Of a stretch of 64,000 nt of DNA, positions 1 through 64,000 are shown in pieces. The DNA lies in contig NZ_AP026978.1 in assembly GCF_027924405.1 (NCBI RefSeq), positions 310,001-374,000 of the forward strand, given 5' to 3'. The notes beneath the pieces were generated by a model. It saw only the letters and a program-made list of their open reading frames with translations, made no database searches and had not been told where the DNA came from. How positions within the stretch are numbered: position 1 is the first letter of the stretch; every line of letters starts with the position of its first letter. The DNA comes from Nocardia sputorum. GTDB lineage: Bacteria > Actinomycetota > Actinomycetes > Mycobacteriales > Mycobacteriaceae. Both the position numbers and the translations under genes were made by a program.

Positions 1-372
1 CCGCTCCCTGCCCTCGATGTCGAAGACGAACGTGGTGGGCAGCGAGAGGACGTTCAGCTCGCGCGCGAGCGCGGGCTCGGCGTCGATGTCCACCTCGATG
101 TCCTGCGGCGGCTGCGGCGATCCCGCGAGCTGATCTGTGACGTTGGCAACCACCCGGCGAACGGCGTCACACGGTCCGCACCAGTCGGCGGAGAAATGCA
201 GGACCGCGGGCCCGGCGCCGGTCACGCCGACGGACGCCAGCAGTTGCGCGCGAGCGGAGTCGGACAGGTCGATGCCGTCGGCCGCGCGGATCTTGCCGTC
301 GCGCCGACGCAGCAGGACGCCCACCGCCAGCGCGGCGAGCAGGACCACTGCGAGGATGGTGAGTTGGATCAT
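1..372 (-). CDS. thiX: Thioredoxin-like membrane-anchored protein (3' part outside window)
   Basis: The gene reads leftwards and runs off the window, so the C-terminus is missing. It starts with a hydrophobic segment (MIQLTILAVVLLAALAVGVL) followed by basic residues, which suggests a membrane anchor. A thioredoxin active site, HFSADWCGPCD, lies near residue 65, and a cis-Pro region (LSLPTTFVF) lies near the cut. The ATG overlaps the stop of lmeA by four bases (ATGA), so the two are probably translationally coupled. The order with lmeA and glnR matches the mycobacterial Rv0816c-Rv0818 block. Disulfide exchange at the cell surface is the likely role; the substrate is unknown. Confidence 0.85.
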   Translation of the reverse strand, partial: MIQLTILAVVLLAALAVGVLLRRRDGKIRAADGIDLSDSARAQLLASVGVTGAGPAVLHFSADWCGPCDAVRRVVANVTDQLAGSPQPPQDIEVDIDAEPALARELNVLSLPTTFVFDIEGRER

Positions 373-1169
373 GGTCGCTGCAATCGGTCTAGGTCGATCG
401 TGACGTTCACGCCCTTGCCCTCCACGACGATCTGACCGCCCTGGGCGGAGACCTTGGTGGGCCGGACACCGAACGGCAACTCCTTGGTGTCGATGGTACG
501 GGTGAACCGGGCGAGCACCGCGGGCCGATCGGCCTCGGTGATCACCGCCACAGGCATGGTCTCGGTGCCGGGCGGGCCGCGATAGAAGCCGGTCGCCACG
601 ATTTTCACCTGGTCGCCGTCGAGCGAAAGGTCGGCCTGCACACTGACCTTCTCGCCGCCGTACTGTGCGCCCGGCGTCTCCGGCAGGGTGCCGGTGAGCA
701 CCAGCGCGCCGGTGGTGGTCATCCCCGACCCGCCCGAGCCGCCGGTCCCGTCGGACTTGTCGGCGGGACGCGAATGCACCTGCAGATCGGGGATGGCGAA
801 CAGCCTGCCGAGTTCGGTCGGCTCCACGCGCAACCGGCTGTCGACCCGCTCCACGGGAACCCCGCGCAGACTGCCGTCGACCAATTCGCCGACCGGCAGC
901 CGCACCCCGGTCAGCGTGGCCTCCAGCGCGATCTCACCGGGGATGTCCAGACGCTTCGCGCGCGCCCGGATCTCCACGTGGTCGTAGCGGCTGTCCCATG
1001 CCTGGCCGAGAAAGGGGAAGCCGTGGATGGTCACCTCGGGATCCGCGGTGAGATCGGCGCCGTCGCGCAGCGCCCGGGACACGCGGTACTCCGAATAGGC
1101 CGCGGTACTGAAGTCGACGACCACGGCGAACCCCGCCAGACACAGCAGGCCGATGATCAGCTTGCGCAT
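369..1169 (-). CDS. lmeA: LmeA-type phospholipid-binding protein (DUF2993)
   Basis: A 266-residue secreted or lipid-facing protein. The N-terminus has a signal-like hydrophobic stretch (MRKLIIGLLCLAGFAVVV), and the rest follows the DUF2993 pattern (PEVTIHGFPFLGQAW, then ILGVRLPVGE-like beta repeats). In mycobacteria LmeA is a periplasmic phospholipid-binding protein needed for lipomannan maturation. The start at 1169 was chosen because it has the purine-rich GGAGACGGGGGAG upstream and a signal peptide; longer readings add an Arg-rich extension with no homology. It forms an operon with the thioredoxin-like gene and is divergent from glnR. Confidence 0.85.
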   Translation of the reverse strand: MRKLIIGLLCLAGFAVVVDFSTAAYSEYRVSRALRDGADLTADPEVTIHGFPFLGQAWDSRYDHVEIRARAKRLDIPGEIALEATLTGVRLPVGELVDGSLRGVPVERVDSRLRVEPTELGRLFAIPDLQVHSRPADKSDGTGGSGGSGMTTTGALVLTGTLPETPGAQYGGEKVSVQADLSLDGDQVKIVATGFYRGPPGTETMPVAVITEADRPAVLARFTRTIDTKELPFGVRPTKVSAQGGQIVVEGKGVNVTIDLDRLQRP

Positions 1170-1463
1170 GCTCCCCCGTCTCTCCGGGTCTCGGGCCGCG
1201 GCGGCCGGGAGCCGCGCGGCGCGCGTTCGGCTGCCGTGCCGGGCGCGCCGCCGGTGGCGGGCATGCCCGATACGTAACCCATGTAGGCACCATATCGGTT
1301 GGCCCGAGCCGGGCACCGGAGTGTCCACCGGTGCGACTGTGGACCCCGGAATGCGTGGTCATGCCTTGTTACGCGCTAATCTTGCATCCGATTACCTGTG
1401 ATTAGCGACGCGGGCGCGGCGGTGCTGCCGCATCCGCGTGGCTACGAGATGGGAGGAGGGCCC

Positions 1464-2228
1464 GTGGAGCTGCTCCTGCTTACCTCCGACCCCAACCCCG
1501 AGTCGGTGTTGCCTTCGCTCGCCTTGCTCGCGCACAACGTGCGCCCGGCGCCCACCGAAGTGGCTTCGCTGCTCGAGGCAGGCAGCGCGGACGTCGCGCT
1601 GGTGGACGCGAGGACCGACCTGGCCGCGGCCCGCGGCCTGTGCCGCCTGCTCGGCAGCACCGGATCCTCGGTGCCGGTAGTCGCGGTGCTCACCGAAGGC
1701 GGCCTGGTCGCGGTGAACGCGGACTGGGGACTCGACGACATCCTGCTGCCCGGTACCGGCCCCGCCGAGCTCGACGCCAGGCTGCGGCTGCTGGTCGGGC
1801 GCAACGGCGGTGTGGCGAGCCCGGAGAACACCGGCAAGATCACGCTCGGCGAGCTGGTGATCGACGAGGGCACCTACACCGCGCGGTTGCGTGGGCGCCC
1901 GCTCGATCTCACCTACAAAGAATTCGAGCTGCTGAAGTATCTCGCGCAGCACGCGGGCCGCGTGTTCACCCGCGCGCAACTGCTGCAGGAGGTATGGGGC
2001 TACGACTTCTTCGGCGGGACCCGCACCGTGGACGTGCACGTGCGGCGGTTGCGCGCCAAGCTCGGCACTGAATACGAGTCGCTGATCGGCACCGTGCGCA
2101 ATGTCGGTTACAAAGCCGTGCGCCCGTCGCGGGCGTCGGCCAAGGGGGAGCCGGTGAGCTTTCCGGAAGACGACAACGAGGGCACCGACGATTCGCCGCT
2201 CACGCCGGTCAACGGCTCCGCCCAGTAA
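1464..2228 (+). CDS. glnR: GlnR-type OmpR-family nitrogen regulator
   Basis: A 254-residue orphan response regulator. The receiver-like domain ([11 protein letters not shown] to about residue 120) is followed by a winged-helix DNA-binding domain with the family-typical [18 protein letters not shown] and [18 protein letters not shown]. No sensor kinase is adjacent, as is usual for GlnR, which controls nitrogen-assimilation genes. The GTG at 1464 was chosen because GGGAGGAGGG lies six bases upstream and the sequence aligns with mycobacterial GlnR from this residue; an in-frame ATG at 1449 has no such site. Its location beside mshD and pst matches mycobacteria. Confidence 0.9.
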
Positions 2229-2354
2229 TCCCCGGCGGACGGTGGCCGATTCCGGCGGTGCCCGCACCGTTCCCGGCCGAAATTCTCACCGCCGCCACGA
2301 CGTTGCCGACAGTGGACCCCGCGCGGGGTCCACCGGCTCGAGGAACGGAGGCCG

Positions 2355-3275
2355 ATGAGCGGCGCGACGACACAGTGGACCGACCGTCCCGACGCGGACA
2401 CGGCGCAGGCGATCACCGCTCTGCTGACGCGCGCCACCGCGGCCGACGGCGTCGCCCCGGTCTCGGAACAGGCCGTGCTGTCGCTCACGTCGGGCGACCA
2501 CACCGCAGCGCGCCACCTGCTCGCCTGGCGGGCCGGAGCGATCGCCGGTTACGCCAATCTCGTTCCGCGGCATGGCGAACATCCCGCGATGGCCGAGGTC
2601 GCCGTCGATCCGGCCCAGCGCGGGCACGGAGTGGGTACCGATCTGGTCACGGCGGTGTTGGCCGAGGGAGGGCCGGGGGCGCGGGTCTGGGCGCACGGCG
2701 ACCGGCCGGCGGCCAAGGCTGTCGCCGCCCGGCTCGGGCTGCGGACCGCGCGTGAGTTGTGGCAGATGCGGCGCTCTCTGGCAACTCCAGAGCTACCGGA
2801 GCTTGTGGTTCCGGACGACCTCGTGTTGCGCACCTACGCCGGTCCCGCCGACGACGCGGAATTGCTGCGGGTGAACGGCGCCGCCTTCGCTTGGCATCCC
2901 GAGCAGGGCGGGTGGACCGAGCGCGACATCGAAGTCCGTCGCGCCGAGTCGTGGTTCGATCCGGCGGGGCTGTTCCTGGCGTTCGACCCGGCCGCTCCCG
3001 ATCGTCTGCTCGGATTCCACTGGACCAAGGTGCATCACGCGGAGAATCCGCCCGTCGGCGAGGTCTACGTGGTCGGCATCGATCCGGCCGCGCAGGGCCG
3101 GGGACTCGGTCGGCTGCTCACCCTCGCGGGATTGCGGCACCTGCGTGACCGCGGATTGGCCGAGGTGTTGCTCTACACCGAGGCCGACAATGTCGCCGCG
3201 GTGCGCACTTATACCCGTCTCGGATTCGCTCCGGCGCACGTCGACGTGGCCTATGCCGCGGCGGAGGCTGAATAG
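2355..3275 (+). CDS. mshD: Mycothiol synthase (acetyl-CoA:Cys-GlcN-Ins acetyltransferase)
   Basis: A 306-residue protein with two tandem GNAT domains. Acetyl-CoA-binding loops are visible near residue 82 ([12 protein letters not shown]) and near residue 239 ([12 protein letters not shown]). MshD adds the acetyl group in the last step of mycothiol synthesis, the major low-molecular-weight thiol of Actinobacteria. The length and double-GNAT layout are typical. It follows glnR by 126 bases and precedes the pst operon, the same order as Rv0818-Rv0819-phoT in Mycobacterium. Confidence 0.9.
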
Positions 3276-3349
3276 CAGGCGGCAGAACGGATGCGCGCGA
3301 GTAAAACTGCGGCAAACGTCACATCCACCGGCTGCAATCGCGCCGGGCT

Positions 3350-3382
3350 GTTCACTCTCCGTTCACTCAGGTCGGTCCAACT
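3350..3382 (+). promoter_or_regulatory. Pho-box-like direct repeat upstream of pstS
   Basis: Two adjacent 11-base units, GTTCACTCTCC (3350-3360) and GTTCACTCAGG (3361-3371), with a weaker third unit to 3382. GTTCA direct repeats at 11-base spacing are what PhoP/RegX3-type phosphate regulators bind in Actinobacteria. The site is about 135 bases before pstS, as expected for phosphate-starvation activation of the operon. Regulator identity is inferred. Confidence 0.7.
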
Positions 3383-3516
3383 GTCAACCACGTGACCTTA
3401 GGTTGTGTGAGGGCAGCACACTGCTGCCTGGTGCGCAAGTTCCCCGCGAACAGCACCACAGCACCCGTCCGGGCCGGTGAGGGACCGGACGAGTAGGACG
3501 CCATTCCGGAGGAATA

Positions 3517-4629
3517 GTGAATCTCAAGCGCAGCAGCGCCCTCGTTGGTGTGCTGGCCGTCGGCGCCATGACGCTGGCCGCCTGTGGCAGCGACGACAAC
3601 ACCTCGACCGACACGGGCAATGTGGCGAAGGTCGACGTCGCCTGCGGCGGCAAGAAGGCCCTCAAGGCCAGCGGTTCCTCCGCGCAGAAGAACGCGATGG
3701 AGCGCTTCATCGCCGCGTACGAGAAGAACTGCGACGGCGCCACGCTCAACTACACCTCCAGCGGCTCGGGCGCGGGCGTGAGCGAATTCATCGGCGCCCA
3801 GACCGATTTCGGTGGCTCCGACTCGCCGCTGAGCGCGAAGAAGGACGAGCCGAAGAAGGCCGCCGACCGCTGCGCCTCGCCCGCGTGGAACCTGCCGACC
3901 GTGTTCGGCCCGGTCGCGATCACCTACAACATCGACGGCGTAACCGATCTCGCGCTGGACGGCCCGACCGCCGCCAAGATCTTCAACGGCACCGTCACCA
4001 CCTGGGACGCCCCGGAGATCAAGGCGCTGAACCCGAACGCCAAGCTGCCGTCCGAGCCGATCGCGGTGATCTTCCGCAGCGACGAGTCGGGCACCACCGA
4101 CAACTTCCAGCTCTACCTGGATTCCGCCTCCGACGGCGCCTGGGGCAAGGGCGCGGGCAAGGCCTTCAACGGCGGCGTCGGCGCGGGCTCGAAGGGCAAC
4201 GAGGGCACCTCGGCCGCGGTGAAGACCACCAAGAACTCGATCACCTACAACGAGTGGTCCTTCGCGAAGGCGCAGAACCTGTCGATCGCTCGCATCATCA
4301 CCTCGGCGAGCAAGGACCCGGTCACGCTGAGCGTCGCGTCGGCGGGCAAGGCGATCGAGTCCGCGAAGATCTCCGGCCAGGGCAACGACCTGGTCATCGA
4401 CACCTCCTCGTTCTACAAGCCGTCGGTCGCGGGCGCGTACCCGATCGTGATGCCGACCTACGAGATCGTGTGCTCGAAGTACTCCGACGCCGACACGGCG
4501 ACGGCGGTCAAGGCCTTCCTCACCTCGGCGGTCACCAACGGCCAGCAGGGCTTGGACGAGGCCGGGTACATCCCGATCCCGGAGCAGTTCAAGACCAAGC
4601 TGACCACCGCCATCAACGCCATCTCCTGA
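3517..4629 (+). CDS. pstS: Phosphate ABC transporter substrate-binding lipoprotein PstS
   Basis: A 370-residue lipoprotein. The signal peptide ends in the lipobox LAAC with Cys23 as the predicted lipidated residue. Phosphate-binding loop residues are visible (ASGSSAQ near 53, SSGSGAG near 82, GGSDSPL near 103). It captures inorganic phosphate outside the membrane and delivers it to PstC/PstA. The GTG start at 3517 has GGAGG four bases upstream. It is the first gene of a pstSCAB operon behind a Pho-box-like repeat; pstC starts 13 bases after its stop. Confidence 0.95.
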
Positions 4630-4642
4630 TAGCAGCCCCCAC

Positions 4643-5692
4643 ATGACCGTCCACGACGAGGTTGCCGCCACAGGCCAGTCGGATTCGACCGGCCTGCGAG
4701 CAGGCGGAGATACTGCGCTCATGCCGAGCAAGCCGAGCACCGACCCGGGCACGAAGAGTCGCCGCCCGCACAGCACGCGAGCGGAGATCGTCTTCCGCTC
4801 GCTGGCGACCACAGCGGGTGCGATCATCGTCGCCGCCATCGCATTGATCGCGCTGTTCCTGCTCATCCGGGCGGTGCCGTCGGTGCTGGCGAACGAGTCG
4901 AACTTCTTCACCAGCACCGACTTCAACACCTCGGACGCCAACCACCTCCGGTTCGGCATCCGGGATCTGTTCATGGTCACGGTGCTGAGTTCGATCTTCG
5001 CACTGGTGCTAGCCGTTCCGATCGGCATCGGCATCGCGCTGTTTCTGACGCACTACGCGCCGAAGACGCTGGCGCGGCCGTTCTCGGTGATCGTCGATCT
5101 GCTCGCGGCGGTGCCCTCGATCGTGTTCGGTCTGTGGGGAATCCTGGTGCTCGCTCCGCAGTTGGAGCCGATCCAGACCTTCCTGAACGACAACCTGGGA
5201 TGGCTGTTCCTCTTCTCGGACGGCAACATCCCGCTGGCCAGCGGCGGCACGATCTTCACCGCGGGCGTCGTGCTCGCGGTGATGATCCTGCCGATCATCA
5301 CATCGGTCAGCCGTGAGGTGTTCAACCTCACCCCGCGCGCCCACATCGAGGCGGCGCAGGCACTCGGCGCCACGAAGTGGGAAGTCGTGCGGATGACGGT
5401 GCTGCCGTACGGCCGCAGCGGCATGATCGCCGGCGCCATGCTCGGCCTCGGTCGCGCGCTCGGCGAGACGATCGCCGTGCTCATCGTGCTGAAGACGGCC
5501 GCTCAGCCGGGACAGTGGTCGGTGTTCGACGGCGGCTACACCTTCGCCTCCAAGATCGCCTCGGCCGCGGCGGAGTTCAGCGCCCCGCTGCCGACCGGCG
5601 CCTACATCGCGGCAGGCTTCGTGCTGTTCGCGCTGACCTTCGTCGTGAACGCGCTGGCTCGACTCGCCGCGGGCGGAAGGGTGAACGGGTGA
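4643..5692 (+). CDS. pstC: Phosphate ABC transporter permease PstC
   Basis: A 349-residue inner-membrane permease with about six hydrophobic segments. It carries the binding-protein-dependent permease loop that contacts the ATPase ([20 protein letters not shown]). The first 45 residues are hydrophilic and may be extra; an in-frame ATG at 4721 is an alternative start. The stop shares a base with the pstA start (TGATG), which implies coupled translation. Together with PstA it forms the phosphate channel. Confidence 0.93.
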
Positions 5693-6594
5693 TGACCTCC
5701 TCGACTCTGGACCGGCCGATCAAGCCGCCCACTTTCCGTGATGTGAGCCTGTCGCGCAAGGTGCGCAACAACGTCGCGACCGGCCTGGTCTGGCTGGCGT
5801 TCGGCATCGCGCTCGTGCCGCTGGCCTGGGTCCTGATCATGGTGATCAGCAAGGGCTTCAGCGCGGTGGTCCGGGCGGACTGGTGGCAGAACTCGCTGAA
5901 GGGCGTGCTGCCCAATCAGGTCGCGGGCGGCGTCTACCACGCGATCTACGGCACCATCGTGCAGTCCTTGGTCGCGACGGTGATCGCCGTCCCGCTCGGC
6001 ATCATGGCCGCGGTGTACCTGGTCGAGTACGGTCGCGGCGTGCTGGCCAAGACCACGACCTTCATGGTCGACATCCTGGCCGGCGTGCCGTCGATCGTCG
6101 CGGCGCTGTTCATCTTCGCGCTGTGGATCGCGACGCTCGGCTTTCCGCAGAGCTCGTTCGCGGTGTCGCTGGCGCTGGTGCTGCTGATGCTGCCGGTGGT
6201 CGTCCGGAGCACCGAGGAAATGCTCAAACTGGTGCCCGACGAACTGCGCGAGGCGTCCTACGCGCTCGGTATCCCGAAGTGGAAGACCATCGTGCGGATC
6301 GTGGTGCCGACCGCGCTGCCCGGCATGATCAGCGGCATCCTGCTCGCCATCGCCAGGGTGATGGGCGAGACCGCTCCCGTGCTGGTGCTCGTCGGCTACA
6401 GCAAGTCGATCAACATGAACATCTTCGACGGCAACATGGCGTCGCTGCCGCTGTTGATCTACCAGGAGCTGGCCAACCCCGAAGCTGCCGGACGCGAGCG
6501 GGTGTGGGGCGCGGCTTTGACCCTCATCATCATCATCGCCCTCCTGTACCTGGCGGCTGCGGTCCTCAACCGCCTGCTCACCCGGAACCGATAG
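5692..6594 (+). CDS. pstA: Phosphate ABC transporter permease PstA
   Basis: A 300-residue membrane permease with six predicted spans and the EAA-type coupling loop ([20 protein letters not shown]). It pairs with PstC. The ATG at 5692 overlaps the pstC stop by one base; a GTG at 5689 is also in frame. pstB follows after 20 bases. Confidence 0.93.
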
Positions 6595-6614
6595 AAGCGG
6601 AACGGATTACCGAA

Positions 6615-7391
6615 ATGGCCAAGCGGATCGACGTCAAAGATCTGAACATCTACTACGGCAAGTTCCATGCCGTATCCGATGTCTCGCTGACCGTGCTGCC
6701 GCGCAGCGTGACCGCCTTCATCGGTCCCTCGGGCTGTGGCAAATCCACCGTGCTGCGTTCGCTCAACCGCATGCACGAGGTAACCCCGAACGCCAGGGTC
6801 GAGGGCGCGGTGATGCTGGACGGCGAGGACATCTACGGCAACCAGGTCGACCCGGTGGGCGTGCGCCGCACGATCGGCATGGTCTTCCAGCGGCCCAACC
6901 CGTTCCCCACCCTGTCCATCAGGGACAACGTCGTCGCGGGTCTGAAGCTGCAGGGCGTGCGCAACAAGAAGGAACTCGACGAGGTCGCCGAGCGCTCGCT
7001 GCGCGGCGCCAACCTGTGGAACGAGGTCAAGGACCGCTTGGACAAGCCGGGCGGCGGCCTGTCCGGCGGCCAGCAGCAGCGTCTGTGCATCGCGCGCGCC
7101 ATCGCCGTGTCGCCCGACGTGCTGCTGATGGACGAGCCGTGTTCGGCGCTCGACCCGATCTCCACCCTTGCGATCGAGGATCTGATCACCGAACTGAAGA
7201 AGGAATTCACCATCGTCATCGTCACCCACAACATGCAGCAGGCCGCGCGCGTGAGTGACCAGACCGGCTTCTTCAACCTGGAAGCCCAGGGCAAGCCGGG
7301 CAAACTGATCGAGATCGACGACACCGAGAAGATCTTCTCCAATCCGTCGCAGAAGGCCACGGAGGACTACATCTCCGGCCGCTTCGGCTGA
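6615..7391 (+). CDS. pstB: Phosphate ABC transporter ATP-binding protein PstB
   Basis: A 258-residue ABC ATPase. Walker [10 protein letters not shown] is at residues 37-45, the signature LSGGQQQR near 149 and Walker B VLLMDEP near 168, followed by a switch His (VTHNMQQ). It powers phosphate import through PstCA. The ATG at 6615 gives the standard family N-terminus ([16 protein letters not shown]). It is the last gene of the pst operon and is followed by a strong hairpin at 7438-7471. Confidence 0.95.
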
Positions 7392-7437
7392 TCCGCTCCG
7401 CGGAGCGAACATCGACCGACGCGGCATAGGCAACGGA

Positions 7438-7473
7438 AGGCCCTGGGTAGCGCATCGGCTACTCAGGGCCTTT
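7438..7473. terminator. Bidirectional terminator between pstB and the T7SS-like gene
   Basis: Arms AGGCCCTGGGTAGC (7438-7451) and GCTACTCAGGGCCT (7458-7471) pair over 14 bases with one G-T, around a six-base loop, and are followed by TT. It lies between two convergent genes and can serve both strands. Confidence 0.8.
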
Positions 7474-7489
7474 CGGGTGTTCGGGTCGG

Positions 7490-9040
7490 CTACTCGTTCT
7501 GAGGTGGGGTCTCGAACAACGGCGACGGCGTCGCCTCTACCCGACGGGTGTGTTCCGAATCCGATTGCCGGTTCGCCGTGTGTGCTCCCAGCAACCCGGT
7601 ACTCGCGGGCGCGGTCGACGGTGCGCTGGGCGTGGAAGGATTACTGGATGCGGTGGGTTCGGTACCGGTGTAACTCGCTTGCCGGACCGACGCCGGTTGC
7701 TCCGTCTTCGATTCTGCGGCTTTGTCCGAATCAGGATCGCCGGTCTTGCTGTCGTCGGTCTTCGACGCGGAATCATCCGCCTTTTGATCGGTGGCTTTCG
7801 CGTTCGGATCGGCTTCGGAGGGTTGGCCCGTCGGGGAATCGGTGGAGGCCTTGTCCGGTGCGGATGTGCTGTCTTTGGCGGGCTCCCCGGTGGACGGGGA
7901 ATCGGCGGCCGTGCCGTCGGCCGCCTGATCGACGCTGGTGATCACCGTGTCGGCGGCGTTCGCGAATTTCTCCGCAGCCGTGCCGGCGGAGTCGATCAGA
8001 TTCTTTCCTGCGTCGCCACCCGCTTTGATGATGTCGTCGAGATCGTCATCGAGCTTCCCGACCGATTCGATCAACGTCGGCATATCTCCGGTGATACCGC
8101 CCACGGCGGTGATGAGATTCGTGACGTCCGAGGGCGTCCAAGAATTCGGGTCGCTGGCGGGGCCGGTGGAGCCGGAGGACTTGGATTCGTCTTTCCCGTC
8201 GCCGCTGTCGTCTGTCTTCTTGCCGCTCTCGTCGGTCTTGTCGCCGGATTTGTCGCCCGCCTTATCGCCGCCGTCACCGGTTTTGTCGCCGCTGTCGCCG
8301 GTTTGGTCGCCTGTCTCGTCCTCACCCGACTTCGACTTGTCGGTCTCGTCTTCGCCGGTGGGCTGTTCCTCGGCGATCGGGCTCGCCTGCGGCGTGCCCG
8401 CGGGCGTGGTGGAAGGGTCGGTGGGGTCCTGTTCGGTATCTCCGGTGTCGGACTGCGGGCTGTACACCGCGAGCATCGGATCCGTCTGCGGTGTCCCGTC
8501 GAGCGGGTCGCCCTCCCCGAGTTGGTCGCTGCGGGTACGCACGTTCGCGCGGGCCTGCTCGATCTTGGTCGCGATGTCCGATTGGGTGCCGAGCAATTCG
8601 TTCAGCGCGGTCGTGATGGCGGTCTGGTGGGTGTACTGGGTGTCGCCATCGTCATCCGAGACGTCCGGGCCTGGAGTGACCTGCCAGTCCTCGGAGACGG
8701 TGAATCCGGCCGCGACGGCTTCGTCGACCTTGTCCAGCAGAGCTTGCCGGAACCCGGCCAGGCTGGTGCCGCTGTCGATCAACGTCTGCGCGAGGTCGTC
8801 GGTATCCAGCGCCACTTTGTTCGCCGCGTCGCGATCGCCTGCGATCCGGTCGTACGCTGCGTAATAGGCATCGCCGCTCCAATGCGCTCCCGCCGCCCGG
8901 ATCTGCGTGACCGTTTCATCGATCAGCGTGACGAATTCGCTGTTGCGCCTCCGTATCTCGGCTCCGGCTTCGCCCAATTTCCACGGCTGCCATTCCGACC
9001 GCACCTGGCTGAGGGTTGGTGTCGTGCTCGTCGTCCTCAC
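7490..9040 (-). CDS. WXG-type protein with long Asp/Ser/Lys-rich tail, putative T7SS substrate
   Basis: A 516-residue protein. The first 200 residues are helical and contain a WXG-like motif (GAHWSGDAYYAAYDRI near 55). The remainder is low complexity: repeated SGDKTGDGGDK-type Asp/Lys/Ser blocks, a short ordered segment with DVTNLITAVGGI, then Ser/Thr/Pro-rich sequence. This layout resembles substrates or partners of ESX/type VII secretion in Nocardia; I do not recognise a catalytic domain. Its GTG start overlaps the stop of the preceding EspC-like gene (GTGA), so the pair is co-translated. The pair sits between pstB and phoU, which are neighbours in mycobacteria. Confidence 0.7.
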   Translation of the reverse strand: MRTTSTTPTLSQVRSEWQPWKLGEAGAEIRRRNSEFVTLIDETVTQIRAAGAHWSGDAYYAAYDRIAGDRDAANKVALDTDDLAQTLIDSGTSLAGFRQALLDKVDEAVAAGFTVSEDWQVTPGPDVSDDDGDTQYTHQTAITTALNELLGTQSDIATKIEQARANVRTRSDQLGEGDPLDGTPQTDPMLAVYSPQSDTGDTEQDPTDPSTTPAGTPQASPIAEEQPTGEDETDKSKSGEDETGDQTGDSGDKTGDGGDKAGDKSGDKTDESGKKTDDSGDGKDESKSSGSTGPASDPNSWTPSDVTNLITAVGGITGDMPTLIESVGKLDDDLDDIIKAGGDAGKNLIDSAGTAAEKFANAADTVITSVDQAADGTAADSPSTGEPAKDSTSAPDKASTDSPTGQPSEADPNAKATDQKADDSASKTDDSKTGDPDSDKAAESKTEQPASVRQASYTGTEPTASSNPSTPSAPSTAPASTGLLGAHTANRQSDSEHTRRVEATPSPLFETPPQNE

Positions 9041-9330
9041 AGATGCGCGCCCATCGCGTCGAGGCCGTCACGGAACTCCTGGTCGGATACCTCGTAGTTC
9101 GCGGCGCCGCCTTTCGCGATGTTCGAAACGCGTTTGCAGCGCATGGCCATTCGCTGCCATGCGTCCTCGATATTCGAACCCGCCGCCGAGCAGACCTCGC
9201 TCAGCGTCGAACCCGGTAGCACACCGCCGAGCGCATCGGTGGTGGCCCGTACGGTCAAAACCCCGATCGCACCGCCGATTTTGTCCATCGACGCGGCCAA
9301 CGCACGTAGCTCCGCTGGATCGACGTTCAT
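9037..9330 (-). CDS. EspC/WXG100-like small ESX-associated protein (DUF2580 type)
   Basis: A 97-residue helical protein (NVDPAELRALAASMDKIGG) of the size and pattern of ESX-secreted helper proteins. The ATG at 9330 is preceded by AAGGGGGGCG; another ATG at 9345 lacks a site. It overlaps the next gene by four bases. The likely role is a secreted partner or chaperone of the downstream effector-like protein. Confidence 0.7.
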   Translation of the reverse strand: MNVDPAELRALAASMDKIGGAIGVLTVRATTDALGGVLPGSTLSEVCSAAGSNIEDAWQRMAMRCKRVSNIAKGGAANYEVSDQEFRDGLDAMGAHL

Positions 9331-9449
9331 AACGCCCCCCTTCATACCGGATCCCCTCCGGCGTAACGCTATACCAGAGCAATCCCGCCCCGCGCGGCCA
9401 AATCTATCATTCGCCGCCCGCGAAAGGTCAAGACCGGCAAGCCTTTCGG

Positions 9450-10112
9450 CTACCCTTCCGCATCCGGGTCCGGCGGGAGGACGCCGGTGACCAGGAAGAT
9501 GACCCGGCGGCCGATCTCGACCGCGTGGTCGGCGAAGCGTTCGTAGTAGCGACCGAGCAGCGTGACATCGACGGCGGCGGCGACGCCGTATTTCCAGTCC
9601 CGGTCCATCAGTAATGTGAAGAGGTGGCGGTGCAGATCGTCCATCGCCTCGTCGTCCTCGTTGAGCTGCGCCGCGCGCTCCGGGTCGCGTGTTTCCAGCA
9701 CCTCCCGCGCGCCGGCACCCATGTTCACCGCGATGCGGCCCATCTCGGCGAAGTAGCCGTTGACGGACTCCGGTAGCGCGTGGTTGGGATGACGCCTGCG
9801 CGCGACCTTGGCCACGTGCAGCGCGAGCGCGCCCATCCGGTTCACGTCGGCGACGATCTGGATCGTGCTCACCACCTGCCGCAGATCACCGGCGACCGGT
9901 GCCTGCAGCGCGAGCAGGGCGAAGGCCTTCTCCTCGGCGTCCTGAATCAGTTCCGCGATCCGGTCGGACTCGCTGATCACCTGCTCCGCCAGCGCGAGGT
10001 CCGCCTGGAGCAGGGCCTGAGTCGCCCGCTCCATGGCCGAGCCGGCCAGGCCGGCCATCTCACCCAGCAGGTGGGCGAGTTCGGCCATTTGCTCGTTGTA
10101 GATGACACGCAT
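9450..10112 (-). CDS. phoU: Phosphate transport regulator PhoU
   Basis: A 220-residue PhoU with two three-helix repeats. Acidic metal-binding patterns are visible ([19 protein letters not shown] and [14 protein letters not shown]). PhoU couples PstSCAB to the two-component phosphate sensor and represses the regulon when phosphate is plentiful. The ATG at 10112 ([12 protein letters not shown]) aligns with mycobacterial PhoY2; the upstream GTG adds four residues only. It lies near but opposite to the pst operon. Confidence 0.92.
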
Positions 10113-10302
10113 GGAAACTGACACTAGTTCGCCGCGCTGACCAAGTCACGAACGCGGAGTGAATGACCGGTGTGCATCATTAGCGCGCCGGTTGCCGTTG
10201 ATGATTCAACGACTGCGCGCCCATGCCGTCGCCGGGCCTGAAACGGCGGGATCGTGTGGATTTGTGATCTGCGTCGCACCTGTGCCCGGTGGTCACAGCG
10301 CG

Positions 10303-12594
10303 CTACTTGCAGATGTCCTCGGCCGCGTTGACGTGTTCCAAGTCCGACGGCAGCACGGCGGGCGTCGAGTCCGTCGAGGTGCTCGTCGCGACGTTGCCGA
10401 TCTCGTCACCGACCGGCGTCGGCGCCTTCACGGTGACGCCGGACTTCGAGTCGCCTCCGATGACGACCTCGACGATGCCGCCGAGATCGTCCGCGGCCTC
10501 GATGGTCGCGCCGGGGATCGAGGTCGCCACGGTCGCGGCCTCGGCCTCCAGGCCGGGGGCGTAGCGGACCTTCGTCGTGGTGGAGGTGCCGTTGGCGTAG
10601 TTTCCGGTGTTGTAGATCGCGAAGCCCTGGTTGCCGAGTTTGGTGGCCGCCGTGCGCGCCAGCCCTTCGACTCCGGAGCCGTTGGACACCAGCAGCGAGA
10701 CAGTCGAAGGATCCACCGCCTTGTACTTGGTCGGTGTCGGAGCGGCCGGTGCCGGAGCGGGGGCGTTCGCCTGAACGGTCGGCTTCTCGCCTGGCAGAGG
10801 CTGATCGTCGCGGATCGCCTTGAAGATCGCCTTGATGTCGGATTCGCGGGGGATCTCGTTGCCGTAAGTGGTGGTGCCCGCGGTTGGAACGGTGATGAAG
10901 GTGACCACGCCGGCATCAATCTTCTGCAGTGAACGTCCCAGCATCAGTAGGTCGGTCGTTTCGACCTTGTTGACCCAGGTGTGCTCGCGAAGCGCAGTGA
11001 TGAAGCCGTTCAGCTTGCCCGGATTGAACAGCACCCTGCTGGACAGCGTGCTGCGCAGCAGCGAAGCGAGGAAGCGTTGCTGTCGGTTGATGCGGTCGTA
11101 GTCGCTGCGCTCCTCGCCGTAGACGTGCCTGGCACGCACATACTTCAGCGCGGTCTGGCCGTCGATGCGCTGCTTGCCCGGGTGCTCGAGGATGGTGCCG
11201 AGCACGTCGTCGACGAGCGGCTTGGACGCGCAGACCTCGACGCCATCGATCTGGTTGACCATCGACTCGAAACCGGCGAAGTCGATACCGATGAAGTGAT
11301 TGATCGACGCGCCGGTGAGGCGCTGAATCGTGGAGACGAGGCACATCGGGCCGCCGAGGTTGTAGACGGCGTTGAGCTTGTCGCCTATGGCGGATGGGAA
11401 CTTCTCATCGGTGTATGAGCCTTTTTCGTTGTCCCACCCATTGCACTGGGGCCTGGTCACGTCCAGGTCGCGCGGGAAGGACACTACGACGACCCGACTC
11501 CGGTCCTTCGGGATGTGGACCAGCATGGTGGTGTCTGCGCGGGCACCCTCGGCGTCGTCCAAAGTGCCCGCACCGAGCTGGCCGTTGGCCCCTGCGCGTG
11601 TGTCGGTGCCGACGAGCAGGTAATTCTCGTCGCCGAGCTGGGCATTGGAATCGATGATGTCTTCGGAGTTCTCGTCGAGAGCGGAGACCTGGGTGAAGCC
11701 GTCCGTGGTCGACCGCAGATAGCTCCAGCCGCCGCCAGTGACCAGCAGAGCGAGCACTGCGCACACTGCACCCCCCGCCCTTCCCGCGGTCCGCAGCCGC
11801 TTGTTGCGGCGCTCCTTGGAGGCCTGCAGGCGGGTCTGGGCGGTACCGACGGCCTTCGGCTTGGCGTCCTTGCCGTCTTTGGTGGGCCATCCCACGCCCT
11901 TGCGCTTGGCGCGCGTGGGCTCCTCGAGCGGAGGAAGTACGTCGGTGACCTCTTCGGCCTGCTCCGGCTCCGGAGGAGCGGCGGGCGCCGGGCGCTCGGC
12001 GGGGCGGCGGCTCGGGGGGCGGGCGGCCGGTGTGGCGCCCGTGATGTCCTGGACCACGGGTGAACTGCCGGTCTGGCGTGGCGGCGAGTCCGGCGCGCGC
12101 CGGGGACCGGCTGCGGCGCCGCGGCCGTTGGCGGCGGCCGGGTCGGCGGGCCTGCGCGGAGCTTCCTGCCGTGCGTCGGCACGGTTGATTCGTGCCGATG
12201 GAGGGCCTGCCTGCGGCGGTAGTGGCTCAGGGCGGCGGCCTCGGTTCGCCGGGGGCCCCGGAACCGGTGGCGGCTCGACGCGGCGCCCTCGTCCGTTGGC
12301 GGTGGGGTCCGGGGGACCGGGTTCCGTACGGCGGCCTCGGCTCGGCGCAGCGGCCGGATCCGAGGAGGCAGGCTCCGCGCGGCGGCCGCGGCGTCCGGTG
12401 CGTTCGTTGTCGACCCGCTGGACGAGATCCTGCACGGTCAGGGGCGCGGAGCTCTGGTCGGGAGCGGCGTCGGTATGGCGGGAACGACGAGATGTGCGTG
12501 TGGCGTCCTGTTCAGGGTTGTCCGCCGCGGGGTACCGCTCCCACGGGGCGCGACCTCCGGGACGTGGCGAACGCCCGTGCCGATCGTCACCCAC
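10303..12594 (-). CDS. LytR/CpsA/Psr family cell-wall ligase with LytR_C domain
   Basis: A 763-residue protein. About 260 Pro/Arg-rich cytoplasmic residues precede one transmembrane helix (residues ~268-290). An extracytoplasmic LCP domain follows (LVGTDTRAG, then VVVSFPRDLDV and GIDFAGF). A LytR_C domain (SLLVSNGSGVEGLARTAA) is near residue 640. LCP enzymes transfer polyprenol-linked glycans such as arabinogalactan to peptidoglycan. The start is a GTG at 12594 or the preceding TTG at 12597. It matches Rv0822c in position between phoU and dus. Confidence 0.88.
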   Translation of the reverse strand: MGDDRHGRSPRPGGRAPWERYPAADNPEQDATRTSRRSRHTDAAPDQSSAPLTVQDLVQRVDNERTGRRGRRAEPASSDPAAAPSRGRRTEPGPPDPTANGRGRRVEPPPVPGPPANRGRRPEPLPPQAGPPSARINRADARQEAPRRPADPAAANGRGAAAGPRRAPDSPPRQTGSSPVVQDITGATPAARPPSRRPAERPAPAAPPEPEQAEEVTDVLPPLEEPTRAKRKGVGWPTKDGKDAKPKAVGTAQTRLQASKERRNKRLRTAGRAGGAVCAVLALLVTGGGWSYLRSTTDGFTQVSALDENSEDIIDSNAQLGDENYLLVGTDTRAGANGQLGAGTLDDAEGARADTTMLVHIPKDRSRVVVVSFPRDLDVTRPQCNGWDNEKGSYTDEKFPSAIGDKLNAVYNLGGPMCLVSTIQRLTGASINHFIGIDFAGFESMVNQIDGVEVCASKPLVDDVLGTILEHPGKQRIDGQTALKYVRARHVYGEERSDYDRINRQQRFLASLLRSTLSSRVLFNPGKLNGFITALREHTWVNKVETTDLLMLGRSLQKIDAGVVTFITVPTAGTTTYGNEIPRESDIKAIFKAIRDDQPLPGEKPTVQANAPAPAPAAPTPTKYKAVDPSTVSLLVSNGSGVEGLARTAATKLGNQGFAIYNTGNYANGTSTTTKVRYAPGLEAEAATVATSIPGATIEAADDLGGIVEVVIGGDSKSGVTVKAPTPVGDEIGNVATSTSTDSTPAVLPSDLEHVNAAEDICK

Positions 12595-12755
12595 CAACGA
12601 ACCTCGCTTTTCGTCCTGCTTTTCCGCTCAGGTCACACTCGACCGGCGGCACCGATTCCGCAATGATAACGATTCCGCCACGGCGAGCCACCCCAGTGTG
12701 AAATCGAAGAGGTCACAGTGGTGTTGCGCTTGGGATTCGCTGTGCGGTTGCCGGA

Positions 12756-13898
12756 TTACCCTCCGCTGTGCATCACATCCGCCGCGCTCGGCACCGCGGG
12801 ATCATCCGGATCGTCGAGCCAGCCGTGTGGCAGCGCGACCTTGCCCGGCGAACCCTGCCTGCCGCGCGGACCCTCCGCGTCCTTCGGGAACGGAACGGCC
12901 GGGTCGAGCTGGCCGACGAGATCTTCCAATTGCGTGAGACTGCCCACCGTGGCGAACGCGCGACGAAGATCGGATCCGACCGGGAAGCCCATCAGATACC
13001 AGGCCATGTGCTTGCGCAGATCGCGCATGGCCTTCTCCTCGCCGAGATGCTCGGACAGCAGCGCGCCGTGCCGGTACAGCACCGCGCCCACCCGGCCCAG
13101 ATCGGGCGGCTCCGGCAGCGGCTCACCGCGCAGCGCCGCCTGCAACTCGGCGAACAGCCATGGCCTGCCGAGGCAGCCGCGACCGACGACCACGCCGTCG
13201 CACCCGGTCTCGTCCATCATGCGCACGGCGTCGGCGGCGGAGAAGATGTCACCGTTTCCGAGCACCGGGATGGAGGTGACCGCCTCCTTGAGGCGGGCGA
13301 TCGCGGTCCAGTCGGCTTCGCCGGAGTAGCGTTGCGCGGCCGTGCGCGCGTGCAACGCGACCGCCCGCGCACCCTCGGCTTCCGCGATGCGTCCCGCGTC
13401 CAGATAGGTGTGGTGCTCGTCGTCGATCCCGATGCGAAACTTCAGAGTGACCGGGACCCCCGCCGGTTCGGCCGCGCTCACCATGGCGCGCACGATGTGC
13501 CGGAACAACGTCCGCTTGTAGGGCAGGGCTGCGCCGCCGCCGAGCCGGGTGACCTTGGGTACGGGGCAGCCGAGGTTGAGGTCGATGTGGTCGGCCCACC
13601 CCTCGCCGACGATGATGCGCACGGCTTCGCCGAGCGTGGCGGGGTCCACGCCGTAGAGCTGCATCGAGCGGGGGTGCTCGTCGGCGTCGAAGGACATCAT
13701 GTGCAGCGTTTTCTCGTTGCGCTCGACCACCGCCCGCGCGGTGATCATCTCGCACACGTAGATAGAGCTCGGGCTGCCGAATTCCCGGCACAACTTACGG
13801 AAGGCCAGATTCGTGATGCCCGCCATCGGCGCGAGCACGACCGGCGGATCGACCGGATACGGCCCGATCCGCAGTTTCGCCGTCGCCTCGGTAGTCAT
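12756..13898 (-). CDS. dus: tRNA-dihydrouridine synthase
   Basis: A 380-residue FMN-dependent TIM-barrel enzyme that reduces uridines in tRNA. The FMN-binding start (VVLAPMAGITNLAFRKLCR) and the catalytic cysteine loop (DLNLGCPVPKVTR) are clear, as is the phosphate loop VVVGRGCLGRPW. The ATG at 13898 gives the usual N-terminus (TTEATAKLRIGPYPV). It matches Rv0823c between the LCP gene and desA1. Confidence 0.9.
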   Translation of the reverse strand: MTTEATAKLRIGPYPVDPPVVLAPMAGITNLAFRKLCREFGSPSSIYVCEMITARAVVERNEKTLHMMSFDADEHPRSMQLYGVDPATLGEAVRIIVGEGWADHIDLNLGCPVPKVTRLGGGAALPYKRTLFRHIVRAMVSAAEPAGVPVTLKFRIGIDDEHHTYLDAGRIAEAEGARAVALHARTAAQRYSGEADWTAIARLKEAVTSIPVLGNGDIFSAADAVRMMDETGCDGVVVGRGCLGRPWLFAELQAALRGEPLPEPPDLGRVGAVLYRHGALLSEHLGEEKAMRDLRKHMAWYLMGFPVGSDLRRAFATVGSLTQLEDLVGQLDPAVPFPKDAEGPRGRQGSPGKVALPHGWLDDPDDPAVPSAADVMHSGG

Positions 13899-14004
13899 CG
13901 TCACGCCGACCAGTGTCTCATTTCCGCACGTAAGTCGGCCGGAGCGGGTCGCCCGCCCAGTACGCATGTCGCGATGCGGGCGCTACACCGGTCCGTTCAT
14001 ACCG

Positions 14005-14032
14005 CGCCGCCGTCCGGTCCCGGACGGCGGCG
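14005..14032 (-). terminator. Terminator downstream of the acyl-ACP desaturase
   Basis: A perfect 12-base stem, CGCCGCCGTCCG (14005-14016) with CGGACGGCGGCG (14021-14032), and a four-base loop. It lies 15 bases beyond the desaturase stop. The U-tract is weak, as is common in high-GC genomes. Confidence 0.55.
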
Positions 14033-14046
14033 TGCTGTCGCTGCGG

Positions 14047-15018
14047 TCAGCCTACGGAGCTGCCCGCCATCTGGCGGTCGCGCTTCGCGGCTTCGCGGGC
14101 GAGCATGCGGTCGCGCTGCTCCTCGAACTTGACGACGTCCTTGCTCAGCTTGTCCAGGAACAGGCCGAGGCGCTCGCGGACCGCCTCGCCGCGGGCGGTG
14201 AAGTCCGTGCGCTCGAAGATGTTCCACTTCTTCAGCACCGGCTGGACGACTTCCTCCAGGTGCTGGCGCAGGTCGTAGATGCCGTGCTTGGCCATCAGCA
14301 CGCCGTTGCGGCGGAAGTTGGGCATGCCGGCGCCGGGCATCTGGAAGTTCTCCAGGATCAGGGTGATCGCCTCGATGGCCTGGTCGGGGGCAAGGTCGAG
14401 GGCGGCGCCGCACATGTTGCGGTAGAAGATCATGTGCAGGTTCTCGTCGGCGGCGACGCGCTGCAGCATGCGGTCGGCGATCGGATCGTCACAGACCTTG
14501 CCGGTATTGCGGTGGCTGACCCGGGTGGCGAGTTCCTGGAAGGTGACATACGCGACGGAATGCAGGAATCCCGCGTCGGCTTCGGCAGGGGAGGCGAAAC
14601 CGTTCGTCATGTGGACCATGCGGGCCTCTTCGAGGGCGACCGGATCGACGCCGCGGGTGACGACCAGGTAGTCCCGCATCACGATACCGTGGCGATTCTC
14701 CTCGGCGGTCCAGCGGCCCACCCAGGTGCCCCAGGCGCCGTCCTGCGAGAAGTTCTCGGCGATCTCCCGGTGATAGGAGGGCAGGTTGTCCTCGGTGAGC
14801 AAGTTGGTGATCATGGCCGCCTTCGCGACCTCACTGAGCCGGGACTGCTCCGGATCCCAATCCACGCCGCCGAGTGCCGCGAAGTTGCGGCCGTCGTCCC
14901 ACGGGACGTAGTCGTGCGGATGCCATTCCTTTGCCAGGGAGAGGTGCCGGTTGACGTTTTCTTCGGCAACCGGCTCCAACTCCGTCAGAAGCTCGAGTTG
15001 AGTCAGATCCCTTGCCAT
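14047..15018 (-). CDS. desA1: Acyl-[acyl-carrier-protein] desaturase, DesA1-like
   Basis: A 323-residue soluble diiron desaturase. Both ferritin-like iron motifs are visible: EENRHG near residue 107 and DENLHM near 190. It introduces a double bond into ACP-bound fatty acids, probably for meromycolic or membrane lipid synthesis. The start at 15018 (MARDLTQLELLTELEPVAE) matches mycobacterial DesA1. It is followed by a hairpin and has a long (486-base) upstream region. Confidence 0.9.
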   Translation of the reverse strand: MARDLTQLELLTELEPVAEENVNRHLSLAKEWHPHDYVPWDDGRNFAALGGVDWDPEQSRLSEVAKAAMITNLLTEDNLPSYHREIAENFSQDGAWGTWVGRWTAEENRHGIVMRDYLVVTRGVDPVALEEARMVHMTNGFASPAEADAGFLHSVAYVTFQELATRVSHRNTGKVCDDPIADRMLQRVAADENLHMIFYRNMCGAALDLAPDQAIEAITLILENFQMPGAGMPNFRRNGVLMAKHGIYDLRQHLEEVVQPVLKKWNIFERTDFTARGEAVRERLGLFLDKLSKDVVKFEEQRDRMLAREAAKRDRQMAGSSVG

Positions 15019-15504
15019 GTATGAACCCTTCAGTGTGTGCTTCCGGTCGTGCAGGTCATCCCAAGGTAGACCGATACCGATGCGGCCATACCTTACGGCA
15101 CCGTAGGTGTGATGCGAAACGCATCCGTTAGACGATCGATGCCCTGGTGATCCACCTCATACGACGCCTTCGCCGTTCGGTGATCTACACGAGTGTATGG
15201 GTTATTCCCGCAGCAATGGGACTATCGACGCGGCCCACGGAGCGTTAGCCGCACGTGACAGATCGCACCGCCGCATTCACGGCGCGAGGTACACGATGAA
15301 ACGCCCTGGTACCCGCGCGTGTCGGCCACCGCGGCGCACCTAGCTGCGACGTTACTGTGAATTGTCTGCCAACGACGTCAGGCGGACATCCTTGCCGGAA
15401 GGTTGATTCGTCTCGGCGTTTCGACGCCATGTCGGGCTTGTCTCAACCGGACGTGTTCAGTCAGCGGCGGAACGGGTTCGCAGACGAGCGAGACTGTTGC
15501 ACGG
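15019..15504. other. Intergenic region between desA1 and the NLR gene
   Basis: It probably holds the desA1 promoter near 15020-15120. I see no gene, RNA or repeat that I can support in the rest. Confidence 0.5.
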
Positions 15505-17886
15505 CTACCGGGTGTCAGGGTGGTCGGGACCAAGAGGCCGCTCGCGATCGACGGGGGTCTTCTCCGGCAGCGGTATCGCCTTGGCTGTCTGACCCGCTGA
15601 CTGGTATGCAGCGGCGAGGTTGTTGCGTGTGGTGAGAGTGGTGGAGTGGTCGGGACCGAGAATCCGCTCGGCGTCGGTGAGGTTGCGCCCTAGGAGGGGA
15701 ATCGCCTCGGCTGTCCGACCGGCTGACTGGTATCCAGCGGCGAGATTGTTGCGGAAAAGCAGGGTGGTGGGGTGGTCGGGTCCCAGGATCCGCTCCGAGT
15801 CGGTGAGGTTGCGCTCGAGTAGTGGGATTGCGTCAACCTTCCGACCCGCCGAATGGTAGGCGTTGGCGAGGTTGTTGCGGGAGGTCAAGGTGGCGGGGTG
15901 GTCGGGACTGAGGACCCGCTCGCGATCGATGACATTGCGCTCTGCCAGCGGAATCGCCTCGATCACCCGACCCGTCAATTGGTATGCGCTAGCGAGGTTG
16001 TTGCGGGTGCGCAGGGTGGCGGGGTGGTCGACACCGAGGATCCGTTCACGATCGATGAGGGTTTTCTCGTACAGCGGTATCGCCTCAGTCAGTCGCCCCG
16101 CCAACCTGTAGGCATAGGCAAGGTGGTTACGGGAGGCCAGGGTGGCGGGGTGGTCGGGACCGAGGACCCGCTCTCGATCGACGACATTGCGCTCCAACAG
16201 CGAAATGGCCTCGATCACACGACCCGTCAATTGGTATGCGCTGGCGAGGTTGTTGCGGGAAGTCAGGGTGGCGGGGTGGTCGACACCGAGGACCCGCTCG
16301 CGATCGATGAGGGTTTTCTCGTACAGCGGTATCGCCTTCGCCGCACGCCCGGCGTCCCGGTAGGCGTCGGCAAGGTTGTTGCGGGAAGTCAGGGTGGCGG
16401 GGTGGTCGGTGCCCAGGATGTGTTCGACTTCGGTGAGGTTGTTCTCGTACAGCGGTATCGCCTCCGCCAGCCGACCCGCCTCCCGGTAGGCATTGGCGAG
16501 ATGGTTGCGGCACGTCAGGGTGTTGGGATGATTGGGGCCATGGGCTCGCGCGCATTGAGCGAGAAACGGCTCGGCGATAGTGATCGCTCGATCTAGGCTC
16601 ACAGTTTCGATCAAGTGGCGTATCGCCCAGAAGCGGCAAGCAACGGCGTCGTCGCGGACATCAGGTGAGGCGTGGGTAGGTACGCCACTTGCCCAGAGCG
16701 CTTCGATCTGGTCGACCAGATCAGCACCTACGGCGCGATAGACCCATGCCTGTTCGTGCTGGACAAGCCGTGGTCGCAGTACGGCGAGTGCGCTGGTGAG
16801 GAGATCGTCGCAGTCGTCGGCGTCCCGGTCGCGTTCGAGCAGCACACGGGCGGTAAGTCGATGCGCGAGTAGGCGGTCTTTTGCAGTGGACCAGTTCAGC
16901 AGTGAGTGCTGGGTGCCGCGGTCGATCGCCTCGTCGACCAGTTCGTCCAGTTTCGGGTCGGGATGGTGCAGCAATTCCCGGCGTATCCCGGACGGGGCGA
17001 GCACAGCGAACAATCTCAACAGCCAACGCACCACACTGTCGAGATCCGCGTCGCCGCGGGAAGCCTCAGCGGCCTGAATCGACAGCAGGATCGCCTGGTC
17101 GACCCGCAGCGGGTGATCGGCACCGTCCCTGCGGCGTAATACTCGTGGTAGGGATTGTGCCCGAAGCCGCTGCAGGTAGGTCTCGTAGCTCAGGGGTGGC
17201 CGCGCGGCGGTGATTACGGCTGCGGCCGCGGACAGCGCCAGTGGCAGGTAGCCGAGCTCTTTGGCCAATTTTTGCTCCCCGTCGGGATCATCGACGAGGC
17301 CGGTGGCCTCACGAAGGTAGGCCAAAGCCTGTTCGCGGGTGTAGCCGGTGCCTGCGTCTACAGTGACGTCGGCGAGCCACGTAATGGCGGTGTTGGTGGT
17401 GGTGATCAGGACCCGGGTGCCGCCGCGGGTGGGCAACACCGCGCGGAGCTGTTCGGGGTCGGTGGCGTTATCGAGTACCAGCAGGTATCGATCGGAGCTG
17501 TTGTTGAGGTGGTTGCACAGCCGCCGGGCCGATCGCAGCGTGTCCTCGCCAGGCGCGGAAAGACCCAAATAATCGGCGATCTCGGACAACCCGGCATGCA
17601 GGGTGTCGGCGGTTTCGGCGTTCACCCACCCGACCGACCCCTCCTCGTGGTCGAGGACGTGGCGGGCATAGGCGGCGGCCAGCTGCGTCTTGCCCGCCCC
17701 GCGCATCCCGGTCACCACCACGGCCACACGCCCCTGTGCCAGTCCCTCTTCCAGATCGGTGAGCTGCTCACGGCGCACGAAATGATCCGGTTCCCGTGGC
17801 ACCGAACCGACCACCGCCCGACCCGGAACAGCGGGCTGCTTCGTGGGCGAATGGATGTCGATCCGCAGATCTCGACCGACTCGCAC
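15505..17886 (-). CDS. NB-ARC ATPase with C-terminal kinesin-light-chain-type TPR repeats (bacterial NLR-like)
   Basis: A 793-residue STAND NTPase. Residues 1-40 form a short linker, then an NB-ARC domain with P-loop GMRGAGKT (60-67) and Walker B RYLLVLDN (133-140). About residues 446-793 are eight 42-residue TPR units (LGPDHPATL, RNNLA.AY..AGR, EAIPL) plus a partial ninth at the very C-terminus. Such proteins sense a ligand through the repeats and oligomerise to activate an effector. The effector candidate is the small gene 71 bases upstream. The N-terminus (RVGRDLRIDI) resembles a repeat in that small protein. GTG 17886 is the only start codon after an in-frame stop at 17983-17988, and no clear ribosome site precedes it. 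Confidence 0.85.
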   Translation of the reverse strand: MRVGRDLRIDIHSPTKQPAVPGRAVVGSVPREPDHFVRREQLTDLEEGLAQGRVAVVVTGMRGAGKTQLAAAYARHVLDHEEGSVGWVNAETADTLHAGLSEIADYLGLSAPGEDTLRSARRLCNHLNNSSDRYLLVLDNATDPEQLRAVLPTRGGTRVLITTTNTAITWLADVTVDAGTGYTREQALAYLREATGLVDDPDGEQKLAKELGYLPLALSAAAAVITAARPPLSYETYLQRLRAQSLPRVLRRRDGADHPLRVDQAILLSIQAAEASRGDADLDSVVRWLLRLFAVLAPSGIRRELLHHPDPKLDELVDEAIDRGTQHSLLNWSTAKDRLLAHRLTARVLLERDRDADDCDDLLTSALAVLRPRLVQHEQAWVYRAVGADLVDQIEALWASGVPTHASPDVRDDAVACRFWAIRHLIETVSLDRAITIAEPFLAQCARAHGPNHPNTLTCRNHLANAYREAGRLAEAIPLYENNLTEVEHILGTDHPATLTSRNNLADAYRDAGRAAKAIPLYEKTLIDRERVLGVDHPATLTSRNNLASAYQLTGRVIEAISLLERNVVDRERVLGPDHPATLASRNHLAYAYRLAGRLTEAIPLYEKTLIDRERILGVDHPATLRTRNNLASAYQLTGRVIEAIPLAERNVIDRERVLSPDHPATLTSRNNLANAYHSAGRKVDAIPLLERNLTDSERILGPDHPTTLLFRNNLAAGYQSAGRTAEAIPLLGRNLTDAERILGPDHSTTLTTRNNLAAAYQSAGQTAKAIPLPEKTPVDRERPLGPDHPDTR
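15520..16550 (-). repeat. 126-bp tandem DNA repeats encoding TPR units
   Basis: Eight full copies and one partial copy of a 126-base unit encode the TPR array. Several neighbouring copies are nearly identical at DNA level, for example around 15960-16060 and 16210-16310. This suggests recent duplication or conversion inside the sensor region. Confidence 0.8.
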
Positions 17887-17957
17887 CTGGTCGAGGTCGA
17901 ATGCCGGTAGACCCGCGGAGGCCCCCTGCTGGGTGTGTGACGCGTCCGGGCCGGGGA

Positions 17958-18437
17958 TTACCCGCGCGCCACCGAAGGGTCCTCATCATCGGGCCTTCCG
18001 GCCCGCACCCCGCTGACCCTGATCGAGCCACCCGCTTTGACGTCGGTGGCCTCCACTCCGCTGCCTGCGGCCGCGGTGACGTCGCGGATCTCGATCTCCC
18101 CGCCGGCCTCGACCCGGGTCAGCTGCACACCCACCGCCGCGGCCGCCGCGGGGGCCTGCTCCTCGATCACTCGCAGCAGTTCCTCCGCCGCTGCCCGCAC
18201 TTCCAGGTCCTCCCCGGCGCCGGCCTTGCCGAGTTCTTTCGCCAGGAGTTGACGCCGCAGCGGCTCCTGCGGGTCCCGCTCCACCCCGATGATCTCGGCC
18301 TCGATCACCCCGTACCGGCGAGACAGCAAATCCTTCAGCGCCTGATAGGAATCGGCCACCACCCGAGTGGCCACATCGGTCAGTCCCGTCGCTGCACCAG
18401 CCGCCACCGCAGCCGCGATCAACGTCACCGGATCCAT
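17958..18437 (-). CDS. Small NLR-associated protein: helical N-domain plus two beta-arch-like repeats
   Basis: A 159-residue protein. The N-terminal ~100 residues are alpha-helical and begin with a hydrophobic segment (DPVTLIAAAVAAGAATGLTD) and a basic SRRYG. This resembles what I recall of bacterial Bell domains, relatives of fungal HeLo pore-forming domains; that assignment is tentative. Two pseudo-repeats follow at 103-120 (GVQLTRVEAGGEIEIRDV) and 127-144 (GVEATDVKAGGSIRVSGV). Such pairs can form amyloid beta-solenoid signalling motifs. The ATG at 18437 has GGAGG seven bases upstream. It precedes the NB-ARC/TPR gene and is probably its effector. Confidence 0.7.
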   Translation of the reverse strand: MDPVTLIAAAVAAGAATGLTDVATRVVADSYQALKDLLSRRYGVIEAEIIGVERDPQEPLRRQLLAKELGKAGAGEDLEVRAAAEELLRVIEEQAPAAAAAVGVQLTRVEAGGEIEIRDVTAAAGSGVEATDVKAGGSIRVSGVRAGRPDDEDPSVARG

Positions 18438-18906
18438 CCGTCGAACCTCCCACTCGACTCACCACCGCGAACCAGCGGCGGACCCGCACAAACTAGCGGA
18501 AGACACATTCTCGCAGGGTCATTCATATCGACGACAGAAGTGGACGCCTCCGGCCGGACCTCGCCGAGGAGTTCACCGACAATTGTGCCCTTCATCACAT
18601 CTTGGCCGCTCTCAATTTGCCCTGGCCAAACATCTGGGGCGGATAGTGCCGTCACTGCGACCAGGCCATTTCGTCGATCCACGGCTCGCATATCGGTCCC
18701 TCGCCCTGTCGGTCGGCGGTGGCGGGGATGGCGACGAAGGAATCTGCGAATGACCGTCGATCGAGGCCCTCGAGCTCGGATCGCGGTGCCGGGCGTTGCT
18801 TGGGGTACTCGAGTGGATTGCACGCGACTGGAAGGGTGCGGCTCCGGCGTGGCCCTTCACGTCGGCATAACAAGTGCCTGGCTGCGGAGAACTCCCGGAA
18901 ACAACG
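18438..18906. other. Intergenic region left of the tRNA-Lys remnant
   Basis: I see no supportable gene here. It contains the promoter region of the small NLR-associated gene near 18440-18520. Confidence 0.4.
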
Positions 18907-18934
18907 CGGGCGCCCGGAGTGACCCGGGCGCCCG
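18907..18934 (-). terminator. Terminator of the original tRNA-Lys gene
   Basis: A perfect 11-base stem, CGGGCGCCCGG (18907-18917) with CCGGGCGCCCG (18924-18934), six-base loop, followed on the minus strand by a T-containing run. It sits eight bases beyond the tRNA-Lys 3' end. Confidence 0.7.
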
Positions 18935-18941
18935 GCGCCTG

Positions 18942-18986
18942 TGCCCCCAGTAGGGCTCGAACCTACGACCTGCGGATTAAAAGTCC
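18942..18986 (-). pseudogene. tRNA-Lys(TTT) 3' half, separated by element insertion
   Basis: On the minus strand this reads from the anticodon arm (GGACTTTTAATCC) through the T-arm (GTAGGTTCGAGCCCTAC) to the acceptor strand TGGGGGC and discriminator A. It has no D-arm, no 5' acceptor strand and no promoter. The missing 5' half is at 41420-41460. Joining 41460-41420 with 18973-18942 gives a 73-base tRNA with a fully paired acceptor stem. Confidence 0.9.
18968..18986. repeat. Left attachment site (attL) of the integrated element
   Basis: ACCTGCGGATTAAAAGTCC here repeats at 41414-41432 with one mismatch (C to T at the sixth base). The 13-base identical core GGATTAAAAGTCC is the anticodon stem-loop of tRNA-Lys. 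Confidence 0.9.
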
Positions 18987-19329
18987 ATTTTGACGCAAGA
19001 TATCAAATCGCTGGACATGCGTCAATTTAGGTGACAAATCTGCAGTCCGAACAGCGAATCTGTGGACATTACTGCCCGGGCGTTCGGGGCGCGAGTGCGC
19101 ATAGAGGTACATCCGTCTGCCCCATGACTGCCCCTCGCGGGAGCGGCATCTGCCCCATGGACGGCCGGGGTGGCTCTGATTGATCGGCTTGGAGGGGTCA
19201 TCGAGCGGAGCCGGAAACGCAGGGCCTGTGCAATGACCTTCCTGTCGACTCCCGGCAGTCGGTTGGATGTCGCAGCCAAGCTCAGCCGGCGCGTGGGGTC
19301 GACCGGGGACAGGTGAGGCAGTGAAAGCT
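18987..19329. other. Left-end non-coding part of the element
   Basis: 343 bases between attL and the pentapeptide gene. I see no supportable gene or structure. Confidence 0.4.
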
Positions 19330-20130
19330 CTACGAGAAACGCTTCCTGAGCGACTTCTGAGGAGGGGTTAGGGGGTTCAATATGTGCTGTCCGTCGCCGA
19401 GCCTGGCCGAGTTGCGTCGAATGGCCATCGTGTATCGCCCCCACCTGGTGTCGTCCGACCATCGCACGTCGAGCATCTGAGTCAGCGGAGGGAGCATGGC
19501 CCGTTCCAAAGTGGCCCCAGACAAGTCTGTGTAGCTCAAGCCCGTGCTCGTTAGATCACCGGTCAACACCGCATCGCGCAGATCGGCATGATTCAAGATT
19601 GCATGAGTCAAGTTCGCGCCAGTGAAATCCGTCTCCGTTAGGTTGGCGTCGCTCAGGTTTGCGTCCGTCAGGTCTGCACCACGCAGGTTTGCGCGATGCA
19701 TGTTGGCGCCGGCCAAGTACGCAGCAGTCAGGGTTGCTCGTTCCAAAGACGTACCGCTCAGGTTGGCGTGATACATGTTGGCGCCGGTCAAATCTGCCCT
19801 TTCCAGGTTGGCGTCAGTCAGATCTGCTTCTGCCAGGTTGGCGCCGGTCAGGTCAGCTCTGGCCAAATTTGCGCCGAGCAGGACTTGACCTGTCAGGTCC
19901 TGCTCACGAAGGTCCTCGCTTTCTTGGATCAGGGTTTGACCTGTGATGTCTTGCGCACGAACGCCCCTAGCTGTCGTAGGACGTGGGGTAAGGCTCACGC
20001 CGAGCAGTGAAGCCCAGTACCTGTGCCAGAAGCTGTACCCCGCCCGCCCTCGAGGTGCGGCTGCCGCGGGATGGCGCGTCATTCCTAACAGCGATGCCCA
20101 GTACCGTTCGATGAACCTTGCCTGTGTCAC
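19330..20130 (-). CDS. Pentapeptide-repeat protein with duplicated RYWASLLG N-terminal motif
   Basis: A 266-residue protein. Residues ~55-215 are A(D/N)LxX pentapeptide repeats (DLTGANLAEADL) predicted to form a right-handed quadrilateral beta-helix; some relatives mimic DNA. The N-terminus has the same short motif twice, RYWASLLGMTRHP and RYWASLLGVSLTP, probably an interaction or membrane-associated segment. It starts with a GTG that overlaps the stop of the upstream membrane gene (GTGA). Its function in the element is unknown. Confidence 0.75.
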   Translation of the reverse strand: MTQARFIERYWASLLGMTRHPAAAAPRGRAGYSFWHRYWASLLGVSLTPRPTTARGVRAQDITGQTLIQESEDLREQDLTGQVLLGANLARADLTGANLAEADLTDANLERADLTGANMYHANLSGTSLERATLTAAYLAGANMHRANLRGADLTDANLSDANLTETDFTGANLTHAILNHADLRDAVLTGDLTSTGLSYTDLSGATLERAMLPPLTQMLDVRWSDDTRWGRYTMAIRRNSARLGDGQHILNPLTPPQKSLRKRFS

Positions 20131-20492
20131 GAGGAGCTGCCCTCATCAGCGATCTCATCGATATTTCGTGCAGATCCGAACTGCCTCAACAGGGCAGGGG
20201 CCGAAGCGCCAACCGCGATTGCGGCCAGTGGGCTGGTCACTTGGCTGTGAAAGATCAAGCCTCCTATCGCTCCGAAGACCAACCGAGTGACTGCAACTGC
20301 GAGATCCGGCCAAAGGTCGATGTACTCACGCCAAGACTGGAGGGGCTCTTGTCTTTTTGCTGACTTACGCCGGTTCGCCCTGCGGACTGTCGCTCGGTCC
20401 GACCTCCATTGCAATAAGTTGCCCCCCAGGGCGACGAGTTCAACGATCGCGCCACCGGCCATACCGAAAACGAGGCCTAACTGCCAAATCAC
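20127..20492 (-). CDS. Small membrane protein, unknown function
   Basis: A 121-residue protein with a hydrophobic start (VIWQLGLVFGMAGGAIVELVAL), a basic middle (RRANRRKSAKRQ) and a second hydrophobic pair (LVFGAIGGLIFHS, SPLAAIAVGASAPALL). The GTG at 20492 has AAGGGGAG ten bases upstream. It is coupled to the pentapeptide gene, and the two may act together at the membrane. I do not recognise the family. Confidence 0.6.
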   Translation of the reverse strand: MIWQLGLVFGMAGGAIVELVALGGNLLQWRSDRATVRRANRRKSAKRQEPLQSWREYIDLWPDLAVAVTRLVFGAIGGLIFHSQVTSPLAAIAVGASAPALLRQFGSARNIDEIADEGSSS

Positions 20493-20710
20493 GGTGCGAG
20501 CTCCCCTTGAACCCGAGTTACGGAATCCAGTCCTGCCGCGATCTTGTCGACCGCCACCGTGAGTATGCACTAGGGACGGGTCGGAGATGGCCGCTATCAG
20601 GGGTGCCGAGCGCAGAGGCCAATGCCCACGTTGGACGCGCAAACCAACGCGTATGTTCTGCGCCTGCGTGGGTGGATGCGTGGAGTTGCAAAGAAGGAAG
20701 TGGCGACGAT

Positions 20711-20757
20711 GCCGAGCACAACGAGGCGGAGCGGTGATCGCGCCGTGGCGGCAGGAC
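20711..20757 (+). repeat. 47-bp partial duplicate of 23553-23599
   Basis: Differs at three positions from the segment at 23553-23599, which spans the stop of one small AICE gene and the GTGA start of the next. Here it is not part of a supportable gene and looks like a remnant of another element. Confidence 0.7.
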
Positions 20758-20983
20758 GCGCGCCTACGATTGCGGCACCGCGAAGCCGCGGATGTCCGAA
20801 CTGGGCTGCCGACGCGTGATCGGCCGTGTTGGCTGCACCGACCTGCTTACCGCACTGAACGACTATTGCCAGCTGGCTCACCTCGAAGCACCGACTGCGA
20901 GACAGCTGCCACTGCGGAAGACTAGTGGCCGCTCGCGGCCGATAGTCAACCATGCGGCCGTCGAGGTCGGCACAATCGACTGG

Positions 20984-21835
20984 GTGACAGGATTCGTATT
21001 GACACCAGAGCGTCGTGAAGAGCTGTCCGATCTTCTTGGGGACGAAACACGCTTTCGCACTTCGTATCCCAGGGTTGCGGAGTACCTCGATACTGCCGCT
21101 GCCATACCTGGAAGCGGTGATGCCGAGGCCGACAGGGCCTTCGACATTCGTTTGCTGCACTACATGACGGGCGGTGACAGTGAGAATCCGTACTGGGACA
21201 TCGTTGGTCCGTCCGTCAGTGTGGCCCCGGCCGAGCGTGGTGGTCGTCGCGAGGTCAACGGCGGTGTAGCGAAGGGCAGTGCGCGACTGGCCTACGCGCA
21301 GACGGTTCTCCAGGAGGCATACGCGTATGCGATCCCGTCGCCCGAGACGCTGGAGTGGATCACCGCCGTTTGCGCGGGTCGAGGGCTGTTGGAGATCGGC
21401 GCCGGGCGCGGATACTGGGCCGAACAGCTGCGACGCCGCGGTGTCGATGTTTTGGCATTCGACTCGGAACCGCCCGGCCAGATCGAGAATGTGTCGTTTC
21501 GTGGGGGAGCGGGGCAGTTGGATGTCTGGCACGAAGTCGGCGACCTCGCCGGCCTGGCCGCAGCGCGGGAAGCTGGCGAGGAGTCGCGTCGAGTTCTTTT
21601 CTTGTGCTGGCCGCCGGGCTGGGGAGATCCGATGTCAACCGACGCGTTGGAAGCGTTCGAAGAAGCCGGAGGCGACACGCTGATCTACGTTGGCGAACCT
21701 CGCGGCGGCAAGACAGGCACTGATGCGTTCTTCGACAAGCTTGATTCCGGGTGGGAGCGGGTTGGCGAGGATACGCAGTTCGTGTCCTGGTGGAACCTGC
21801 ACGACAAGGCGGAGAGCTGGACTCGTCGGAAATAG
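20984..21835 (+). CDS. SAM-dependent methyltransferase-like protein
   Basis: About 283 residues if the GTG at 20984 is used; an ATG at 20792 would add 64 residues with no recognised homology, and neither has a good ribosome site. The central motif LLEIGAGRGYWAEQL is the SAM-binding glycine loop, followed by an acidic residue at the second strand (VLAFDSEPPG) and a FLCWPPGWGDP motif-IV-like stretch. The N-terminal ~110 residues are of unknown type. The substrate is unknown. It lies ahead of the GntR regulator in the element. Confidence 0.65.
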   Translation: MTGFVLTPERREELSDLLGDETRFRTSYPRVAEYLDTAAAIPGSGDAEADRAFDIRLLHYMTGGDSENPYWDIVGPSVSVAPAERGGRREVNGGVAKGSARLAYAQTVLQEAYAYAIPSPETLEWITAVCAGRGLLEIGAGRGYWAEQLRRRGVDVLAFDSEPPGQIENVSFRGGAGQLDVWHEVGDLAGLAAAREAGEESRRVLFLCWPPGWGDPMSTDALEAFEEAGGDTLIYVGEPRGGKTGTDAFFDKLDSGWERVGEDTQFVSWWNLHDKAESWTRRK

Positions 21836-21885
21836 CACCGGAAGTCGCGCAAACGCGTCGCCCCACTCCCCACACACTGCCATGA

Positions 21886-21912
21886 TGTATGTATACGTAG
21901 TTGTGTATTGGT
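21886..21912 (+). promoter_or_regulatory. Putative GntR autoregulatory operator
   Basis: An AT-rich block containing GTATAC and GTTGTGTATTGG, standing out in GC-rich DNA 48-74 bases before the GntR start. GTTGTGTAT recurs at 22793-22801 before the xis-like gene. This is consistent with one regulator binding both. Confidence 0.5.
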
Positions 21913-21959
21913 AGGGGTGACTAACTCCTGCCCGAATGGACGAAGCGAGGGGATTGACA

Positions 21960-22664
21960 GTGGCTGAACCGGCATACGTGAAGATCGCGGGTGAATACGC
22001 ACGCAAGATCAGGGCTGGCGAACTCCCGCCGGGGACCCAGCTGCGGAGCTACCCCGAACTGGCGAAGCGCCACGGCGTGTCGCAGATCGTGATCCGCAAT
22101 GCGATCGAGTTGCTTCTCGGTCAGGGGCTGGTGCGGACCGAGCGGCGGAAGGGCACCTTCGTTGCCGACCGGCCGAATCTGACCAGGGTCTCGCCCGAGC
22201 GGCAGTTCGAGCAGCCCGAGACGACATTCGAGAACGAAGCAACGGAGCCGGTCGAGGTGGAGCGTGACATCGAGAGTGTGTCCGCTACGGAAGACCTCGC
22301 GGACAAGCTGGGCGTGAAAGTCGGCTCTGAGTTGACGCATGTAGTCGTGCGTGCATCGGAGGGCGGGCGACCGATATCTGTGTCGGATAGCTATCAGCCG
22401 GTCGATGGCGCCGACGTCTCGGCCGCGGCGTTCCTGGAGGAGACCATCACGGACTCTCTGCCGCCGGCGAGCCATGCCGAGTGGCTCAAGACTCCGTCCG
22501 GCGAGCTGGTCAAGGCTGTATTTCAGCGCTACATCGCCAGCGATGAGCAAGTCCTCATGATCTCGAACATCTCGTATCCACGTGACCGCTACGACGCGTT
22601 CCTGTTCCGGATGGCACTAGAGCCTGAATCGGTCGCCACGAGCAGGCGGGAGACCTCCACCTGA
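21960..22664 (+). CDS. GntR-family regulator with UTRA domain (KorSA-like)
   Basis: A 234-residue regulator. The winged helix covers residues 1-75 (YVKIAGEYARKIRAGELPPG, then GVSQIVIRNAIELL); a UTRA ligand-binding domain covers about 90-225. Regulators of this type repress transfer and excision genes in pSAM2-like elements. The GTG at 21960 was chosen because GAGGGGAT lies seven bases upstream; an ATG at 21936 lacks a site. It is flanked by TACACA/TGTGTA palindromes on both sides and followed by a perfect terminator. Confidence 0.85.
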   Translation: MAEPAYVKIAGEYARKIRAGELPPGTQLRSYPELAKRHGVSQIVIRNAIELLLGQGLVRTERRKGTFVADRPNLTRVSPERQFEQPETTFENEATEPVEVERDIESVSATEDLADKLGVKVGSELTHVVVRASEGGRPISVSDSYQPVDGADVSAAAFLEETITDSLPPASHAEWLKTPSGELVKAVFQRYIASDEQVLMISNISYPRDRYDAFLFRMALEPESVATSRRETST

Positions 22665-22700
22665 CCTGAAATCGGACCGACTTCGGTCGAAGCGTATAGG

Positions 22701-22731
22701 GGCCTGATCAATTCGTTGATCAGGCCTTTTT
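22701..22731 (+). terminator. Intrinsic terminator after the GntR gene
   Basis: A perfect 11-base stem, GGCCTGATCAA (22701-22711) with TTGATCAGGCC (22716-22726), a TTCG tetraloop and a TTTTT tail. Confidence 0.92.
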
Positions 22732-22745
22732 CGTGCCCTTTGGCG

Positions 22746-22808
22746 TCTACACATGTGTAGAGCTTGTGCGCATACGCAACTACACATACGCTGTTGTGTA
22801 TACATAGT
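22746..22808 (+). promoter_or_regulatory. Operator cluster ahead of the xis-transfer operon
   Basis: A perfect 16-base palindrome TCTACACATGTGTAGA (22746-22761) is followed by TACACA-N8-TGTGTA (22781-22800) and TATACATAG. The cluster lies 25-87 bases before the xis-like start, where a repressor would block the promoter. Binding by the upstream GntR protein is inferred. Confidence 0.6.
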
Positions 22809-22832
22809 GACAAGTCGCCAAAGGAGTGACAT

Positions 22833-23048
22833 ATGAGCAGACGAAGTGGCTCGGCCAGTGGACCGAAGACGCTGATCAGCCTTCGCGATGCGGCGCAACT
22901 GGCCGGGGGAGTCCACCCGCGGACCGTTCGTCGCTGGGTAGACGGCGGCCTTTTGCAGGGCTTCCAGGTCGGCCCGCGGCTCATCAAGGTCGATCGGGAT
23001 CAGGTCCTCGCGCTGGTCCGTCCCTTGAACGAGACCGGAGTCGCGTAA
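22833..23048 (+). CDS. xis: Excisionase-like helix-turn-helix protein (Xis)
   Basis: A 71-residue protein with a MerR/Xis-type winged helix (LISLRDAAQLAGGVHPRTVR, then RWVDGGLLQGFQVG and LIKVDRDQVLALV). Small proteins of this kind bend attachment-site DNA to direct integrase towards excision. AAAGGAG lies seven bases before the ATG. It is the first gene of the long right-going operon and its stop overlaps the next ATG (TAATG). Confidence 0.8.
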   Translation: MSRRSGSASGPKTLISLRDAAQLAGGVHPRTVRRWVDGGLLQGFQVGPRLIKVDRDQVLALVRPLNETGVA

Positions 23049-23197
23049 TGCGGGCGCGCACTTTTGGTTTGGTCGCCGCCGCGGTCGCGGTCGGCTACCT
23101 CGTGTTGACGGCGCCGGAAGTCGTCGGGATCACCGTGATGGTGCTGGGCGGAGTCGCGCTGTGGCGATCCTCGCGGCAGTGGGGGCTTCGGCGATGA
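23048..23197 (+). CDS. Very small membrane protein in the transfer operon
   Basis: 49 residues with two hydrophobic segments (FGLVAAAVAVGYLVLT and VVGITVMVLGGVALW) and an Arg-rich tail. It shares a base with the upstream stop and overlaps the next gene by four bases. It is reminiscent of spread (Spd) proteins; the function is not known. Confidence 0.6.
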   Translation: MRARTFGLVAAAVAVGYLVLTAPEVVGITVMVLGGVALWRSSRQWGLRR

Positions 23198-23580
23198 GCA
23201 TCTACCTGCGCGATGGGGATCGGGAGCGTCAGGCACCCCCCGAGGGCGTGTTGCGGGATTACCTGGGCTATTACGTGGTCGCCGCCAGCGAGTCGGGTGC
23301 TCCGGTGGATACCGGAGTCGTCGCGGATATCGCGGTGCACGGGTCGTTCCGGGTGCAGTACGCGGCGCATGTCGACCGGGTATGTGTTCGGGTGTTTCCG
23401 GCGTCGTCGTCGGCGTATGCCGGGATGACGATGCAGTTGACGCTTGCGCAGGCAATCGGGCTGCGCGCGCTGCTCGACGCCGGCATCGCGGATGCGCTGG
23501 CCGCGCGTGATGACCGCGAGGCTGACATGGGCGAGGCGGTCGACGGCAACGGTGCCGAGCGGAACGAGGCGGAGCGGTGA
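23194..23580 (+). CDS. Unknown 128-residue AICE protein
   Basis: Starts with an ATGA overlap (MSIYLRDGDRERQAPPEGVL). It has beta-rich central sequence (DIAVHGSFRVQYAAHVDRVC) and a helical C-terminus ending NGAERNEAER. I do not recognise a family. Its stop overlaps the next GTG, and its last codons are part of a 47-base segment duplicated at 20711. Confidence 0.6.
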   Translation: MSIYLRDGDRERQAPPEGVLRDYLGYYVVAASESGAPVDTGVVADIAVHGSFRVQYAAHVDRVCVRVFPASSSAYAGMTMQLTLAQAIGLRALLDAGIADALAARDDREADMGEAVDGNGAERNEAER

Positions 23581-23599
23581 CCGCGCCGTGGCGGCAGGA
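23553..23599 (+). repeat. 47-bp segment duplicated at 20711-20757
   Basis: Spans the end of the 128-residue gene and the start of the next one. Only three differences separate it from the left copy. Confidence 0.7.
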
Positions 23600-23906
23600 C
23601 CCGCCTGTTCAGGGGTACACGGTCACTCATTTCGACCGCCGTGGCGGTCACAACCCGCTGCACTCGATGGCTGGTCCGGAGTTCACCGGTGCGAGTGCGG
23701 TGTTCGCCCCGCTGGGGTTGTTGCCGCCGATGGTGCGGCTCGCCGCGTTCGGTGTGCTGCTGATCATCGGCATGGGTGGCTGCACGGCGGCGTGGATCGA
23801 TCAGCAGGACTACGTGCCGTCGCCGAACATCTGCCGCCCGCTCAATGCCGGGGTTCCTCCGGAACCCGCGGGTTCGTGCGTGCCGCGTGAGGAGGTGGCG
23901 CGGTGA
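23577..23906 (+). CDS. Small membrane protein of the transfer operon
   Basis: 109 residues, GTG start overlapping the previous stop. One transmembrane segment (MVRLAAFGVLLIIGMGGC) is followed by a Pro/Cys-containing outer part (NICRPL, GSCVP). Possibly a Spd-type spread protein; no family recognised. Confidence 0.6.
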   Translation: MTAPWRQDPPVQGYTVTHFDRRGGHNPLHSMAGPEFTGASAVFAPLGLLPPMVRLAAFGVLLIIGMGGCTAAWIDQQDYVPSPNICRPLNAGVPPEPAGSCVPREEVAR

Positions 23907-24313
23907 GCGAAGGTATTCCGACCTACCGGTGGCGGATGGCGCCGGGGCATTTGCGGACGAAGCGGCAGCTTGAGGCCGCGGGGCTGCGTCCGAACGGCCA
24001 GGACATTCAGGGCCGGATCCCGTTCCGCCGCTACGGCCGTGAGCAGGTGGCGCATCTGTTCGACGTGAATCAGGCCGCGCCGAAGCGGCCCGCGACGCCC
24101 GCGCAGCTGGCAGCTCTGGCGAAGGCGACGCGTGAGCACCAGCTGCGTGCGGCGGAGCGTCACGGTGTCGACCGCGCCGCGTTCGACCAGGCGGGCGGAG
24201 ATCCGGGTCCGGGCTGGAACACATCCACCAGCGCTCTCGCGGACTACCGGCCGGGTTCGTCCCTGGCCGACGTGTTCAGGCGAGAGACCGAACGGCAGGG
24301 GTACGACCGATGA
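23903..24313 (+). CDS. RRQRL-like AICE protein with C-terminal SALADY tag
   Basis: 136 residues. Residues 6-75 (PTYRWRMAPGHLRTKRQL, AAGLRPNGQDIQG, KRPATPAQLAALAKATR) resemble the AICE family known as RRQRL motif-containing zinc-binding proteins. The usual C-terminal cysteine cluster is absent. In its place is the tail SALADYRPGSSLADVF followed by GYDR, shared with three other proteins of this element. It starts with a GTG overlapping the previous stop; its stop overlaps the next ATG. Confidence 0.65.
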   Translation: MSEGIPTYRWRMAPGHLRTKRQLEAAGLRPNGQDIQGRIPFRRYGREQVAHLFDVNQAAPKRPATPAQLAALAKATREHQLRAAERHGVDRAAFDQAGGDPGPGWNTSTSALADYRPGSSLADVFRRETERQGYDR

Positions 24314-25083
24314 GTTTTCGACTCTCGCCGCGTGATCTGGCTGGCCTGACGGTCTTGGCCGAGATGTACGGGGCGCCGCTGGATGTGGTCGCCGAGATGT
24401 TGGGCGTGAGCATCAACCGCGCCTATCGGATCACGGCGAAGTGGGAAGCCGCCCAGATGATCAGCGCCAAGCGCATGCGCCCTGTTCCGGGTCCGTCGTG
24501 GATCTTCCCGACGAAGTCCTCAGCGGAGGCCCTGCTGGGTCGGTCGGTGCGTTATTGGGTGCCAACGCCGAAGATGGCCGCTCACACCAAGGCCGTGTTG
24601 CAGCTGCGGCTGGCTTTGGTCGGTTTGGATCTGGACCGCTGGATCTCGGAGCGCTCGATGCGCGCGGATGTCGGTCTGGTGAAGGCCGGTCAGCCGCGCC
24701 CGCACATCCACGACGGCCGCTACATCACTGCCGCTGGTGAGTTGTGGGCGGTCGAGGTCGAGCTGACTGCCAAAAGCTCTGCGGCGGCGCGTTCCTCGCT
24801 GCTCCAGGCGCTGAAGGTCGCCGAGAAGGCTCAGTGCACTGGCTTGACCTATTACTGCCGCGGTGAAGCGGTGAAGAACGTGATCCGGGCTGCTGCGGCC
24901 GGTCTGGATCTGTCGGATGGCCCGAAGTTGCGTTTGGTCGATCTGGACGAGCTGCTGGCCAAGAAGAAGGCCGAATCCTCCTCGCTCGCTTCGCGTCCCG
25001 GGCTTCGGGTGATCGCGGGCGGAGCCGCCGCTGATCACGAAATCTCCCAGGTCGCAGACCCGAACGAAGGAAAGGCGGTCTGA
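24310..25083 (+). CDS. Replication-relaxation family protein
   Basis: 257 residues. An N-terminal helix-turn-helix (PLDVVAEMLGVSINRAYRIT) is followed by a nuclease-like fold with the PF13814-type core (GELWAVEVELTAKSS and GLTYYCRGEAVKNVI). Members are found in actinobacterial plasmids and AICEs and are thought to act in replication or relaxation of the element; activity is not established from sequence. It is the only replication candidate I see here. The ATG overlaps the previous stop; traB starts two bases after its stop. Confidence 0.75.
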   Translation: MSFRLSPRDLAGLTVLAEMYGAPLDVVAEMLGVSINRAYRITAKWEAAQMISAKRMRPVPGPSWIFPTKSSAEALLGRSVRYWVPTPKMAAHTKAVLQLRLALVGLDLDRWISERSMRADVGLVKAGQPRPHIHDGRYITAAGELWAVEVELTAKSSAAARSSLLQALKVAEKAQCTGLTYYCRGEAVKNVIRAAAAGLDLSDGPKLRLVDLDELLAKKKAESSSLASRPGLRVIAGGAAADHEISQVADPNEGKAV

Positions 25084-25085
25084 TC

Positions 25086-27221
25086 ATGACCGATTGCACT
25101 CCGATCATCACCCCGACCGATTGCGCGCCCTACGCGCCGACCCCGGTCGCTACCCCGACGCCGACGCCCACACCCGGTACGCCGATTCTGATCGAGCGGA
25201 AGATGCCGCCGATCGGCCTGGACCACGACCCGTTGGGGTGGCTTCCCGATTTCAGCACGTGGTCGCTGGAGGGCTTGGGCGATGGCGCGCTGCTGATCGC
25301 GGCGTGCGTGATCGCGATCCTGGTCATGACGATCATGATCCTGATCCCGGCGACCGCGCTGGCGTGGAAGCCGACCCGGTTGCGGAACTGGCTGATCGGT
25401 TCGGTGTTGGCGATGCCGGGCGCGACCGCGCTGTGGGCGTGGGATGTGTTCGAGCCCGGCCGCATGGCGACCGAGGCCAGCCACCAGTTCCTCCAGGGCC
25501 AGTACACCGCCGGACTGCTCGGGATGGCGGTAGTGCTGGTGCCGCTGGCGTGGCTGACCGCGACCATCGCCCACACCAACCGCCGCGTGCAGCTGGCCAC
25601 CGTCGGGTTGAAGTCCCCGGCGCGCACGGAGCGGGCGTTGTGGGCGCAGGCGCAGCGCGAGCAGCGCGCCGCCGCGCGGCTGTCTCGCCGGCGTCTTCCT
25701 TTCACCACGGGCGGGTTGTCGCCGGAGATGGTGATCGGGCGCCTGGCGCTGGAGACCGACCAGGCCCCGGCGGCGTCGGTGCTGCGGCAGCTGCTGGGGC
25801 GTACCGAGACCCGGCTGATCGTGCCGTGGATCAACGCCGCGGAGCACCAGACCACCGTCGCGGGCTCCGGTTCGGGCAAGACGACGCTGATGGTGCGGTT
25901 GTTGGTGTCGTGGTTCATCACCACCTGGATGCGGCACCGGCAGTGGTGGCGGCTGGATCGTCCCGGTCGGCCGCTGGTGATCGTGGTCGACTGCAACGGC
26001 GGCCCGGAGTCCCGCAAGGTCGCCGCCCGGATGCGCACATGGTTCACGGCGTTGGGTGTGCCCGCGCCGCGGATCGGGATCTTCCCCGACGATGTGTCGC
26101 TGGGCATGTGGCCGCGCAAGGACTTCGACGCGCTGGAGGTCAAGGCGCAGAAGGCCATCGTGGACGATCTGCGTTCGATCCTCTCGGCGATGGTCTCCGG
26201 CGGCAGCACGCCGGCCACCGACACCGAGAAGTACTTCCATGAGATCCGCGAGACCCTGATCCACCTGATCGTGGACGCCCCGGCCCGGGTCGAGGTCATC
26301 GACGGTGTGCCGACGCCGATCGGGCACAACCCGCCGCGCAGCTGGCTGGAGTTCCTGTCGCGGTTCGACGTGGAGCGGCTGTCGAAGCTGTGGGGCGGGC
26401 AGCCCGGCGCCGAGGTCTGGACCGGCGTCATGGGCATCGACATGGAAATCAAGTCGACCATCGACGGCAAGCAGCCGGTCATGAACTCCGCCCGCGCGGA
26501 GTTCGCCAACCTCTACCGCGCGCTGGGGGATGCGTTCGACGGCGACAAGGAACTCACCGACTTCGACGTCCTCTACATCGTGCTGGAGGGTGTGAAGACC
26601 CCGGATCGGGCCCGCGCCCAATTCGGCGCCATCGGCACCATGCTCGAACAGCTCGCCGACAAGGAACACGGCCGCACCTCGCTGATGGCGGTCGACGAGT
26701 TCTCCGCAGTCTCCGACGGCAAGACCCGCGCGGTGAAGTGGGTCGAAAGGTTGCGCAAGGCCGGCATCGGGTCGTGGTGGATCGCGCAGTCCTGGCAAGG
26801 CCTGGGCCACGACGACGACAACCGCACCGGCCTGGTCGCCGCCGCCTCCGGTGGCTCGCTGCTGATGCGCTCCTCGGACCCGGAAACCCTGGCCAAGAAG
26901 TACGGCACCCGCGCGAAGTTCGAACTGTCGCGCAAGTTGATCGGCGGCAACCGCGACGGCGACGAGGGCAACGTCAAGCCCGGCGATCAGTTCCTGATCC
27001 CGCCGAACCGGCTGCGCGCCATGGCCAAAGGCGACGTGGTGCAGGTGGCCGGTGGCCGCGCCCGCTGGGGGCGGGTCTCCCCGCTGGACGACGCCGAGCT
27101 CAAGCGGCTGCGCCCGCTGTCCGGCATCGCCGATTTCACCGACCCGAAGCCCGAACACGACACCGACGACGCCACCGGTCTGGCGCCGGTGATCGACCTG
27201 ACCAAGCGCCGCCCGGCCTGA
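25086..27221 (+). CDS. traB: FtsK/SpoIIIE-type DNA translocase, TraB/TraSA-like
   Basis: 711 residues. A Pro/Thr-rich start (TPTPTPTPGTP) precedes three hydrophobic segments around residues 68-160, which anchor it in the membrane. The motor domain has Walker A AGSGSGKTT (~257-265) and Walker B LVIVVDCNGG (~296), then a long RecA-like core. In actinomycete elements a single such hexameric protein moves double-stranded DNA between mycelial cells by recognising a short-repeat clt site. It is the key transfer gene here. Confidence 0.88.
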   Translation: MTDCTPIITPTDCAPYAPTPVATPTPTPTPGTPILIERKMPPIGLDHDPLGWLPDFSTWSLEGLGDGALLIAACVIAILVMTIMILIPATALAWKPTRLRNWLIGSVLAMPGATALWAWDVFEPGRMATEASHQFLQGQYTAGLLGMAVVLVPLAWLTATIAHTNRRVQLATVGLKSPARTERALWAQAQREQRAAARLSRRRLPFTTGGLSPEMVIGRLALETDQAPAASVLRQLLGRTETRLIVPWINAAEHQTTVAGSGSGKTTLMVRLLVSWFITTWMRHRQWWRLDRPGRPLVIVVDCNGGPESRKVAARMRTWFTALGVPAPRIGIFPDDVSLGMWPRKDFDALEVKAQKAIVDDLRSILSAMVSGGSTPATDTEKYFHEIRETLIHLIVDAPARVEVIDGVPTPIGHNPPRSWLEFLSRFDVERLSKLWGGQPGAEVWTGVMGIDMEIKSTIDGKQPVMNSARAEFANLYRALGDAFDGDKELTDFDVLYIVLEGVKTPDRARAQFGAIGTMLEQLADKEHGRTSLMAVDEFSAVSDGKTRAVKWVERLRKAGIGSWWIAQSWQGLGHDDDNRTGLVAAASGGSLLMRSSDPETLAKKYGTRAKFELSRKLIGGNRDGDEGNVKPGDQFLIPPNRLRAMAKGDVVQVAGGRARWGRVSPLDDAELKRLRPLSGIADFTDPKPEHDTDDATGLAPVIDLTKRRPA

Positions 27222-27250
27222 ACCACCACTACGACAAGGAGTCACGAGCA

Positions 27251-27769
27251 ATGGCTTTCCCGAAACCGATCGAACCCGAGGACCACGGCGAGGAGCTGGG
27301 CGGACGCAGCGCCGCCGAGCAAGCCCGCGAGCAGCAGGTCCTCGAAGCACTCACCGCCGACATGGAAGGCAGCGAGGCGCAGAAGCTCGCCGCGCAGCTG
27401 CTGACGCCGGTGGTGCCCGACGGCGGCAGCGTCGGGCGCACCGTGACCCCGCATGTCTCCCGGCTCACCAAGGCCCGCGACAGCGTGCGGATCTGGGGTC
27501 CGGCGGTGGCGACCACGACCGGCGCGGTGGTCGCGGTGTCGGTGTTGCCGCTGCCCGGCCCGCTGGCGCTGTACGTGCTCGCGCTGGCCGCGTTCGCGTG
27601 GTGGCACTGCGCCGGACGCCCCGGCGCCATCGAAACCGTCCGCATGCTCGCCTACGCCCTGGCCGACACCGGGGCCAGGATCCGCCGTCACGTCGAGCAG
27701 CTGGCCCGCCGCCGCGCCGCGATGGAGACCCGCCGCACGACAAACAACCCCATCAAGAAGGAGAAGTGA
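27251..27769 (+). CDS. Membrane protein of the transfer operon
   Basis: 172 residues. Acidic helical N-terminus, then two adjacent hydrophobic segments (IWGPAVATTTGAVVAVSVL and PLALYVLALAAFAWWHC) and a basic C-terminus (IRRHVEQLARRRAAMETRR). Its position directly after traB suggests a partner in transfer or spread. No family recognised. Confidence 0.65.
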   Translation: MAFPKPIEPEDHGEELGGRSAAEQAREQQVLEALTADMEGSEAQKLAAQLLTPVVPDGGSVGRTVTPHVSRLTKARDSVRIWGPAVATTTGAVVAVSVLPLPGPLALYVLALAAFAWWHCAGRPGAIETVRMLAYALADTGARIRRHVEQLARRRAAMETRRTTNNPIKKEK

Positions 27770-27771
27770 CC

Positions 27772-28299
27772 ATGTCCGACACCAACACCACCCCGGGGCA
27801 CGTCACGAAAGCAGAGATCACCGTCGCCCGCGGCTACCTGCGGGCCTGCGTCGAGTACGTCAGCGCCGATCCCGAACGCAGCGCCCGCATCGAGGCCCTG
27901 GACTCCGATGCTGTCTACCAGCGAATCCTGCGAGTGTGGCCCGAAGGCTGGGATCACTTCCGCGAGGTCTTCGCCAACGACATCGCCGACGCCGAGGCTG
28001 ACGAGCGCGCGGCGTGGTTCGCCGAAGCCTCCCAGGCCGCCCGCGGGCACCTGTTCGCCTCCCGGCTTCCTGCCGCCGCGCTGAGGTGGGGCCGCTGCTC
28101 GCTCACCGCCACCGAAGCAGTGACCACGCTCGGCGCCGATATCGCCGAGAACCGTCGCGAGGCCGCCGAATGGCACTGGATCGCCGAAATCCTCGGCGTC
28201 CCAGTCCCGGTCGCGATGGCCTGGGCCGTCGAGGGCCGCACCCGCCAGCTCGCCGCCGCCATCTTCCGCCCGTTCCACACCACCGAGAAGGAGAACTGA
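27772..28299 (+). CDS. Unknown 175-residue protein starting MSDTN
   Basis: Largely alpha-helical (ITVARGYLRACVEYVSADPE, RILRVWPEGWDHFREVF) with a C-terminal region around HWIAEILGVPVPVAMAW. The start context GAGAAGTGACCATGTCCGAC is almost the same as that of the next gene, so the start region has been duplicated. The function is unknown. Confidence 0.6.
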   Translation: MSDTNTTPGHVTKAEITVARGYLRACVEYVSADPERSARIEALDSDAVYQRILRVWPEGWDHFREVFANDIADAEADERAAWFAEASQAARGHLFASRLPAAALRWGRCSLTATEAVTTLGADIAENRREAAEWHWIAEILGVPVPVAMAWAVEGRTRQLAAAIFRPFHTTEKEN

Positions 28300-28301
28300 T
28301 C

Positions 28302-30257
28302 ATGTCCGACACCAACTACGGTCCCGCTGTCGAAGACGAGATCGTCGCGCAAGCACGCCAGTTCAGTGCCGCGATGCGCACGGCGATGCAGCGTCATGCC
28401 CAGGCCGCGAACTGGCTGGAACGGCGCCGGGCCCGTAAGGAGATCAGCCGCCTGGTCCGCGCCGAGCGCCGCGAGCAGCAGAAGTCCCGCACCAACCACC
28501 TGACCTGGACCAATCAGGCCGTCGACCGCTACCGCGTGCACGCCCAGGCCGTCGCGGCCCGCGCGAACGATCCGCGGGTGGATCACGACCGCCGCGCCCG
28601 CGACGCCCGCGCCTTGGCCGAGCACCGCGACCGGCTGGCCGTGCAGTTCATCGGCAACGAGCATCTGACCCGCACCGAGCAGGGCATCGCCCTGGACGGT
28701 CTGGACGCCGCGACTGTGTTCCCGGAGTACAAGACCGGCAACCTGTTCGCCCGCGCCCACAAGGTCAAGGGCCTGGAAGCGCTGCACTACCGCGCCCGCG
28801 TCGCCCGCGAGACGGTCAATATCAACCGCTACGCCGACTGGGAACGGGCGGAGTGGCAGCAGGGCCTGGACGCCGCGCACCGCGCCAACGCCGAGGACGC
28901 GCTGCTCGCTCGCATCGACGCCGCCCAGACCGATCGTCACCGCTACACCGCGCAGATGACGTGGACCGATCCGGACGGCGGGAAACTCACCGAATCCCGG
29001 TCGTTCGCCACCGAGCACACTGCCACCGAATGGTTGCAGCGCAACATCGGCCGCACGTCGTGGTCGGACGGCACCACCCTGGCGGTGCAGACCCGCGACA
29101 CCCTCAACACCGCCAAGCAGTACGTCGACCACGGCCGCCCCGAAACCGTCGCCGACCAGCTGGCCGCCCGGGAGGCGGTGCTGCGGGAGCGGACGCTGGC
29201 CGGGCAGGTGCACCACGAACAGGCCACCATGGAGCAGGCCCTCCAGGCCGAGCAGCAGCAGGAGGCGCTGCCGTTCGGCAGCACGATCACCTACCTGCCG
29301 GAAAACGCCAACCAGGTGGTGCACGAGCGCGGTGAGCACGCCACCGAGGCGGACTCGGCGCGCTGGACCGCGCAGCAGCTGACCGAAATTCGGCCGGCAC
29401 CCGGCACGACCGTGCATGTGGCTGCCTCGGAGACCTCCAGCGAGGGCCACGAAGATCCGGTGTTCCGCGCCGAGGGCGGCCGATCGATGGTCACCGACGA
29501 AGTGACCCAGTGGTGCGAGAGCATCGAGCGCGCCTCCTCCGCACCCGAGCGCGATGCGCAGCAGCCGCCCGTGTCGGTGGTGCAGATCGTGGCCGAGCGA
29601 CACCGGCTCGCCGAGGATCTCGCGCAGCGCGGTCGCGAAATCGCGCAGCTGTCCGGCGATCTGGTCGACGCCACCGAACGCAACAACCAGCTGGCCCGGC
29701 AGCTCACCGCGCGGGACAAGAAGCTCGCCGAACTCACCGCCCGGCACGGGCTGTCGATCGAGCACAACAACCAGCTGACCGAGGCCAACGCCCGACTCAC
29801 CCAGCAGCTGACCGCGATCACCGCCGAGCGCGACCAACTGCGCGGCGAACGCGACGAGGCGGTGCAGAAACTCGCCGAGCGCACCCCCGCCGACCAGCGC
29901 TACGGCAGCCCCGAACGCCGAGCCGAGCAGGCTCGCCAGGCCGCAGGACGGGATCGGTTCGGCGGTGGCCTGTCGAAGGAGATCGCCGACGCCACTGCGG
30001 TTTTCGAGGCCGTGCGCAAAGCCTCTGAACGGGGCCTGGTCGAGCACGTGCTCGATCATGCGCGCGAGGCTGCCCGCGCTCATCAGGAGCGCAGCACCTC
30101 CGACGAGTCCGGTCGCCCGGCCGCGCAGCGGCAGGCCGAGCAGGCCAAGGCGTCGGTCTCGAGCAGCCGTTCCGCTCTAGCCGACTACCAGCCCAGCAGC
30201 AGCCTGGCCGACGCCATCGCCCGCAACGGACACGACCGGGAAGGAATCGATCGATGA
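28302..30257 (+). CDS. Large coiled-coil protein with C-terminal SALADY tag
   Basis: 651 residues. The N-terminal half is Arg/Ala-rich and helical (NWLERRRARKEISRLVRAER). Residues ~430-525 form a long coiled coil (NNQLARQLTARDKKLAELTA, NARLTQQLTAITAERDQL). The C-terminus is the tag SALADYQPSSSLADAI followed by GIDR. It has no transmembrane segment and no recognised enzyme domain. It could be a structural or DNA-bridging factor of transfer. The stop overlaps the next ATG. Confidence 0.65.
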   Translation: MSDTNYGPAVEDEIVAQARQFSAAMRTAMQRHAQAANWLERRRARKEISRLVRAERREQQKSRTNHLTWTNQAVDRYRVHAQAVAARANDPRVDHDRRARDARALAEHRDRLAVQFIGNEHLTRTEQGIALDGLDAATVFPEYKTGNLFARAHKVKGLEALHYRARVARETVNINRYADWERAEWQQGLDAAHRANAEDALLARIDAAQTDRHRYTAQMTWTDPDGGKLTESRSFATEHTATEWLQRNIGRTSWSDGTTLAVQTRDTLNTAKQYVDHGRPETVADQLAAREAVLRERTLAGQVHHEQATMEQALQAEQQQEALPFGSTITYLPENANQVVHERGEHATEADSARWTAQQLTEIRPAPGTTVHVAASETSSEGHEDPVFRAEGGRSMVTDEVTQWCESIERASSAPERDAQQPPVSVVQIVAERHRLAEDLAQRGREIAQLSGDLVDATERNNQLARQLTARDKKLAELTARHGLSIEHNNQLTEANARLTQQLTAITAERDQLRGERDEAVQKLAERTPADQRYGSPERRAEQARQAAGRDRFGGGLSKEIADATAVFEAVRKASERGLVEHVLDHAREAARAHQERSTSDESGRPAAQRQAEQAKASVSSSRSALADYQPSSSLADAIARNGHDREGIDR

Positions 30258-30859
30258 GCAGCAACGACCTGGATGACCTGTACATCAACCGCTACGCCGG
30301 GCGCGTCGAGAACCCGCAGGAGGTGTTGATGCGGGCGGACTTCGACCGCGTGAAGGACCTGAGCGAAACCGCGTTCCACGCCACCGGCGACGACGCCGAG
30401 CGGATCTTCGGCAAGGTCGATGAGATTTCCGCCCGCTGGTCGGACCGCGATGACGAACTGGGCGCGGCCTACCGGTACCTGGAGGACGCGCACAGCGACT
30501 GGCGCTCGGCGCCGGACACCATGCGCCGCATGCACGAGCAGATCACCGCGGATCGGGCTCAGGGCTTCCACGCGATCAGCGAGATCGACTGGCGCAGCCA
30601 ACTGCACGCCCGCGAGCTGACCGGACACGGCGCCTGGGTGGTCGAGCCCCGCTCGATCGAGCAGGCCCGCCAGCAGCTCGCCGCCGCCGAACGCCGCGAG
30701 GGATGGTCGGATCCGGCCGAGGCCCGGCCGGCCGCGGGGCCGGTCCCGGTGTCCAGCTCGTTCGCCGCTGCTCGTATGTCCGCGCTGGCGGACTACCGGC
30801 CCAGCAGCCTGGCCGACGCGCTCACCCAGGGCGCCGAGCGGGAAGGCATGGACCGATGA
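30254..30859 (+). CDS. SALADY-tagged protein, tandem paralogue 1
   Basis: 201 residues, mostly helical and acidic. It shares with the next gene the segment DWRSQLHARELTGHGAW and an N-terminal R-V-x-(N/D)-P-Q-E block, so the two are paralogues. It ends in SALADYRPSSLADAL then GMDR. ATGA overlaps link it to both neighbours. The function is unknown. Confidence 0.65.
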   Translation: MSSNDLDDLYINRYAGRVENPQEVLMRADFDRVKDLSETAFHATGDDAERIFGKVDEISARWSDRDDELGAAYRYLEDAHSDWRSAPDTMRRMHEQITADRAQGFHAISEIDWRSQLHARELTGHGAWVVEPRSIEQARQQLAAAERREGWSDPAEARPAAGPVPVSSSFAAARMSALADYRPSSLADALTQGAEREGMDR

Positions 30860-31443
30860 GCACCGATGACCAGAGCACCGATGACCGGACCATGGAGGAT
30901 CTGATCGGCGAGCTCATCCGCTCCGACGGCCTGGACGCGGCGGTCGCCGACTACTACGCCCGCCGGGTCCCCGACCCGCAAGAGGCGTCGTGGCGCACCG
31001 ATTACACCCGCGCCTACATCCTGCGGGACCGGGCCGAAGACGCCCCGTGGCCCCACCACCCCCGCGCAGAAGAGCTGCGGGCCCAGGCCCGCGCGATCCA
31101 ACAGCGGTGGACCGCCGATCCGGCCGTCGCGCCCCGCTGGGCCGAGCTGGACGACATGCTCGCGCACACCGTTTACGCGGGCCTGTTTCACCCGGAGCCG
31201 CCGACCATGCCGAGCGAGGCACCGCCCGGCATGGACCCGACGACGTGGCGCAGTCAGTTGCAGGCACGCGACATGACCGGCCACGGCCGATGGCCCGACA
31301 CCACAAACATCCAGCAGGGAGCCGAACCAATGACCGACACTACCCGCGCCACCGCCACCGGATCTGCGTTGGCGGACTACCGATCCGGCAACGCGCTGGC
31401 GGCGTCGCTGGCGAACACTGAGCGTGACGGAGTGGAGCGGTGA
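30856..31443 (+). CDS. SALADY-tagged protein, tandem paralogue 2
   Basis: 195 residues. The segment TWRSQLQARDMTGHGRW and the RVPDPQEASWRTDY block match the preceding gene. It ends in a diverged tag, SALADYRSGNALAASL then GVER. It starts by ATGA overlap, and its stop overlaps the next GTG. The function is unknown. Confidence 0.65.
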   Translation: MSTDDQSTDDRTMEDLIGELIRSDGLDAAVADYYARRVPDPQEASWRTDYTRAYILRDRAEDAPWPHHPRAEELRAQARAIQQRWTADPAVAPRWAELDDMLAHTVYAGLFHPEPPTMPSEAPPGMDPTTWRSQLQARDMTGHGRWPDTTNIQQGAEPMTDTTRATATGSALADYRSGNALAASLANTERDGVER

Positions 31444-31880
31444 GCGCCCCGTCGGTCGAGGCGACGATGCCCGCCCAGCCCGCGGACTGCTTCGACGTCG
31501 AGTTGGCCGTCCGGCCGATGCCGCTGCGGTCGCGGTCGCAGTCGGTGTCCCTGGTCGCGCCGTCGTCGCCGGTGAGCCCGGCCGGGCCGTCGTCGGCCGG
31601 TTCGGCCACCGGTGATTTGGAGGCGCGGTTGATCGCGGCGAATGAGCGCGCCGCGGATCTGGCGCAGCGGCTGGCGGTCGCGCTGGCGGCGTTGAATGCC
31701 GCCGAGCATCAGGCCGCTCAGCTGGAAGACCGTAACCGCGAGCTTGCCAGCGATTTGGACAACGCCTTGGACCAGCTCGCCGGGCACGCCCTGCACGCCG
31801 AGCAGGAACGGCTGATCCACACCCCCGTCTACGGCCTGTGGGCCGTGTCGGACTCCAACCGAGAGGACTACGAACGATGA
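31440..31880 (+). CDS. Short coiled-coil protein of the transfer operon
   Basis: 146 residues, GTG start overlapping the previous stop. A Ser/Pro-rich N-terminal half is followed by a coiled coil (LIAANERAADLAQRLAVALA, LEDRNRELASDLDNALDQL). The end, NREDYER, resembles the last residues of the tagged proteins but the SALADY block is absent. Confidence 0.6.
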   Translation: MSAPSVEATMPAQPADCFDVELAVRPMPLRSRSQSVSLVAPSSPVSPAGPSSAGSATGDLEARLIAANERAADLAQRLAVALAALNAAEHQAAQLEDRNRELASDLDNALDQLAGHALHAEQERLIHTPVYGLWAVSDSNREDYER

Positions 31881-32707
31881 GCGACACCCTGTCGCACTCC
31901 GGCGACACCGCGTCGCCGTCTGGCGCCGCCGCGTCGCCCGCTCCCACGACCACGGCGACGCAGGTGTCGCCGCCGTCGTGGAACGCCGCTGAGGCTGTCG
32001 CCTTGCTGTCGCTTGCGGCAGTGAGCATCGCGGCGTTCTTCTGGTCGGCGATCGCGCTGCACGGTGTGGCGGTCATGTCCGGTATCGACTCCCGATTGGC
32101 GTGGGGCGCCCCGGTGATCGTGGACGGCCCGATCGTCCAGGCCGCGTTCTCGCTGGTGGCGTTGAACCGGCGCGAGAAGATCGGCGTGGTGGTCCCGGCC
32201 GCGACTCGCCGGTTCTTCTGGGCCGAACTCGCCGCCGCTGAGCTGGTGTCTTTGATCGGAAACGGTGTCCACGCCTGGAAGGCCGACGATCTGCTGCTGC
32301 CCGCTCCCGCTGCCGCGGCGGTGGCAGGAGCCGCCCCGATCGCCGCGCTGGCGGTCACCCACGCGCTCACCGCGCTGATGGAGGTCCCCCGCACCCCGGC
32401 CCCGCAGGCGACAGCACCCGTCGCGGCGGCGACAACCGGCGACACCGCCCCGAAATCGGGCGACACCGAGGCGACACCCGCCGACGTGGAGGCGACACCG
32501 GTCGAAATGGATGCGACAGCAGCACGCGACGCGGAGATCCTGCGGCTGCATCAGGCCGGTCTTTCCTACCGCGAGATCGCCCCGATCGTCGGGTTGCACC
32601 ACGGCTCGGTCGGCAAGATCCTCGCCCGCCTCAAGACCGAAGGCGACACCCACTGCGAGCAGCTGGCGTCGCCCGCACCCCATAGCGTCCGGCTGATCGC
32701 CGGATAA
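31877..32707 (+). CDS. DUF2637 (Spd-like) membrane protein with C-terminal helix-turn-helix
   Basis: 276 residues. Four hydrophobic segments (AVALLSLAAVSIAAFFWSA onward) match the DUF2637 family of actinobacterial plasmid membrane proteins. A linker rich in Thr/Ala/Pro leads to a helix-turn-helix (ILRLHQAGLSYREIAPIVGL then HHGSVGKILARL) at about 225-260. Membrane domain plus DNA-binding tail suggests tethering of element DNA at the membrane during transfer; this is an inference. ATGA start overlap. Confidence 0.75.
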   Translation: MSDTLSHSGDTASPSGAAASPAPTTTATQVSPPSWNAAEAVALLSLAAVSIAAFFWSAIALHGVAVMSGIDSRLAWGAPVIVDGPIVQAAFSLVALNRREKIGVVVPAATRRFFWAELAAAELVSLIGNGVHAWKADDLLLPAPAAAAVAGAAPIAALAVTHALTALMEVPRTPAPQATAPVAAATTGDTAPKSGDTEATPADVEATPVEMDATAARDAEILRLHQAGLSYREIAPIVGLHHGSVGKILARLKTEGDTHCEQLASPAPHSVRLIAG

Positions 32708-32735
32708 ACCACCCAATAACCGAGGAGTAACCGAA

Positions 32736-33185
32736 ATGACCAACGCACTGACCGATCTGGACCAGATCAACGCCGAGCTGATGAGCCAGGGCGCCCGCAA
32801 CCCGTTCGGCCGCGACGTGGAGCCGAACACCACGGTGTCCGGCGAGATCGTGGCCGTGGTGCGGCGCCACCGCCACAACAGCTCGGGGCAGCCGCTGTAT
32901 TGGGTCAACCGCAAGCCGATGGTCGCCCAGGCCGGGGATCCCGTCATCGATTCGGCGCTGATCCTCGAGACCGACGAGCGCGTCGACTCCGAGGACGAGG
33001 GCCTGCGCTCGATCACGCTGGATCGTGATGTGCAGCGCGCGATCGCCGCGGGCGTGCGCCGGTCTCGGGCCGGCGGATTCGCGATCGGTGGTCGTCTCGA
33101 TCAGCTGGTCTACGTCGGCCCGGTCGAGGGCGGTGGCTACGGCCGCGTCTACGAGCTGGTCGCCTACGTCCCGCCCGCCGATTGA
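32736..33185 (+). CDS. Conserved-type AICE protein of unknown function
   Basis: 149 residues, beta-rich (VSGEIVAVVRRHRHNSSGQP, GGFAIGGRLDQLVYVG). It may have an OB-like fold, but I cannot confirm a family. AACCGAGGAG lies shortly before the ATG. It is the last gene of the operon and is followed by a strong terminator. Confidence 0.6.
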   Translation: MTNALTDLDQINAELMSQGARNPFGRDVEPNTTVSGEIVAVVRRHRHNSSGQPLYWVNRKPMVAQAGDPVIDSALILETDERVDSEDEGLRSITLDRDVQRAIAAGVRRSRAGGFAIGGRLDQLVYVGPVEGGGYGRVYELVAYVPPAD

Positions 33186-33200
33186 CCCGACCAACCGACA

Positions 33201-33230
33201 GAAGCCCGGCCGTGAATTCGGCCGGGCTTC
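33201..33230 (+). terminator. Terminator of the transfer operon
   Basis: A perfect 12-base stem, GAAGCCCGGCCG (33201-33212) with CGGCCGGGCTTC (33219-33230), six-base loop. Confidence 0.8.
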
Positions 33231-33322
33231 GTCGTGTCTACAGCCGGTCTACAACTCGGCTGTCCATCCCCTGACCTTTCCCCTGGCCCCTTCCTCCGCA
33301 GGTACAACGAGTCCGGAGCGGT

Positions 33323-33390
33323 GGTTGCTCAAGGGTGGCCGTATGGCCATCGCCGTAGGCGACGCGACGCAGGAGCGCCCTTGAACAACC
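33323..33390. repeat. Hairpin B, inverted partner of 34042-34091
   Basis: Arms GGTTGCTCAAGGG (33323-33335) and CCCTTGAACAACC (33378-33390) pair with one mismatch. The inner 33329-33384 sequence matches the reverse complement of 34042-34091 closely, apart from a six-base insertion. Confidence 0.75.
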
Positions 33391-33599
33391 GCCGAGCCGG
33401 GCTCACGCTATCCGGCCGAGGAAGGGCCTTCTCGCCATAGTCTCGACGGGTCGAGATGTCGATCTTGTCGGTCATCAGGTGTGCGAGAAACGCGCAACTT
33501 TCGAGCGAATCACGCATACAAGCGGGTGCGTGGTTCTCGCGCCTCTCAGCCACCACCCCAACCCTCCGTGAGCTGGGTAAAGGGCGGGATTTCTGCTCA

Positions 33600-33680
33600 C
33601 TCCCCCACCCCCTCCCAGTCCGACATCTCATCGCCCACTGCGTGTTCAACGAGATGTCGGACTGGGAGGGGGTGGGGGAG
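33600..33680. repeat. Perfect 30-bp inverted repeat with 21-base loop
   Basis: Left arm 33600-33629 begins CTCCCCCACCCCCTCCC; right arm 33651-33680 is its exact reverse complement. Outer TTCTG (33591-33595) and CAGAA (33685-33689) could extend the stem after a short internal loop. The C-rich/G-rich strand bias is strong. Confidence 0.9.
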
Positions 33681-33983
33681 CAATCAGAAATCAAAAGATC
33701 AAAACAGGGAGGGTTGGGGTGGTGGTTGAGAGAAAAAGAAGTGGTTGCGTTGGGTGGGCATCGGAAAGTTCGCGAGTGGGTTGCGTTGGGAGACGGTGAC
33801 GGTGGTGGCGTCGTCTGCATCGGCTGCGGTCTACTGCACGCGGCTGTGCGTGTGTCGGGTCGCGTAGCGCGTGTTCGGTGGGGTGCGTGGAGCGCGGGCT
33901 CGTGCAGCTGCACAGTGGTGCAGCGCGCGACGCGATCCGTGGGTGGTCCCGCGACCTGGCGGTCGCGCGGTCCGACGCGCGGT

Positions 33984-34148
33984 GTGCTGGGTGTCCCTCC
34001 GGCATGGCCTTCTCTGGGGGCTATCACGACGACAACGACCATCAAGGGCGCTTCGCGTCGCCTGCGGCGATGGCCTGGCGGCCACCCTTGACGGCCGCCG
34101 CCGTCGTGATCGAGTAGCCCCAGGCCATACCGGAGGGACACCCAGCAC
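33984..34148. repeat. 165-base nested hairpin
   Basis: Outer arms 33984-34010 and 34122-34148 are 27-base inverted repeats with one mismatch (G-T pairing possible). Inside lie GGGGCTA/TAGCCCC, TCACGACG/CGTCGTGA and TCAAGGG/CCCTTGA arms, so nearly the whole segment can fold. Confidence 0.85.
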
Positions 34149-34169
34149 AAACCCAAGGCGCGCGCTATG

Positions 34170-34456
34170 GACCGGGAAAGCTGCGCAGCCGCGGGCTGCG
34201 AGGCGGGGCTCTGCCCCAGCACCCCGCCCTCGCCGGGAGGCAGGCCACCCAGAGGGGCGCGGGTGCGCACGCAGAAGTCGTATTGGTCTACCGCAGCTCC
34301 AAAGCAGGCAGGCAGACCAGTCCCGGGACTGGGAGTTAATCAGCCAGCAGCAACTTTACAGCGTCGAAACTAGCTATCGATCTGCGATCGGTCAGCGTGA
34401 GATACCGCGGTCGCGCTTCTGGGGCGGCTTGGGTGGCGTGGGGATCCCGGTGTCTG
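34170..34456. repeat. Dispersed non-coding repeat, copy A (complete)
   Basis: The first part (34170-34278) matches copy B at 36642-36748 at roughly 80% identity. The second part (34252-34456) matches copy C at 37832-38022. It starts with GGGAAAGCTGCGCAGCCGC and includes TTGGTCTACCGC. Confidence 0.75.
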
Positions 34457-34751
34457 GCGCCGCAGTGCCTGTGGTGTTTCGCCGGGTGGCATAGCGCTGG
34501 CGCTCTTCCGGAGTGGAGCGGCCCGCAGCGACCGCGCGAAGGACCGCACGAGCGTCATCGATCCAGGCGCGGTGACCTAGGTGGCCGCGGGAAGCCGGGC
34601 AGGTAATCGACACTGCCTGGCTTCCGGCTTCCGCGCTCTTGCGGTTGGACAGCGTCGCCAAGGCTCGTTCGGTCGCGTTCTGAGGCCCCCCTGTCACCCC
34701 TGGCAATGCGGGAACCCCACCCCGGCCCAAAAGCAATCCTGCATCCGGCAC
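34392..34751 (-). CDS. Doubtful 119-residue hypothetical protein
   Basis: An open frame from a GTG (NATERALATLSNRKSAEAGS, then AWIDDARAVLRAVAAGRST, ending in a Pro/Lys-rich tail). The last ~20 codons can also be read in copy C near 37970-38030 (PTPPAPPLKP), which hints that a 3' gene end has been duplicated. There is no recognised family and no clear ribosome site. It could be real or spurious. Confidence 0.3.
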   Translation of the reverse strand: MPDAGLLLGRGGVPALPGVTGGPQNATERALATLSNRKSAEAGSQAVSITCPASRGHLGHRAWIDDARAVLRAVAAGRSTPEERQRYATRRNTTGTAAPDTGIPTPPKPPQKRDRGISR

Positions 34752-34829
34752 GCTGTGTTAACCTGCTTGTGACCTGCTGATTGACCGGTTTTGAACAAAA
34801 TATTGAGGCGCACCGGAGGTATCAAGACC

Positions 34830-35510
34830 TTGAGCCAGCCACTGCCCTTTCATCACCCGATCATCATCGAGCCTCCCGACGCGCCGGCGTACCTCGCCCA
34901 GATGGACATCGCCGTCTCTGATGTGCACGCTGCCATCGCAACGGGCGAGATCTGGGCCGGAAACATGAATGGACATCACCCGGTAACCGCCGCCGGTCTC
35001 ATCCGGTGGATCTACGTCGTCGGCACGCTGCGGGAACGACTGGCCGGAACGAACCTCTGGTTCGGCGACGATCCCAAGAACCGACCGATCTCCCAGCGCA
35101 CGGACGGCGCATACACGCTGTCCACCGTCGGTGGAAACGAGATCACCGGCATCATCGACCACCCAACCGGTCCTTTCGCCGCACGTCGCAGGGGAAAAGC
35201 CACCGCAGAGGCGGTCAACGGTACAGCGCCGCTCATCACGATCGAAGCATTGCGTGCGGGCAATGTCGACCGTGATGTCGACGCCGACCTCCGTGCACGG
35301 CCACCTCACGGGCCGTGGTTTCTCGTCTACTTCCGAGACGAGGAGTCGGTGCGAATGGAAATATCACTGCCGCTAGGCTTCGAAGACGGTCAGTTCACCG
35401 GTTGGAAAGTGCGAGTCATCCTGGATGAATGGAGGCCGGAACGTGTCAGCGCGAGGCCGCGCGATGTCGGAGGACAAGACGTCGACTTCCAAGTCATCGA
35501 GGTCGGCTGA
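34830..35510 (+). CDS. Unknown protein paired with the ImmA/IrrE protease gene
   Basis: About 226 residues from a TTG at 34830, which has GGAGGT nine bases upstream; a TTG at 34791 would add 13 residues. The N-terminal part contains PFHHPIIIEPPDAPAYLAQM and a TGEIWAGNMNGHHPVTAAG segment; the C-terminal part is beta-rich (ISLPLGFEDGQFTGWKVRVI). I do not recognise the family. Its 3' end overlaps the XRE-ImmA/IrrE gene by 68 bases, which implies a functional pair, as target or toxin of the protease-regulator. Confidence 0.6.
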   Translation: MSQPLPFHHPIIIEPPDAPAYLAQMDIAVSDVHAAIATGEIWAGNMNGHHPVTAAGLIRWIYVVGTLRERLAGTNLWFGDDPKNRPISQRTDGAYTLSTVGGNEITGIIDHPTGPFAARRRGKATAEAVNGTAPLITIEALRAGNVDRDVDADLRARPPHGPWFLVYFRDEESVRMEISLPLGFEDGQFTGWKVRVILDEWRPERVSARPRDVGGQDVDFQVIEVG

Positions 35511-36606
35511 GGCGTACCTCGACCCAGACAGGATCCGGGTCGCGCGTATGCGTCGGGGAATGACGAAAGTCGATCTGGCAAGACGGCTTTCGGTCATTCC
35601 CCGCACGATCGCTCGGTACGAGGCTGGTGAAGCGCCCCGGGAAGTCGCTGAGGAACTCGCGACAGCATTGGATTTCCCACCCGGGTATTTCGAGCGTGGC
35701 GGTGCACCAGCGTTCGACTCGGCTGAGGTCCGATTCCGCGCCGCGCGACGGGCGACTGCCCGTGAACGCGATGCCGCGGCGGCTGCAGGAGTGTCGGGTG
35801 TGGAGATCGACCGCTGGATCTCCGCTCGGTATGTTCTGCCTGCAGTGTCACTGCCCTCATTTGCGGGCAACGATCCCAAGACCGCCGCGCAACTGTTGCG
35901 TGGGGTCTGGGGGCTCGGCACGAAACCGCTACCGAACCTGATTCAGCTGTGCGAATCTCGTGGCATCCGCGTCTACAGCCTTCCGCCCTTCGCCGATGCG
36001 GTCGACGCGTACTCGATGTGGTGGTCAGGGACTCCTTATGTGTTCCTCGCGCGCCGTAAATCTCCGGAGAGGATTCGGTTCGACCTGGCCCACGAGGTGG
36101 GCCACTTGGTGTTGCACGACGCCGAGCCTTGCGCGACCACGGCCGTCGAGCGTGAAGCCGACGCCTTCGCCTCGGAGTTCCTCATGCCAGCGGCGAGCAT
36201 CGTGGAGTACCTGTCACCCACCCCGTCGGTCAACGACATCCTGGCGGTGCGCAGCCAGTTCAAGGTGTCTGCGATGGCACTGGCCTTCGCAGCACACAAA
36301 GCTGGCCGGATCAGCGACTGGACCTACCGTCAGGTGTGCATTGAGCTATCGACCAGGGGATTCAGGACATCTGAACCTGGTGGAATGCCGAACTACGAAA
36401 TGTCACGTGTGTTTCCCCAGGTGCTCAGCCGATCGAACACGAGAAGGGTAACCGCCCGGGGCATCGCCAAGGATCTGGATCTTCCACTGAGCGATGTCCA
36501 CGCGCTGACGTTCGGTACCGAGTTGCGATTCGCTCAAGAAACCGAGGTCACCAGCGAGGGCAGCCACGATCGGCCCACCGGCCAATACCGCCTACGCGCG
36601 GTTTAA
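35443..36606 (+). CDS. XRE-type regulator with ImmA/IrrE metallopeptidase domain
   Basis: 387 residues. An XRE helix-turn-helix near residues 25-80 (RVARMRRGMTKVDLARRLSV and RTIARYEAGEAP) is followed by an ImmA/IrrE zinc peptidase with HEVGHLVLH near residue 217 and a downstream acidic ligand region (EREADAFASEFLMP). These proteins cleave a repressor or antitoxin after stress. The GTG at 35443 has GGAGG seven bases upstream; ATG 35425 and 35464 are alternatives. It is cargo of the element. Confidence 0.8.
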   Translation: MSARGRAMSEDKTSTSKSSRSAEAYLDPDRIRVARMRRGMTKVDLARRLSVIPRTIARYEAGEAPREVAEELATALDFPPGYFERGGAPAFDSAEVRFRAARRATARERDAAAAAGVSGVEIDRWISARYVLPAVSLPSFAGNDPKTAAQLLRGVWGLGTKPLPNLIQLCESRGIRVYSLPPFADAVDAYSMWWSGTPYVFLARRKSPERIRFDLAHEVGHLVLHDAEPCATTAVEREADAFASEFLMPAASIVEYLSPTPSVNDILAVRSQFKVSAMALAFAAHKAGRISDWTYRQVCIELSTRGFRTSEPGGMPNYEMSRVFPQVLSRSNTRRVTARGIAKDLDLPLSDVHALTFGTELRFAQETEVTSEGSHDRPTGQYRLRAV

Positions 36607-36923
36607 ATGGGTACGCGAGCCAGGCTCGCCCGGGGCGCTGGGAGCGGGAAGGCTGCGCAGCCGCAGGCCGCGGGGCGGGGCTCTTCCCCAGCGCCCGCCT
36701 TCGCAGGGAGTCAGGCCTCTGGAGGGGCCGGGTGCACACACAGATGTTCAGGTACACCGCATCGGCCACCTGCAGTCGCTGGCGTCACGATGCTGCGCCA
36801 GTCGATTCGTATCTCTTGGGACATGAACTCAACGGCAGATGCCGAATGTCGACCAATGTCGGTTACCACATATCGGCACTCCGCTCGGAGGACCAGTCGA
36901 TTAGCGCAAGGAGCGGGCCGCAA
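36607..36923. other. Non-coding gap holding repeat copy B and the promoter of the AlbA_2 gene
   Basis: Copy B of the dispersed repeat covers 36642-36748. The remaining 175 bases before the next gene are AT-richer and probably hold its promoter. Confidence 0.55.
36642..36748. repeat. Dispersed non-coding repeat, copy B (first part)
   Basis: Shares GCTGCGCAGCCGC, GGCGGGGCTCT and CCCCAGC in order with 34170-34278. It lies between two cargo genes. Confidence 0.75.
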
Positions 36924-37508
36924 ATGCAACTTCAAGAAGTACTCGCCCTCATCGCCTCAGGGGAAGGCCAAACCGTCGAGTTCAAGCAAACGACAGGTAC
37001 ATCCGAGGCTGCGACAAGAACCCTCGCCGCTTTCGCCAGCCAGCCCCAAGGTGGGGCGGTCATTTTCGGGGTGAACAGCGACGGTTCGCCTCACAGAGGG
37101 TTCCAACTCGGCTTGGAGACATCGGCACGTCTAGCCGGAACCATCAAGGCCAAGACGCTATCGATGACCACCGGCCTGCCGCTCGCGGTGCAGATGTTCG
37201 AATTTCGAACCCCCGATCGCCTGGTGGCGTGCGTACCTCCAGGCGCGGACACCGGCGGCCCATATCTTGCCGATGGCTTTCGCTGGCAGAGGGTCGGTTC
37301 AAGTACGAACAAGGTTCAGATTGACTACCAGCACCTCGCGCGGGTGTATCAGCAGCACCTGCGAGATGACTCCTCGTACTTCGGGATCAAGTTCTGTCCA
37401 GAATGCGGCAGCCAAGACTTCCAGACCGCCTCGCAGGTTGCCCCGCATGACGTCCTCATTTACATAATTCGATGTAAGCGATGCGACTGGAGCGACTGGT
37501 CGGAGTAG
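36924..37508 (+). CDS. AlbA_2/Schlafen-like protein with C-terminal zinc ribbon
   Basis: 194 residues. Residues ~5-110 match the AlbA_2 (divergent AAA_4) pattern: a short helix, GEGQTVEFKQTTGTSEAA, then AVIFGVNSDGSPHRGFQLG. The C-terminus has a zinc-ribbon CPECGSQDF with a second pair CKRC. Relatives occur in defence and in nucleic-acid binding roles. The ATG at 36924 has AGGAGC nine bases upstream; longer readings enter the repeat. A predicted cargo or defence gene, exact activity unknown. Confidence 0.7.
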   Translation: MQLQEVLALIASGEGQTVEFKQTTGTSEAATRTLAAFASQPQGGAVIFGVNSDGSPHRGFQLGLETSARLAGTIKAKTLSMTTGLPLAVQMFEFRTPDRLVACVPPGADTGGPYLADGFRWQRVGSSTNKVQIDYQHLARVYQQHLRDDSSYFGIKFCPECGSQDFQTASQVAPHDVLIYIIRCKRCDWSDWSE

Positions 37509-38055
37509 TTTATGGTGCCATCAACCTCATGAGGCAGCGAACTGGGGCCTCGCCACATAGCTTTGCGGCACCGTTGTTGGTCGGTGGACGCGTGCTCAAG
37601 AACTGGCTCCTAGCGCGCCGCCGAACGTGCCGCACGCCTGGCGGCGATGCGACACATACCCGAGTAGCACGCGACCGTAAACAGGTAGGGGGGACGTGTG
37701 TACGGGCGCGGCCACATAAGTTCGGTGTGCTGGACTGGGTGGCATGTTCGGGGACAGGTGTGCGGCGACGGTCGTCAGCCGCCGCATACCTTTGCAAGCG
37801 TGGTACCTGTGGGGCGTGGCACCCGCAGGCGGAGGGGCACGGGTGAGCGAGCGCGAGTCGTGTTGGTCTACCGCGGCTTGAATACAGGCGGAGCGGTACC
37901 GAGCTGCTGAATTGACCAGTGGGGCAGTAACTCCACAGCATAGAGAGCTATCAATTTACGATCGGGTGAGCCGCCACGGTCGGCTTTAGGGGCGGCGCGG
38001 GTGGTGTGGGCATCTCGGTGTCGGCCATTCAAGAGCAATTCCCTTGTGCACAGCT
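37509..38055. other. Non-coding gap with repeat copy C
   Basis: Repeat copy C covers 37832-38022. I see no supportable gene in the 320 bases before it. Confidence 0.5.
37832..38022. repeat. Dispersed non-coding repeat, copy C (second part)
   Basis: Matches 34252-34456 in order: GAGGGGC.CGGGTG, TTGGTCTACCGC, GAGCTATC, GGGGCGGC, GTGTGGGCATC. It lies between the AlbA_2 gene and the Septu-like pair. Confidence 0.7.
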
Positions 38056-38703
38056 TTAGGATGTACTCTGCTTGAGAGGAAACCCTTCGCGTTCCAGATA
38101 AGCCTCGACTGTCGCGGTGAATTCTCCATCTGTGGCATCTATTCGGATCGCGGTTGCGAGCACGCTGCGCATAGGTTCCACCGCGACATACCATCGTTCA
38201 AGCATCTCTTTGATGCTGGCTAAACGACGCACACGCGCTGTGACGAGGTCAATGCGGTTCAGCTTCAGTTGTGTGACGGTTATTTCTCCCCTATTCGCTC
38301 CCAGGCGTGATGAGGCGAAGTCGCCATGAAATCGGAGATGTTCCTCTATTTCATCTTCATACGGATTCAGTAAGCCGTCAGTTGGATGGTAGAATTCCCC
38401 CTTGTTGGTGTTGCATACTGGACATGCCCAGGTAAGGTTATGCCACCTATGAGCGAGTTCGGGCTGAAGGCCTTTGGGGATAATATGCTCTACGTGCGGA
38501 TAAGCAACATCTGCCACAAATTGCTCACAGTAGGCGCATCGCTTCCCGGTTTCTTCACTCAATGCCTGTTGTATCTCGGGATGCCGCCACTTTTCATACT
38601 TTTTCTCGGTGCCAGCGCGCTTCGCCGTGACGTAGTCTGTCGTCCATTTATCTTCATTTTTTGACAGAACGTTGGGCTTGTCTCCCTTTATCAGACGTCT
38701 CAT
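38056..38703 (-). CDS. ptuB: HNH endonuclease, Septu PtuB-like
   Basis: 215 residues. An HNH nuclease core is clear: RCAYCEQF (zinc Cys pair), VEHIIPK (catalytic His region), HRWHNLTWACPVCNTNKGEF (second zinc pair and His/Asn). A helical C-terminal domain follows. In Septu anti-phage systems PtuB is the nuclease that assembles with PtuA. Its ATG overlaps the stop of the AAA gene (ATGA). Codon usage is AT-richer than the neighbourhood, a sign of transfer. Confidence 0.8.
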   Translation of the reverse strand: MRRLIKGDKPNVLSKNEDKWTTDYVTAKRAGTEKKYEKWRHPEIQQALSEETGKRCAYCEQFVADVAYPHVEHIIPKGLQPELAHRWHNLTWACPVCNTNKGEFYHPTDGLLNPYEDEIEEHLRFHGDFASSRLGANRGEITVTQLKLNRIDLVTARVRRLASIKEMLERWYVAVEPMRSVLATAIRIDATDGEFTATVEAYLEREGFPLKQSTS

Positions 38704-39995
38704 CCGTGCGGGTCCTGCTTGCGGCGGTCTGCTACGGAGATTACTGCATCAGAGAATTCTGGCTCTAAGCCGTTAGCCTTCAACTCGTTTCGCAATCGCC
38801 GCAGGCTCGATTCATCGAGTCCCTCTGCCGCGTAGCGGCTGACGATGGAATCGAACAAGGTCTCCGCCCATTTTGGCATTGTACTTTCTACTCCCAAGAC
38901 CTGCCGTAGGGTCTCATCAGCGCTAGCAGCCTTGTTCGAATAGTTGAGCCATCTTGCCTCGACGCGCCGTTGTTGGTTGTAGTACAACGCGTAGACTGCC
39001 GAGTCGGCGGCAGAGGTTACAACGAATGGGCTGTGTGTCGCAACGATGAACTGGACACGTGGAAAAGCCCGCAGAAGACTTGGAATGATCTCCCGCTGAA
39101 GACTCGGGTGTAGATGATTCTCTGGTTCGTCGAGCAGCACAGTGAACCGCTCTTCTGTTCTTGACCGAAGGAATATTTGCCAAGCTACTTCCAGGATTGC
39201 GCTTAGACCTCCTGAAGCGTCATCTAGAATGAAGTCCCCAGTTTTAGTATGAAGAATTACGTCCGGCGTTCTAATTCGCATTCTGATGTACCCAAGAGTT
39301 GATGGCATGACCTGCGTCAGAATATTATGGAAGCCTTCCCAAATCTCTGCTGCGTTTTCGTTGAACTCTACATTCGGGTTGCCTCGCGAACCGAATACGG
39401 CTGCTGAAATCAAAGATTCTTTAAATACCATCTGAGGAGACTTTTGTGTCCAGCCGCCGGACCATCGAGTACGGATTTCTCCAGTATATTGATCGAACAG
39501 TGTATTCGGGTCGCTGAAAACCGTCGGAATGTTTGCGATACTCGAATAGGCACCAGCAGACGCTCGATGAGAAGTAAGAAACGCTCCGGAAACTTTCTGG
39601 CGGTGCGGCATGAGCAAGTTGTACTGAAACCGATTGCTATCCGCTGGACGCATCGGCACGCTAATGGGGGTGGAGCCTCCCGAACCGTACACAAGCTTTC
39701 CTATGCGAGCCCATTCTCCATCGTCCGCAAGCCAACGCTTCCGGGGACGTATGCTGAACCAGCGCCCTTGTTTCCGATCACTTCCCGGAGAGGCGGAAAA
39801 TTCTCTTTCCCAATTGAAGTGAGTTCCAAGAATTCCTAATATGGTGCTTTTGCCAGTCGCGTTTGCGCCAGTAAGGATGGTAAGTCGGGGGTGGAAATCT
39901 ATATAAATCTCGTCGAATTGCCGCCACTCCGTAATCGATAACGTTTTGAACCCTGGTGGCGGAGAACTAGTCGATCGCAATGAGTCGCTCGTCAC
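38700..39995 (-). CDS. ptuA: AAA/ABC-type ATPase, Septu PtuA-like
   Basis: 431 residues. Walker A GANATGKST near residue 44, an ABC-type signature DASGGLSAIL near 265, and Walker B VLLDEPENHLHPSLQ followed by ATHSPFVV. This is the OLD/RecF-like ATPase plan of PtuA. It works with the downstream PtuB nuclease against phage. The DNA is visibly lower in GC than the rest of the window, so the pair was probably acquired from elsewhere. Confidence 0.8.
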   Translation of the reverse strand: MTSDSLRSTSSPPPGFKTLSITEWRQFDEIYIDFHPRLTILTGANATGKSTILGILGTHFNWEREFSASPGSDRKQGRWFSIRPRKRWLADDGEWARIGKLVYGSGGSTPISVPMRPADSNRFQYNLLMPHRQKVSGAFLTSHRASAGAYSSIANIPTVFSDPNTLFDQYTGEIRTRWSGGWTQKSPQMVFKESLISAAVFGSRGNPNVEFNENAAEIWEGFHNILTQVMPSTLGYIRMRIRTPDVILHTKTGDFILDDASGGLSAILEVAWQIFLRSRTEERFTVLLDEPENHLHPSLQREIIPSLLRAFPRVQFIVATHSPFVVTSAADSAVYALYYNQQRRVEARWLNYSNKAASADETLRQVLGVESTMPKWAETLFDSIVSRYAAEGLDESSLRRLRNELKANGLEPEFSDAVISVADRRKQDPHG

Positions 39996-40084
39996 AGAGA
40001 TACCTTAGGCGAGATGTAGGCTCTCCACCGGGAATCCGGCAGTCGATGCGATGGGCGCACCGAGCATGCGCTCGCAGCAGTGCC

Positions 40085-41194
40085 TCAATCCAGGGCTGCG
40101 CGAACGCTGTCCCATCGCGACTTGGCGCGGTGCGCATATCTCATCGTCGTCGTGACCGAAGCATGACCAAGCAATCTCGACACATCCTCAATCGGTATGC
40201 CCCGCTCGAGGAGTCGGCTTGCGTAGGTGTGGCGGAGATCGTGCAGCCGGACGTGTCCAATCTGATGGCGTCCTCTGCCCTTGCCGACGTAGGCGATCCG
40301 TACCGACGCCTCGAATCGGTCACGGAGGTTGCTTGAGTCAAAGGGTCGGCCCTGAGTATGGGCCAGCACAAGACCCGAGTGCACGCGCGCGTTACGGGGA
40401 TACCGCACCGGCGCCGGCGCCGGCTTGCCCATACCCACACGATCCAAGCGGACTTTGAGCAGTTTGGTCAGCTTGTCTCCGATGGGGATTGTTCGGCGCT
40501 CGTAGTCCTTCGGTGGGTTCATCTCGTGTTCCACCGGGTCGTAGGCCCACTCCACGACGAGCTCGCGACGTTTGATGTTCACGCTCTCCCAGTGAAGCCC
40601 CATCGCTTCACCGAGGCGGACGCCGGTACCGAGCAGCAGTTCGACTACGACGAGGTCAAATGCATCCAGCGATGCTTCGATAGCCGCGATCTCCTCGTCG
40701 TCGAGGTAGCGCTCTGGCATCGGCCCAGGCTTCGGGAGAGTGACGCCTTTGCACGGGTTCACGTCTATGCGGCGAGCGAGGTGGGCCGCCTTCATGGAGG
40801 AACTCAGAAGGTAGTAGCACTTGGCGACGGTCGAAGGTGCCATGCCGCTGTTGGAGAGGTCGGTCACCCACTTCTGCACGTCGTCTGTCGTGATCGAGCG
40901 CAGCGGTTCCTTCTGCCATCGAGGGCGGACGTGGTCACGCAGCCGGGCTACGTCGGAACGGTTTGTGCTCTTTCTCACAATCCGTGCGGCCGTCCATGTC
41001 GGCTCCCACTCGCCCCACGTCATCTTGTCGGCTCCGTCGGGAGTGGGGGACCGGCGTTCCGCGACTTCCTTGTTCCCGGCCTGCCGCTCCGCTTCCGCCT
41101 TCCGGGCGAAGGTGCCGGCGCTCCGCTTCTTCCCGTTCGCGTCCCTGTAGACGCCCCTGTACTTGCCGCTGGGGAGCTTTTCCGCCCACGCCAT
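40085..41194 (-). CDS. int: Tyrosine recombinase/integrase of the element
   Basis: 369 residues. An N-terminal arm-binding domain (KYRGVYRDANGKKRSAGTF) and a SAM-like core-binding domain precede a catalytic domain with Arg in TGVRLGEAM, HDLRHTYASRL, and LLGHASVTTTMRYAH containing the nucleophile Tyr. It integrates and excises the element at tRNA-Lys. The ATG at 41194 has AAGGGTGG about eight bases upstream; a GTG at 41206 is an alternative. It lies 65 bases from the element's tRNA-Lys and about 220 from attR. Confidence 0.92.
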   Translation of the reverse strand: MAWAEKLPSGKYRGVYRDANGKKRSAGTFARKAEAERQAGNKEVAERRSPTPDGADKMTWGEWEPTWTAARIVRKSTNRSDVARLRDHVRPRWQKEPLRSITTDDVQKWVTDLSNSGMAPSTVAKCYYLLSSSMKAAHLARRIDVNPCKGVTLPKPGPMPERYLDDEEIAAIEASLDAFDLVVVELLLGTGVRLGEAMGLHWESVNIKRRELVVEWAYDPVEHEMNPPKDYERRTIPIGDKLTKLLKVRLDRVGMGKPAPAPVRYPRNARVHSGLVLAHTQGRPFDSSNLRDRFEASVRIAYVGKGRGRHQIGHVRLHDLRHTYASRLLERGIPIEDVSRLLGHASVTTTMRYAHRAKSRWDSVRAALD

Positions 41195-41258
41195 CGACTG
41201 GCCCACCCTTCAATCGGTTCGTGCCCCACAGCCGCTGTCAGCTATGCTGTCCAGCCGA

Positions 41259-41334
41259 GCCCCTTTAGCTCAGTTGGTAGAGCTGGTGACTTTTAATCAC
41301 TAGGTCGTAGGTTCGAGTCCTACAGGGGGCACCA
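41259..41334 (+). tRNA. tRNA-Lys (TTT) carried by the element
   Basis: A complete cloverleaf: acceptor GCCCCTT with AGGGGGC, D-arm GCTC...GAGC, anticodon stem GTGA-CTTTTAA-TCAC with anticodon TTT, T-arm GTAGGTTCGAGTCCTAC and encoded ACCA. The nearby host tRNAs lack an encoded CCA, so this gene is foreign. It replaces the host tRNA-Lys broken by the insertion. Confidence 0.95.
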
Positions 41335-41387
41335 TCACGACGGCGGGGCGTGGAGGCTGCGAGCCCCACGTTTGCCCCACGATTCTA

Positions 41388-41409
41388 GCGTTTCCGCTGG
41401 TAGAAACGC
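41388..41409. terminator. Hairpin at the right end of the element
   Basis: Stem GCGTTTC (41388-41394) with GAAACGC (41403-41409), eight-base loop. It lies directly in the path of transcripts started from the truncated host tRNA-Lys promoter (minus strand) and of read-through from the element tRNA. Confidence 0.5.
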
Positions 41410-41413
41410 CCCA

Positions 41414-41432
41414 ACCTGTGGATTAAAAGTCC
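41414..41432. repeat. Right attachment site (attR) of the element
   Basis: ACCTGTGGATTAAAAGTCC, one mismatch to attL. Sequence right of it is the 5' half of the host tRNA-Lys. Confidence 0.9.
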
Positions 41433-41460
41433 GTAGCTCTACCAACTGAGCTATAGGGGC
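41420..41460 (-). pseudogene. tRNA-Lys(TTT) 5' half, separated by element insertion
   Basis: The minus strand reads GCCCCTATAGCTCAG, D-arm, then GGACTTTTAATCC, and then passes into element DNA with no T-arm. With 18942-18973 it reconstructs a 73-base tRNA. It keeps the host promoter side but cannot make a tRNA. Confidence 0.9.
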
Positions 41461-42312
41461 GCGGAGGAACAGTGTAGTGGGATCGGGGGCGGATGCCCCA
41501 ATCGGGGGAGTTCGTGTCGGCGGGCGGAGTGGACGGGTGGGACCGGCGCGGCGGGGCCGGGTGGCGGGCGGTGAGGGGGAGTTGGGTAACGCGGCGTGCG
41601 CGGGCTGCGATGCAGGCGGTAAACACTTGCCACCCAGCTTTGTTCATCTCAGCTGTATCTGGATATCATTCAATCATGTTGGCTGGCAATGTCTTTGGAT
41701 TTGCAGGGGGTGAACGGCTCTGGCCGGGGCGGGCGCGTGGGACGGGTTGGCGGGCGAAACGTTGGCGGTGGCCGGTCGTCCGGACTGCTGGTTCACTCGC
41801 GTGAACAATCCTGGGCCGCTGTCGAATTCGCGCACCCTCCGGACGGGACGGTGCGGTTGCCGAATATTTGCCGTAACAGAAATCGGAATCGGATGGCTAC
41901 CTGACTCGTCGGTTTGCCGCGTGTCGGATCGAGATTCCGGGTACGGTGACGCCTTGGTGAATTCCGAAAGATTCGCCGACTCGTTCGGCGCCTTGGAATT
42001 CGGATTGTCGTTGCTGTGTCCGAGAGCGCCGCGGTCGGTCCGGCCGGCCACGGTTCGACGGAACTCGATGCCGCAGGAGGAGGCACGTTCGAGACGAAGA
42101 AATGCCCGGATGCGCACCCCCTGCGGCGCACCCGGGCAGGCAAACTATACCAGCTGGTGTTGTTCAGGTTTTTCGCGAGTTTTCGTACCGAAGGTTTGAA
42201 ATCGGTCGAAAACCGGGTTTCACGTATTGATAAAACTCAGGAATTCGCGCCGAGGGTCCGTTCCTTCGGGGGTGGCTGATGGCGGCGAGTAGGCTTCGGA
42301 GGCGTTTCGAGC
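41461..42312. other. Non-coding region between the tRNA-Lys 5' half and the TetR gene
   Basis: I see no supportable gene. A stem at 42103-42138 (TGCCCGG...CCGGGCA with an inner TGCGC/GCGCA) is a possible terminator. The host tRNA-Lys promoter should lie just right of 41460. Confidence 0.5.
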
Positions 42313-42978
42313 ATGGCACGGCAGCAAGAGCGGGCGCGCCGGACACGGGCGGCGATTATCAGGTCCGCCGCCGTTGAGTTCGGGAAGAGCGGCTATGCCG
42401 CTGCATCGCTCAACCGCATATTGGAAGGGTCGCGCGCCACCAAGGGCGCGATGTACTTCCATTTCGATTCGAAGGAAGATCTGGCACGCGCGGTGCTGGA
42501 GACCGCGGTGGAACGCTACCGCGCGTCCGCCGAGCGCTGGCTGGCCCGAACGGATCTCAGTCCGCTGGACGTCCTGCACGGGGTGGTCGATGAGATCGCG
42601 CTGCGGTTGGAGCACGACATCATCGTGCAGGCCGAGTACCGCCTGATCATCGAACCCGACTTCTACCGTGACGTGCAGGCCGGTGGCGGCCGCATCCTGG
42701 GTCGCACCACCAGGGTGCTCACCGTCCGCGCCATCGACCACGGGCAGCTGCGCGCGGATGCCGATCCCGACCGGTTCACCCGCACGCTCGCCGCCGCGCT
42801 GGCCGGCCAGCGGTACATGGTGGCCCTGCTCGGCGGACAGGTGGACCTGCGGGCGCGATTCGAGGAGGCGCTCGAGGTCGTGATCGAGGCCATGGCCACC
42901 ATGGAATGGCTGGAGAAGTTCCGCAGCGACGGCTGGCGGGCGCAAGCCCGCTTGGAGGAGCTCGGTTTGAGCCTCTGA
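42313..42978 (+). CDS. TetR-family regulator, ScbR/gamma-butyrolactone-receptor type
   Basis: 221 residues. The N-terminal helix-turn-helix (TRAAIIRSAAVEFGKSGYAA then RATKGAMYFHFDSKEDLARA) is of the ScbR type. The C-terminal ligand domain is family-like (WLEKFRSDGWRAQARLEELG). No butyrolactone synthase gene is adjacent. GGAGG lies upstream of the ATG. Its targets are unknown. Confidence 0.8.
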   Translation: MARQQERARRTRAAIIRSAAVEFGKSGYAAASLNRILEGSRATKGAMYFHFDSKEDLARAVLETAVERYRASAERWLARTDLSPLDVLHGVVDEIALRLEHDIIVQAEYRLIIEPDFYRDVQAGGGRILGRTTRVLTVRAIDHGQLRADADPDRFTRTLAAALAGQRYMVALLGGQVDLRARFEEALEVVIEAMATMEWLEKFRSDGWRAQARLEELGLSL

Positions 42979-43072
42979 CCAGCCGGTTTGGGATTCGAGT
43001 CCGGTCTGTCATAAGCTATCCCAGCTCCCAACGGACAGCCGTTGAAAGCCGGTCCGGAGAAATCCGGGACGA

Positions 43073-43145
43073 GCCCCCTTCGTCTAGCGGCCTAGGACGC
43101 CGCCCTTTCAAGGCGGTAGCGCGGGTTCGAATCCCGTAGGGGGTA
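43073..43145 (+). tRNA. tRNA-Glu (TTC)
   Basis: 73 bases. Acceptor GCCCCCT with AGGGGGT (one G-T at the first pair, usual for actinobacterial tRNA-Glu), anticodon loop CTTTCAA, T-arm GCGGGTTCGAATCCCGT. CCA not encoded. Confidence 0.95.
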
Positions 43146-43174
43146 CGGTCTACGGATCGTTGGTAGCAGAGCAT

Positions 43175-43248
43175 GGCCCTGTGGCGCAGTTGGTTAGCGC
43201 GCCGCCCTGTCACGGCGGAGGTCGCGGGTTCGAGTCCCGTCAGGGTCG
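43175..43248 (+). tRNA. tRNA-Asp (GTC)
   Basis: 74 bases. Acceptor GGCCCTG with CAGGGTC, anticodon loop CTGTCAC, T-arm GCGGGTTCGAGTCCCGT. CCA not encoded. Confidence 0.95.
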
Positions 43249-43306
43249 CAAGAAAGCGCCGGAGATATCCGGCGTTTCGCGTATGGCATTCACTTCGGGT
43301 GCCTGC

Positions 43307-43380
43307 GGCCAGGTAGCTCAGTTGGTACGAGCGTCCGCCTGAAAAGCGGAAGGTCGCCGGTTCGATCCCGGCCCTGGCCA
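43307..43380 (+). tRNA. tRNA-Phe (GAA)
   Basis: 74 bases. Acceptor GGCCAGG with CCTGGCC, anticodon loop CTGAAAA, T-arm GCCGGTTCGATCCCGGC. CCA not encoded. Confidence 0.95.
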
Positions 43381-43393
43381 CTCCACTCGTAGG

Positions 43394-43432
43394 CGAGCCC
43401 TGTTCACGGAGAGCGTGAACCGGGCTCGTTTC
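43394..43432 (+). terminator. Terminator after the tRNA cluster
   Basis: CGAGCCCTGTTCACG (43394-43408) pairs with CGTGAACCGGGCTCG (43414-43428) with one mismatch, followed by a T run. Confidence 0.8.
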
Positions 43433-44028
43433 GTCATTTCTTGTGGGGTGCAACCCCCACGCCCCGCCCGGAGGGCTTCGCCCCGGACCCCCTCGGTGGT
43501 GGTTGCGTTCGGGGGGATCGTCCGGATTGGATTCGCGGTGTGGTCCGGGTTTTCTCTGCTCCCGGTCATCGGTTCGTATCGTTTCTTCGCGCTCCTGGGT
43601 CCATGTCGCCTCTCGTTCGGGCTGAGTCGGCCCGCTTGATGCCAGAGTCGAGGGCTGCTGGGGGTCCTTCAGTAGTCGGCGGGTGTGGTTCGGTGTGGTT
43701 TATTCAGGGTGGCCTTCATTCGTAGGGGCGTTGGTCGAGTGAGTGCCCGCTCGGTCGCTGTCGTTCGAATTGGTGGCCCGGGTTCCCGGCGGGTCGGTCT
43801 CCCGGGGCCGTCGGTCGGGGCCATAGGGTCGGTTCTTCGCTTGCGGCGGGAATCGCCGTCCTGATTCCCTCCCTCAGCTGCCCGCGGGGCGTGGAACAGC
43901 CCCTTCGCCTTCCACGGCGGGTGTTCTCTGGAGTCGGCCGAGCGTCTACGTGTGGTGAATCACACAGTGGCGCATCCGAGTTCGGGCTCGGGTGGTGGTC
44001 GGTGGGGTGCGGGTAGGCTGGCGCGGCC
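43433..44028. other. Intergenic region
   Basis: I see no supportable gene or RNA in these ~600 bases. Confidence 0.4.
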
Positions 44029-44709
44029 ATGCCGACCCTTCTTCTCGCGCTCGCGGCGTTCGCCTTTCTCGACTCGCTCGACCTGCTGCTCATCGGCGTC
44101 ACCACGGCCGTCGTGTACGACAGCAGGCTGAGCCGCCGGTCGCCGCTGGTGGGCGGTCTGAGCCTGCTGGCGGGCGTCTTCGCGGTCACCACCGCGTTCG
44201 GGATCTGCACCGTGCTGGGAATCGGATTCCTGACCGATCTGTTCGACTTCCAGATCACACCGGCGGTGCGGTACTGGGGCGAGCTTTCGGCGGGCGTGGT
44301 GTTGCTCGCTCTCGCATGCATTCGGATGACCGGAACGACGGCCCCGGAGCGGGCGACCGCATTGCGCCGCCGACCGTGGGTATTGGCGGGCATCGGCGTG
44401 GCGATCGGCATCGCCCAGGCGCCGACCGCGGTGCCGTATCTCGCCGGACTCGCGATGATCTCCGCCCGGAATCCACTGCCGACGTTGTGGCCGCTGATCA
44501 TCATCGCGTATTGCGCGCTCGCATTGCTGCCGCCGTTGGTGATACTCGGCCTGGCGATGCGGCGAACGACCGGGGCGCGGCGGATGTATCGAAAAGTTGT
44601 TCGCATTATCACTACTTACGGGCCGATCTCGGTGCGCGTGCTTTTCGCGATCTTCGGTGTGGCTCTCCTGTGTGACGCGCTCGTCCATTACCGCAGCCTC
44701 TGGTGGTGA
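44029..44709 (+). CDS. GAP-family integral membrane protein
   Basis: 226 residues with six hydrophobic segments (LLLALAAFAFLDSLDLLLIG at the start). The pattern fits the actinobacterial GAP family (Sap/LysE-like fold), linked in mycobacteria to surface glycolipid export. A short Arg-rich linker (RATALRRRP) lies near residue 110. It is not obviously in an operon. The substrate is unknown. Confidence 0.7.
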   Translation: MPTLLLALAAFAFLDSLDLLLIGVTTAVVYDSRLSRRSPLVGGLSLLAGVFAVTTAFGICTVLGIGFLTDLFDFQITPAVRYWGELSAGVVLLALACIRMTGTTAPERATALRRRPWVLAGIGVAIGIAQAPTAVPYLAGLAMISARNPLPTLWPLIIIAYCALALLPPLVILGLAMRRTTGARRMYRKVVRIITTYGPISVRVLFAIFGVALLCDALVHYRSLWW

Positions 44710-44791
44710 ATTGCGGCCGCCGTAAGTCCGGCAATGGTGGGCGAACGGGAAACGCGGTTTGCGGGGCGGTGTTCGGTGGGATGCTGGAGGT

Positions 44792-44974
44792 ATGGCTGAG
44801 CGCTGGTATTACTGCTTGAAGCACAATCGGGCCGAGCAAGGACGGCAGTGCTGGTTCCGCGACCGGATGGGCCCGTACCCGGACAAGGCGACGGCGGAGC
44901 GGGCCCTCGAGATCGCACACGCGCGCAACGCGCGGGAAGACGCGCGCGACCGGGCTTGGCGGGACGGGGACTGA
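44792..44974 (+). CDS. Small conserved actinobacterial protein (SPOR-like)
   Basis: 60 residues (MAERWYYCLKHNRAEQG, then RMGPYPDKATAERALEIAHA). It resembles small conserved proteins encoded near ppm1/rbpA in mycolic-acid bacteria, with a RIGPY...A..AL pattern. GGAGG lies very close before the ATG. The function is unknown. Confidence 0.65.
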   Translation: MAERWYYCLKHNRAEQGRQCWFRDRMGPYPDKATAERALEIAHARNAREDARDRAWRDGD

Positions 44975-45184
44975 GCCCGCCCGAACTCGGCCCGGGCAAT
45001 CCTTCCCCGGGCCGGTGAAGTTGATCTTGAGCCGCAGGTCGGAGGCTCGGGCGGGGTCACACCGGGTGCGGCCGCTCAGCCCGCGATCAGGTGTATCGAG
45101 TACGGTTCTCCAGAACTCGACGAATGCTCGGAGGTCCTGGCGTGGGCTGCGAGCGGAAACCAGGATCAGCAGGGAGGGCGACCC

Positions 45185-45904
45185 TTGAGGGTTACCGTTG
45201 TTGTGCCGACCTACAACGAGCGGGAGAATCTGCCGGTTGCGGTGGAGCGGCTGACCGCGCTGCCGGTGCCCGACCTGCACGTACTCGTGGTGGACGACAG
45301 CTCGCCGGACGGCACCGGCGAAGTGGCCGACAAGCTCGCCGCCGAACTGCCGAACGTGGTCGGTGTGCTGCACCGGACCGAGAAGGACGGGTTGGGCCGC
45401 GCTTACGTGGCTGGTATCACGCGCGCTCTGGACGAGGGCGCGGACGTGGTCATCCAGATGGATGCCGACCTGTCGCATCCCGCCGAAGTCATCCCGGCCA
45501 TGCTGGAGAAGCTCACCACCACCGACGCGGGCGTGGTGCTCGGGTCCCGCTACGTGCCCGGCGGCTCGACGGCCGCCGAGTGGAAGTGGTACCGCAAGGC
45601 GTTGTCGGCCTGGGCCAACTTCTATGTGAACCTGATCCTGCGCCTGGGGGTCAAGGACGCCACCGCGGGCTTCAAGGCATGGAAGGCCGACACCCTGCGC
45701 GCCATCGACGTGGCCTCGATCCGCAGCAACGGCTACTCCTTCCAGGTCGAGATGAATTACCGCACCATCAAGAAGGGGATCGCGATCGCCGAGGTGCCGA
45801 TCCGGTTCGAGGAGCGGACGCTCGGGGCGTCCAAGATGAGCCTCAAAGTGCAGCTCGAATCGGCGCTCATGCCGTGGAAGCTGCTGTTCGGCCGGGCGGT
45901 CTGA
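45185..45904 (+). CDS. ppm1: Polyprenol monophosphomannose synthase
   Basis: 239 residues, GT2 family. Starts VTVVVPTYNERENLPVAVER; the metal-binding DAD is in QMDADLSHP near residue 95; RIRF.ER-type C-terminal motif is IRFEERTLGASKMSL. It transfers mannose from GDP-mannose to polyprenyl phosphate, the donor for lipomannan and protein mannosylation. The TTG at 45185 has AGGGAGGGCG upstream. The mycobacterial two-domain form has an added acyltransferase; here only the synthase domain is present. Confidence 0.88.
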   Translation: MRVTVVVPTYNERENLPVAVERLTALPVPDLHVLVVDDSSPDGTGEVADKLAAELPNVVGVLHRTEKDGLGRAYVAGITRALDEGADVVIQMDADLSHPAEVIPAMLEKLTTTDAGVVLGSRYVPGGSTAAEWKWYRKALSAWANFYVNLILRLGVKDATAGFKAWKADTLRAIDVASIRSNGYSFQVEMNYRTIKKGIAIAEVPIRFEERTLGASKMSLKVQLESALMPWKLLFGRAV

Positions 45905-46210
45905 GCGCGCCCCACGAGCCACGGGAACGGGGCCCGGCGCCCAGCGGCTGACGACGCCGGTTGTGCCCCGCGACCGAAACGAGCACCGCGGCCAGCGGAG
46001 GGCGCCGCCGCCGTCACGGCGACTTACACCTGGGCCGCCCGCTGCACCCTGCTCACCGGTCGGACAGCAGCGCGCGCGGCGTCATGCCGATGACCGGCGG
46101 TGCGGTGGAAGCGGCGACGACGCGTGGGTGAGCCGTCGCCAGGCCGGACAAACCACTGCCGCAGGTCGACCCCACCGAATCGGCGGCGCTGCCGACGTGC
46201 GATCGGCCGG
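45905..46210. other. Intergenic region between convergent ppm1 and plsC
   Basis: I see nothing supportable apart from short GC-rich palindromes. Confidence 0.4.
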
Positions 46211-47623
46211 TCAGCGCGGCCAATCCAGGAGCGTATCGACGAACAGCTGGCGCACCCGCGCCACGTTGTCGTCCAGGTCACCCGGATCCCATGCGCTGAC
46301 GTCGATCGGGTCGAGGATCGCCACGTCGACCGTTCCGGGCCGGGCGACCATCGCGTTGCGCCAGCAGATCTCGCCCGCGTTCCGGATCACGACCGGGATG
46401 ACGGGCACCCCGGCCTGTATCGCGATGTGGAACGCGCCTTTCTTGAACGGTCCGATCTCGGGGGTGTAGGAGCGGGTCCCTTCGGGAGCCACCGCGACCG
46501 ACAATCCGCCGCGCAGGGTCTCGACCACCGGCAGCAACGCCGCCTTCGCCTGCGCGGTGTCCGCGCGGTCGATGAACGTCACTCCGACGAAGCGCATGAG
46601 CGGGCCGAAGACCGGATTCTTGGTCAGCTCCTTCTTGCCGATCGCGGTGACGCCGCCGCCGAGCACCTCGGGCACGATGATGATGTCGAACTGGCTCTGG
46701 TGGTTGAACAGGAAAACCGCGGGCCGCGGCGATTTCGCGTGCTCCGCGCCGGTGACGCGCACGTGCACGCCCGCGATGCGCAGTGTGTTGCGCGCGGCGT
46801 GCGCCATCAACGCGTCGGCCATTTGCTGCCGGTCCTTCGTGGGCGCTTTCGACGCGACGCCGAACAGCGCGCCCCCGAGCAATCCGGCGAAGCCCGCGGC
46901 GGTGCGGGCGTAATCGCCTGCGCGCGGCGAGCGGCGCGGCCGGAACGTCAGCCGGGCCCACTGCCGCCGGTCGGCGGTGTCGGCCAGCTCGTCGTCGGGG
47001 TTCACCGCCACCGGATGCCCCACCAGCGACAGCATGGGCGCGTCGGCGATCGCGCCTGCGTAGGCGTAGCTGCGTCCGAGATCCACCCCGTGCGCGGCGG
47101 CGAACTCCGTGACCGCCTCGGCTTTGCCGTTGCGCCACAGAGTTCTGCCGTCGGGATACCCGGTGAGCACACCGTCGGTGGTGGCCATGGGCGTGTACAG
47201 CAGGTGTTCGATGCCCAGCTGCGCCGCGGCGGGCGCGACGTGGAATCTGGTCAGCGAGGTGGCCAGCACGATCGTGTGCCCGGCCGCTCGGTGGGTGCGG
47301 ATCAGCTCCCACGCTTCGGGATACAGGTATCCGTACCCGGTGCGCTTGAACTGGCGCCTGCCCAGCTCGTCCAATTCCTGTTCGGAGCGACCGGCCAGCG
47401 TCGCGGACAGCTCGCGGAGGAACCGGCTGTATTCGCCGTCGGTCATGTGGTTGTGGAGTCCGCCGAGTAGCACGTCGGCGGGCTTGCGGCGGGGCCGGCG
47501 CCGGGAGCCGGGACCGTCGACGACCGCGCCGCCGAAGTCGAAGACCGCGGCGACCGCGGGGCCCTGCGGCCCGGAGCGGATGGCGGCGAGCGCGGCGTCG
47601 AGGTCAGCGCGCGCGTCGGTCAT
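46211..47623 (-). CDS. plsC: Lysophosphatidic acid acyltransferase fused to a degenerate HAD domain
   Basis: 470 residues. Residues ~20-220 follow HAD-IB phosphatases, but motif I reads VFDFGGAVV (second Asp missing) and motif IV reads AYAGAIADAPML (first Asp missing); the Lys of motif III remains (WRNGKAEA). The C-terminal half is a PlsC acyltransferase with NHQSQFD near 305 and PEGTRS near 380. It acylates lysophosphatidic acid at the membrane. It lies next to plsB, as Rv2483c lies next to Rv2482c. The HAD part is probably inactive. Confidence 0.85.
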   Translation of the reverse strand: MTDARADLDAALAAIRSGPQGPAVAAVFDFGGAVVDGPGSRRRPRRKPADVLLGGLHNHMTDGEYSRFLRELSATLAGRSEQELDELGRRQFKRTGYGYLYPEAWELIRTHRAAGHTIVLATSLTRFHVAPAAAQLGIEHLLYTPMATTDGVLTGYPDGRTLWRNGKAEAVTEFAAAHGVDLGRSYAYAGAIADAPMLSLVGHPVAVNPDDELADTADRRQWARLTFRPRRSPRAGDYARTAAGFAGLLGGALFGVASKAPTKDRQQMADALMAHAARNTLRIAGVHVRVTGAEHAKSPRPAVFLFNHQSQFDIIIVPEVLGGGVTAIGKKELTKNPVFGPLMRFVGVTFIDRADTAQAKAALLPVVETLRGGLSVAVAPEGTRSYTPEIGPFKKGAFHIAIQAGVPVIPVVIRNAGEICWRNAMVARPGTVDVAILDPIDVSAWDPGDLDDNVARVRQLFVDTLLDWPR

Positions 47624-47662
47624 CGATCCTCCTGAGTACCGCGATGTTTTCCGGGCGATCGT

Positions 47663-50131
47663 TCACCGCGCCTCCCGATTGGACGGGTCCAGTGCGGCGG
47701 CCTGCGCGATGCGGGCGCCGATCACGCGCAGGCGTTCGGCGAATTCCCTTCGTCGTGCGATCAATTCCTTCCGAGCCGACTCCGGATCGTCCTCGGACAC
47801 CGTCTCCAGCAGGCCGTAGTTGTCGGCGAGCTTCAGGGCGCTGGTGAACAACTCGGTGGAAACCGACTCGGGGCTGTGCAGCCGTTGCTGCAGCATCATC
47901 TGTTTGCCGACCGCCACGCATTCGGTGATGAGCCCCTTACGGTCGATCTCGTCGCTCGCGTCGCGATCGGCCAGCCGCTCGGCCACCACCAGCTGCGCGT
48001 CGACGAACGAGCGCAGCACGCGGTGGGCCATGGTGAAGCCGGAGGCGGTGAGCTTCGCCAGGATGTCCGAGCCGTCGGTGTCCCGGCGGGAATGGCTGTA
48101 CCAGTCCGGATCCACCAGCAGCATCTCCGCGACCATCTGATCGGCGAACTCGCCGCGATCCGGGAAGAAGAACTCGAACTTCAGCAGATCGCGCAGCCGG
48201 AATGCCTCGTCCCAGCCGGTTCGCAGGGCATCGGCGTCGTCGCTGTCGACCGCGGCCAGGATGGACAGCTCGAGGATGGCGCGATTGACGAACCAGTGCA
48301 CGGCACTGTTGCGGTAGAAGGCGGCCTCCAGGTGCGCGCCCGACTCGATCGAGTACACCGGCTCGATCCCGCCGCGATACACCGTGACCACCTTCGTCAG
48401 CGAAAGCTGTTCCAGCACCACGGCCAGGCCCTGTTCGTCGCGGAGGGCCTCGAGTTCGCCGCGCGGCAGTTCGCGCTTGTCGATGTAACCGAGGACGGGG
48501 TTGAGCACCGTGCGCACCTCGCCGAGGGTCAGGGCGCGCCCGTCCACCCCCAGCAGCGCCAGGGTGACCAACGCGTTGACCGTCACCGGGGTGACCGCGT
48601 TGATACCGACCGCGACTTCGAATGCCAACCGCTGCACGGCCCTTCGCTCCAGTTCCGCGATCTCGGGTGGTTCGTTGTCGACGACCCCGGCTTCGGTGCG
48701 CGGCGGCGGAATCGGCTCGGTGTGGTGTAGCGGGATGGTCAGCGGCGGGGCCGTGAGCGGATCGCCGTGTGCGGAGAGCCGGTCGCGGGCCGACAGCGGC
48801 TCGCCGAAACGGACGTACACGTGCCCGGCGGAATGCTGCTGGCTACGGATGTAGCGCGCCAGCCAGGTCAGGCCCTCCGGTTTCTTCTTGCCGCCCTCCT
48901 GCTCGGTGGCGATGGCGCCGAGTTCGTTGAGCCGCTCGTAGGTGATCGAGACCGGCACCAGCATGACGTCATCGATGCGGTTGGAACGGACCGCCGCGGA
49001 AAGGTAGTTCAGCAAGCCGTAGCGCGGCGGCCGCAGTTTGCCGGTGCGGGTGCGGCCGCCCTCGAAGTACCACTCCAGGTTGAAGCGCTTGGCCAGCAGA
49101 TAGGCGAAGTACTCCTCGACGACGGCCTTGTAGACCTCGTCGTCGCCGAAACTGCGCCGGATGAACACAGTTCCGGTGCGCCGGGCGACCGGGCCCATCG
49201 GCCAGAAGCTGAGGTTCGCGCCGCCGATCACGTGGTTCGGCGGGAAGTCGTTGCGGGCCAGCACGTCTCCGAGCACGAACGCGTCGACGTAGGAGCGGTG
49301 CGAGGGCAGGAATACCAGCGGGAAGCGTCGGTTGAGATCGCGCAACCCGGCCAGGCCGGAATCGTCGGAGTCCACCTTCCAGGTCGAGGCGTGCACCGGG
49401 CGCATGGCTTGGGTGAACAGGTCGGAGATCAGCCTGCTCTGCGCGGCCACGAGCTCGTTGAGCGCTTTCTCCGCGCGGCGGTACACCTCGTGCGGGCTCG
49501 CCCCGATCTGGTCGGCGATGAGTTCCAGCCTGCGCAGGAAGTCGGGGGAGTCGAGGATCTCCTCCGCGACCAGCTTGGGCACCTTGTACCGGTCGCCGAT
49601 GATGGTGCGCTCGGCGCGTTCGAGCGCCACCACCGCCGCGCGCACGACCGCGCGGGCGAACGGCTCGGCGGTGCCCTTGTCGAACAGGGCCGAAGCTTCC
49701 GGGTTGTTCGCTCGCAACTCGCTGAGACAAGCCGGCGCACCGGTCAGCACGACGTACCGGTCCGGTGACTTGGCCAGCAGTCTGCGCTGCGCCAGCCGAT
49801 TCGGCTTGCGCGGGTTGGTGAGCAGAGCCAGATCGGCGAAGGTGACGCGGCGCACGCCGTCGCGTTCGGGCGGCAGCCACAGCACGCGGATCGGCACCAC
49901 CAGCGGATCGTCGCGCCTGCCGACCAGCCGGGCGGCGACGGCGCCCGCGTCCAGGTCCAGCTGCGTGACCGGCGCGTCGGTGCCGAACTCCGCGCTGATC
50001 CCGCCGTCGGCAAGCCACTTGCCGACGAGTTCGCGTTCCACCCCCGAGGCGGCGTCGATCAGGGCCACCACCGATCGTGGTGCGGTCCCGGGCCGGGCTG
50101 TCGCGGGTGAATCGCCGCGGTGATCGATCAT
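47663..50131 (-). CDS. plsB: Glycerol-3-phosphate acyltransferase PlsB
   Basis: 822 residues. Acyltransferase motifs: LPSHRSYVDAF (HX4D) near 270 and the glycerol-3-phosphate-binding EGGRTRTGK near 355. It makes the first acylation of phospholipid synthesis. The ATG at 50131 (MIDHRGDSPATARPGTAPRS) was chosen; the frame stays open much further upstream, but that part is antisense to the salicylate synthase gene. The plsC start lies 40 bases after its stop, so the two form an operon. Confidence 0.88.
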   Translation of the reverse strand: MIDHRGDSPATARPGTAPRSVVALIDAASGVERELVGKWLADGGISAEFGTDAPVTQLDLDAGAVAARLVGRRDDPLVVPIRVLWLPPERDGVRRVTFADLALLTNPRKPNRLAQRRLLAKSPDRYVVLTGAPACLSELRANNPEASALFDKGTAEPFARAVVRAAVVALERAERTIIGDRYKVPKLVAEEILDSPDFLRRLELIADQIGASPHEVYRRAEKALNELVAAQSRLISDLFTQAMRPVHASTWKVDSDDSGLAGLRDLNRRFPLVFLPSHRSYVDAFVLGDVLARNDFPPNHVIGGANLSFWPMGPVARRTGTVFIRRSFGDDEVYKAVVEEYFAYLLAKRFNLEWYFEGGRTRTGKLRPPRYGLLNYLSAAVRSNRIDDVMLVPVSITYERLNELGAIATEQEGGKKKPEGLTWLARYIRSQQHSAGHVYVRFGEPLSARDRLSAHGDPLTAPPLTIPLHHTEPIPPPRTEAGVVDNEPPEIAELERRAVQRLAFEVAVGINAVTPVTVNALVTLALLGVDGRALTLGEVRTVLNPVLGYIDKRELPRGELEALRDEQGLAVVLEQLSLTKVVTVYRGGIEPVYSIESGAHLEAAFYRNSAVHWFVNRAILELSILAAVDSDDADALRTGWDEAFRLRDLLKFEFFFPDRGEFADQMVAEMLLVDPDWYSHSRRDTDGSDILAKLTASGFTMAHRVLRSFVDAQLVVAERLADRDASDEIDRKGLITECVAVGKQMMLQQRLHSPESVSTELFTSALKLADNYGLLETVSEDDPESARKELIARRREFAERLRVIGARIAQAAALDPSNREAR

Positions 50132-50272
50132 CCCACTATTCAATCCCGGAGGGTCTATTCCGCGCAGGCAGTCGGCGCGGCGAGTTCGTTGCGGACGCGA
50201 ATGGCCTGTCCTCGCGAAGTGGGTTGGCGAAAGTGCTTGCCGCTGTGGCCGCGAGCACACCCGCACGGTGAT

Positions 50273-50291
50273 GCAGGTAATGCTAACCTTA
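50273..50291 (+). promoter_or_regulatory. IdeR/DtxR-like iron box before the salicylate synthase
   Basis: GCAGGTAATGCTAACCTTA agrees with the TTAGGTTAGGCTAACCTAA consensus at 14 of 19 positions. A second partial match (TTAGGCCAGGGTAACCT) follows at 50302-50318. Iron-dependent repression is the expected use. Confidence 0.65.
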
Positions 50292-50329
50292 CCTGCATTA
50301 GTTAGGCCAGGGTAACCTTTGGAGGATCG

Positions 50330-51640
50330 TTGTCGACCACGGAACGCCTGCGGGTTGAGTATGTGACCGATCCGGCGGCAGCGATGTCCCGGCTGGCGGG
50401 GGCGGATCGGTTCGGCGAGTACGTGATGTACGAGCGCCCCGGGGAGTGGGTGTTCGCCGCCGATCCGATCGGCAGTGTCGAACTGGACGTCCGCGAACTG
50501 CGCATCGCCTGGGAAGGGCAGACCACCACCAGCCCGTGGGAAGGCAATCCCGCGGGAGTGATCGACCGCGCGCTCGGCAGGTTGCCCCTCGACGGGCGGA
50601 ACGCCTACGGCTGGATCGGATTCGAGTTCTGCGCCTGGGCGCTGGACGCCACCGAGCACCTGGACCCGCGCACCACGCTTGCGCACCTGATGGTTCCCCG
50701 GATCGAAGTGCGGATGGGCGAATTCGGCGTGCGGATATCGGGCGCGACGCCGACGGAGACCGGAGACATCCACGACCTGATCGCGCAGTCGCAGAACACC
50801 GAACTGCCGCGAGCGCATCCGGCCGACATCCGCATCGACCCCACCGGCTACCGCGACCGGGTGGCCGAGGCGGTCGGCGAGATCCGGGCCGGGCGATACC
50901 AGAAGGTCATCCTGTCGAGGAAGGTCGATCTGCCGTTCGCCGTGGACATTCCGGCCACCTATCGGCTCGGACGCGCGCACAACACTCCGGCGCGGTCGTT
51001 CCTGCTGCGGCTCGGCGGTCTGGAGGCGGCGGGCTTCAGCCCCGAACTGGTCGCGTCCGTGGACGACGACCGAGTGGTGACCACCGAGCCGCTGGCGGGC
51101 ACGCGCGCGTTCGGCCGCGGCGCCGCGGCCGACTCGGCCGCCAGGGCCGACCTGATCACCGACCCGAAAGAGATCGTGGAACACGCCATCTCGGTGCAGA
51201 CCTCGTTCGCGGAGATCGCGGCCGTCGCCGACCCCGGCACGCCCGCGGTGTCGGATTTCATGGCCGTGCGCGAGCGGGGCAGCGTGCAGCATCTGGCCTC
51301 CACGGTGCGCGGCCGGCTGGCGGCGGGCCGGTCCAGCTGGGACGCGCTGGAGGTGCTGTTCCCGTCGGTGACCGCCTCCGGGATTCCGAAGCGCGAAGGC
51401 GTCGACTCGGTGTTCCGCCTCGATCACGACCCGCGCGGGTTGTACTCCGGTGCGGTGGTGACCGTTTCGCCGACCGGCGCGCTGGAGGCGACCCTGGTGT
51501 TGCGCGCGGTGTACCAGAACGCCGAGGGAGCCTGGCTGCGCGCGGGTGCGGGCATCGTGGGCCAGTCCCGGCCGGAGCGCGAGTTCGAGGAGACCTGCGA
51601 GAAGCTGGGCAGCATCGCGCCCTACGTCGTCAAGGCGTAA
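50330..51640 (+). CDS. mbtI: Salicylate synthase (MbtI/NbtS type)
   Basis: 436 residues of the chorismate-using MST family. Characteristic stretches: YQKVILSRKVDLPFAVDIP, TTEPLAGTRAFG, DPKEIVEHAISV, VFPSVTASGIPKREG and SGAVVTVSPTGAL. It turns chorismate into salicylate for mycobactin/nocobactin-type siderophores. TTG start with GGAGG close upstream. It is convergent with the salicyl-AMP ligase, and both carry iron boxes. Confidence 0.87.
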   Translation: MSTTERLRVEYVTDPAAAMSRLAGADRFGEYVMYERPGEWVFAADPIGSVELDVRELRIAWEGQTTTSPWEGNPAGVIDRALGRLPLDGRNAYGWIGFEFCAWALDATEHLDPRTTLAHLMVPRIEVRMGEFGVRISGATPTETGDIHDLIAQSQNTELPRAHPADIRIDPTGYRDRVAEAVGEIRAGRYQKVILSRKVDLPFAVDIPATYRLGRAHNTPARSFLLRLGGLEAAGFSPELVASVDDDRVVTTEPLAGTRAFGRGAAADSAARADLITDPKEIVEHAISVQTSFAEIAAVADPGTPAVSDFMAVRERGSVQHLASTVRGRLAAGRSSWDALEVLFPSVTASGIPKREGVDSVFRLDHDPRGLYSGAVVTVSPTGALEATLVLRAVYQNAEGAWLRAGAGIVGQSRPEREFEETCEKLGSIAPYVVKA

Positions 51641-51650
51641 CGGAAGGCGT

Positions 51651-51681
51651 ACGGGCAGCGCGCGATCGGTGCGCTGCCCGT
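51651..51681. terminator. Bidirectional terminator between mbtI and the ligase
   Basis: ACGGGCAGCGC (51651-51661) and GCGCTGCCCGT (51671-51681), perfect 11-base stem, nine-base loop, between convergent genes. Confidence 0.8.
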
Positions 51682-51698
51682 CGGTCTTCCAGCCGCAC

Positions 51699-53318
51699 TT
51701 ACAGGTCGGCGCGCAGCAGCGCCTTCTTGTCGATCTTGCCGACCGCGGTGACCGGCAGTTCGTCGCTGCGGCGCAGCACGTCCGGCAATTTGTAGGTGGC
51801 CAATCCGCGTGCGGCGAGGAAGGTCTTGATCTCGGCCAGCGTCGGCATCTCGCCGTCGACGACCAGCACGGCGCAGACCTTCTCGCCCAGGGCCGCGTCG
51901 GGCAGCCCGACGGCGGCGGCATGCCGGACGGCGGGATGGGCGAGCAGATGTTCCTCGAGCTCGTCGCAGGAGACGTTCTCGCCGCCGCGGTTGATCACAT
52001 CTTTGATCCGGCCGGACACCACCAGATGCCCGCTGGGCAGGCGGCGGACCAGATCACCGCTGCGATAGAAGCCGTCCGGGGTGAACGCGCGCGCGTTGTG
52101 CTCGGGCGCTCGGTAGTAGCCGCGAATCGTGTACGGACCCCGGGTCAGCAGCTCGCCCTCCGCGCCGGGGGCCACCTCGTTGCCGTCGCCGTCCACCACG
52201 CGGATCTCGTCGGCGGGGGAGAGCGGACGGCCCTGACTGGTGTGCAGCAATTCGGCCGGATCGTCGAGCCGGGTGTAGTTGAGCAGACCCTCGGCCATGC
52301 CGAACACCTGCTGCAAGGTCGCGCCCAGCGCCGGGGTCACTTCCTTCGCGTTGACCTCCGCCAGTCGCGCGCCGCCCACCTGCAGCAGCCGCAGCGAACT
52401 CAAATCGGCCGCTTCCCATTCGGTGGCCGCGCACCAGAGCTGGGCCAGCGGCGGCACGACGGCCGTGACCGTGACCCGGTGCCGCTCGATCGCGGCGAAC
52501 GCGTTCTCCGGGCTCGGGTCGCCGACGAAGGCCACCGCACCGCCGACCGCGACGGTGCCGAGGATCCCGGGGCAGGCCAGCGGGAAGTTGTGCGCGGCGG
52601 GCAGCGTCGCCAGATACACGTCCCGCTCGGTCAATTCGCACACCGCCGCGCTGGCGGTGGCGTTGTAGGCGTAGTCGTCGTGCGTGCGCGCGATCAGCTT
52701 CGGCAGGCCGGTGGTGCCGCCGGAGACCAGCATCAGGGCGATTTCGCCCGGATCGATCTCGGGCAGCTCGCCGCCGTCGCGCGGGATCGAGGCGAGGTCG
52801 GTGAACGGACCGGGATCGCCGAGGACGAGGACATGGCGCAGCGACGGCACCGCGTCCCGCACGGTCGAGGCCAGTTCCCGGTAGTCGAACTCGCCCGTCC
52901 GGTCGGCGACGATGTAACCGACCGCGTCGGAAAGCCGTGCCAGATGCTCGATTTCGGCCCGTCGATGCGCGGGCAGGCTCAACACGGGAATGATCCCGGC
53001 GCGCAGCAGGCCGAACAGCACGGTCAGGAACTCGGGCACGTTCGGCAGCTGGACCACCACGCGGTCGCCGGGCGCGATGCCGAGCGCGAGCAGTCCGTGG
53101 GCCATCCGGTCGGCGGCGGCATCGATGTCGGCGTAGCTGCGCGTGCCCGTCGCGTCGACCAGTGCGGGGCGCTCGCGATGCCGCTGTGCGGTCGAGCGCA
53201 GAAGGTCTCCCAGCGGGCGTCCGGCCCAGTAGCCGGCCGCTCGATACTCCGCGGCCTTGTCCGCGGGAAAAGGTACGTAGCCGTCGCGATGCGCGGACTC
53301 GGTCGGAGTGGAAGTCAC
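51699..53318 (-). CDS. mbtA: Salicyl-AMP ligase (2,3-dihydroxybenzoate-AMP ligase family)
   Basis: About 539 residues of the ANL adenylate-forming family. P-loop-like VSGGTTGLPKLI, FGMAEGLLNYTR, YRSGDLVRRLPSGHLVVSGR and the catalytic Lys in VGKIDKKALL are visible. It activates salicylate and loads the siderophore NRPS. The GTG at 53318 (VTSTPTESAHRDGYVPFP) has GAGG upstream; a GTG at 53330 is also in frame. Its promoter carries an iron box at 53355. Confidence 0.87.
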   Translation of the reverse strand: MTSTPTESAHRDGYVPFPADKAAEYRAAGYWAGRPLGDLLRSTAQRHRERPALVDATGTRSYADIDAAADRMAHGLLALGIAPGDRVVVQLPNVPEFLTVLFGLLRAGIIPVLSLPAHRRAEIEHLARLSDAVGYIVADRTGEFDYRELASTVRDAVPSLRHVLVLGDPGPFTDLASIPRDGGELPEIDPGEIALMLVSGGTTGLPKLIARTHDDYAYNATASAAVCELTERDVYLATLPAAHNFPLACPGILGTVAVGGAVAFVGDPSPENAFAAIERHRVTVTAVVPPLAQLWCAATEWEAADLSSLRLLQVGGARLAEVNAKEVTPALGATLQQVFGMAEGLLNYTRLDDPAELLHTSQGRPLSPADEIRVVDGDGNEVAPGAEGELLTRGPYTIRGYYRAPEHNARAFTPDGFYRSGDLVRRLPSGHLVVSGRIKDVINRGGENVSCDELEEHLLAHPAVRHAAAVGLPDAALGEKVCAVLVVDGEMPTLAEIKTFLAARGLATYKLPDVLRRSDELPVTAVGKIDKKALLRADL

Positions 53319-53354
53319 GGTCAGCCTCACAGTTCGAGCAAAGGGTTCCCTTAT

Positions 53355-53373
53355 ATAGGTTAGGCAACCCTAC
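53355..53373 (-). promoter_or_regulatory. IdeR/DtxR-like iron box before the salicyl-AMP ligase
   Basis: ATAGGTTAGGCAACCCTAC agrees with the IdeR consensus at 15 of 19 positions, 25-55 bases ahead of the ligase start. Confidence 0.7.
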
Positions 53374-53452
53374 TTGGAATGCCCTCGCCCGGAGTAGACC
53401 GCGGCGTGTCCGAAGCTGCCGCGCCGGGCCGCCGAGCACTAGACTTTTCGTC

Positions 53453-54331
53453 ATGACCAGGTGGGACACCTCGAACATCCCCGATCAGAGCGGTCGGAAG
53501 TTCATCGTGACAGGGGCCAATAGCGGCCTGGGGGCCGAAACGGTGCGCGCGCTCGCCGCCGCGGGGGGTGAGGTGGTGCTCGCCTGCCGGAACGTCGCCA
53601 AAGGGGAGCGGGTGGCCGCCGGGCTCGGCGACCGGGCGCAGGTACGCGAACTGGATCTGGCCGATCTCGCTTCGGTGCGCGCGTTCGCCGAGGGCGTCGA
53701 CGGGGCCGATGTACTGATCAACAACGCGGGCGTGATGGCTCTGCCCGAAGGGCGCACCGCCGACGGATTCGAAAAGCAGATCGGCACAAACCATCTCGGC
53801 CATTTCGCGCTCACCGGGCTGCTGCTGGGCAAGATTTCCCACCGGATCGTCACCGTATCCAGCGGTGCGCACCAGATCGGCAAGATCGACCTGGACGACT
53901 TGAACTGGGAGCGGCGCAAGTATCAGCGCTGGGCCGCCTACGGGCAGGCCAAGCTGGCCAACCTGATGTTCGCTCGCGAGCTGCAGCGCAGGTTGACCGC
54001 GGCGGGATCCGCGAAGATCTCGGTCGCAGCGCATCCCGGCTACGCCTCCACCGAGTTGCAGTCGCACACCGAGTCGTTCCTCGACCGGGTGATGTGGGTA
54101 GGCAACCGGGTGTTCGCGCAGAACGCCGCGATGGGCGCGCTGCCGACGTTGTACGCCGCGACCGCCGACGTCCAGCCGGGCGCCTACTACGGGCCCACCG
54201 GACTCGCGGGCATGCGCGGATATCCGGGGCCGTCCGGCTCGTCGAGGGCGTCCCGGGACGAGAAGGTCGCCGCCGACCTGTGGCAGCTGTCCGAGAAACT
54301 GACCGGAGTCACCTACGACTTCACGAACTGA
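53453..54331 (+). CDS. Short-chain dehydrogenase/reductase
   Basis: 292 residues. NAD(P)-binding TGANSGLG near residue 20, NNAGVM near 85, catalytic Ser in VTVSSGAHQ and YGQAK (Tyr-x3-Lys) near 160. It resembles the retinol-dehydrogenase-like SDRs common in mycobacteria. The substrate is unknown. The ATG at 53453 gives the usual start (WDTSNIPDQSGRKFIVTG). Confidence 0.85.
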   Translation: MTRWDTSNIPDQSGRKFIVTGANSGLGAETVRALAAAGGEVVLACRNVAKGERVAAGLGDRAQVRELDLADLASVRAFAEGVDGADVLINNAGVMALPEGRTADGFEKQIGTNHLGHFALTGLLLGKISHRIVTVSSGAHQIGKIDLDDLNWERRKYQRWAAYGQAKLANLMFARELQRRLTAAGSAKISVAAHPGYASTELQSHTESFLDRVMWVGNRVFAQNAAMGALPTLYAATADVQPGAYYGPTGLAGMRGYPGPSGSSRASRDEKVAADLWQLSEKLTGVTYDFTN

Positions 54332-54426
54332 AAAGCTGTGACCCACGTCTCATAACCCGGTGTCACACTCCGTCTTTCCGCGTCGTCCTCTTGATGAACC
54401 ACAAGGAACGGCAAAGGACGGAAATC

Positions 54427-54897
54427 ATGGAACAGCGCTTCAACCTCTTCGCCAACCCGGTCGGCGGCAGCTTCATCAAGCGGCTCACGATGGCATCCAA
54501 GGTGATCAACGACTCCACGCTGGACGCCGCGACCTACGAACTGGTGAAGATTCGCGCCAGCCAGATCAACGGCTGCGGCTACTGCACCGATATGCACACC
54601 AAGGACGCCGCGCACGCTGGTGAGACCTCCGTGCGGCTCAACCTGATCGCCGCCTGGCACGAGGCCACCGTCTTCACCGAGGCCGAGCGCGCCGCACTGG
54701 CGCTCACCGAGGAGGCCACCCGGATCGGCGACGGCCGCGCGGTCAGCGACACGGTGTGGCAGGAGGTCCGCAAGCACTACGACGACGACCAGATCGCCGC
54801 CCTGATCGCCGCCATCGCGATGATCAACGCCTGGAACCGGATGAACGTCATCGCCCGTACGCCCGCCGGTGATTACGTGCCCGGTCAGTGGGGGTGA
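54427..54897 (+). CDS. AhpD-like carboxymuconolactone decarboxylase family protein
   Basis: 156 residues. The redox motif CGYCTDMH (Cys-x2-Cys-x3-His) near residue 48 defines an alkylhydroperoxidase AhpD-type core. Such proteins reduce peroxides or act with thiol partners. ACGGAAATC precedes the ATG at 54427. It follows the SDR gene by 95 bases. Confidence 0.82.
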   Translation: MEQRFNLFANPVGGSFIKRLTMASKVINDSTLDAATYELVKIRASQINGCGYCTDMHTKDAAHAGETSVRLNLIAAWHEATVFTEAERAALALTEEATRIGDGRAVSDTVWQEVRKHYDDDQIAALIAAIAMINAWNRMNVIARTPAGDYVPGQWG

Positions 54898-55144
54898 GCC
54901 GGCTCGGGCACGGGCCGCGCCGTTCGCGGCCCTTCCGGCTCGACCGCGAACGGCGCTCGCGCGCAACCGCACTGGCCGATCAACTGTTTCCGGGCGCACG
55001 ACCGCCACGAGACTTTCGTTCGCGGCTCGATATGCATGCCGACGGCGGCGAAGACCGCCGGTACGCGCTCGGCGGCTGTCGGTGGCGTACCGGACACGGG
55101 CGGTCGACCACTTCGGCCAACACGCCGTGCCGATACCGTGGCCG

Positions 55145-55261
55145 ATGACACAGTTCACCGATCGGTTGCAGGCTGGTACTGTCCCTGACGTGCAGCACGT
55201 GTATTTCTGGTTTAGCAAGCCGGCCCAGGGTGGGCTGGTCTGCGGCTACCACGTGCGCTGA
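55145..55261 (+). CDS. Putative leader peptide with Tyr-Phe-Trp-Phe codons ahead of DAHP synthase
   Basis: A 38-codon frame ending 85 bases before the DAHP synthase ATG. Its codons at 55202-55213 read Tyr-Phe-Trp-Phe (HVYFWFSKP), all three aromatic amino acids in a row. An 8-base stem CGAGCCGG/CCGGCTCG (55276-55299) lies between it and the gene, and CCGGCCCA/TGGGCTGG (55220-55238) is a possible alternative stem. This is the layout of a ribosome-mediated attenuator, comparable to the corynebacterial aroR leader. The exact start (ATG 55145 or a GTG around 55190-55199) is open. Confidence 0.65.
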   Translation: MTQFTDRLQAGTVPDVQHVYFWFSKPAQGGLVCGYHVR

Positions 55262-55275
55262 CGAAACTTCCACCC

Positions 55276-55299
55276 CGAGCCGGACGATGGACCGGCTCG
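55276..55299 (+). promoter_or_regulatory. Candidate attenuator hairpin before DAHP synthase
   Basis: A perfect 8-base stem CGAGCCGG with CCGGCTCG and loop ACGATGGA. It follows the aromatic leader peptide by 15 bases. There is no U-tract, so it may act on translation or be Rho-assisted. Confidence 0.45.
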
Positions 55300-55346
55300 A
55301 CGGGATTCGCATCCGTGGGTCGGCCTCGAGAATAGGAACCCACGAC

Positions 55347-56459
55347 ATGACAACCGCAGCCGACGTCGACGCGCGGCATTCCGATCTGGATGATCAACGC
55401 ACCCTCAACGTGAGCCCGCTGCGCTCACCGGCGGAGGTGCGTCGCGTGCATCCGATCACCGACGCGCTCGCCGACACCGTCCGTGCGGGACGCAAAGCCA
55501 CCGTCGACGTGCTGAACGGCGCGGATGATCGCCTGATGGTGATCGTCGGTCCGTGCTCCGTGCACGACCCCGCCGCGGCGCTGGACTACGCGCGCCGTCT
55601 CGCGGCGAAGGCCGCCGAACTCGGCGACCGGCTGCACGTGGTGATGCGGGTCTACTTCGAGAAGCCGCGCACCAGCCTGGGCTGGAAGGGCCTGATCAAC
55701 GACCCGCACCTGGACGGCTCGTTCGACGTCAACACCGGGTTGGGCTTCGGCCGCAAACTGCTGGTCGACATCACCGCCCTCGGTCTTCCGGTGGCCTGTG
55801 AGTTCCTGGATCCGATCACTCCCCAGTACATCGCGGATCTGGTGTCCTACGGCGCGATCGGGGCGCGCACCGCGGCCAGTCAGGTGCACCGCCAGCTCAG
55901 CAGCGCGCTGTCGATGCCGGTCGGCATCAAGAACGGCACCGACGGCGACGTCCAGGTGGCCGTGGACGGCGTGCGCGCCGCGGCGGCCAGTCACGTGTTC
56001 CCCGGCACCGACCTCGACGGTCGCTCCGCGCTCATCCGCACCACCGGCAATCCGGACTGCCACGTGATCCTGCGCGGCGGCAGCACCGGGCCGAACTACG
56101 ACGCGGCGTCGGTCGCCGAGGCGTGCCTGCGGCTGGAGAAGGCCTCGCTGCCGCAGCGAATCGTGGTGGACGCCAGCCACGGCAACAGCAACAAGGACCA
56201 CAACAAGCAGGTCGACGTGGTCACCGACATCGCGCGGCGGCTGGCGGCGGGCGAGCCAGGTGTCGTCGGCGTCATGCTGGAGAGCTTCTTGGTCGCCGGA
56301 CGCCAGGATCTCACCCTCGGCCACGCCGACGAACTCACCTACGGGCAGTCGATCACCGACGCGTGCCTGGACTGGGAGACCACCGCCGCGCAACTGGACC
56401 ACCTGGCCGACGCGGTTGGGCGGCGGCGCGAATCATCAGCAGCCGAGCACACCCAGTAA
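55347..56459 (+). CDS. aroG: 3-deoxy-7-phosphoheptulonate (DAHP) synthase, class I
   Basis: 370 residues of the AroF/G/H type: VIVGPCSVHDP, MRVYFEKPRTSLGWKGLIND, SQVHRQLSSALSMPVGIKNG, DASHGNSNKDH. It joins PEP and erythrose-4-phosphate in the first step of aromatic amino-acid and chorismate synthesis, and so also feeds the salicylate branch here. The ATG at 55347 follows AGGAACC. Its 3' end overlaps the convergent methyltransferase gene by 24 bases. Aromatic-responsive attenuation is suggested by the upstream leader. Confidence 0.9.
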   Translation: MTTAADVDARHSDLDDQRTLNVSPLRSPAEVRRVHPITDALADTVRAGRKATVDVLNGADDRLMVIVGPCSVHDPAAALDYARRLAAKAAELGDRLHVVMRVYFEKPRTSLGWKGLINDPHLDGSFDVNTGLGFGRKLLVDITALGLPVACEFLDPITPQYIADLVSYGAIGARTAASQVHRQLSSALSMPVGIKNGTDGDVQVAVDGVRAAAASHVFPGTDLDGRSALIRTTGNPDCHVILRGGSTGPNYDAASVAEACLRLEKASLPQRIVVDASHGNSNKDHNKQVDVVTDIARRLAAGEPGVVGVMLESFLVAGRQDLTLGHADELTYGQSITDACLDWETTAAQLDHLADAVGRRRESSAAEHTQ

Positions 56460-56975
56460 GTCGCCGGAGGAGACGGTCCGGACAGCGAAGCCTGCCTCGG
56501 TCAGGTGTTTGGTCAGCCGGGCGAGCGGCGGCTTCGGACCGGCCGGATCCGCGGCGTCCGGTGTGCCGTATCCGTAGAACAGGCCCAGCGTCGCGCCCGG
56601 CGCCAGCAGTCGCCGGATCAGCGCGAGTTCCGCGGTGGGGCGCTTGGTCCAGAACAGGTTGACATTGACCGCCAGTATTTTGTCGAAACCCGCCGCGCCG
56701 GCCCCGGTCGCGCGCAGCAGCTGATCCGGGTCCAGGTCCGCGAGGTCGGCGTGCACCAACCGGACCCGGCCCGACTCCAGGTGCGCGGCATGTCGTCTGC
56801 CTGCGCGGGAGACGGCCGTAGCGGAGCGCTCTACGCCGACGACCATGCCGTCGACCGCCTGCTCGGCGAGGTAGGCGATCGAAGCGCTGGCACCGGGACC
56901 GATTTCCAGCACCCGGTCGGCGGGCCGCACCGCCATGGTTCGCACGATCCACGCGAATCGTGGGTCGGTCGTCAT
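56436..56975 (-). CDS. Class I SAM-dependent methyltransferase
   Basis: 179 residues. The SAM loop VLEIGPGASASIAYLAEQ is near residue 23, the acidic second strand in VVGVERS and a DKILAVNVNLFW motif follow. ATGA overlap with the upstream GNAT gene indicates co-translation. The substrate is unknown. Confidence 0.8.
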   Translation of the reverse strand: MTTDPRFAWIVRTMAVRPADRVLEIGPGASASIAYLAEQAVDGMVVGVERSATAVSRAGRRHAAHLESGRVRLVHADLADLDPDQLLRATGAGAAGFDKILAVNVNLFWTKRPTAELALIRRLLAPGATLGLFYGYGTPDAADPAGPKPPLARLTKHLTEAGFAVRTVSSGDLLGVLGC

Positions 56976-57589
56976 CGTGCGCGAGCTTCGCCGGACGCCT
57001 GGGCGCTCGACGCCCGGCCATGGCGGAATTCGACGGGCCAGTCGTCCGCCGGACCGGGCGGGTCGGTGCGCAGGCGGGCGGCGAGCCAGTGATCGCGGCG
57101 TCGACCGCGCTGAACGCTGCCGAGCCGGGACAGGCCCTCGTAGTGGAACCCGGTGCGCCGCGCGACCGCGGCCGACGCGTAGTTGCCCACGAACGCGCGC
57201 CAGGCGATCCGCTCCAGGGCCAAGCCGTCGGCGCGGAACCCGAATTCGCACACCAGATCGACCGCCTGCGTCATCAGGCCGCGCGACCGCTGCGCCGGGA
57301 CGAGCCAGAAACCGATCTCGGCCGCGCTCTCGTCACGTTCGCTCAGACCGATCATGCCGACCACCGGTCCGTCGGCGCGCAGCCGGAGCGCCCAGGTGGG
57401 GCTGCGCGCCGCCCAACCCACGACCATCTCGTCGATGAAGGTCACGGCGCTGTCGCGGACGTACGGCACCGGGATGGTCACCCACTCCGCGATGGCCGGG
57501 TCCTGACAGCACTCGGTGATCGCGTCGACATCGGCCGCCGTCGGAGCCGACAGCCAGATCGTTCCGTTCGACAGCGCGTGGTGCTTCAT
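56972..57589 (-). CDS. GNAT acetyltransferase (RimJ/RimL type)
   Basis: 205 residues, single GNAT domain: LSAPTAADVDAITECCQDPA, AEIGFWLVPAQRSRGLMTQA (acetyl-CoA loop) and VGNYASAAVARRTGFHYEG. It probably acetylates an amine on a small molecule or protein N-terminus. It is co-translated with the methyltransferase gene and divergent from the sigma factor gene. Confidence 0.82.
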   Translation of the reverse strand: MKHHALSNGTIWLSAPTAADVDAITECCQDPAIAEWVTIPVPYVRDSAVTFIDEMVVGWAARSPTWALRLRADGPVVGMIGLSERDESAAEIGFWLVPAQRSRGLMTQAVDLVCEFGFRADGLALERIAWRAFVGNYASAAVARRTGFHYEGLSRLGSVQRGRRRDHWLAARLRTDPPGPADDWPVEFRHGRASSAQASGEARAR

Positions 57590-57689
57590 CGCGCCATGCT
57601 GTCACGGAACGGTCCGGCGGATCATCCGGAATTGCCTGCCGCCGATGCGGCGCGGGGCGGCTATCGACCGGACCGTAGACTTCCCCTCG

Positions 57690-58601
57690 ATGGTTGCCGC
57701 GCTGCTTTCCGACCTGTTCGAGTCACATCGGGCGCATCTGCTCTCGGTCGCCTATCGGCTGACGGGCAGCGTCGGCGATGCCGAGGACGCGGTTCAGGAA
57801 AGCTGGTTGCGCTTGGCGGGCGCGCACCAGTCCGAGATCGACGATCTGCGGGCTTGGCTGACCACCGTGGTAAGCCGGATCTGCCTGGACCGTCTGCGGA
57901 GTGCGGCGGCGCGGCGAGAGAGTTACGTGGGCCAGTGGCTGCCGGAACCGGTGGTCACCGCACGCACTCCGTCGAGCACGCCAGATCCGTTGGAAGCCGT
58001 GGTGCGCAAGCAGGAGTGCAGGTTCGCGGCGCTGGTCGTGCTGGACACCCTGACGCCGCCGCAGCGTGTGGCTTTCGTGCTGCACGACGGGTTGTCGGTG
58101 CCGTTCGACGAGATCGCCGACATCCTCGGCATTTCCGCCGATGCCGCGCGGCAGCTGGCGGTGCGCGCTCGCAAGGCGGTGACGCAGGCGCCGCAACCGG
58201 TGCCCGATGCCGAGCACGAGGCCGCCGTGCAGCGCTTCCTCGTCGCGCTGAGTTCCGGTGACGTGGCCGCCGTCGCCGCGGCGCTGCACCCGGACGCGGT
58301 GATGATCGGCGATGCCAACGGCACCACCGCCACCGCGATCAACGTCCTGCACGGTGCGGATCGCATTGCCCGCTTCTACCTGGGCCTGGTGCGCAAGTAC
58401 GGGCTGGCGGAGGCGTCGCCGGTGTACGAATTCGTCTCGGTGAACGGGCAATTGGGTCTGAAAGTCGCGGCGCGTCCGGCGGACGAGGGCCGCAGCGGTT
58501 ATCCCGCGCGGGTGGTCGGCTTCACCGTGCGGGACGGGTTGGTCTGGGGCACGTACGATGTGGCGAACCCAGCCAAGCTGGGCGGCATCCGGCTGGGTTG
58601 A
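57690..58601 (+). CDS. sigJ: ECF sigma factor, SigJ type
   Basis: 303 residues. Sigma region 2 (HLLSVAYRLTGSVGDAEDAV, then AWLTTVVSRICLDRLRSAA) and region 4 (LDTLTPPQRVAFVLHDGLSV, DEIADILGISADAARQL) are followed by a ~110-residue SnoaL/NTF2-like C-terminal domain, typical of SigJ (ECF41). No anti-sigma gene is adjacent; the C-terminal domain probably controls activity. The ATG at 57690 was preferred over longer frames. Confidence 0.85.
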   Translation: MVAALLSDLFESHRAHLLSVAYRLTGSVGDAEDAVQESWLRLAGAHQSEIDDLRAWLTTVVSRICLDRLRSAAARRESYVGQWLPEPVVTARTPSSTPDPLEAVVRKQECRFAALVVLDTLTPPQRVAFVLHDGLSVPFDEIADILGISADAARQLAVRARKAVTQAPQPVPDAEHEAAVQRFLVALSSGDVAAVAAALHPDAVMIGDANGTTATAINVLHGADRIARFYLGLVRKYGLAEASPVYEFVSVNGQLGLKVAARPADEGRSGYPARVVGFTVRDGLVWGTYDVANPAKLGGIRLG

Positions 58602-58666
58602 GTCCGGCGGTGACCACCCGCACGCTCACCGAACGGCTCGGGCGGACGGGGGGCTACTCTCCGGTT

Positions 58667-59833
58667 ATGCCCTCGCGACACCAGACCGTTGCCCGCCTGC
58701 GTCCCTTCGCGTCCACCATCTTCGCCGAGATGACCGAGCTCGCCGTCCGGCACGACGCGGTCAACCTGGGCCAGGGGTTTCCGGACACCGACGGGCCCGC
58801 GAGCATGCTGGAAGCAGCGCGTCGCGCCATCGCCGACGGGCTCAACCAGTACCCGCCGGGGCGCGGCATGCCGGTGCTGCGCCGAGCCGTGGCGGACGAC
58901 CGGGCACGGCGCTACGGGACCGACTACGACCCCGATTCGCAAGTGCTGGTGACGGTGGGCGCGACCGAGGCGATCAGCGCGGCGGTGCTCGGCTTGGTCG
59001 AACCCGGCGAAGAGGTGGTGCTGATCGAGCCGTATTACGACTCGTACGCCGCGGCCGTCGCGCTGGCCGGAGCTCGGCGGCGCACCGCACGCCTGGTGGC
59101 CGACGGGGATCGGTTCGTCCTCGACCTGGACAGCCTGCGCGCCGCGATAACCCCGGCGACCCGGATGCTCATCGTCAACTCGCCGCACAATCCGACCGGC
59201 ACGGTGCTCGGGCGCGCGGACTTGCAGGCGATCGCCGACATCGCCTGCGAACACGACCTGCTGGTGCTCACCGACGAGGTGTACGAGCACTTGGTCTACG
59301 ACGGCGCCGAACATGTCAGTTTGGCCACCATGCCGGGCATGGCCGAGCGGACGGTCGTGGTGTCGAGCGCGGCGAAGACCTTCAGTGTCACCGGGTGGAA
59401 GACCGGGTGGGCATGCGGGCCCGCCGAGCTGATCGAGGGGGTGCTCGCGGCCAAGCAGTTCCTGACCTTCGTAGCGGGTGGGCCGTTCCAGCCCGCAGTG
59501 GCACACGCGATAGCTCATGAGCTGGGCTGGGTCGCCAAGCTGCGGGAAAGCTTGTCGGAGAAGCGTCTCCGGCTCTCCGCCGCGCTCGCCGACACCGGGA
59601 TGCGGGTGTACCGGAGCGCGGGCGGCTACTTCGTCGTCGCCGATATCACTCCGCTCGGCGCGGGCGACGGCCTGGCGTTCTGCCGTGCACTGCCCGAGCG
59701 GCTCGGTGTGGCGGCGGTGCCGGTCATCGCGTTCGCCGACGACACCGCCGCGTGGAGTCATTTGGTGCGTTTCACCTTCTGCAAGCGGGACGAGACGCTG
59801 GAGGAAGGGGTGCGGCGGTTGCGTCTCGGCTGA
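58667..59833 (+). CDS. dapC: PLP-dependent aminotransferase, DapC-like
   Basis: 388 residues, fold-type I. Substrate/cofactor motifs: AVNLGQGFPDTDGP, VTVGATEAISAA, NSPHNPTGTVL, LTDEVYEHLVYDG and the PLP-Lys in SSAAKTFSVTGWK. It aligns closely with M. tuberculosis Rv0858c, N-succinyldiaminopimelate aminotransferase of lysine and peptidoglycan synthesis. A longer GTG start at 58598 overlaps the sigma gene stop; ATG 58667 is more family-like. Confidence 0.85.
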   Translation: MPSRHQTVARLRPFASTIFAEMTELAVRHDAVNLGQGFPDTDGPASMLEAARRAIADGLNQYPPGRGMPVLRRAVADDRARRYGTDYDPDSQVLVTVGATEAISAAVLGLVEPGEEVVLIEPYYDSYAAAVALAGARRRTARLVADGDRFVLDLDSLRAAITPATRMLIVNSPHNPTGTVLGRADLQAIADIACEHDLLVLTDEVYEHLVYDGAEHVSLATMPGMAERTVVVSSAAKTFSVTGWKTGWACGPAELIEGVLAAKQFLTFVAGGPFQPAVAHAIAHELGWVAKLRESLSEKRLRLSAALADTGMRVYRSAGGYFVVADITPLGAGDGLAFCRALPERLGVAAVPVIAFADDTAAWSHLVRFTFCKRDETLEEGVRRLRLG

Positions 59834-59883
59834 TCGCGGAACCTTGCCGTGATCTGTCAGGTTTCGCTGGCATCGTGCGTGCC

Positions 59884-60438
59884 ATGGCAACCCAGTACTA
59901 CACGGCGACCAGTCTCGACGGATACCTCGCCGACACGGAGAACTCGCTCACCTGGCTTTTCGAGGTGGACGGAGCGGAGGAAGCGCAGGCGGGCATCGCG
60001 GGCTTCCTCGCGCAGGTCGGCGCCATGTGCATGGGCGCGACCACCTATGCGTGGATGGCGGCCAACGAGCCGCCCGAAAGCTGGCACAAGAACTACGGCG
60101 ATCTCCCCTGCTGGGTGTTCACCCACCGGGAGCTGCCCGCCATACCCGGCGCGAATCTCCGGTTCGTCTCCGGTGCGGTGGAGGCGGTGCACCGAGAGAT
60201 GGCCGAGGCGGCCGGTGCGCGCAATATCTGGATCGTCGGTGGCGGCGATCTGGCCGGGCAATTCGCCGACGCGGGACTGCTCGACGACATCATGGTGAGC
60301 GTCGTCCCGGTGACGCTGGGCGCGGGCGCTCCGCTGCTGCCGCGCCGCATCCTGTCCACCCGGATGCGGCTCGTCGGCGTCGAGCGGGCCGGTCAGTTCG
60401 CCGAACTGCACTATCGCCTGACTTCCGGCCCGAGCTGA
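59884..60438 (+). CDS. Dihydrofolate-reductase-fold (RibD C-terminal) protein
   Basis: 184 residues. TATSLDGYLADTENSLTWLF at the start, GATTYAWM, and the NADPH loop NIWIVGGGDLAGQFADAGLL mark the RibD_C/DHFR-like family. The substrate is unknown; it is unlikely to be the housekeeping DHFR. Confidence 0.8.
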   Translation: MATQYYTATSLDGYLADTENSLTWLFEVDGAEEAQAGIAGFLAQVGAMCMGATTYAWMAANEPPESWHKNYGDLPCWVFTHRELPAIPGANLRFVSGAVEAVHREMAEAAGARNIWIVGGGDLAGQFADAGLLDDIMVSVVPVTLGAGAPLLPRRILSTRMRLVGVERAGQFAELHYRLTSGPS

Positions 60439-60449
60439 GCGGTCCGGCG

Positions 60450-61094
60450 TCAGGCCGGTATCGGCCGGGCGCGGTCGGTGGCGAGGAGCGCGGCGACGGC
60501 GCCGAGCATGGTGCCGGTGACGTAGCGCTGGGTGCGCAGCCACAGGGGGCGGCCGGTGAGGAAACTCGCCAGACCGCCCGCACCCAGGACGATCAGGCCG
60601 TTCACGGTGAGCGCCACCGCGATCTGCACCGCGCCCAGGCACAGGCTCTGCAACCACACCTTCCCGTGCTCCGGCGTGACGAACTGCGGGATCAGCGCCA
60701 TGTACATGATCGCGATCTTCGGGTTCAGCAGGTTGGTGACCAGTCCCATGGTGAACAGCCGCCGGGCGGGATCCGCGGACAGCGTCGTGGGCGTGAACAC
60801 CGAGACGCCGCCCGGCCGCACCGCCTGCCAGGCCAGCCACCCCAGATACGCGGCTCCCGCCAGCTTCACTGCCAGATACAGGCCCGGAACCACCGCGAAC
60901 ACCGCCGTGATACCCGCCGTCGCCGCCGTCAGATAAACCCCGAACCCCGCCGCCACCCCGGCCAGCGACACCAGGCCGGCCCGCCGCCCCTGCGACACCG
61001 TCCGCGATACCAGGTACATCATGTTCGGCCCGGGCGTGAGCACCATCCCCAACGCCGCCACCGCCACCCCGACCACCGCCGCCATCTCGATCAT
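60450..61094 (-). CDS. LysE-family amino-acid exporter
   Basis: 214 residues, six hydrophobic segments. Family start LGMVLTPGPNMMYLVSRTVS and VTNLLNPKIAIMYMALIPQF are diagnostic for LysE/RhtB transporters. The ATG at 61094 was chosen over a GTG-led frame starting 24 bases earlier. The exported amino acid is unknown. Confidence 0.85.
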   Translation of the reverse strand: MIEMAAVVGVAVAALGMVLTPGPNMMYLVSRTVSQGRRAGLVSLAGVAAGFGVYLTAATAGITAVFAVVPGLYLAVKLAGAAYLGWLAWQAVRPGGVSVFTPTTLSADPARRLFTMGLVTNLLNPKIAIMYMALIPQFVTPEHGKVWLQSLCLGAVQIAVALTVNGLIVLGAGGLASFLTGRPLWLRTQRYVTGTMLGAVAALLATDRARPIPA

Positions 61095-61172
61095 GACCCG
61101 ATCGTCGCCCACCCCCATCCCCTTTGTCGCGGTCCACTCGCCACCCGCTGGACGTGAGCGAACGGGTTGGCT

Positions 61173-61718
61173 TTACGCCGGTTGGAAGTACCCGGTGCTT
61201 CCAGGTGATCGCGGTGGCACCGGCTCCAGGCGGGTGTCGGGGCGCAACACGTCGCCACTGCGGTATCGGTGGAAGTACTCCTTGCTCGTGTCCGTGCGGA
61301 TCGATTGCAGTGGCCTGCCGCCGTCGAAGAAGACGTAGAACACTTGCGCAGGCCCGTCGCTGCCGACTGCGGTCGGGAGGTTCGGCCAGCAGTAATCCTG
61401 GAGGCCGCTGGCTTGATTCATGCGCTCCCGGGTGATGCCTGCTTTGGCGACCACGACCCGATCCCAGGTAGCCGACCAGCCTGCCGCGTGCGTCAGATCC
61501 GCTACGCTCACCTCCTCGGGCCTGCCGAGGGCTTCGGAAACCGCACGGTCGAGGCCGCTCCTCGCGCCCAACGGCTCGGCCGTGGACAACATGTCGAACG
61601 AGCCGGTGCAGGTGGCGCCGATACCGTTGTCGTGTCCGGTCTGCGATGAAGAACACGCTGTCATGGTCGCGACGACGACCCCGAGAGTGGTCAACGAGGC
61701 CGTACGTAAGGCATTCAT
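61173..61718 (-). CDS. Lipoprotein, third gene of a T7SS-like cluster
   Basis: 181 residues. Signal peptide with lipobox MTACSS near residue 21. The mature part contains two other cysteines (GATCTGSFD, DYCWPNL) and VFYVFFDGGRPLQS. The ATG shares a base with the stop of the effector-like gene. A surface partner or immunity protein is possible; this rests on context only. Confidence 0.7.
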   Translation of the reverse strand: MNALRTASLTTLGVVVATMTACSSSQTGHDNGIGATCTGSFDMLSTAEPLGARSGLDRAVSEALGRPEEVSVADLTHAAGWSATWDRVVVAKAGITRERMNQASGLQDYCWPNLPTAVGSDGPAQVFYVFFDGGRPLQSIRTDTSKEYFHRYRSGDVLRPDTRLEPVPPRSPGSTGYFQPA

Positions 61719-62920
61719 CAATTCGCTCCTGGAAGAGGAATGTCCGACGGGTTCGGCGAGACGGTGTCGCCGATCGGAACGCGATTACTCCACTCGATCT
61801 GCTGCCGGTTGTCGATCACGATCGCCTGCCCCGCATCGATTCGTCGGCGGACCAGGCGTTGCAGTTCCTCGGGTGAAGCGTCGGGATGATCGACCGCGAT
61901 TTTGCGGCCTTGCTCGTTGTTGTAGAGATCCATGGCTTCACGCGCTGGGGTGTTCGCGCCCGTTCCCTCGTGGGCTGTGGCGAACGATGCGGTCCATTCT
62001 TCGCCGTATTTCTGGGTCATCAAGGCGTTCCAGTACATGTGCCTATAAGCATCGCCATGATCGTCTGCCCAAGCCGAGGGAATATCGGGGTATGCGGCTT
62101 TCGCCGCATTCTCGGCCTGTGACTTGAGTTCGAAAAATTCGGCGACGTCCGCCACGCCGGTGGGTTTCGTGAGAAGCGTCGAGACGAGTGCCGCCTCTTC
62201 CGGTGTCATGAGTGTCGGCTGGAAGTCGGGGTAGAGCAGGCGGATTTCGGTCAGCAGCAGGCCGGAGGGCCATAGACTGGCACCCGACTTCGACGGTGCG
62301 GTCTGGTATTTGTTGAGAATCTGGGCCAGTTCGGGATCTTCCGGCATCGCGGTGGCGCCGCGTTTGACTTCGTCTGACAGCTCTTCCAGCCAGCGTCGCA
62401 CCTGATCGGCGCCTTCCTTGTCCGCCTGCTGTACAGCCGTGAGCGCAGCCCTGATCTGGGCGGTGAGATACGCCTCGTAGCCCTCTTTCTCGACGAGACC
62501 GGAAGGGCCGAATTTCAAGAGGACTTCCCCACTCGACATCCGGGAGTCGACCCCGCCGTCGTCTCTGACGAACAGATCGAATTCCGACTCCTCCGCCTCG
62601 GTCTTCTTTTCGCGAATGACATCGATGTAGTCGATGATCGACGCGATGTGCTTGTAGATTTCCTGTTGGATTCCGACGAGCACTTCTTTTGTGCGGCGGG
62701 CACGCTCACGATCCTGATGTCCCCGGTCGCGCGCCGACTCACCTGATTTTCCTCGATAGTACGTATATGACATGTCTATCGACACTGCGGCTTTGTGGGT
62801 ATGGTCGTCGAGCTGGGAGGCTGCCTCTTTGAACTTGTCCGCGATCGTGATCGCGGCACGTGGATCCCAGGACAGGACCAATGGAACAGTGAGCGCGTCG
62901 ACATAGTTTCCTCCGCTCAC
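61718..62920 (-). CDS. Putative T7SS effector with DUF6973-like C-terminal domain
   Basis: 400 residues. The N-terminal ~120 residues are helical and charged (SYTYYRGKSGESARDRGHQD), like ESX substrates. The C-terminal part holds DDHGDAYRHMYWNALMTQKY, TAHEGTGANTPAREAMDLYN and NNEQGR, a His/Asp/Asn-rich pattern resembling DUF6973 toxin-associated domains. GTG start overlapping the upstream stop. Neighbouring small EspC-like and lipoprotein genes suggest an effector-partner-immunity set. Confidence 0.65.
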   Translation of the reverse strand: MSGGNYVDALTVPLVLSWDPRAAITIADKFKEAASQLDDHTHKAAVSIDMSYTYYRGKSGESARDRGHQDRERARRTKEVLVGIQQEIYKHIASIIDYIDVIREKKTEAEESEFDLFVRDDGGVDSRMSSGEVLLKFGPSGLVEKEGYEAYLTAQIRAALTAVQQADKEGADQVRRWLEELSDEVKRGATAMPEDPELAQILNKYQTAPSKSGASLWPSGLLLTEIRLLYPDFQPTLMTPEEAALVSTLLTKPTGVADVAEFFELKSQAENAAKAAYPDIPSAWADDHGDAYRHMYWNALMTQKYGEEWTASFATAHEGTGANTPAREAMDLYNNEQGRKIAVDHPDASPEELQRLVRRRIDAGQAIVIDNRQQIEWSNRVPIGDTVSPNPSDIPLPGAN

Positions 62921-63216
62921 TTCTGTCCCGCCTGCTTCAGCCTGGACGCGAATTCGGCGTCCTGCGCCAGGAAGGCATCGACCGCAGCGTCCGCGCTGTC
63001 GGCGAAACCGCGCAACTGACGCGTGTGGTAGTCGATCACCTTCTCCAACGCTCCACTCAAAGAGTCGATCGTCGCCGCGATGTCCGACTTCGGGAGCGTC
63101 GGCTCCGCGCGCAGCCCTTGGGCCAGGGGTACCAACTGCGCGGTCGCATCGGCATGGCCACGGACTATACGAGCGAGTTCGCGAGTTTGTTCCGGATCAA
63201 GGTCGAAATCGCCCAT
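62917..63216 (-). CDS. EspC/WXG100-like small ESX-associated protein
   Basis: 99 residues, helical (FDLDPEQTRELARIVRGHAD, then VIDYHTRQLRGFADSADAAV). The ATG at 63216 has AAAGAGGGGGCG upstream. It overlaps the effector-like gene by four bases. It has the same arrangement as 9037-9330 with 7490-9040. Confidence 0.7.
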   Translation of the reverse strand: MGDFDLDPEQTRELARIVRGHADATAQLVPLAQGLRAEPTLPKSDIAATIDSLSGALEKVIDYHTRQLRGFADSADAAVDAFLAQDAEFASRLKQAGQK

Positions 63217-63366
63217 GACGCCCCCTCTTTCGGTCTGGCCCTCGAAGCCAGGAGCATACCTGCCGGCGCTGTGCCGGTGCCGCTGCGACAGCGATGGAGA
63301 GGGCCGAAGACGCAGGCGGAGGCGCGTGCCGGGCGGCGAGTCGGCGGGACTTGCCCGGCCGGACCG

Positions 63367-64000
63367 ATGACAATGCTGCGCATGGCGGCCACGGTCAGCG
63401 GGTTGGGAAATCGGCGGGCGGAGCCGATGGAAGGAGTGTCGCCGGGGGCGGCATTTCGGCGGGATATCGAGGGAATGCGGGCGGTCGCGGTGCTGGCCGT
63501 GGTGTTTTTCCATGCCGGTGTGCCGGGGATCGGTGGTGGATTTGTCGGGGTGGACGTATTTTTCGTGATTTCCGGTTTTCTGATCACGGGAATGCTGTAT
63601 CGAGAAGCGGCGGCCGGTGGCACTGTCGGGCTCGTCCGTTTCTACGGCGCGCGGGCGCGCAGGCTGCTGCCCGCCGCGGGTGTCGTGCTCGTCGCCACGG
63701 CGATCGGCGCGGCCGTGCTGCTGTCGCCGCTGCAGGCCCGCCAAGCGCTCGGCGACGGGATCGCGAGCGCGCTGTACGCCGGGAACTACCGGTTCGCCTG
63801 GCAGGGCACCGACTACCTCGCCGCGGACGCGCCACCGTCGCCGTTCCAGCACTTCTGGTCCCTCGGTGTGGAGGAGCAGTTCTACCTGATCTGGCCGGCG
63901 CTGGTGCTCGTGACGGCTCGGCTCGTGCGACGGCGCCGCAGCGGTTCGGCCACCGCGCTGCCGTACCTGATCGTCCTCGCTGTGGTCGCCGCGCTCTCCT
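63367..64000 (+). CDS. Acyltransferase family 3 membrane protein (cut by window end)
   Basis: Open to the window end. FRRDIEGMRAVAVLAVVFFH, GGFVGVDVFFVISGFLITGM and HFWSLGVEEQFYLIWP are diagnostic of OafA/YrhL-type O-acyltransferases, which acetylate cell-wall or exported glycans. The start is ATG 63367 or one of two following ATGs. The C-terminal part lies outside. Confidence 0.85.
   Translation, partial: MTMLRMAATVSGLGNRRAEPMEGVSPGAAFRRDIEGMRAVAVLAVVFFHAGVPGIGGGFVGVDVFFVISGFLITGMLYREAAAGGTVGLVRFYGARARRLLPAAGVVLVATAIGAAVLLSPLQARQALGDGIASALYAGNYRFAWQGTDYLAADAPPSPFQHFWSLGVEEQFYLIWPALVLVTARLVRRRRSGSATALPYLIVLAVVAALS

Follow-up and report, generated by a model that had tools for sequence, protein, structure and literature searches.

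Single-copy tRNA genes are usually regarded as vertically inherited core genes, and the locus analyzed here raises the question of what becomes of such a gene when a mobile element splits it and brings a version of its own. The window, a stretch of 64,000 nucleotides from Nocardia sputorum (contig NZ_AP026978.1, positions 310,001 to 374,000), carries on its minus strand the two halves of a native tRNA-Lys(UUU) gene, the 3' half at 18942..18986 on the attL side and the 5' half, with the native promoter type retained, at 41420..41460 on the attR side. Both halves contain a common 13-base att core, GGACTTTTAATCC, located in the anticodon arm of the native tRNA (left copy at 18974..18986 and right copy at 41420..41432, both on the minus strand), and the longer repeat is alike at 18 of 19 bases. 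The integrated mobile element between them (18987..41419, without assigned strand) measures approximately 22.4 kb from core to core. When the flanks were joined, ARAGORN called a tRNA-Lys(ttt), and the 73 joined bases were 100% identical to intact tRNA-Lys genes in sister species, among them G023, G007, and G005. No tRNA was called by ARAGORN in attL, attR, or attP, although the 5' half together with the filler sequence gave an Rfam tRNA match slightly above the cut-off (32 versus 29 bits), which runs counter to the absence of a tRNA at that junction. A preliminary description of this DNA had already given the positions of both halves, the core with its near-identical 19-base repeat, the perfect 73-base tRNA, and the failure of either junction to restore the gene, and all of these points held. 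The split anatomy is thus confirmed, and chance can be excluded, since the same anatomy was found in five further Nocardia genomes.

The replacement gene, hereafter allele B, is a tRNA-Lys(UUU) on the plus strand (41259..41334) with an encoded CCA and without the att core. The preliminary description had placed this second complete gene 80 bases inside attR; the gene is present and lies 85 bases inward from attR. A putative promoter (TTCGTG ... TATGCT) precedes it at 41218..41248 on the same strand. In the 7.43-Mb genome of the window (G000), 51 Rfam tRNA matches were obtained, one of which was the broken 5' half. Anticodon reading identified a single tRNA-Lys(ctt) and a single tRNA-Lys(ttt), the latter being allele B of the element and the only such gene found in the genome. 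The disrupted host gene is therefore a single-copy gene within the anticodon-read tRNA set, and the earlier proposal that the element replaces the gene it breaks is supported by this sole copy and by the shared anatomy of all six element-bearing genomes; the principle has already been published, which that description does not mention.

Adjacent to allele B and divergent from it, a tyrosine integrase is encoded on the minus strand (40085..41206). A DUF2637 protein (31838..32707, plus strand) matched the excisionase family PHROG 733 with an E-value of 1.7e-13, and a weakly MobC-like (replication-relaxation) protein (24310..25083, plus strand), scoring far under the family cut-off, is followed by an AAA ATPase (25086..27221, plus strand), some relatives of which carry the source names TraD/TraG-like or type IV conjugative DNA transfer. 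As cargo, the element carries a Septu-type anti-phage pair, PtuB/PtuA (38056..39995, minus strand), and a pair named RmrT/RmrA by PADLOC (34791..36606, plus strand). The MobC-like protein and the ATPase are the candidates for the relaxase or DNA-transfer functions expected of an integrative conjugative or mobilizable element. No phage structural family was detected among the larger element ORFs scanned (20 against Pfam, 10 against NCBIfam, and 10 against PHROGs), and on this ground the carrier was not classified as a temperate phage. Solved-structure searches with two large element proteins returned no meaningful relative. At 14 other Nocardia loci with integrases of 40–55% identity, five were accompanied by tRNA-Val(TAC), two by tRNA-Met, and none by tRNA-Lys in the stretch examined.

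The distribution of allele B and of the intact native gene, allele A, was determined in a census of 150 Nocardia genomes. Allele A was found in 115 genomes (40 at 100%, 3 at 97%, and 72 at 95% identity) and allele B in 32, and no genome contained both, so that the two alleles are mutually exclusive, with exactly one of them in 147 of the 150 genomes and neither in G015, G024, and G141. An integrase of at least 69% identity occurred in six genomes, all of which carried allele B together with a split native gene. In each of the six, allele B lay 52–66 bp from the integrase, and a native 5' half matching at 41 of 41 bases lay 161–226 bp from the start of allele B. The native 3' half (45 of 45 bases) bounded the element at 16.7–22.5 kb in five of them; in the sixth, G163, the element ran past the end of the contig. 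Site immunity was also considered, as close integrases were missing from all 26 element-free B genomes, but with only 6 such integrases in 150 genomes this comparison had no power. Across the wider family, the anticodon motif of allele B occurred in 11 of 401 genomes, all of them Nocardia, and no record in the plasmid collection was at least 95% identical to allele B. Among the outgroup tRNA-Lys(ttt) genes, which had been picked by similarity to allele A, the GGACTTTTAATCC arm was present in all nine read, suggesting that allele A is ancestral.

In 26 of the 32 B genomes no close integrase was detected, yet the tRNA was still there, suggesting that the cells depend on the tRNA and not on the element. 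In all 26, allele B was flanked on one side by the conserved gene of the left flank and on the other by the tRNA-Glu/Asp/Phe cluster. These genomes fall into two groups: nine with the promoter type and orientation of the element (+B) and 17 with the native promoter and orientation (-B). The promoter type was element-like in 6/6 element genomes and 9/9 +B genomes, and native at 17/17 -B loci and at all 54 A loci examined of the 115 A genomes. In G077 (+B) and G076 (-B), both single-contig genomes, allele B was the sole tRNA-Lys(UUU) among the tRNAs read, a set that lacks some long-arm tRNAs. Encoded CCA was uninformative as a marker of origin, occurring in two of six elements, one of nine +B, 15 of 17 -B, and two of 54 A loci. 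Remnants of the integrase and of the tRNA halves near allele B were sought by local alignment scored against shuffled sequence. In the +B genome G146, an N-terminal stump of the integrase (residues 4–77, 70% identity) adjoined allele B, and a decaying native 5' half with indels lay beside it, with a score of 33 against a maximum of 13 in 50 shuffles. In G156 the only signal was one A3 score of 17, where shuffled sequences reached 14 at most, and in the other seven +B genomes integrase or tRNA-half remnants did not rise above chance. What ties these eight genomes to a lost element is the identity of the tRNA together with its site, its orientation, and the type of its promoter. Near allele B in the -B loci inspected, a second tRNA half was not observed. 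Integrase relatives of 52–53% identity were present elsewhere in the genomes of G146 and G136.

Phylogenetic analysis pointed to repeated changes between the two alleles. In a carB+gyrA tree of 30 chosen genomes, 15 of them element-free B genomes, a single clade of those 15 was rejected (p-AU 0.0006) and at least six changes were needed; a tree of the flanks from 83 genomes also gave six. The 17 -B genomes formed one clade. Deep support was low in an rpoB tree, which split a four-genome +B group that was joined in the other trees. Taken together, these data make us confident that the element of approximately 22 kb splits the native gene and brings the sole copy found in the genome, allele B, and that kindred elements likely vanished in related species, leaving allele B as a permanent host gene. 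In broader terms, mobile elements have probably displaced an essential single-copy tRNA gene, repeatedly and permanently, with copies of their own that are proof against integration (32 of 150 Nocardia genomes, with the element gone in 26). Integration would then act like a ratchet, altering the core set of decoding tRNAs and eliminating the very site that it targets. The tyrosine integrase would carry out recombination between an attP core and the core in the anticodon arm of allele A, and allele B would sustain the cell while allele A is split, escaping targeting through its recoded anticodon stem. Precise excision would restore allele A, and a deletion of the element outside the att sites would leave allele B in place, after which the broken halves of allele A would decay. 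In the -B clade, recombination between the inverted 5' halves of alleles B and A most likely produced the native promoter and orientation. Within the displacement reading, the account of these 17 genomes is the least certain. Their native promoter and orientation would fit in situ evolution or gene conversion equally well. Homologous recombination between species could be another source of allele B in element-free genomes.

A different origin of allele B is suggested by the same clade: the allele might have arisen in hosts of the -B group, where promoter type and orientation are native at 17 of 17 loci, and might later have been captured by elements or phages as a tRNA that cannot be hit, the +B genomes then having received it from elements. 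We consider this unlikely. The closest phage integrases found, in 14 Gordonia phage records, are only 57–59% identical to that of the element, yet 12 of these records carry a tRNA-Lys identical to allele B and the other two (Catfish) one at 94.5%. The carriers include Banquo, Vendetta, TinaLin, TZGordon, and related phages, classed as Ruthgordonvirinae in the records consulted. The 13-bp core of Banquo and Vendetta begins 112–115 bp ahead of the tRNA, and the full core was absent from the Catfish stretch examined; the Gordonia carriers are full phages and, unlike the Nocardia element, have a different order of core, tRNA, and integrase. Diverged element-borne versions occur in Catfish, Antrihabitans, and N. 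transvalensis, and the motif was not found in the 30 other genera of the family that were sampled. Further, paired positions have to change in concert to turn allele A into allele B, and the alleles read, among them three diverged second copies and the three alleles at 97%, showed no intermediate anticodon stem.

The preliminary description had also proposed that, if no other copy existed, loss of the element without precise excision would remove the only tRNA decoding AAA, an addiction-like stabilization. Taken as a rival reading, this would be ordinary tRNA-dependent integration, useful mainly because cells that lose the element imprecisely die. Allele B is indeed the only tRNA-Lys(UUU) found in G000, and the halves of allele A are perfectly preserved in the five bounded elements. 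Two points weaken the proposal: a precise excision would be expected to give back the intact native gene, and the element has commonly gone while allele B stayed (26 of 32 B genomes). Addiction was therefore dropped as the leading idea, and as the main function it now appears quite improbable. The view of alleles A and B as a pair of ancient host paralogues sorted by differential loss, with the element unrelated, would account for their mutual exclusion but is highly implausible, given that no genome retains both, that allele B adjoins the integrase in all six element genomes, and that nine more genomes show the element promoter type and orientation.

Under the preferred reading, replacement by resident and lost elements, a single-copy tRNA gene seems to have given way to element-type versions at one and the same site on at least six occasions, and the stages are visible as an intact element, an element remnant, a naked replacement, and a replacement with the native promoter. 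A reason also suggests itself for the recoded copy brought by elements that disrupt a tRNA gene: the copy itself would be no target. Integration would shut the site to later elements and make the gene of a parasite an essential host gene.

Among known systems, the closest is the tRNA-dependent lysogeny published for the actinobacteriophages Fionnbharth, LeBron, and BrutonGaster (Guerrero-Bustamante and Hatfull 2024, PMC10865867). As described in the portions of that report considered here, it shares with the Nocardia element a tyrosine integrase, a tRNA-Lys-TTT target with one host gene, a cognate tRNA carried by the integrating DNA, and the rebuilding of no tRNA at either junction, with a common core of 8–17 bp compared with 13 bp here. 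The Nocardia locus displays the following features of tRNA-dependent integration: a short core within a host tRNA gene, no functional tRNA called by ARAGORN at the junctions, a cognate tRNA of the same isotype on the element, and a disrupted host gene that is single-copy. In rhizobia, the portions of two reports considered (PMC8631192, PMC11476347) describe prophages with a replacement tRNA-Leu without the target motif, proposed to prevent super-integration, and discuss phage-borne substitution of a host tRNA gene as tRNA diversification; these cases differ in that the prophages are still resident, other tRNAs are involved, and no decayed stage is described there. Integrating conjugative elements of actinomycetes also use tyrosine integrases that hit tRNA genes, including tRNA-Lys in Frankia, and the att-tra-rep-int-att order given as typical in the excerpts of that source (PMC3218068) was not recognized in the Nocardia element. 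A search of the open-licence literature, at the level of titles and the beginnings of abstracts, led to the mechanism known from phages and to the notion that a host tRNA can be substituted, and, apart from the papers named, no paper on the persistence of a replacement tRNA after loss of the element. The replacement principle, and with it the core idea of the preliminary description, is thus not new (PMC10865867). What goes beyond it is, first, the carrier, an element of 16.7–22.5 kb without recognized phage genes, with defense cargo in the window copy, and, second, the fate of the tRNA: in Nocardia allele B probably outlives the element, and permanent displacement is not part of the discussion in those portions of the phage account.

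Both halves of the native tRNA-Lys(UUU) gene (allele A) were located on the minus strand at 18942-18986 and 41420-41460 of the window (positions 310001-374000 of a 7.43-Mb genome in a single contig), where the preliminary description had placed them. Its proposal that they make up one whole tRNA held: joined at the 13-bp att core (copies at 18974-18986 and 41420-41432), the halves gave a tRNA accepted by ARAGORN, and a comparison with sister genomes, which it had suggested, showed the joined gene to be identical to their intact gene at all 73 bases. The sequences at attL, attR and attP were all rejected by ARAGORN, in agreement with its statement that neither junction holds a full tRNA. The tRNA-Lys(UUU) said to be brought by the element (allele B) was found at 41259-41334. 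Nine of the 73 positions differ between A and B. Six of these fall within the anticodon stem, and B keeps the pairing there but has lost the att core GGACTTTTAATCC. Across the genome, Rfam gave 51 tRNA matches, one being the broken 5' half, and the ARAGORN anticodons included one tRNA-Lys(ttt), which is B, and one tRNA-Lys(ctt); a check for further tRNA-Lys(TTT) genes by both methods thus returned B as the single copy. Under standard wobble rules the anticodon CUU cannot read AAA, and decoding of AAA therefore depends on B. The observation of a split tRNA-Lys with a replacement is right.

The element spans 22.4 kb from core to core and encodes a tyrosine integrase divergent from B, a DUF2637 protein matching an excisionase family, a GntR regulator, a MobC-like protein (weak match) and an ATPase, some relatives of which were named TraD/TraG-like by their sources. 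No phage structural families were found among the element ORFs scanned (20 against Pfam, 10 against PHROGs), and ten of the 20 Pfam queries gave no match of any kind. We describe the element as integrative and possibly mobilisable. Its defence cargo comprises Septu PtuA/PtuB (window 38056-39995) and an RmrA/RmrT pair identified by PADLOC (34791-36606).

An integrase search of 150 Nocardia genomes, counting that of the window, detected relatives at E 1e-40 or better in 20, with at least 69% identity in six. In all six carriers of the element, the integrase lies 52-66 bp from B and the native 5' half (41/41) 161-226 bp from the start of B, while the native 3' half (45/45) bounds five elements of 16.7-22.5 kb; in the sixth carrier, G163, the element runs off the contig end and B is 96% instead of 100% identical. 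Relatives of the integrase and of eight backbone genes (starting at 23903, 24310, 25086, 28014, 30703, 31440, 31838 and 32736) were present in each of the other four bounded elements (G070, G143, G145 and G154), in which both defence pairs lacked relatives. Septu PtuA/PtuB was not found by tblastn in any of the remaining five elements, of which one, that of G163, is partial; this partial element holds an RmrT/RmrA-related pair (35% and 48% identity). Among six loci of other genera inspected from a named collection, the same arrangement was seen in two Antrihabitans loci (L317 and L323, both about 9790-9960), with a different replacement tRNA-Lys in which one exchanged base pair breaks the core. 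A third Antrihabitans locus has the core and no tRNA-Lys, and the Rhodococcus, Aeromicrobium and Microbacterium loci showed neither within the stretch fetched. Related integrases (53-55% identity) also lie about 80-93 bp from tRNA-Val(TAC) in L136, L137, L138, L141 and L144.

Intact A was present in 115 of the 150 genomes (identity to the window's A 100% in 40, 97% in 3 and 95% in 72) and B in 32; none had both, and three had neither. Two of these are 78% (G015) and 88% (G141) complete; in G024, the sole near-complete genome with neither allele, a contig starts inside tRNA-Lys (L094, C68, 1-29), which may reflect an unassembled insertion. Three A genomes have an additional tRNA-Lys(TTT), diverged in sequence and distinct from B, that retains the A-type core: G009 (L092, C148, 8286-8609), G072 (L411) and G166 (L412). 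The G009 copy lies on a separate contig in a compact Lys-Asp-Phe-Glu array.

The B genomes divide into the six carriers, nine with B in the element orientation and no close integrase (+B: G021, G034, G077, G079, G083, G130, G136, G146 and G156) and 17 element-free genomes with B in the native orientation (-B). In 32/32 genomes, B has a tRNA-Glu/Asp/Phe cluster on one side, at a distance of 1.7-2.4 kb, and in 26/26 element-free ones a conserved left-flank gene on the other. The distance from B to this gene, otherwise about 0.3-1 kb, is about 4.1-4.3 kb in three -B genomes (L154/G076, L156/G090 and L160/G131), indicating extra DNA beside the tRNA. The window's conserved left-flank stretch contains a match (14633-14700; 65.7 against a cut-off of 40 bits) to the Rfam family ASdes, annotated in that database as a TB sRNA. 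An integrase stump and the native 5' half with indels are still present in G146, and seven of the nine +B genomes had no remnants above chance; G156 gave one weak score resembling the 3' half of A (17, with a maximum of 14 among shuffles). A distant integrase (24%) 7 kb off in G156, and integrase relatives at 52-53% elsewhere in G146 and G136, were left out of the count. For two genomes assembled as single contigs, G077 (+B) and G076 (-B), Rfam gave 48 and 50 tRNA matches, respectively; the sequences fetched from these, which did not cover some long-arm tRNAs, amounted to 41 distinct tRNAs in each genome and included B as the sole tRNA-Lys(UUU). These comparisons suggest that B outlives the element and has probably displaced A permanently across the genus.

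With carriers scored as the native allele, at least six A/B changes were needed both in a right-flank tree of 83 genomes (of 86 input loci, three were excluded, two for lack of a match and one for its short length) and in a carB+gyrA tree of 30 genomes chosen by us (six carriers, nine A genomes and 15 of the 26 B genomes that lack the element). In the carB+gyrA set, a topology uniting all 15 of these B genomes as one clade was rejected (p-AU 0.0006), and so was one uniting the nine +B genomes. The -B genomes were monophyletic in both trees, the latter sampling 6 of 17. An rpoB tree, with weak deep support, kept these six together and broke up a four-member +B group united by the other trees. 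Like several other Nocardia genomes, the window's genome has a second rpoB-like gene (G000:C1:1110021-1113320). Of 11 outgroup loci from nine genomes, nine contained tRNA-Lys(ttt), every one with an A-type anticodon arm; A therefore looks ancestral, with the caveat that these loci were selected by similarity to A.

The -10 motif separated the groups without overlap, being of the element type in 6/6 carriers and 9/9 +B genomes and of the native type in 17/17 -B loci and in all A loci examined (54, drawn from 115 A genomes). Because the motifs were picked after viewing the sequences, this sorting is a description and not a blind test; the looser upstream motif also matched 1/17 -B loci.

Among the matches listed, the 14 phage records with an integrase 57-59% identical to the window's are those with the 14 most B-like full-length tRNAs (100% identity in 12 and 94.5% in two, Catfish); the phage tally has one more record at 95-99% tRNA identity, outside these matches. 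Among 401 genomes of the family, 11 had the B anticodon motif, every one a Nocardia genome; three viral contigs matched an extended B pattern. B therefore accompanies this integrase family, and transfer ran from element to host in the case of the +B genomes. We are less sure of this direction for the -B clade, from which, alternatively, the elements may have captured B. Under transfer from element to host, recombination of B with the native half through their inverted 5' parts would yield what the -B loci show, a B body joined to the native promoter.

The mechanism, an element-borne tRNA for a split tRNA gene, is of an already known kind. The tRNA-dependent lysogeny of mycobacteriophages was shown with experiments and shares its logic and the same tRNA with the Nocardia element (PMC10865867). 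In a rhizobial study, the replacement tRNA was noted to be without the target motif (PMC8631192); a further study discusses host tRNA gene substitution as diversification (PMC11476347). We found no account in the open-licence literature searched of a replacement tRNA persisting after element loss. What we claim to add is the evolutionary outcome and a carrier without recognised phage genes; the genus-wide permanent displacement, as read from the sequences, would be the new part.
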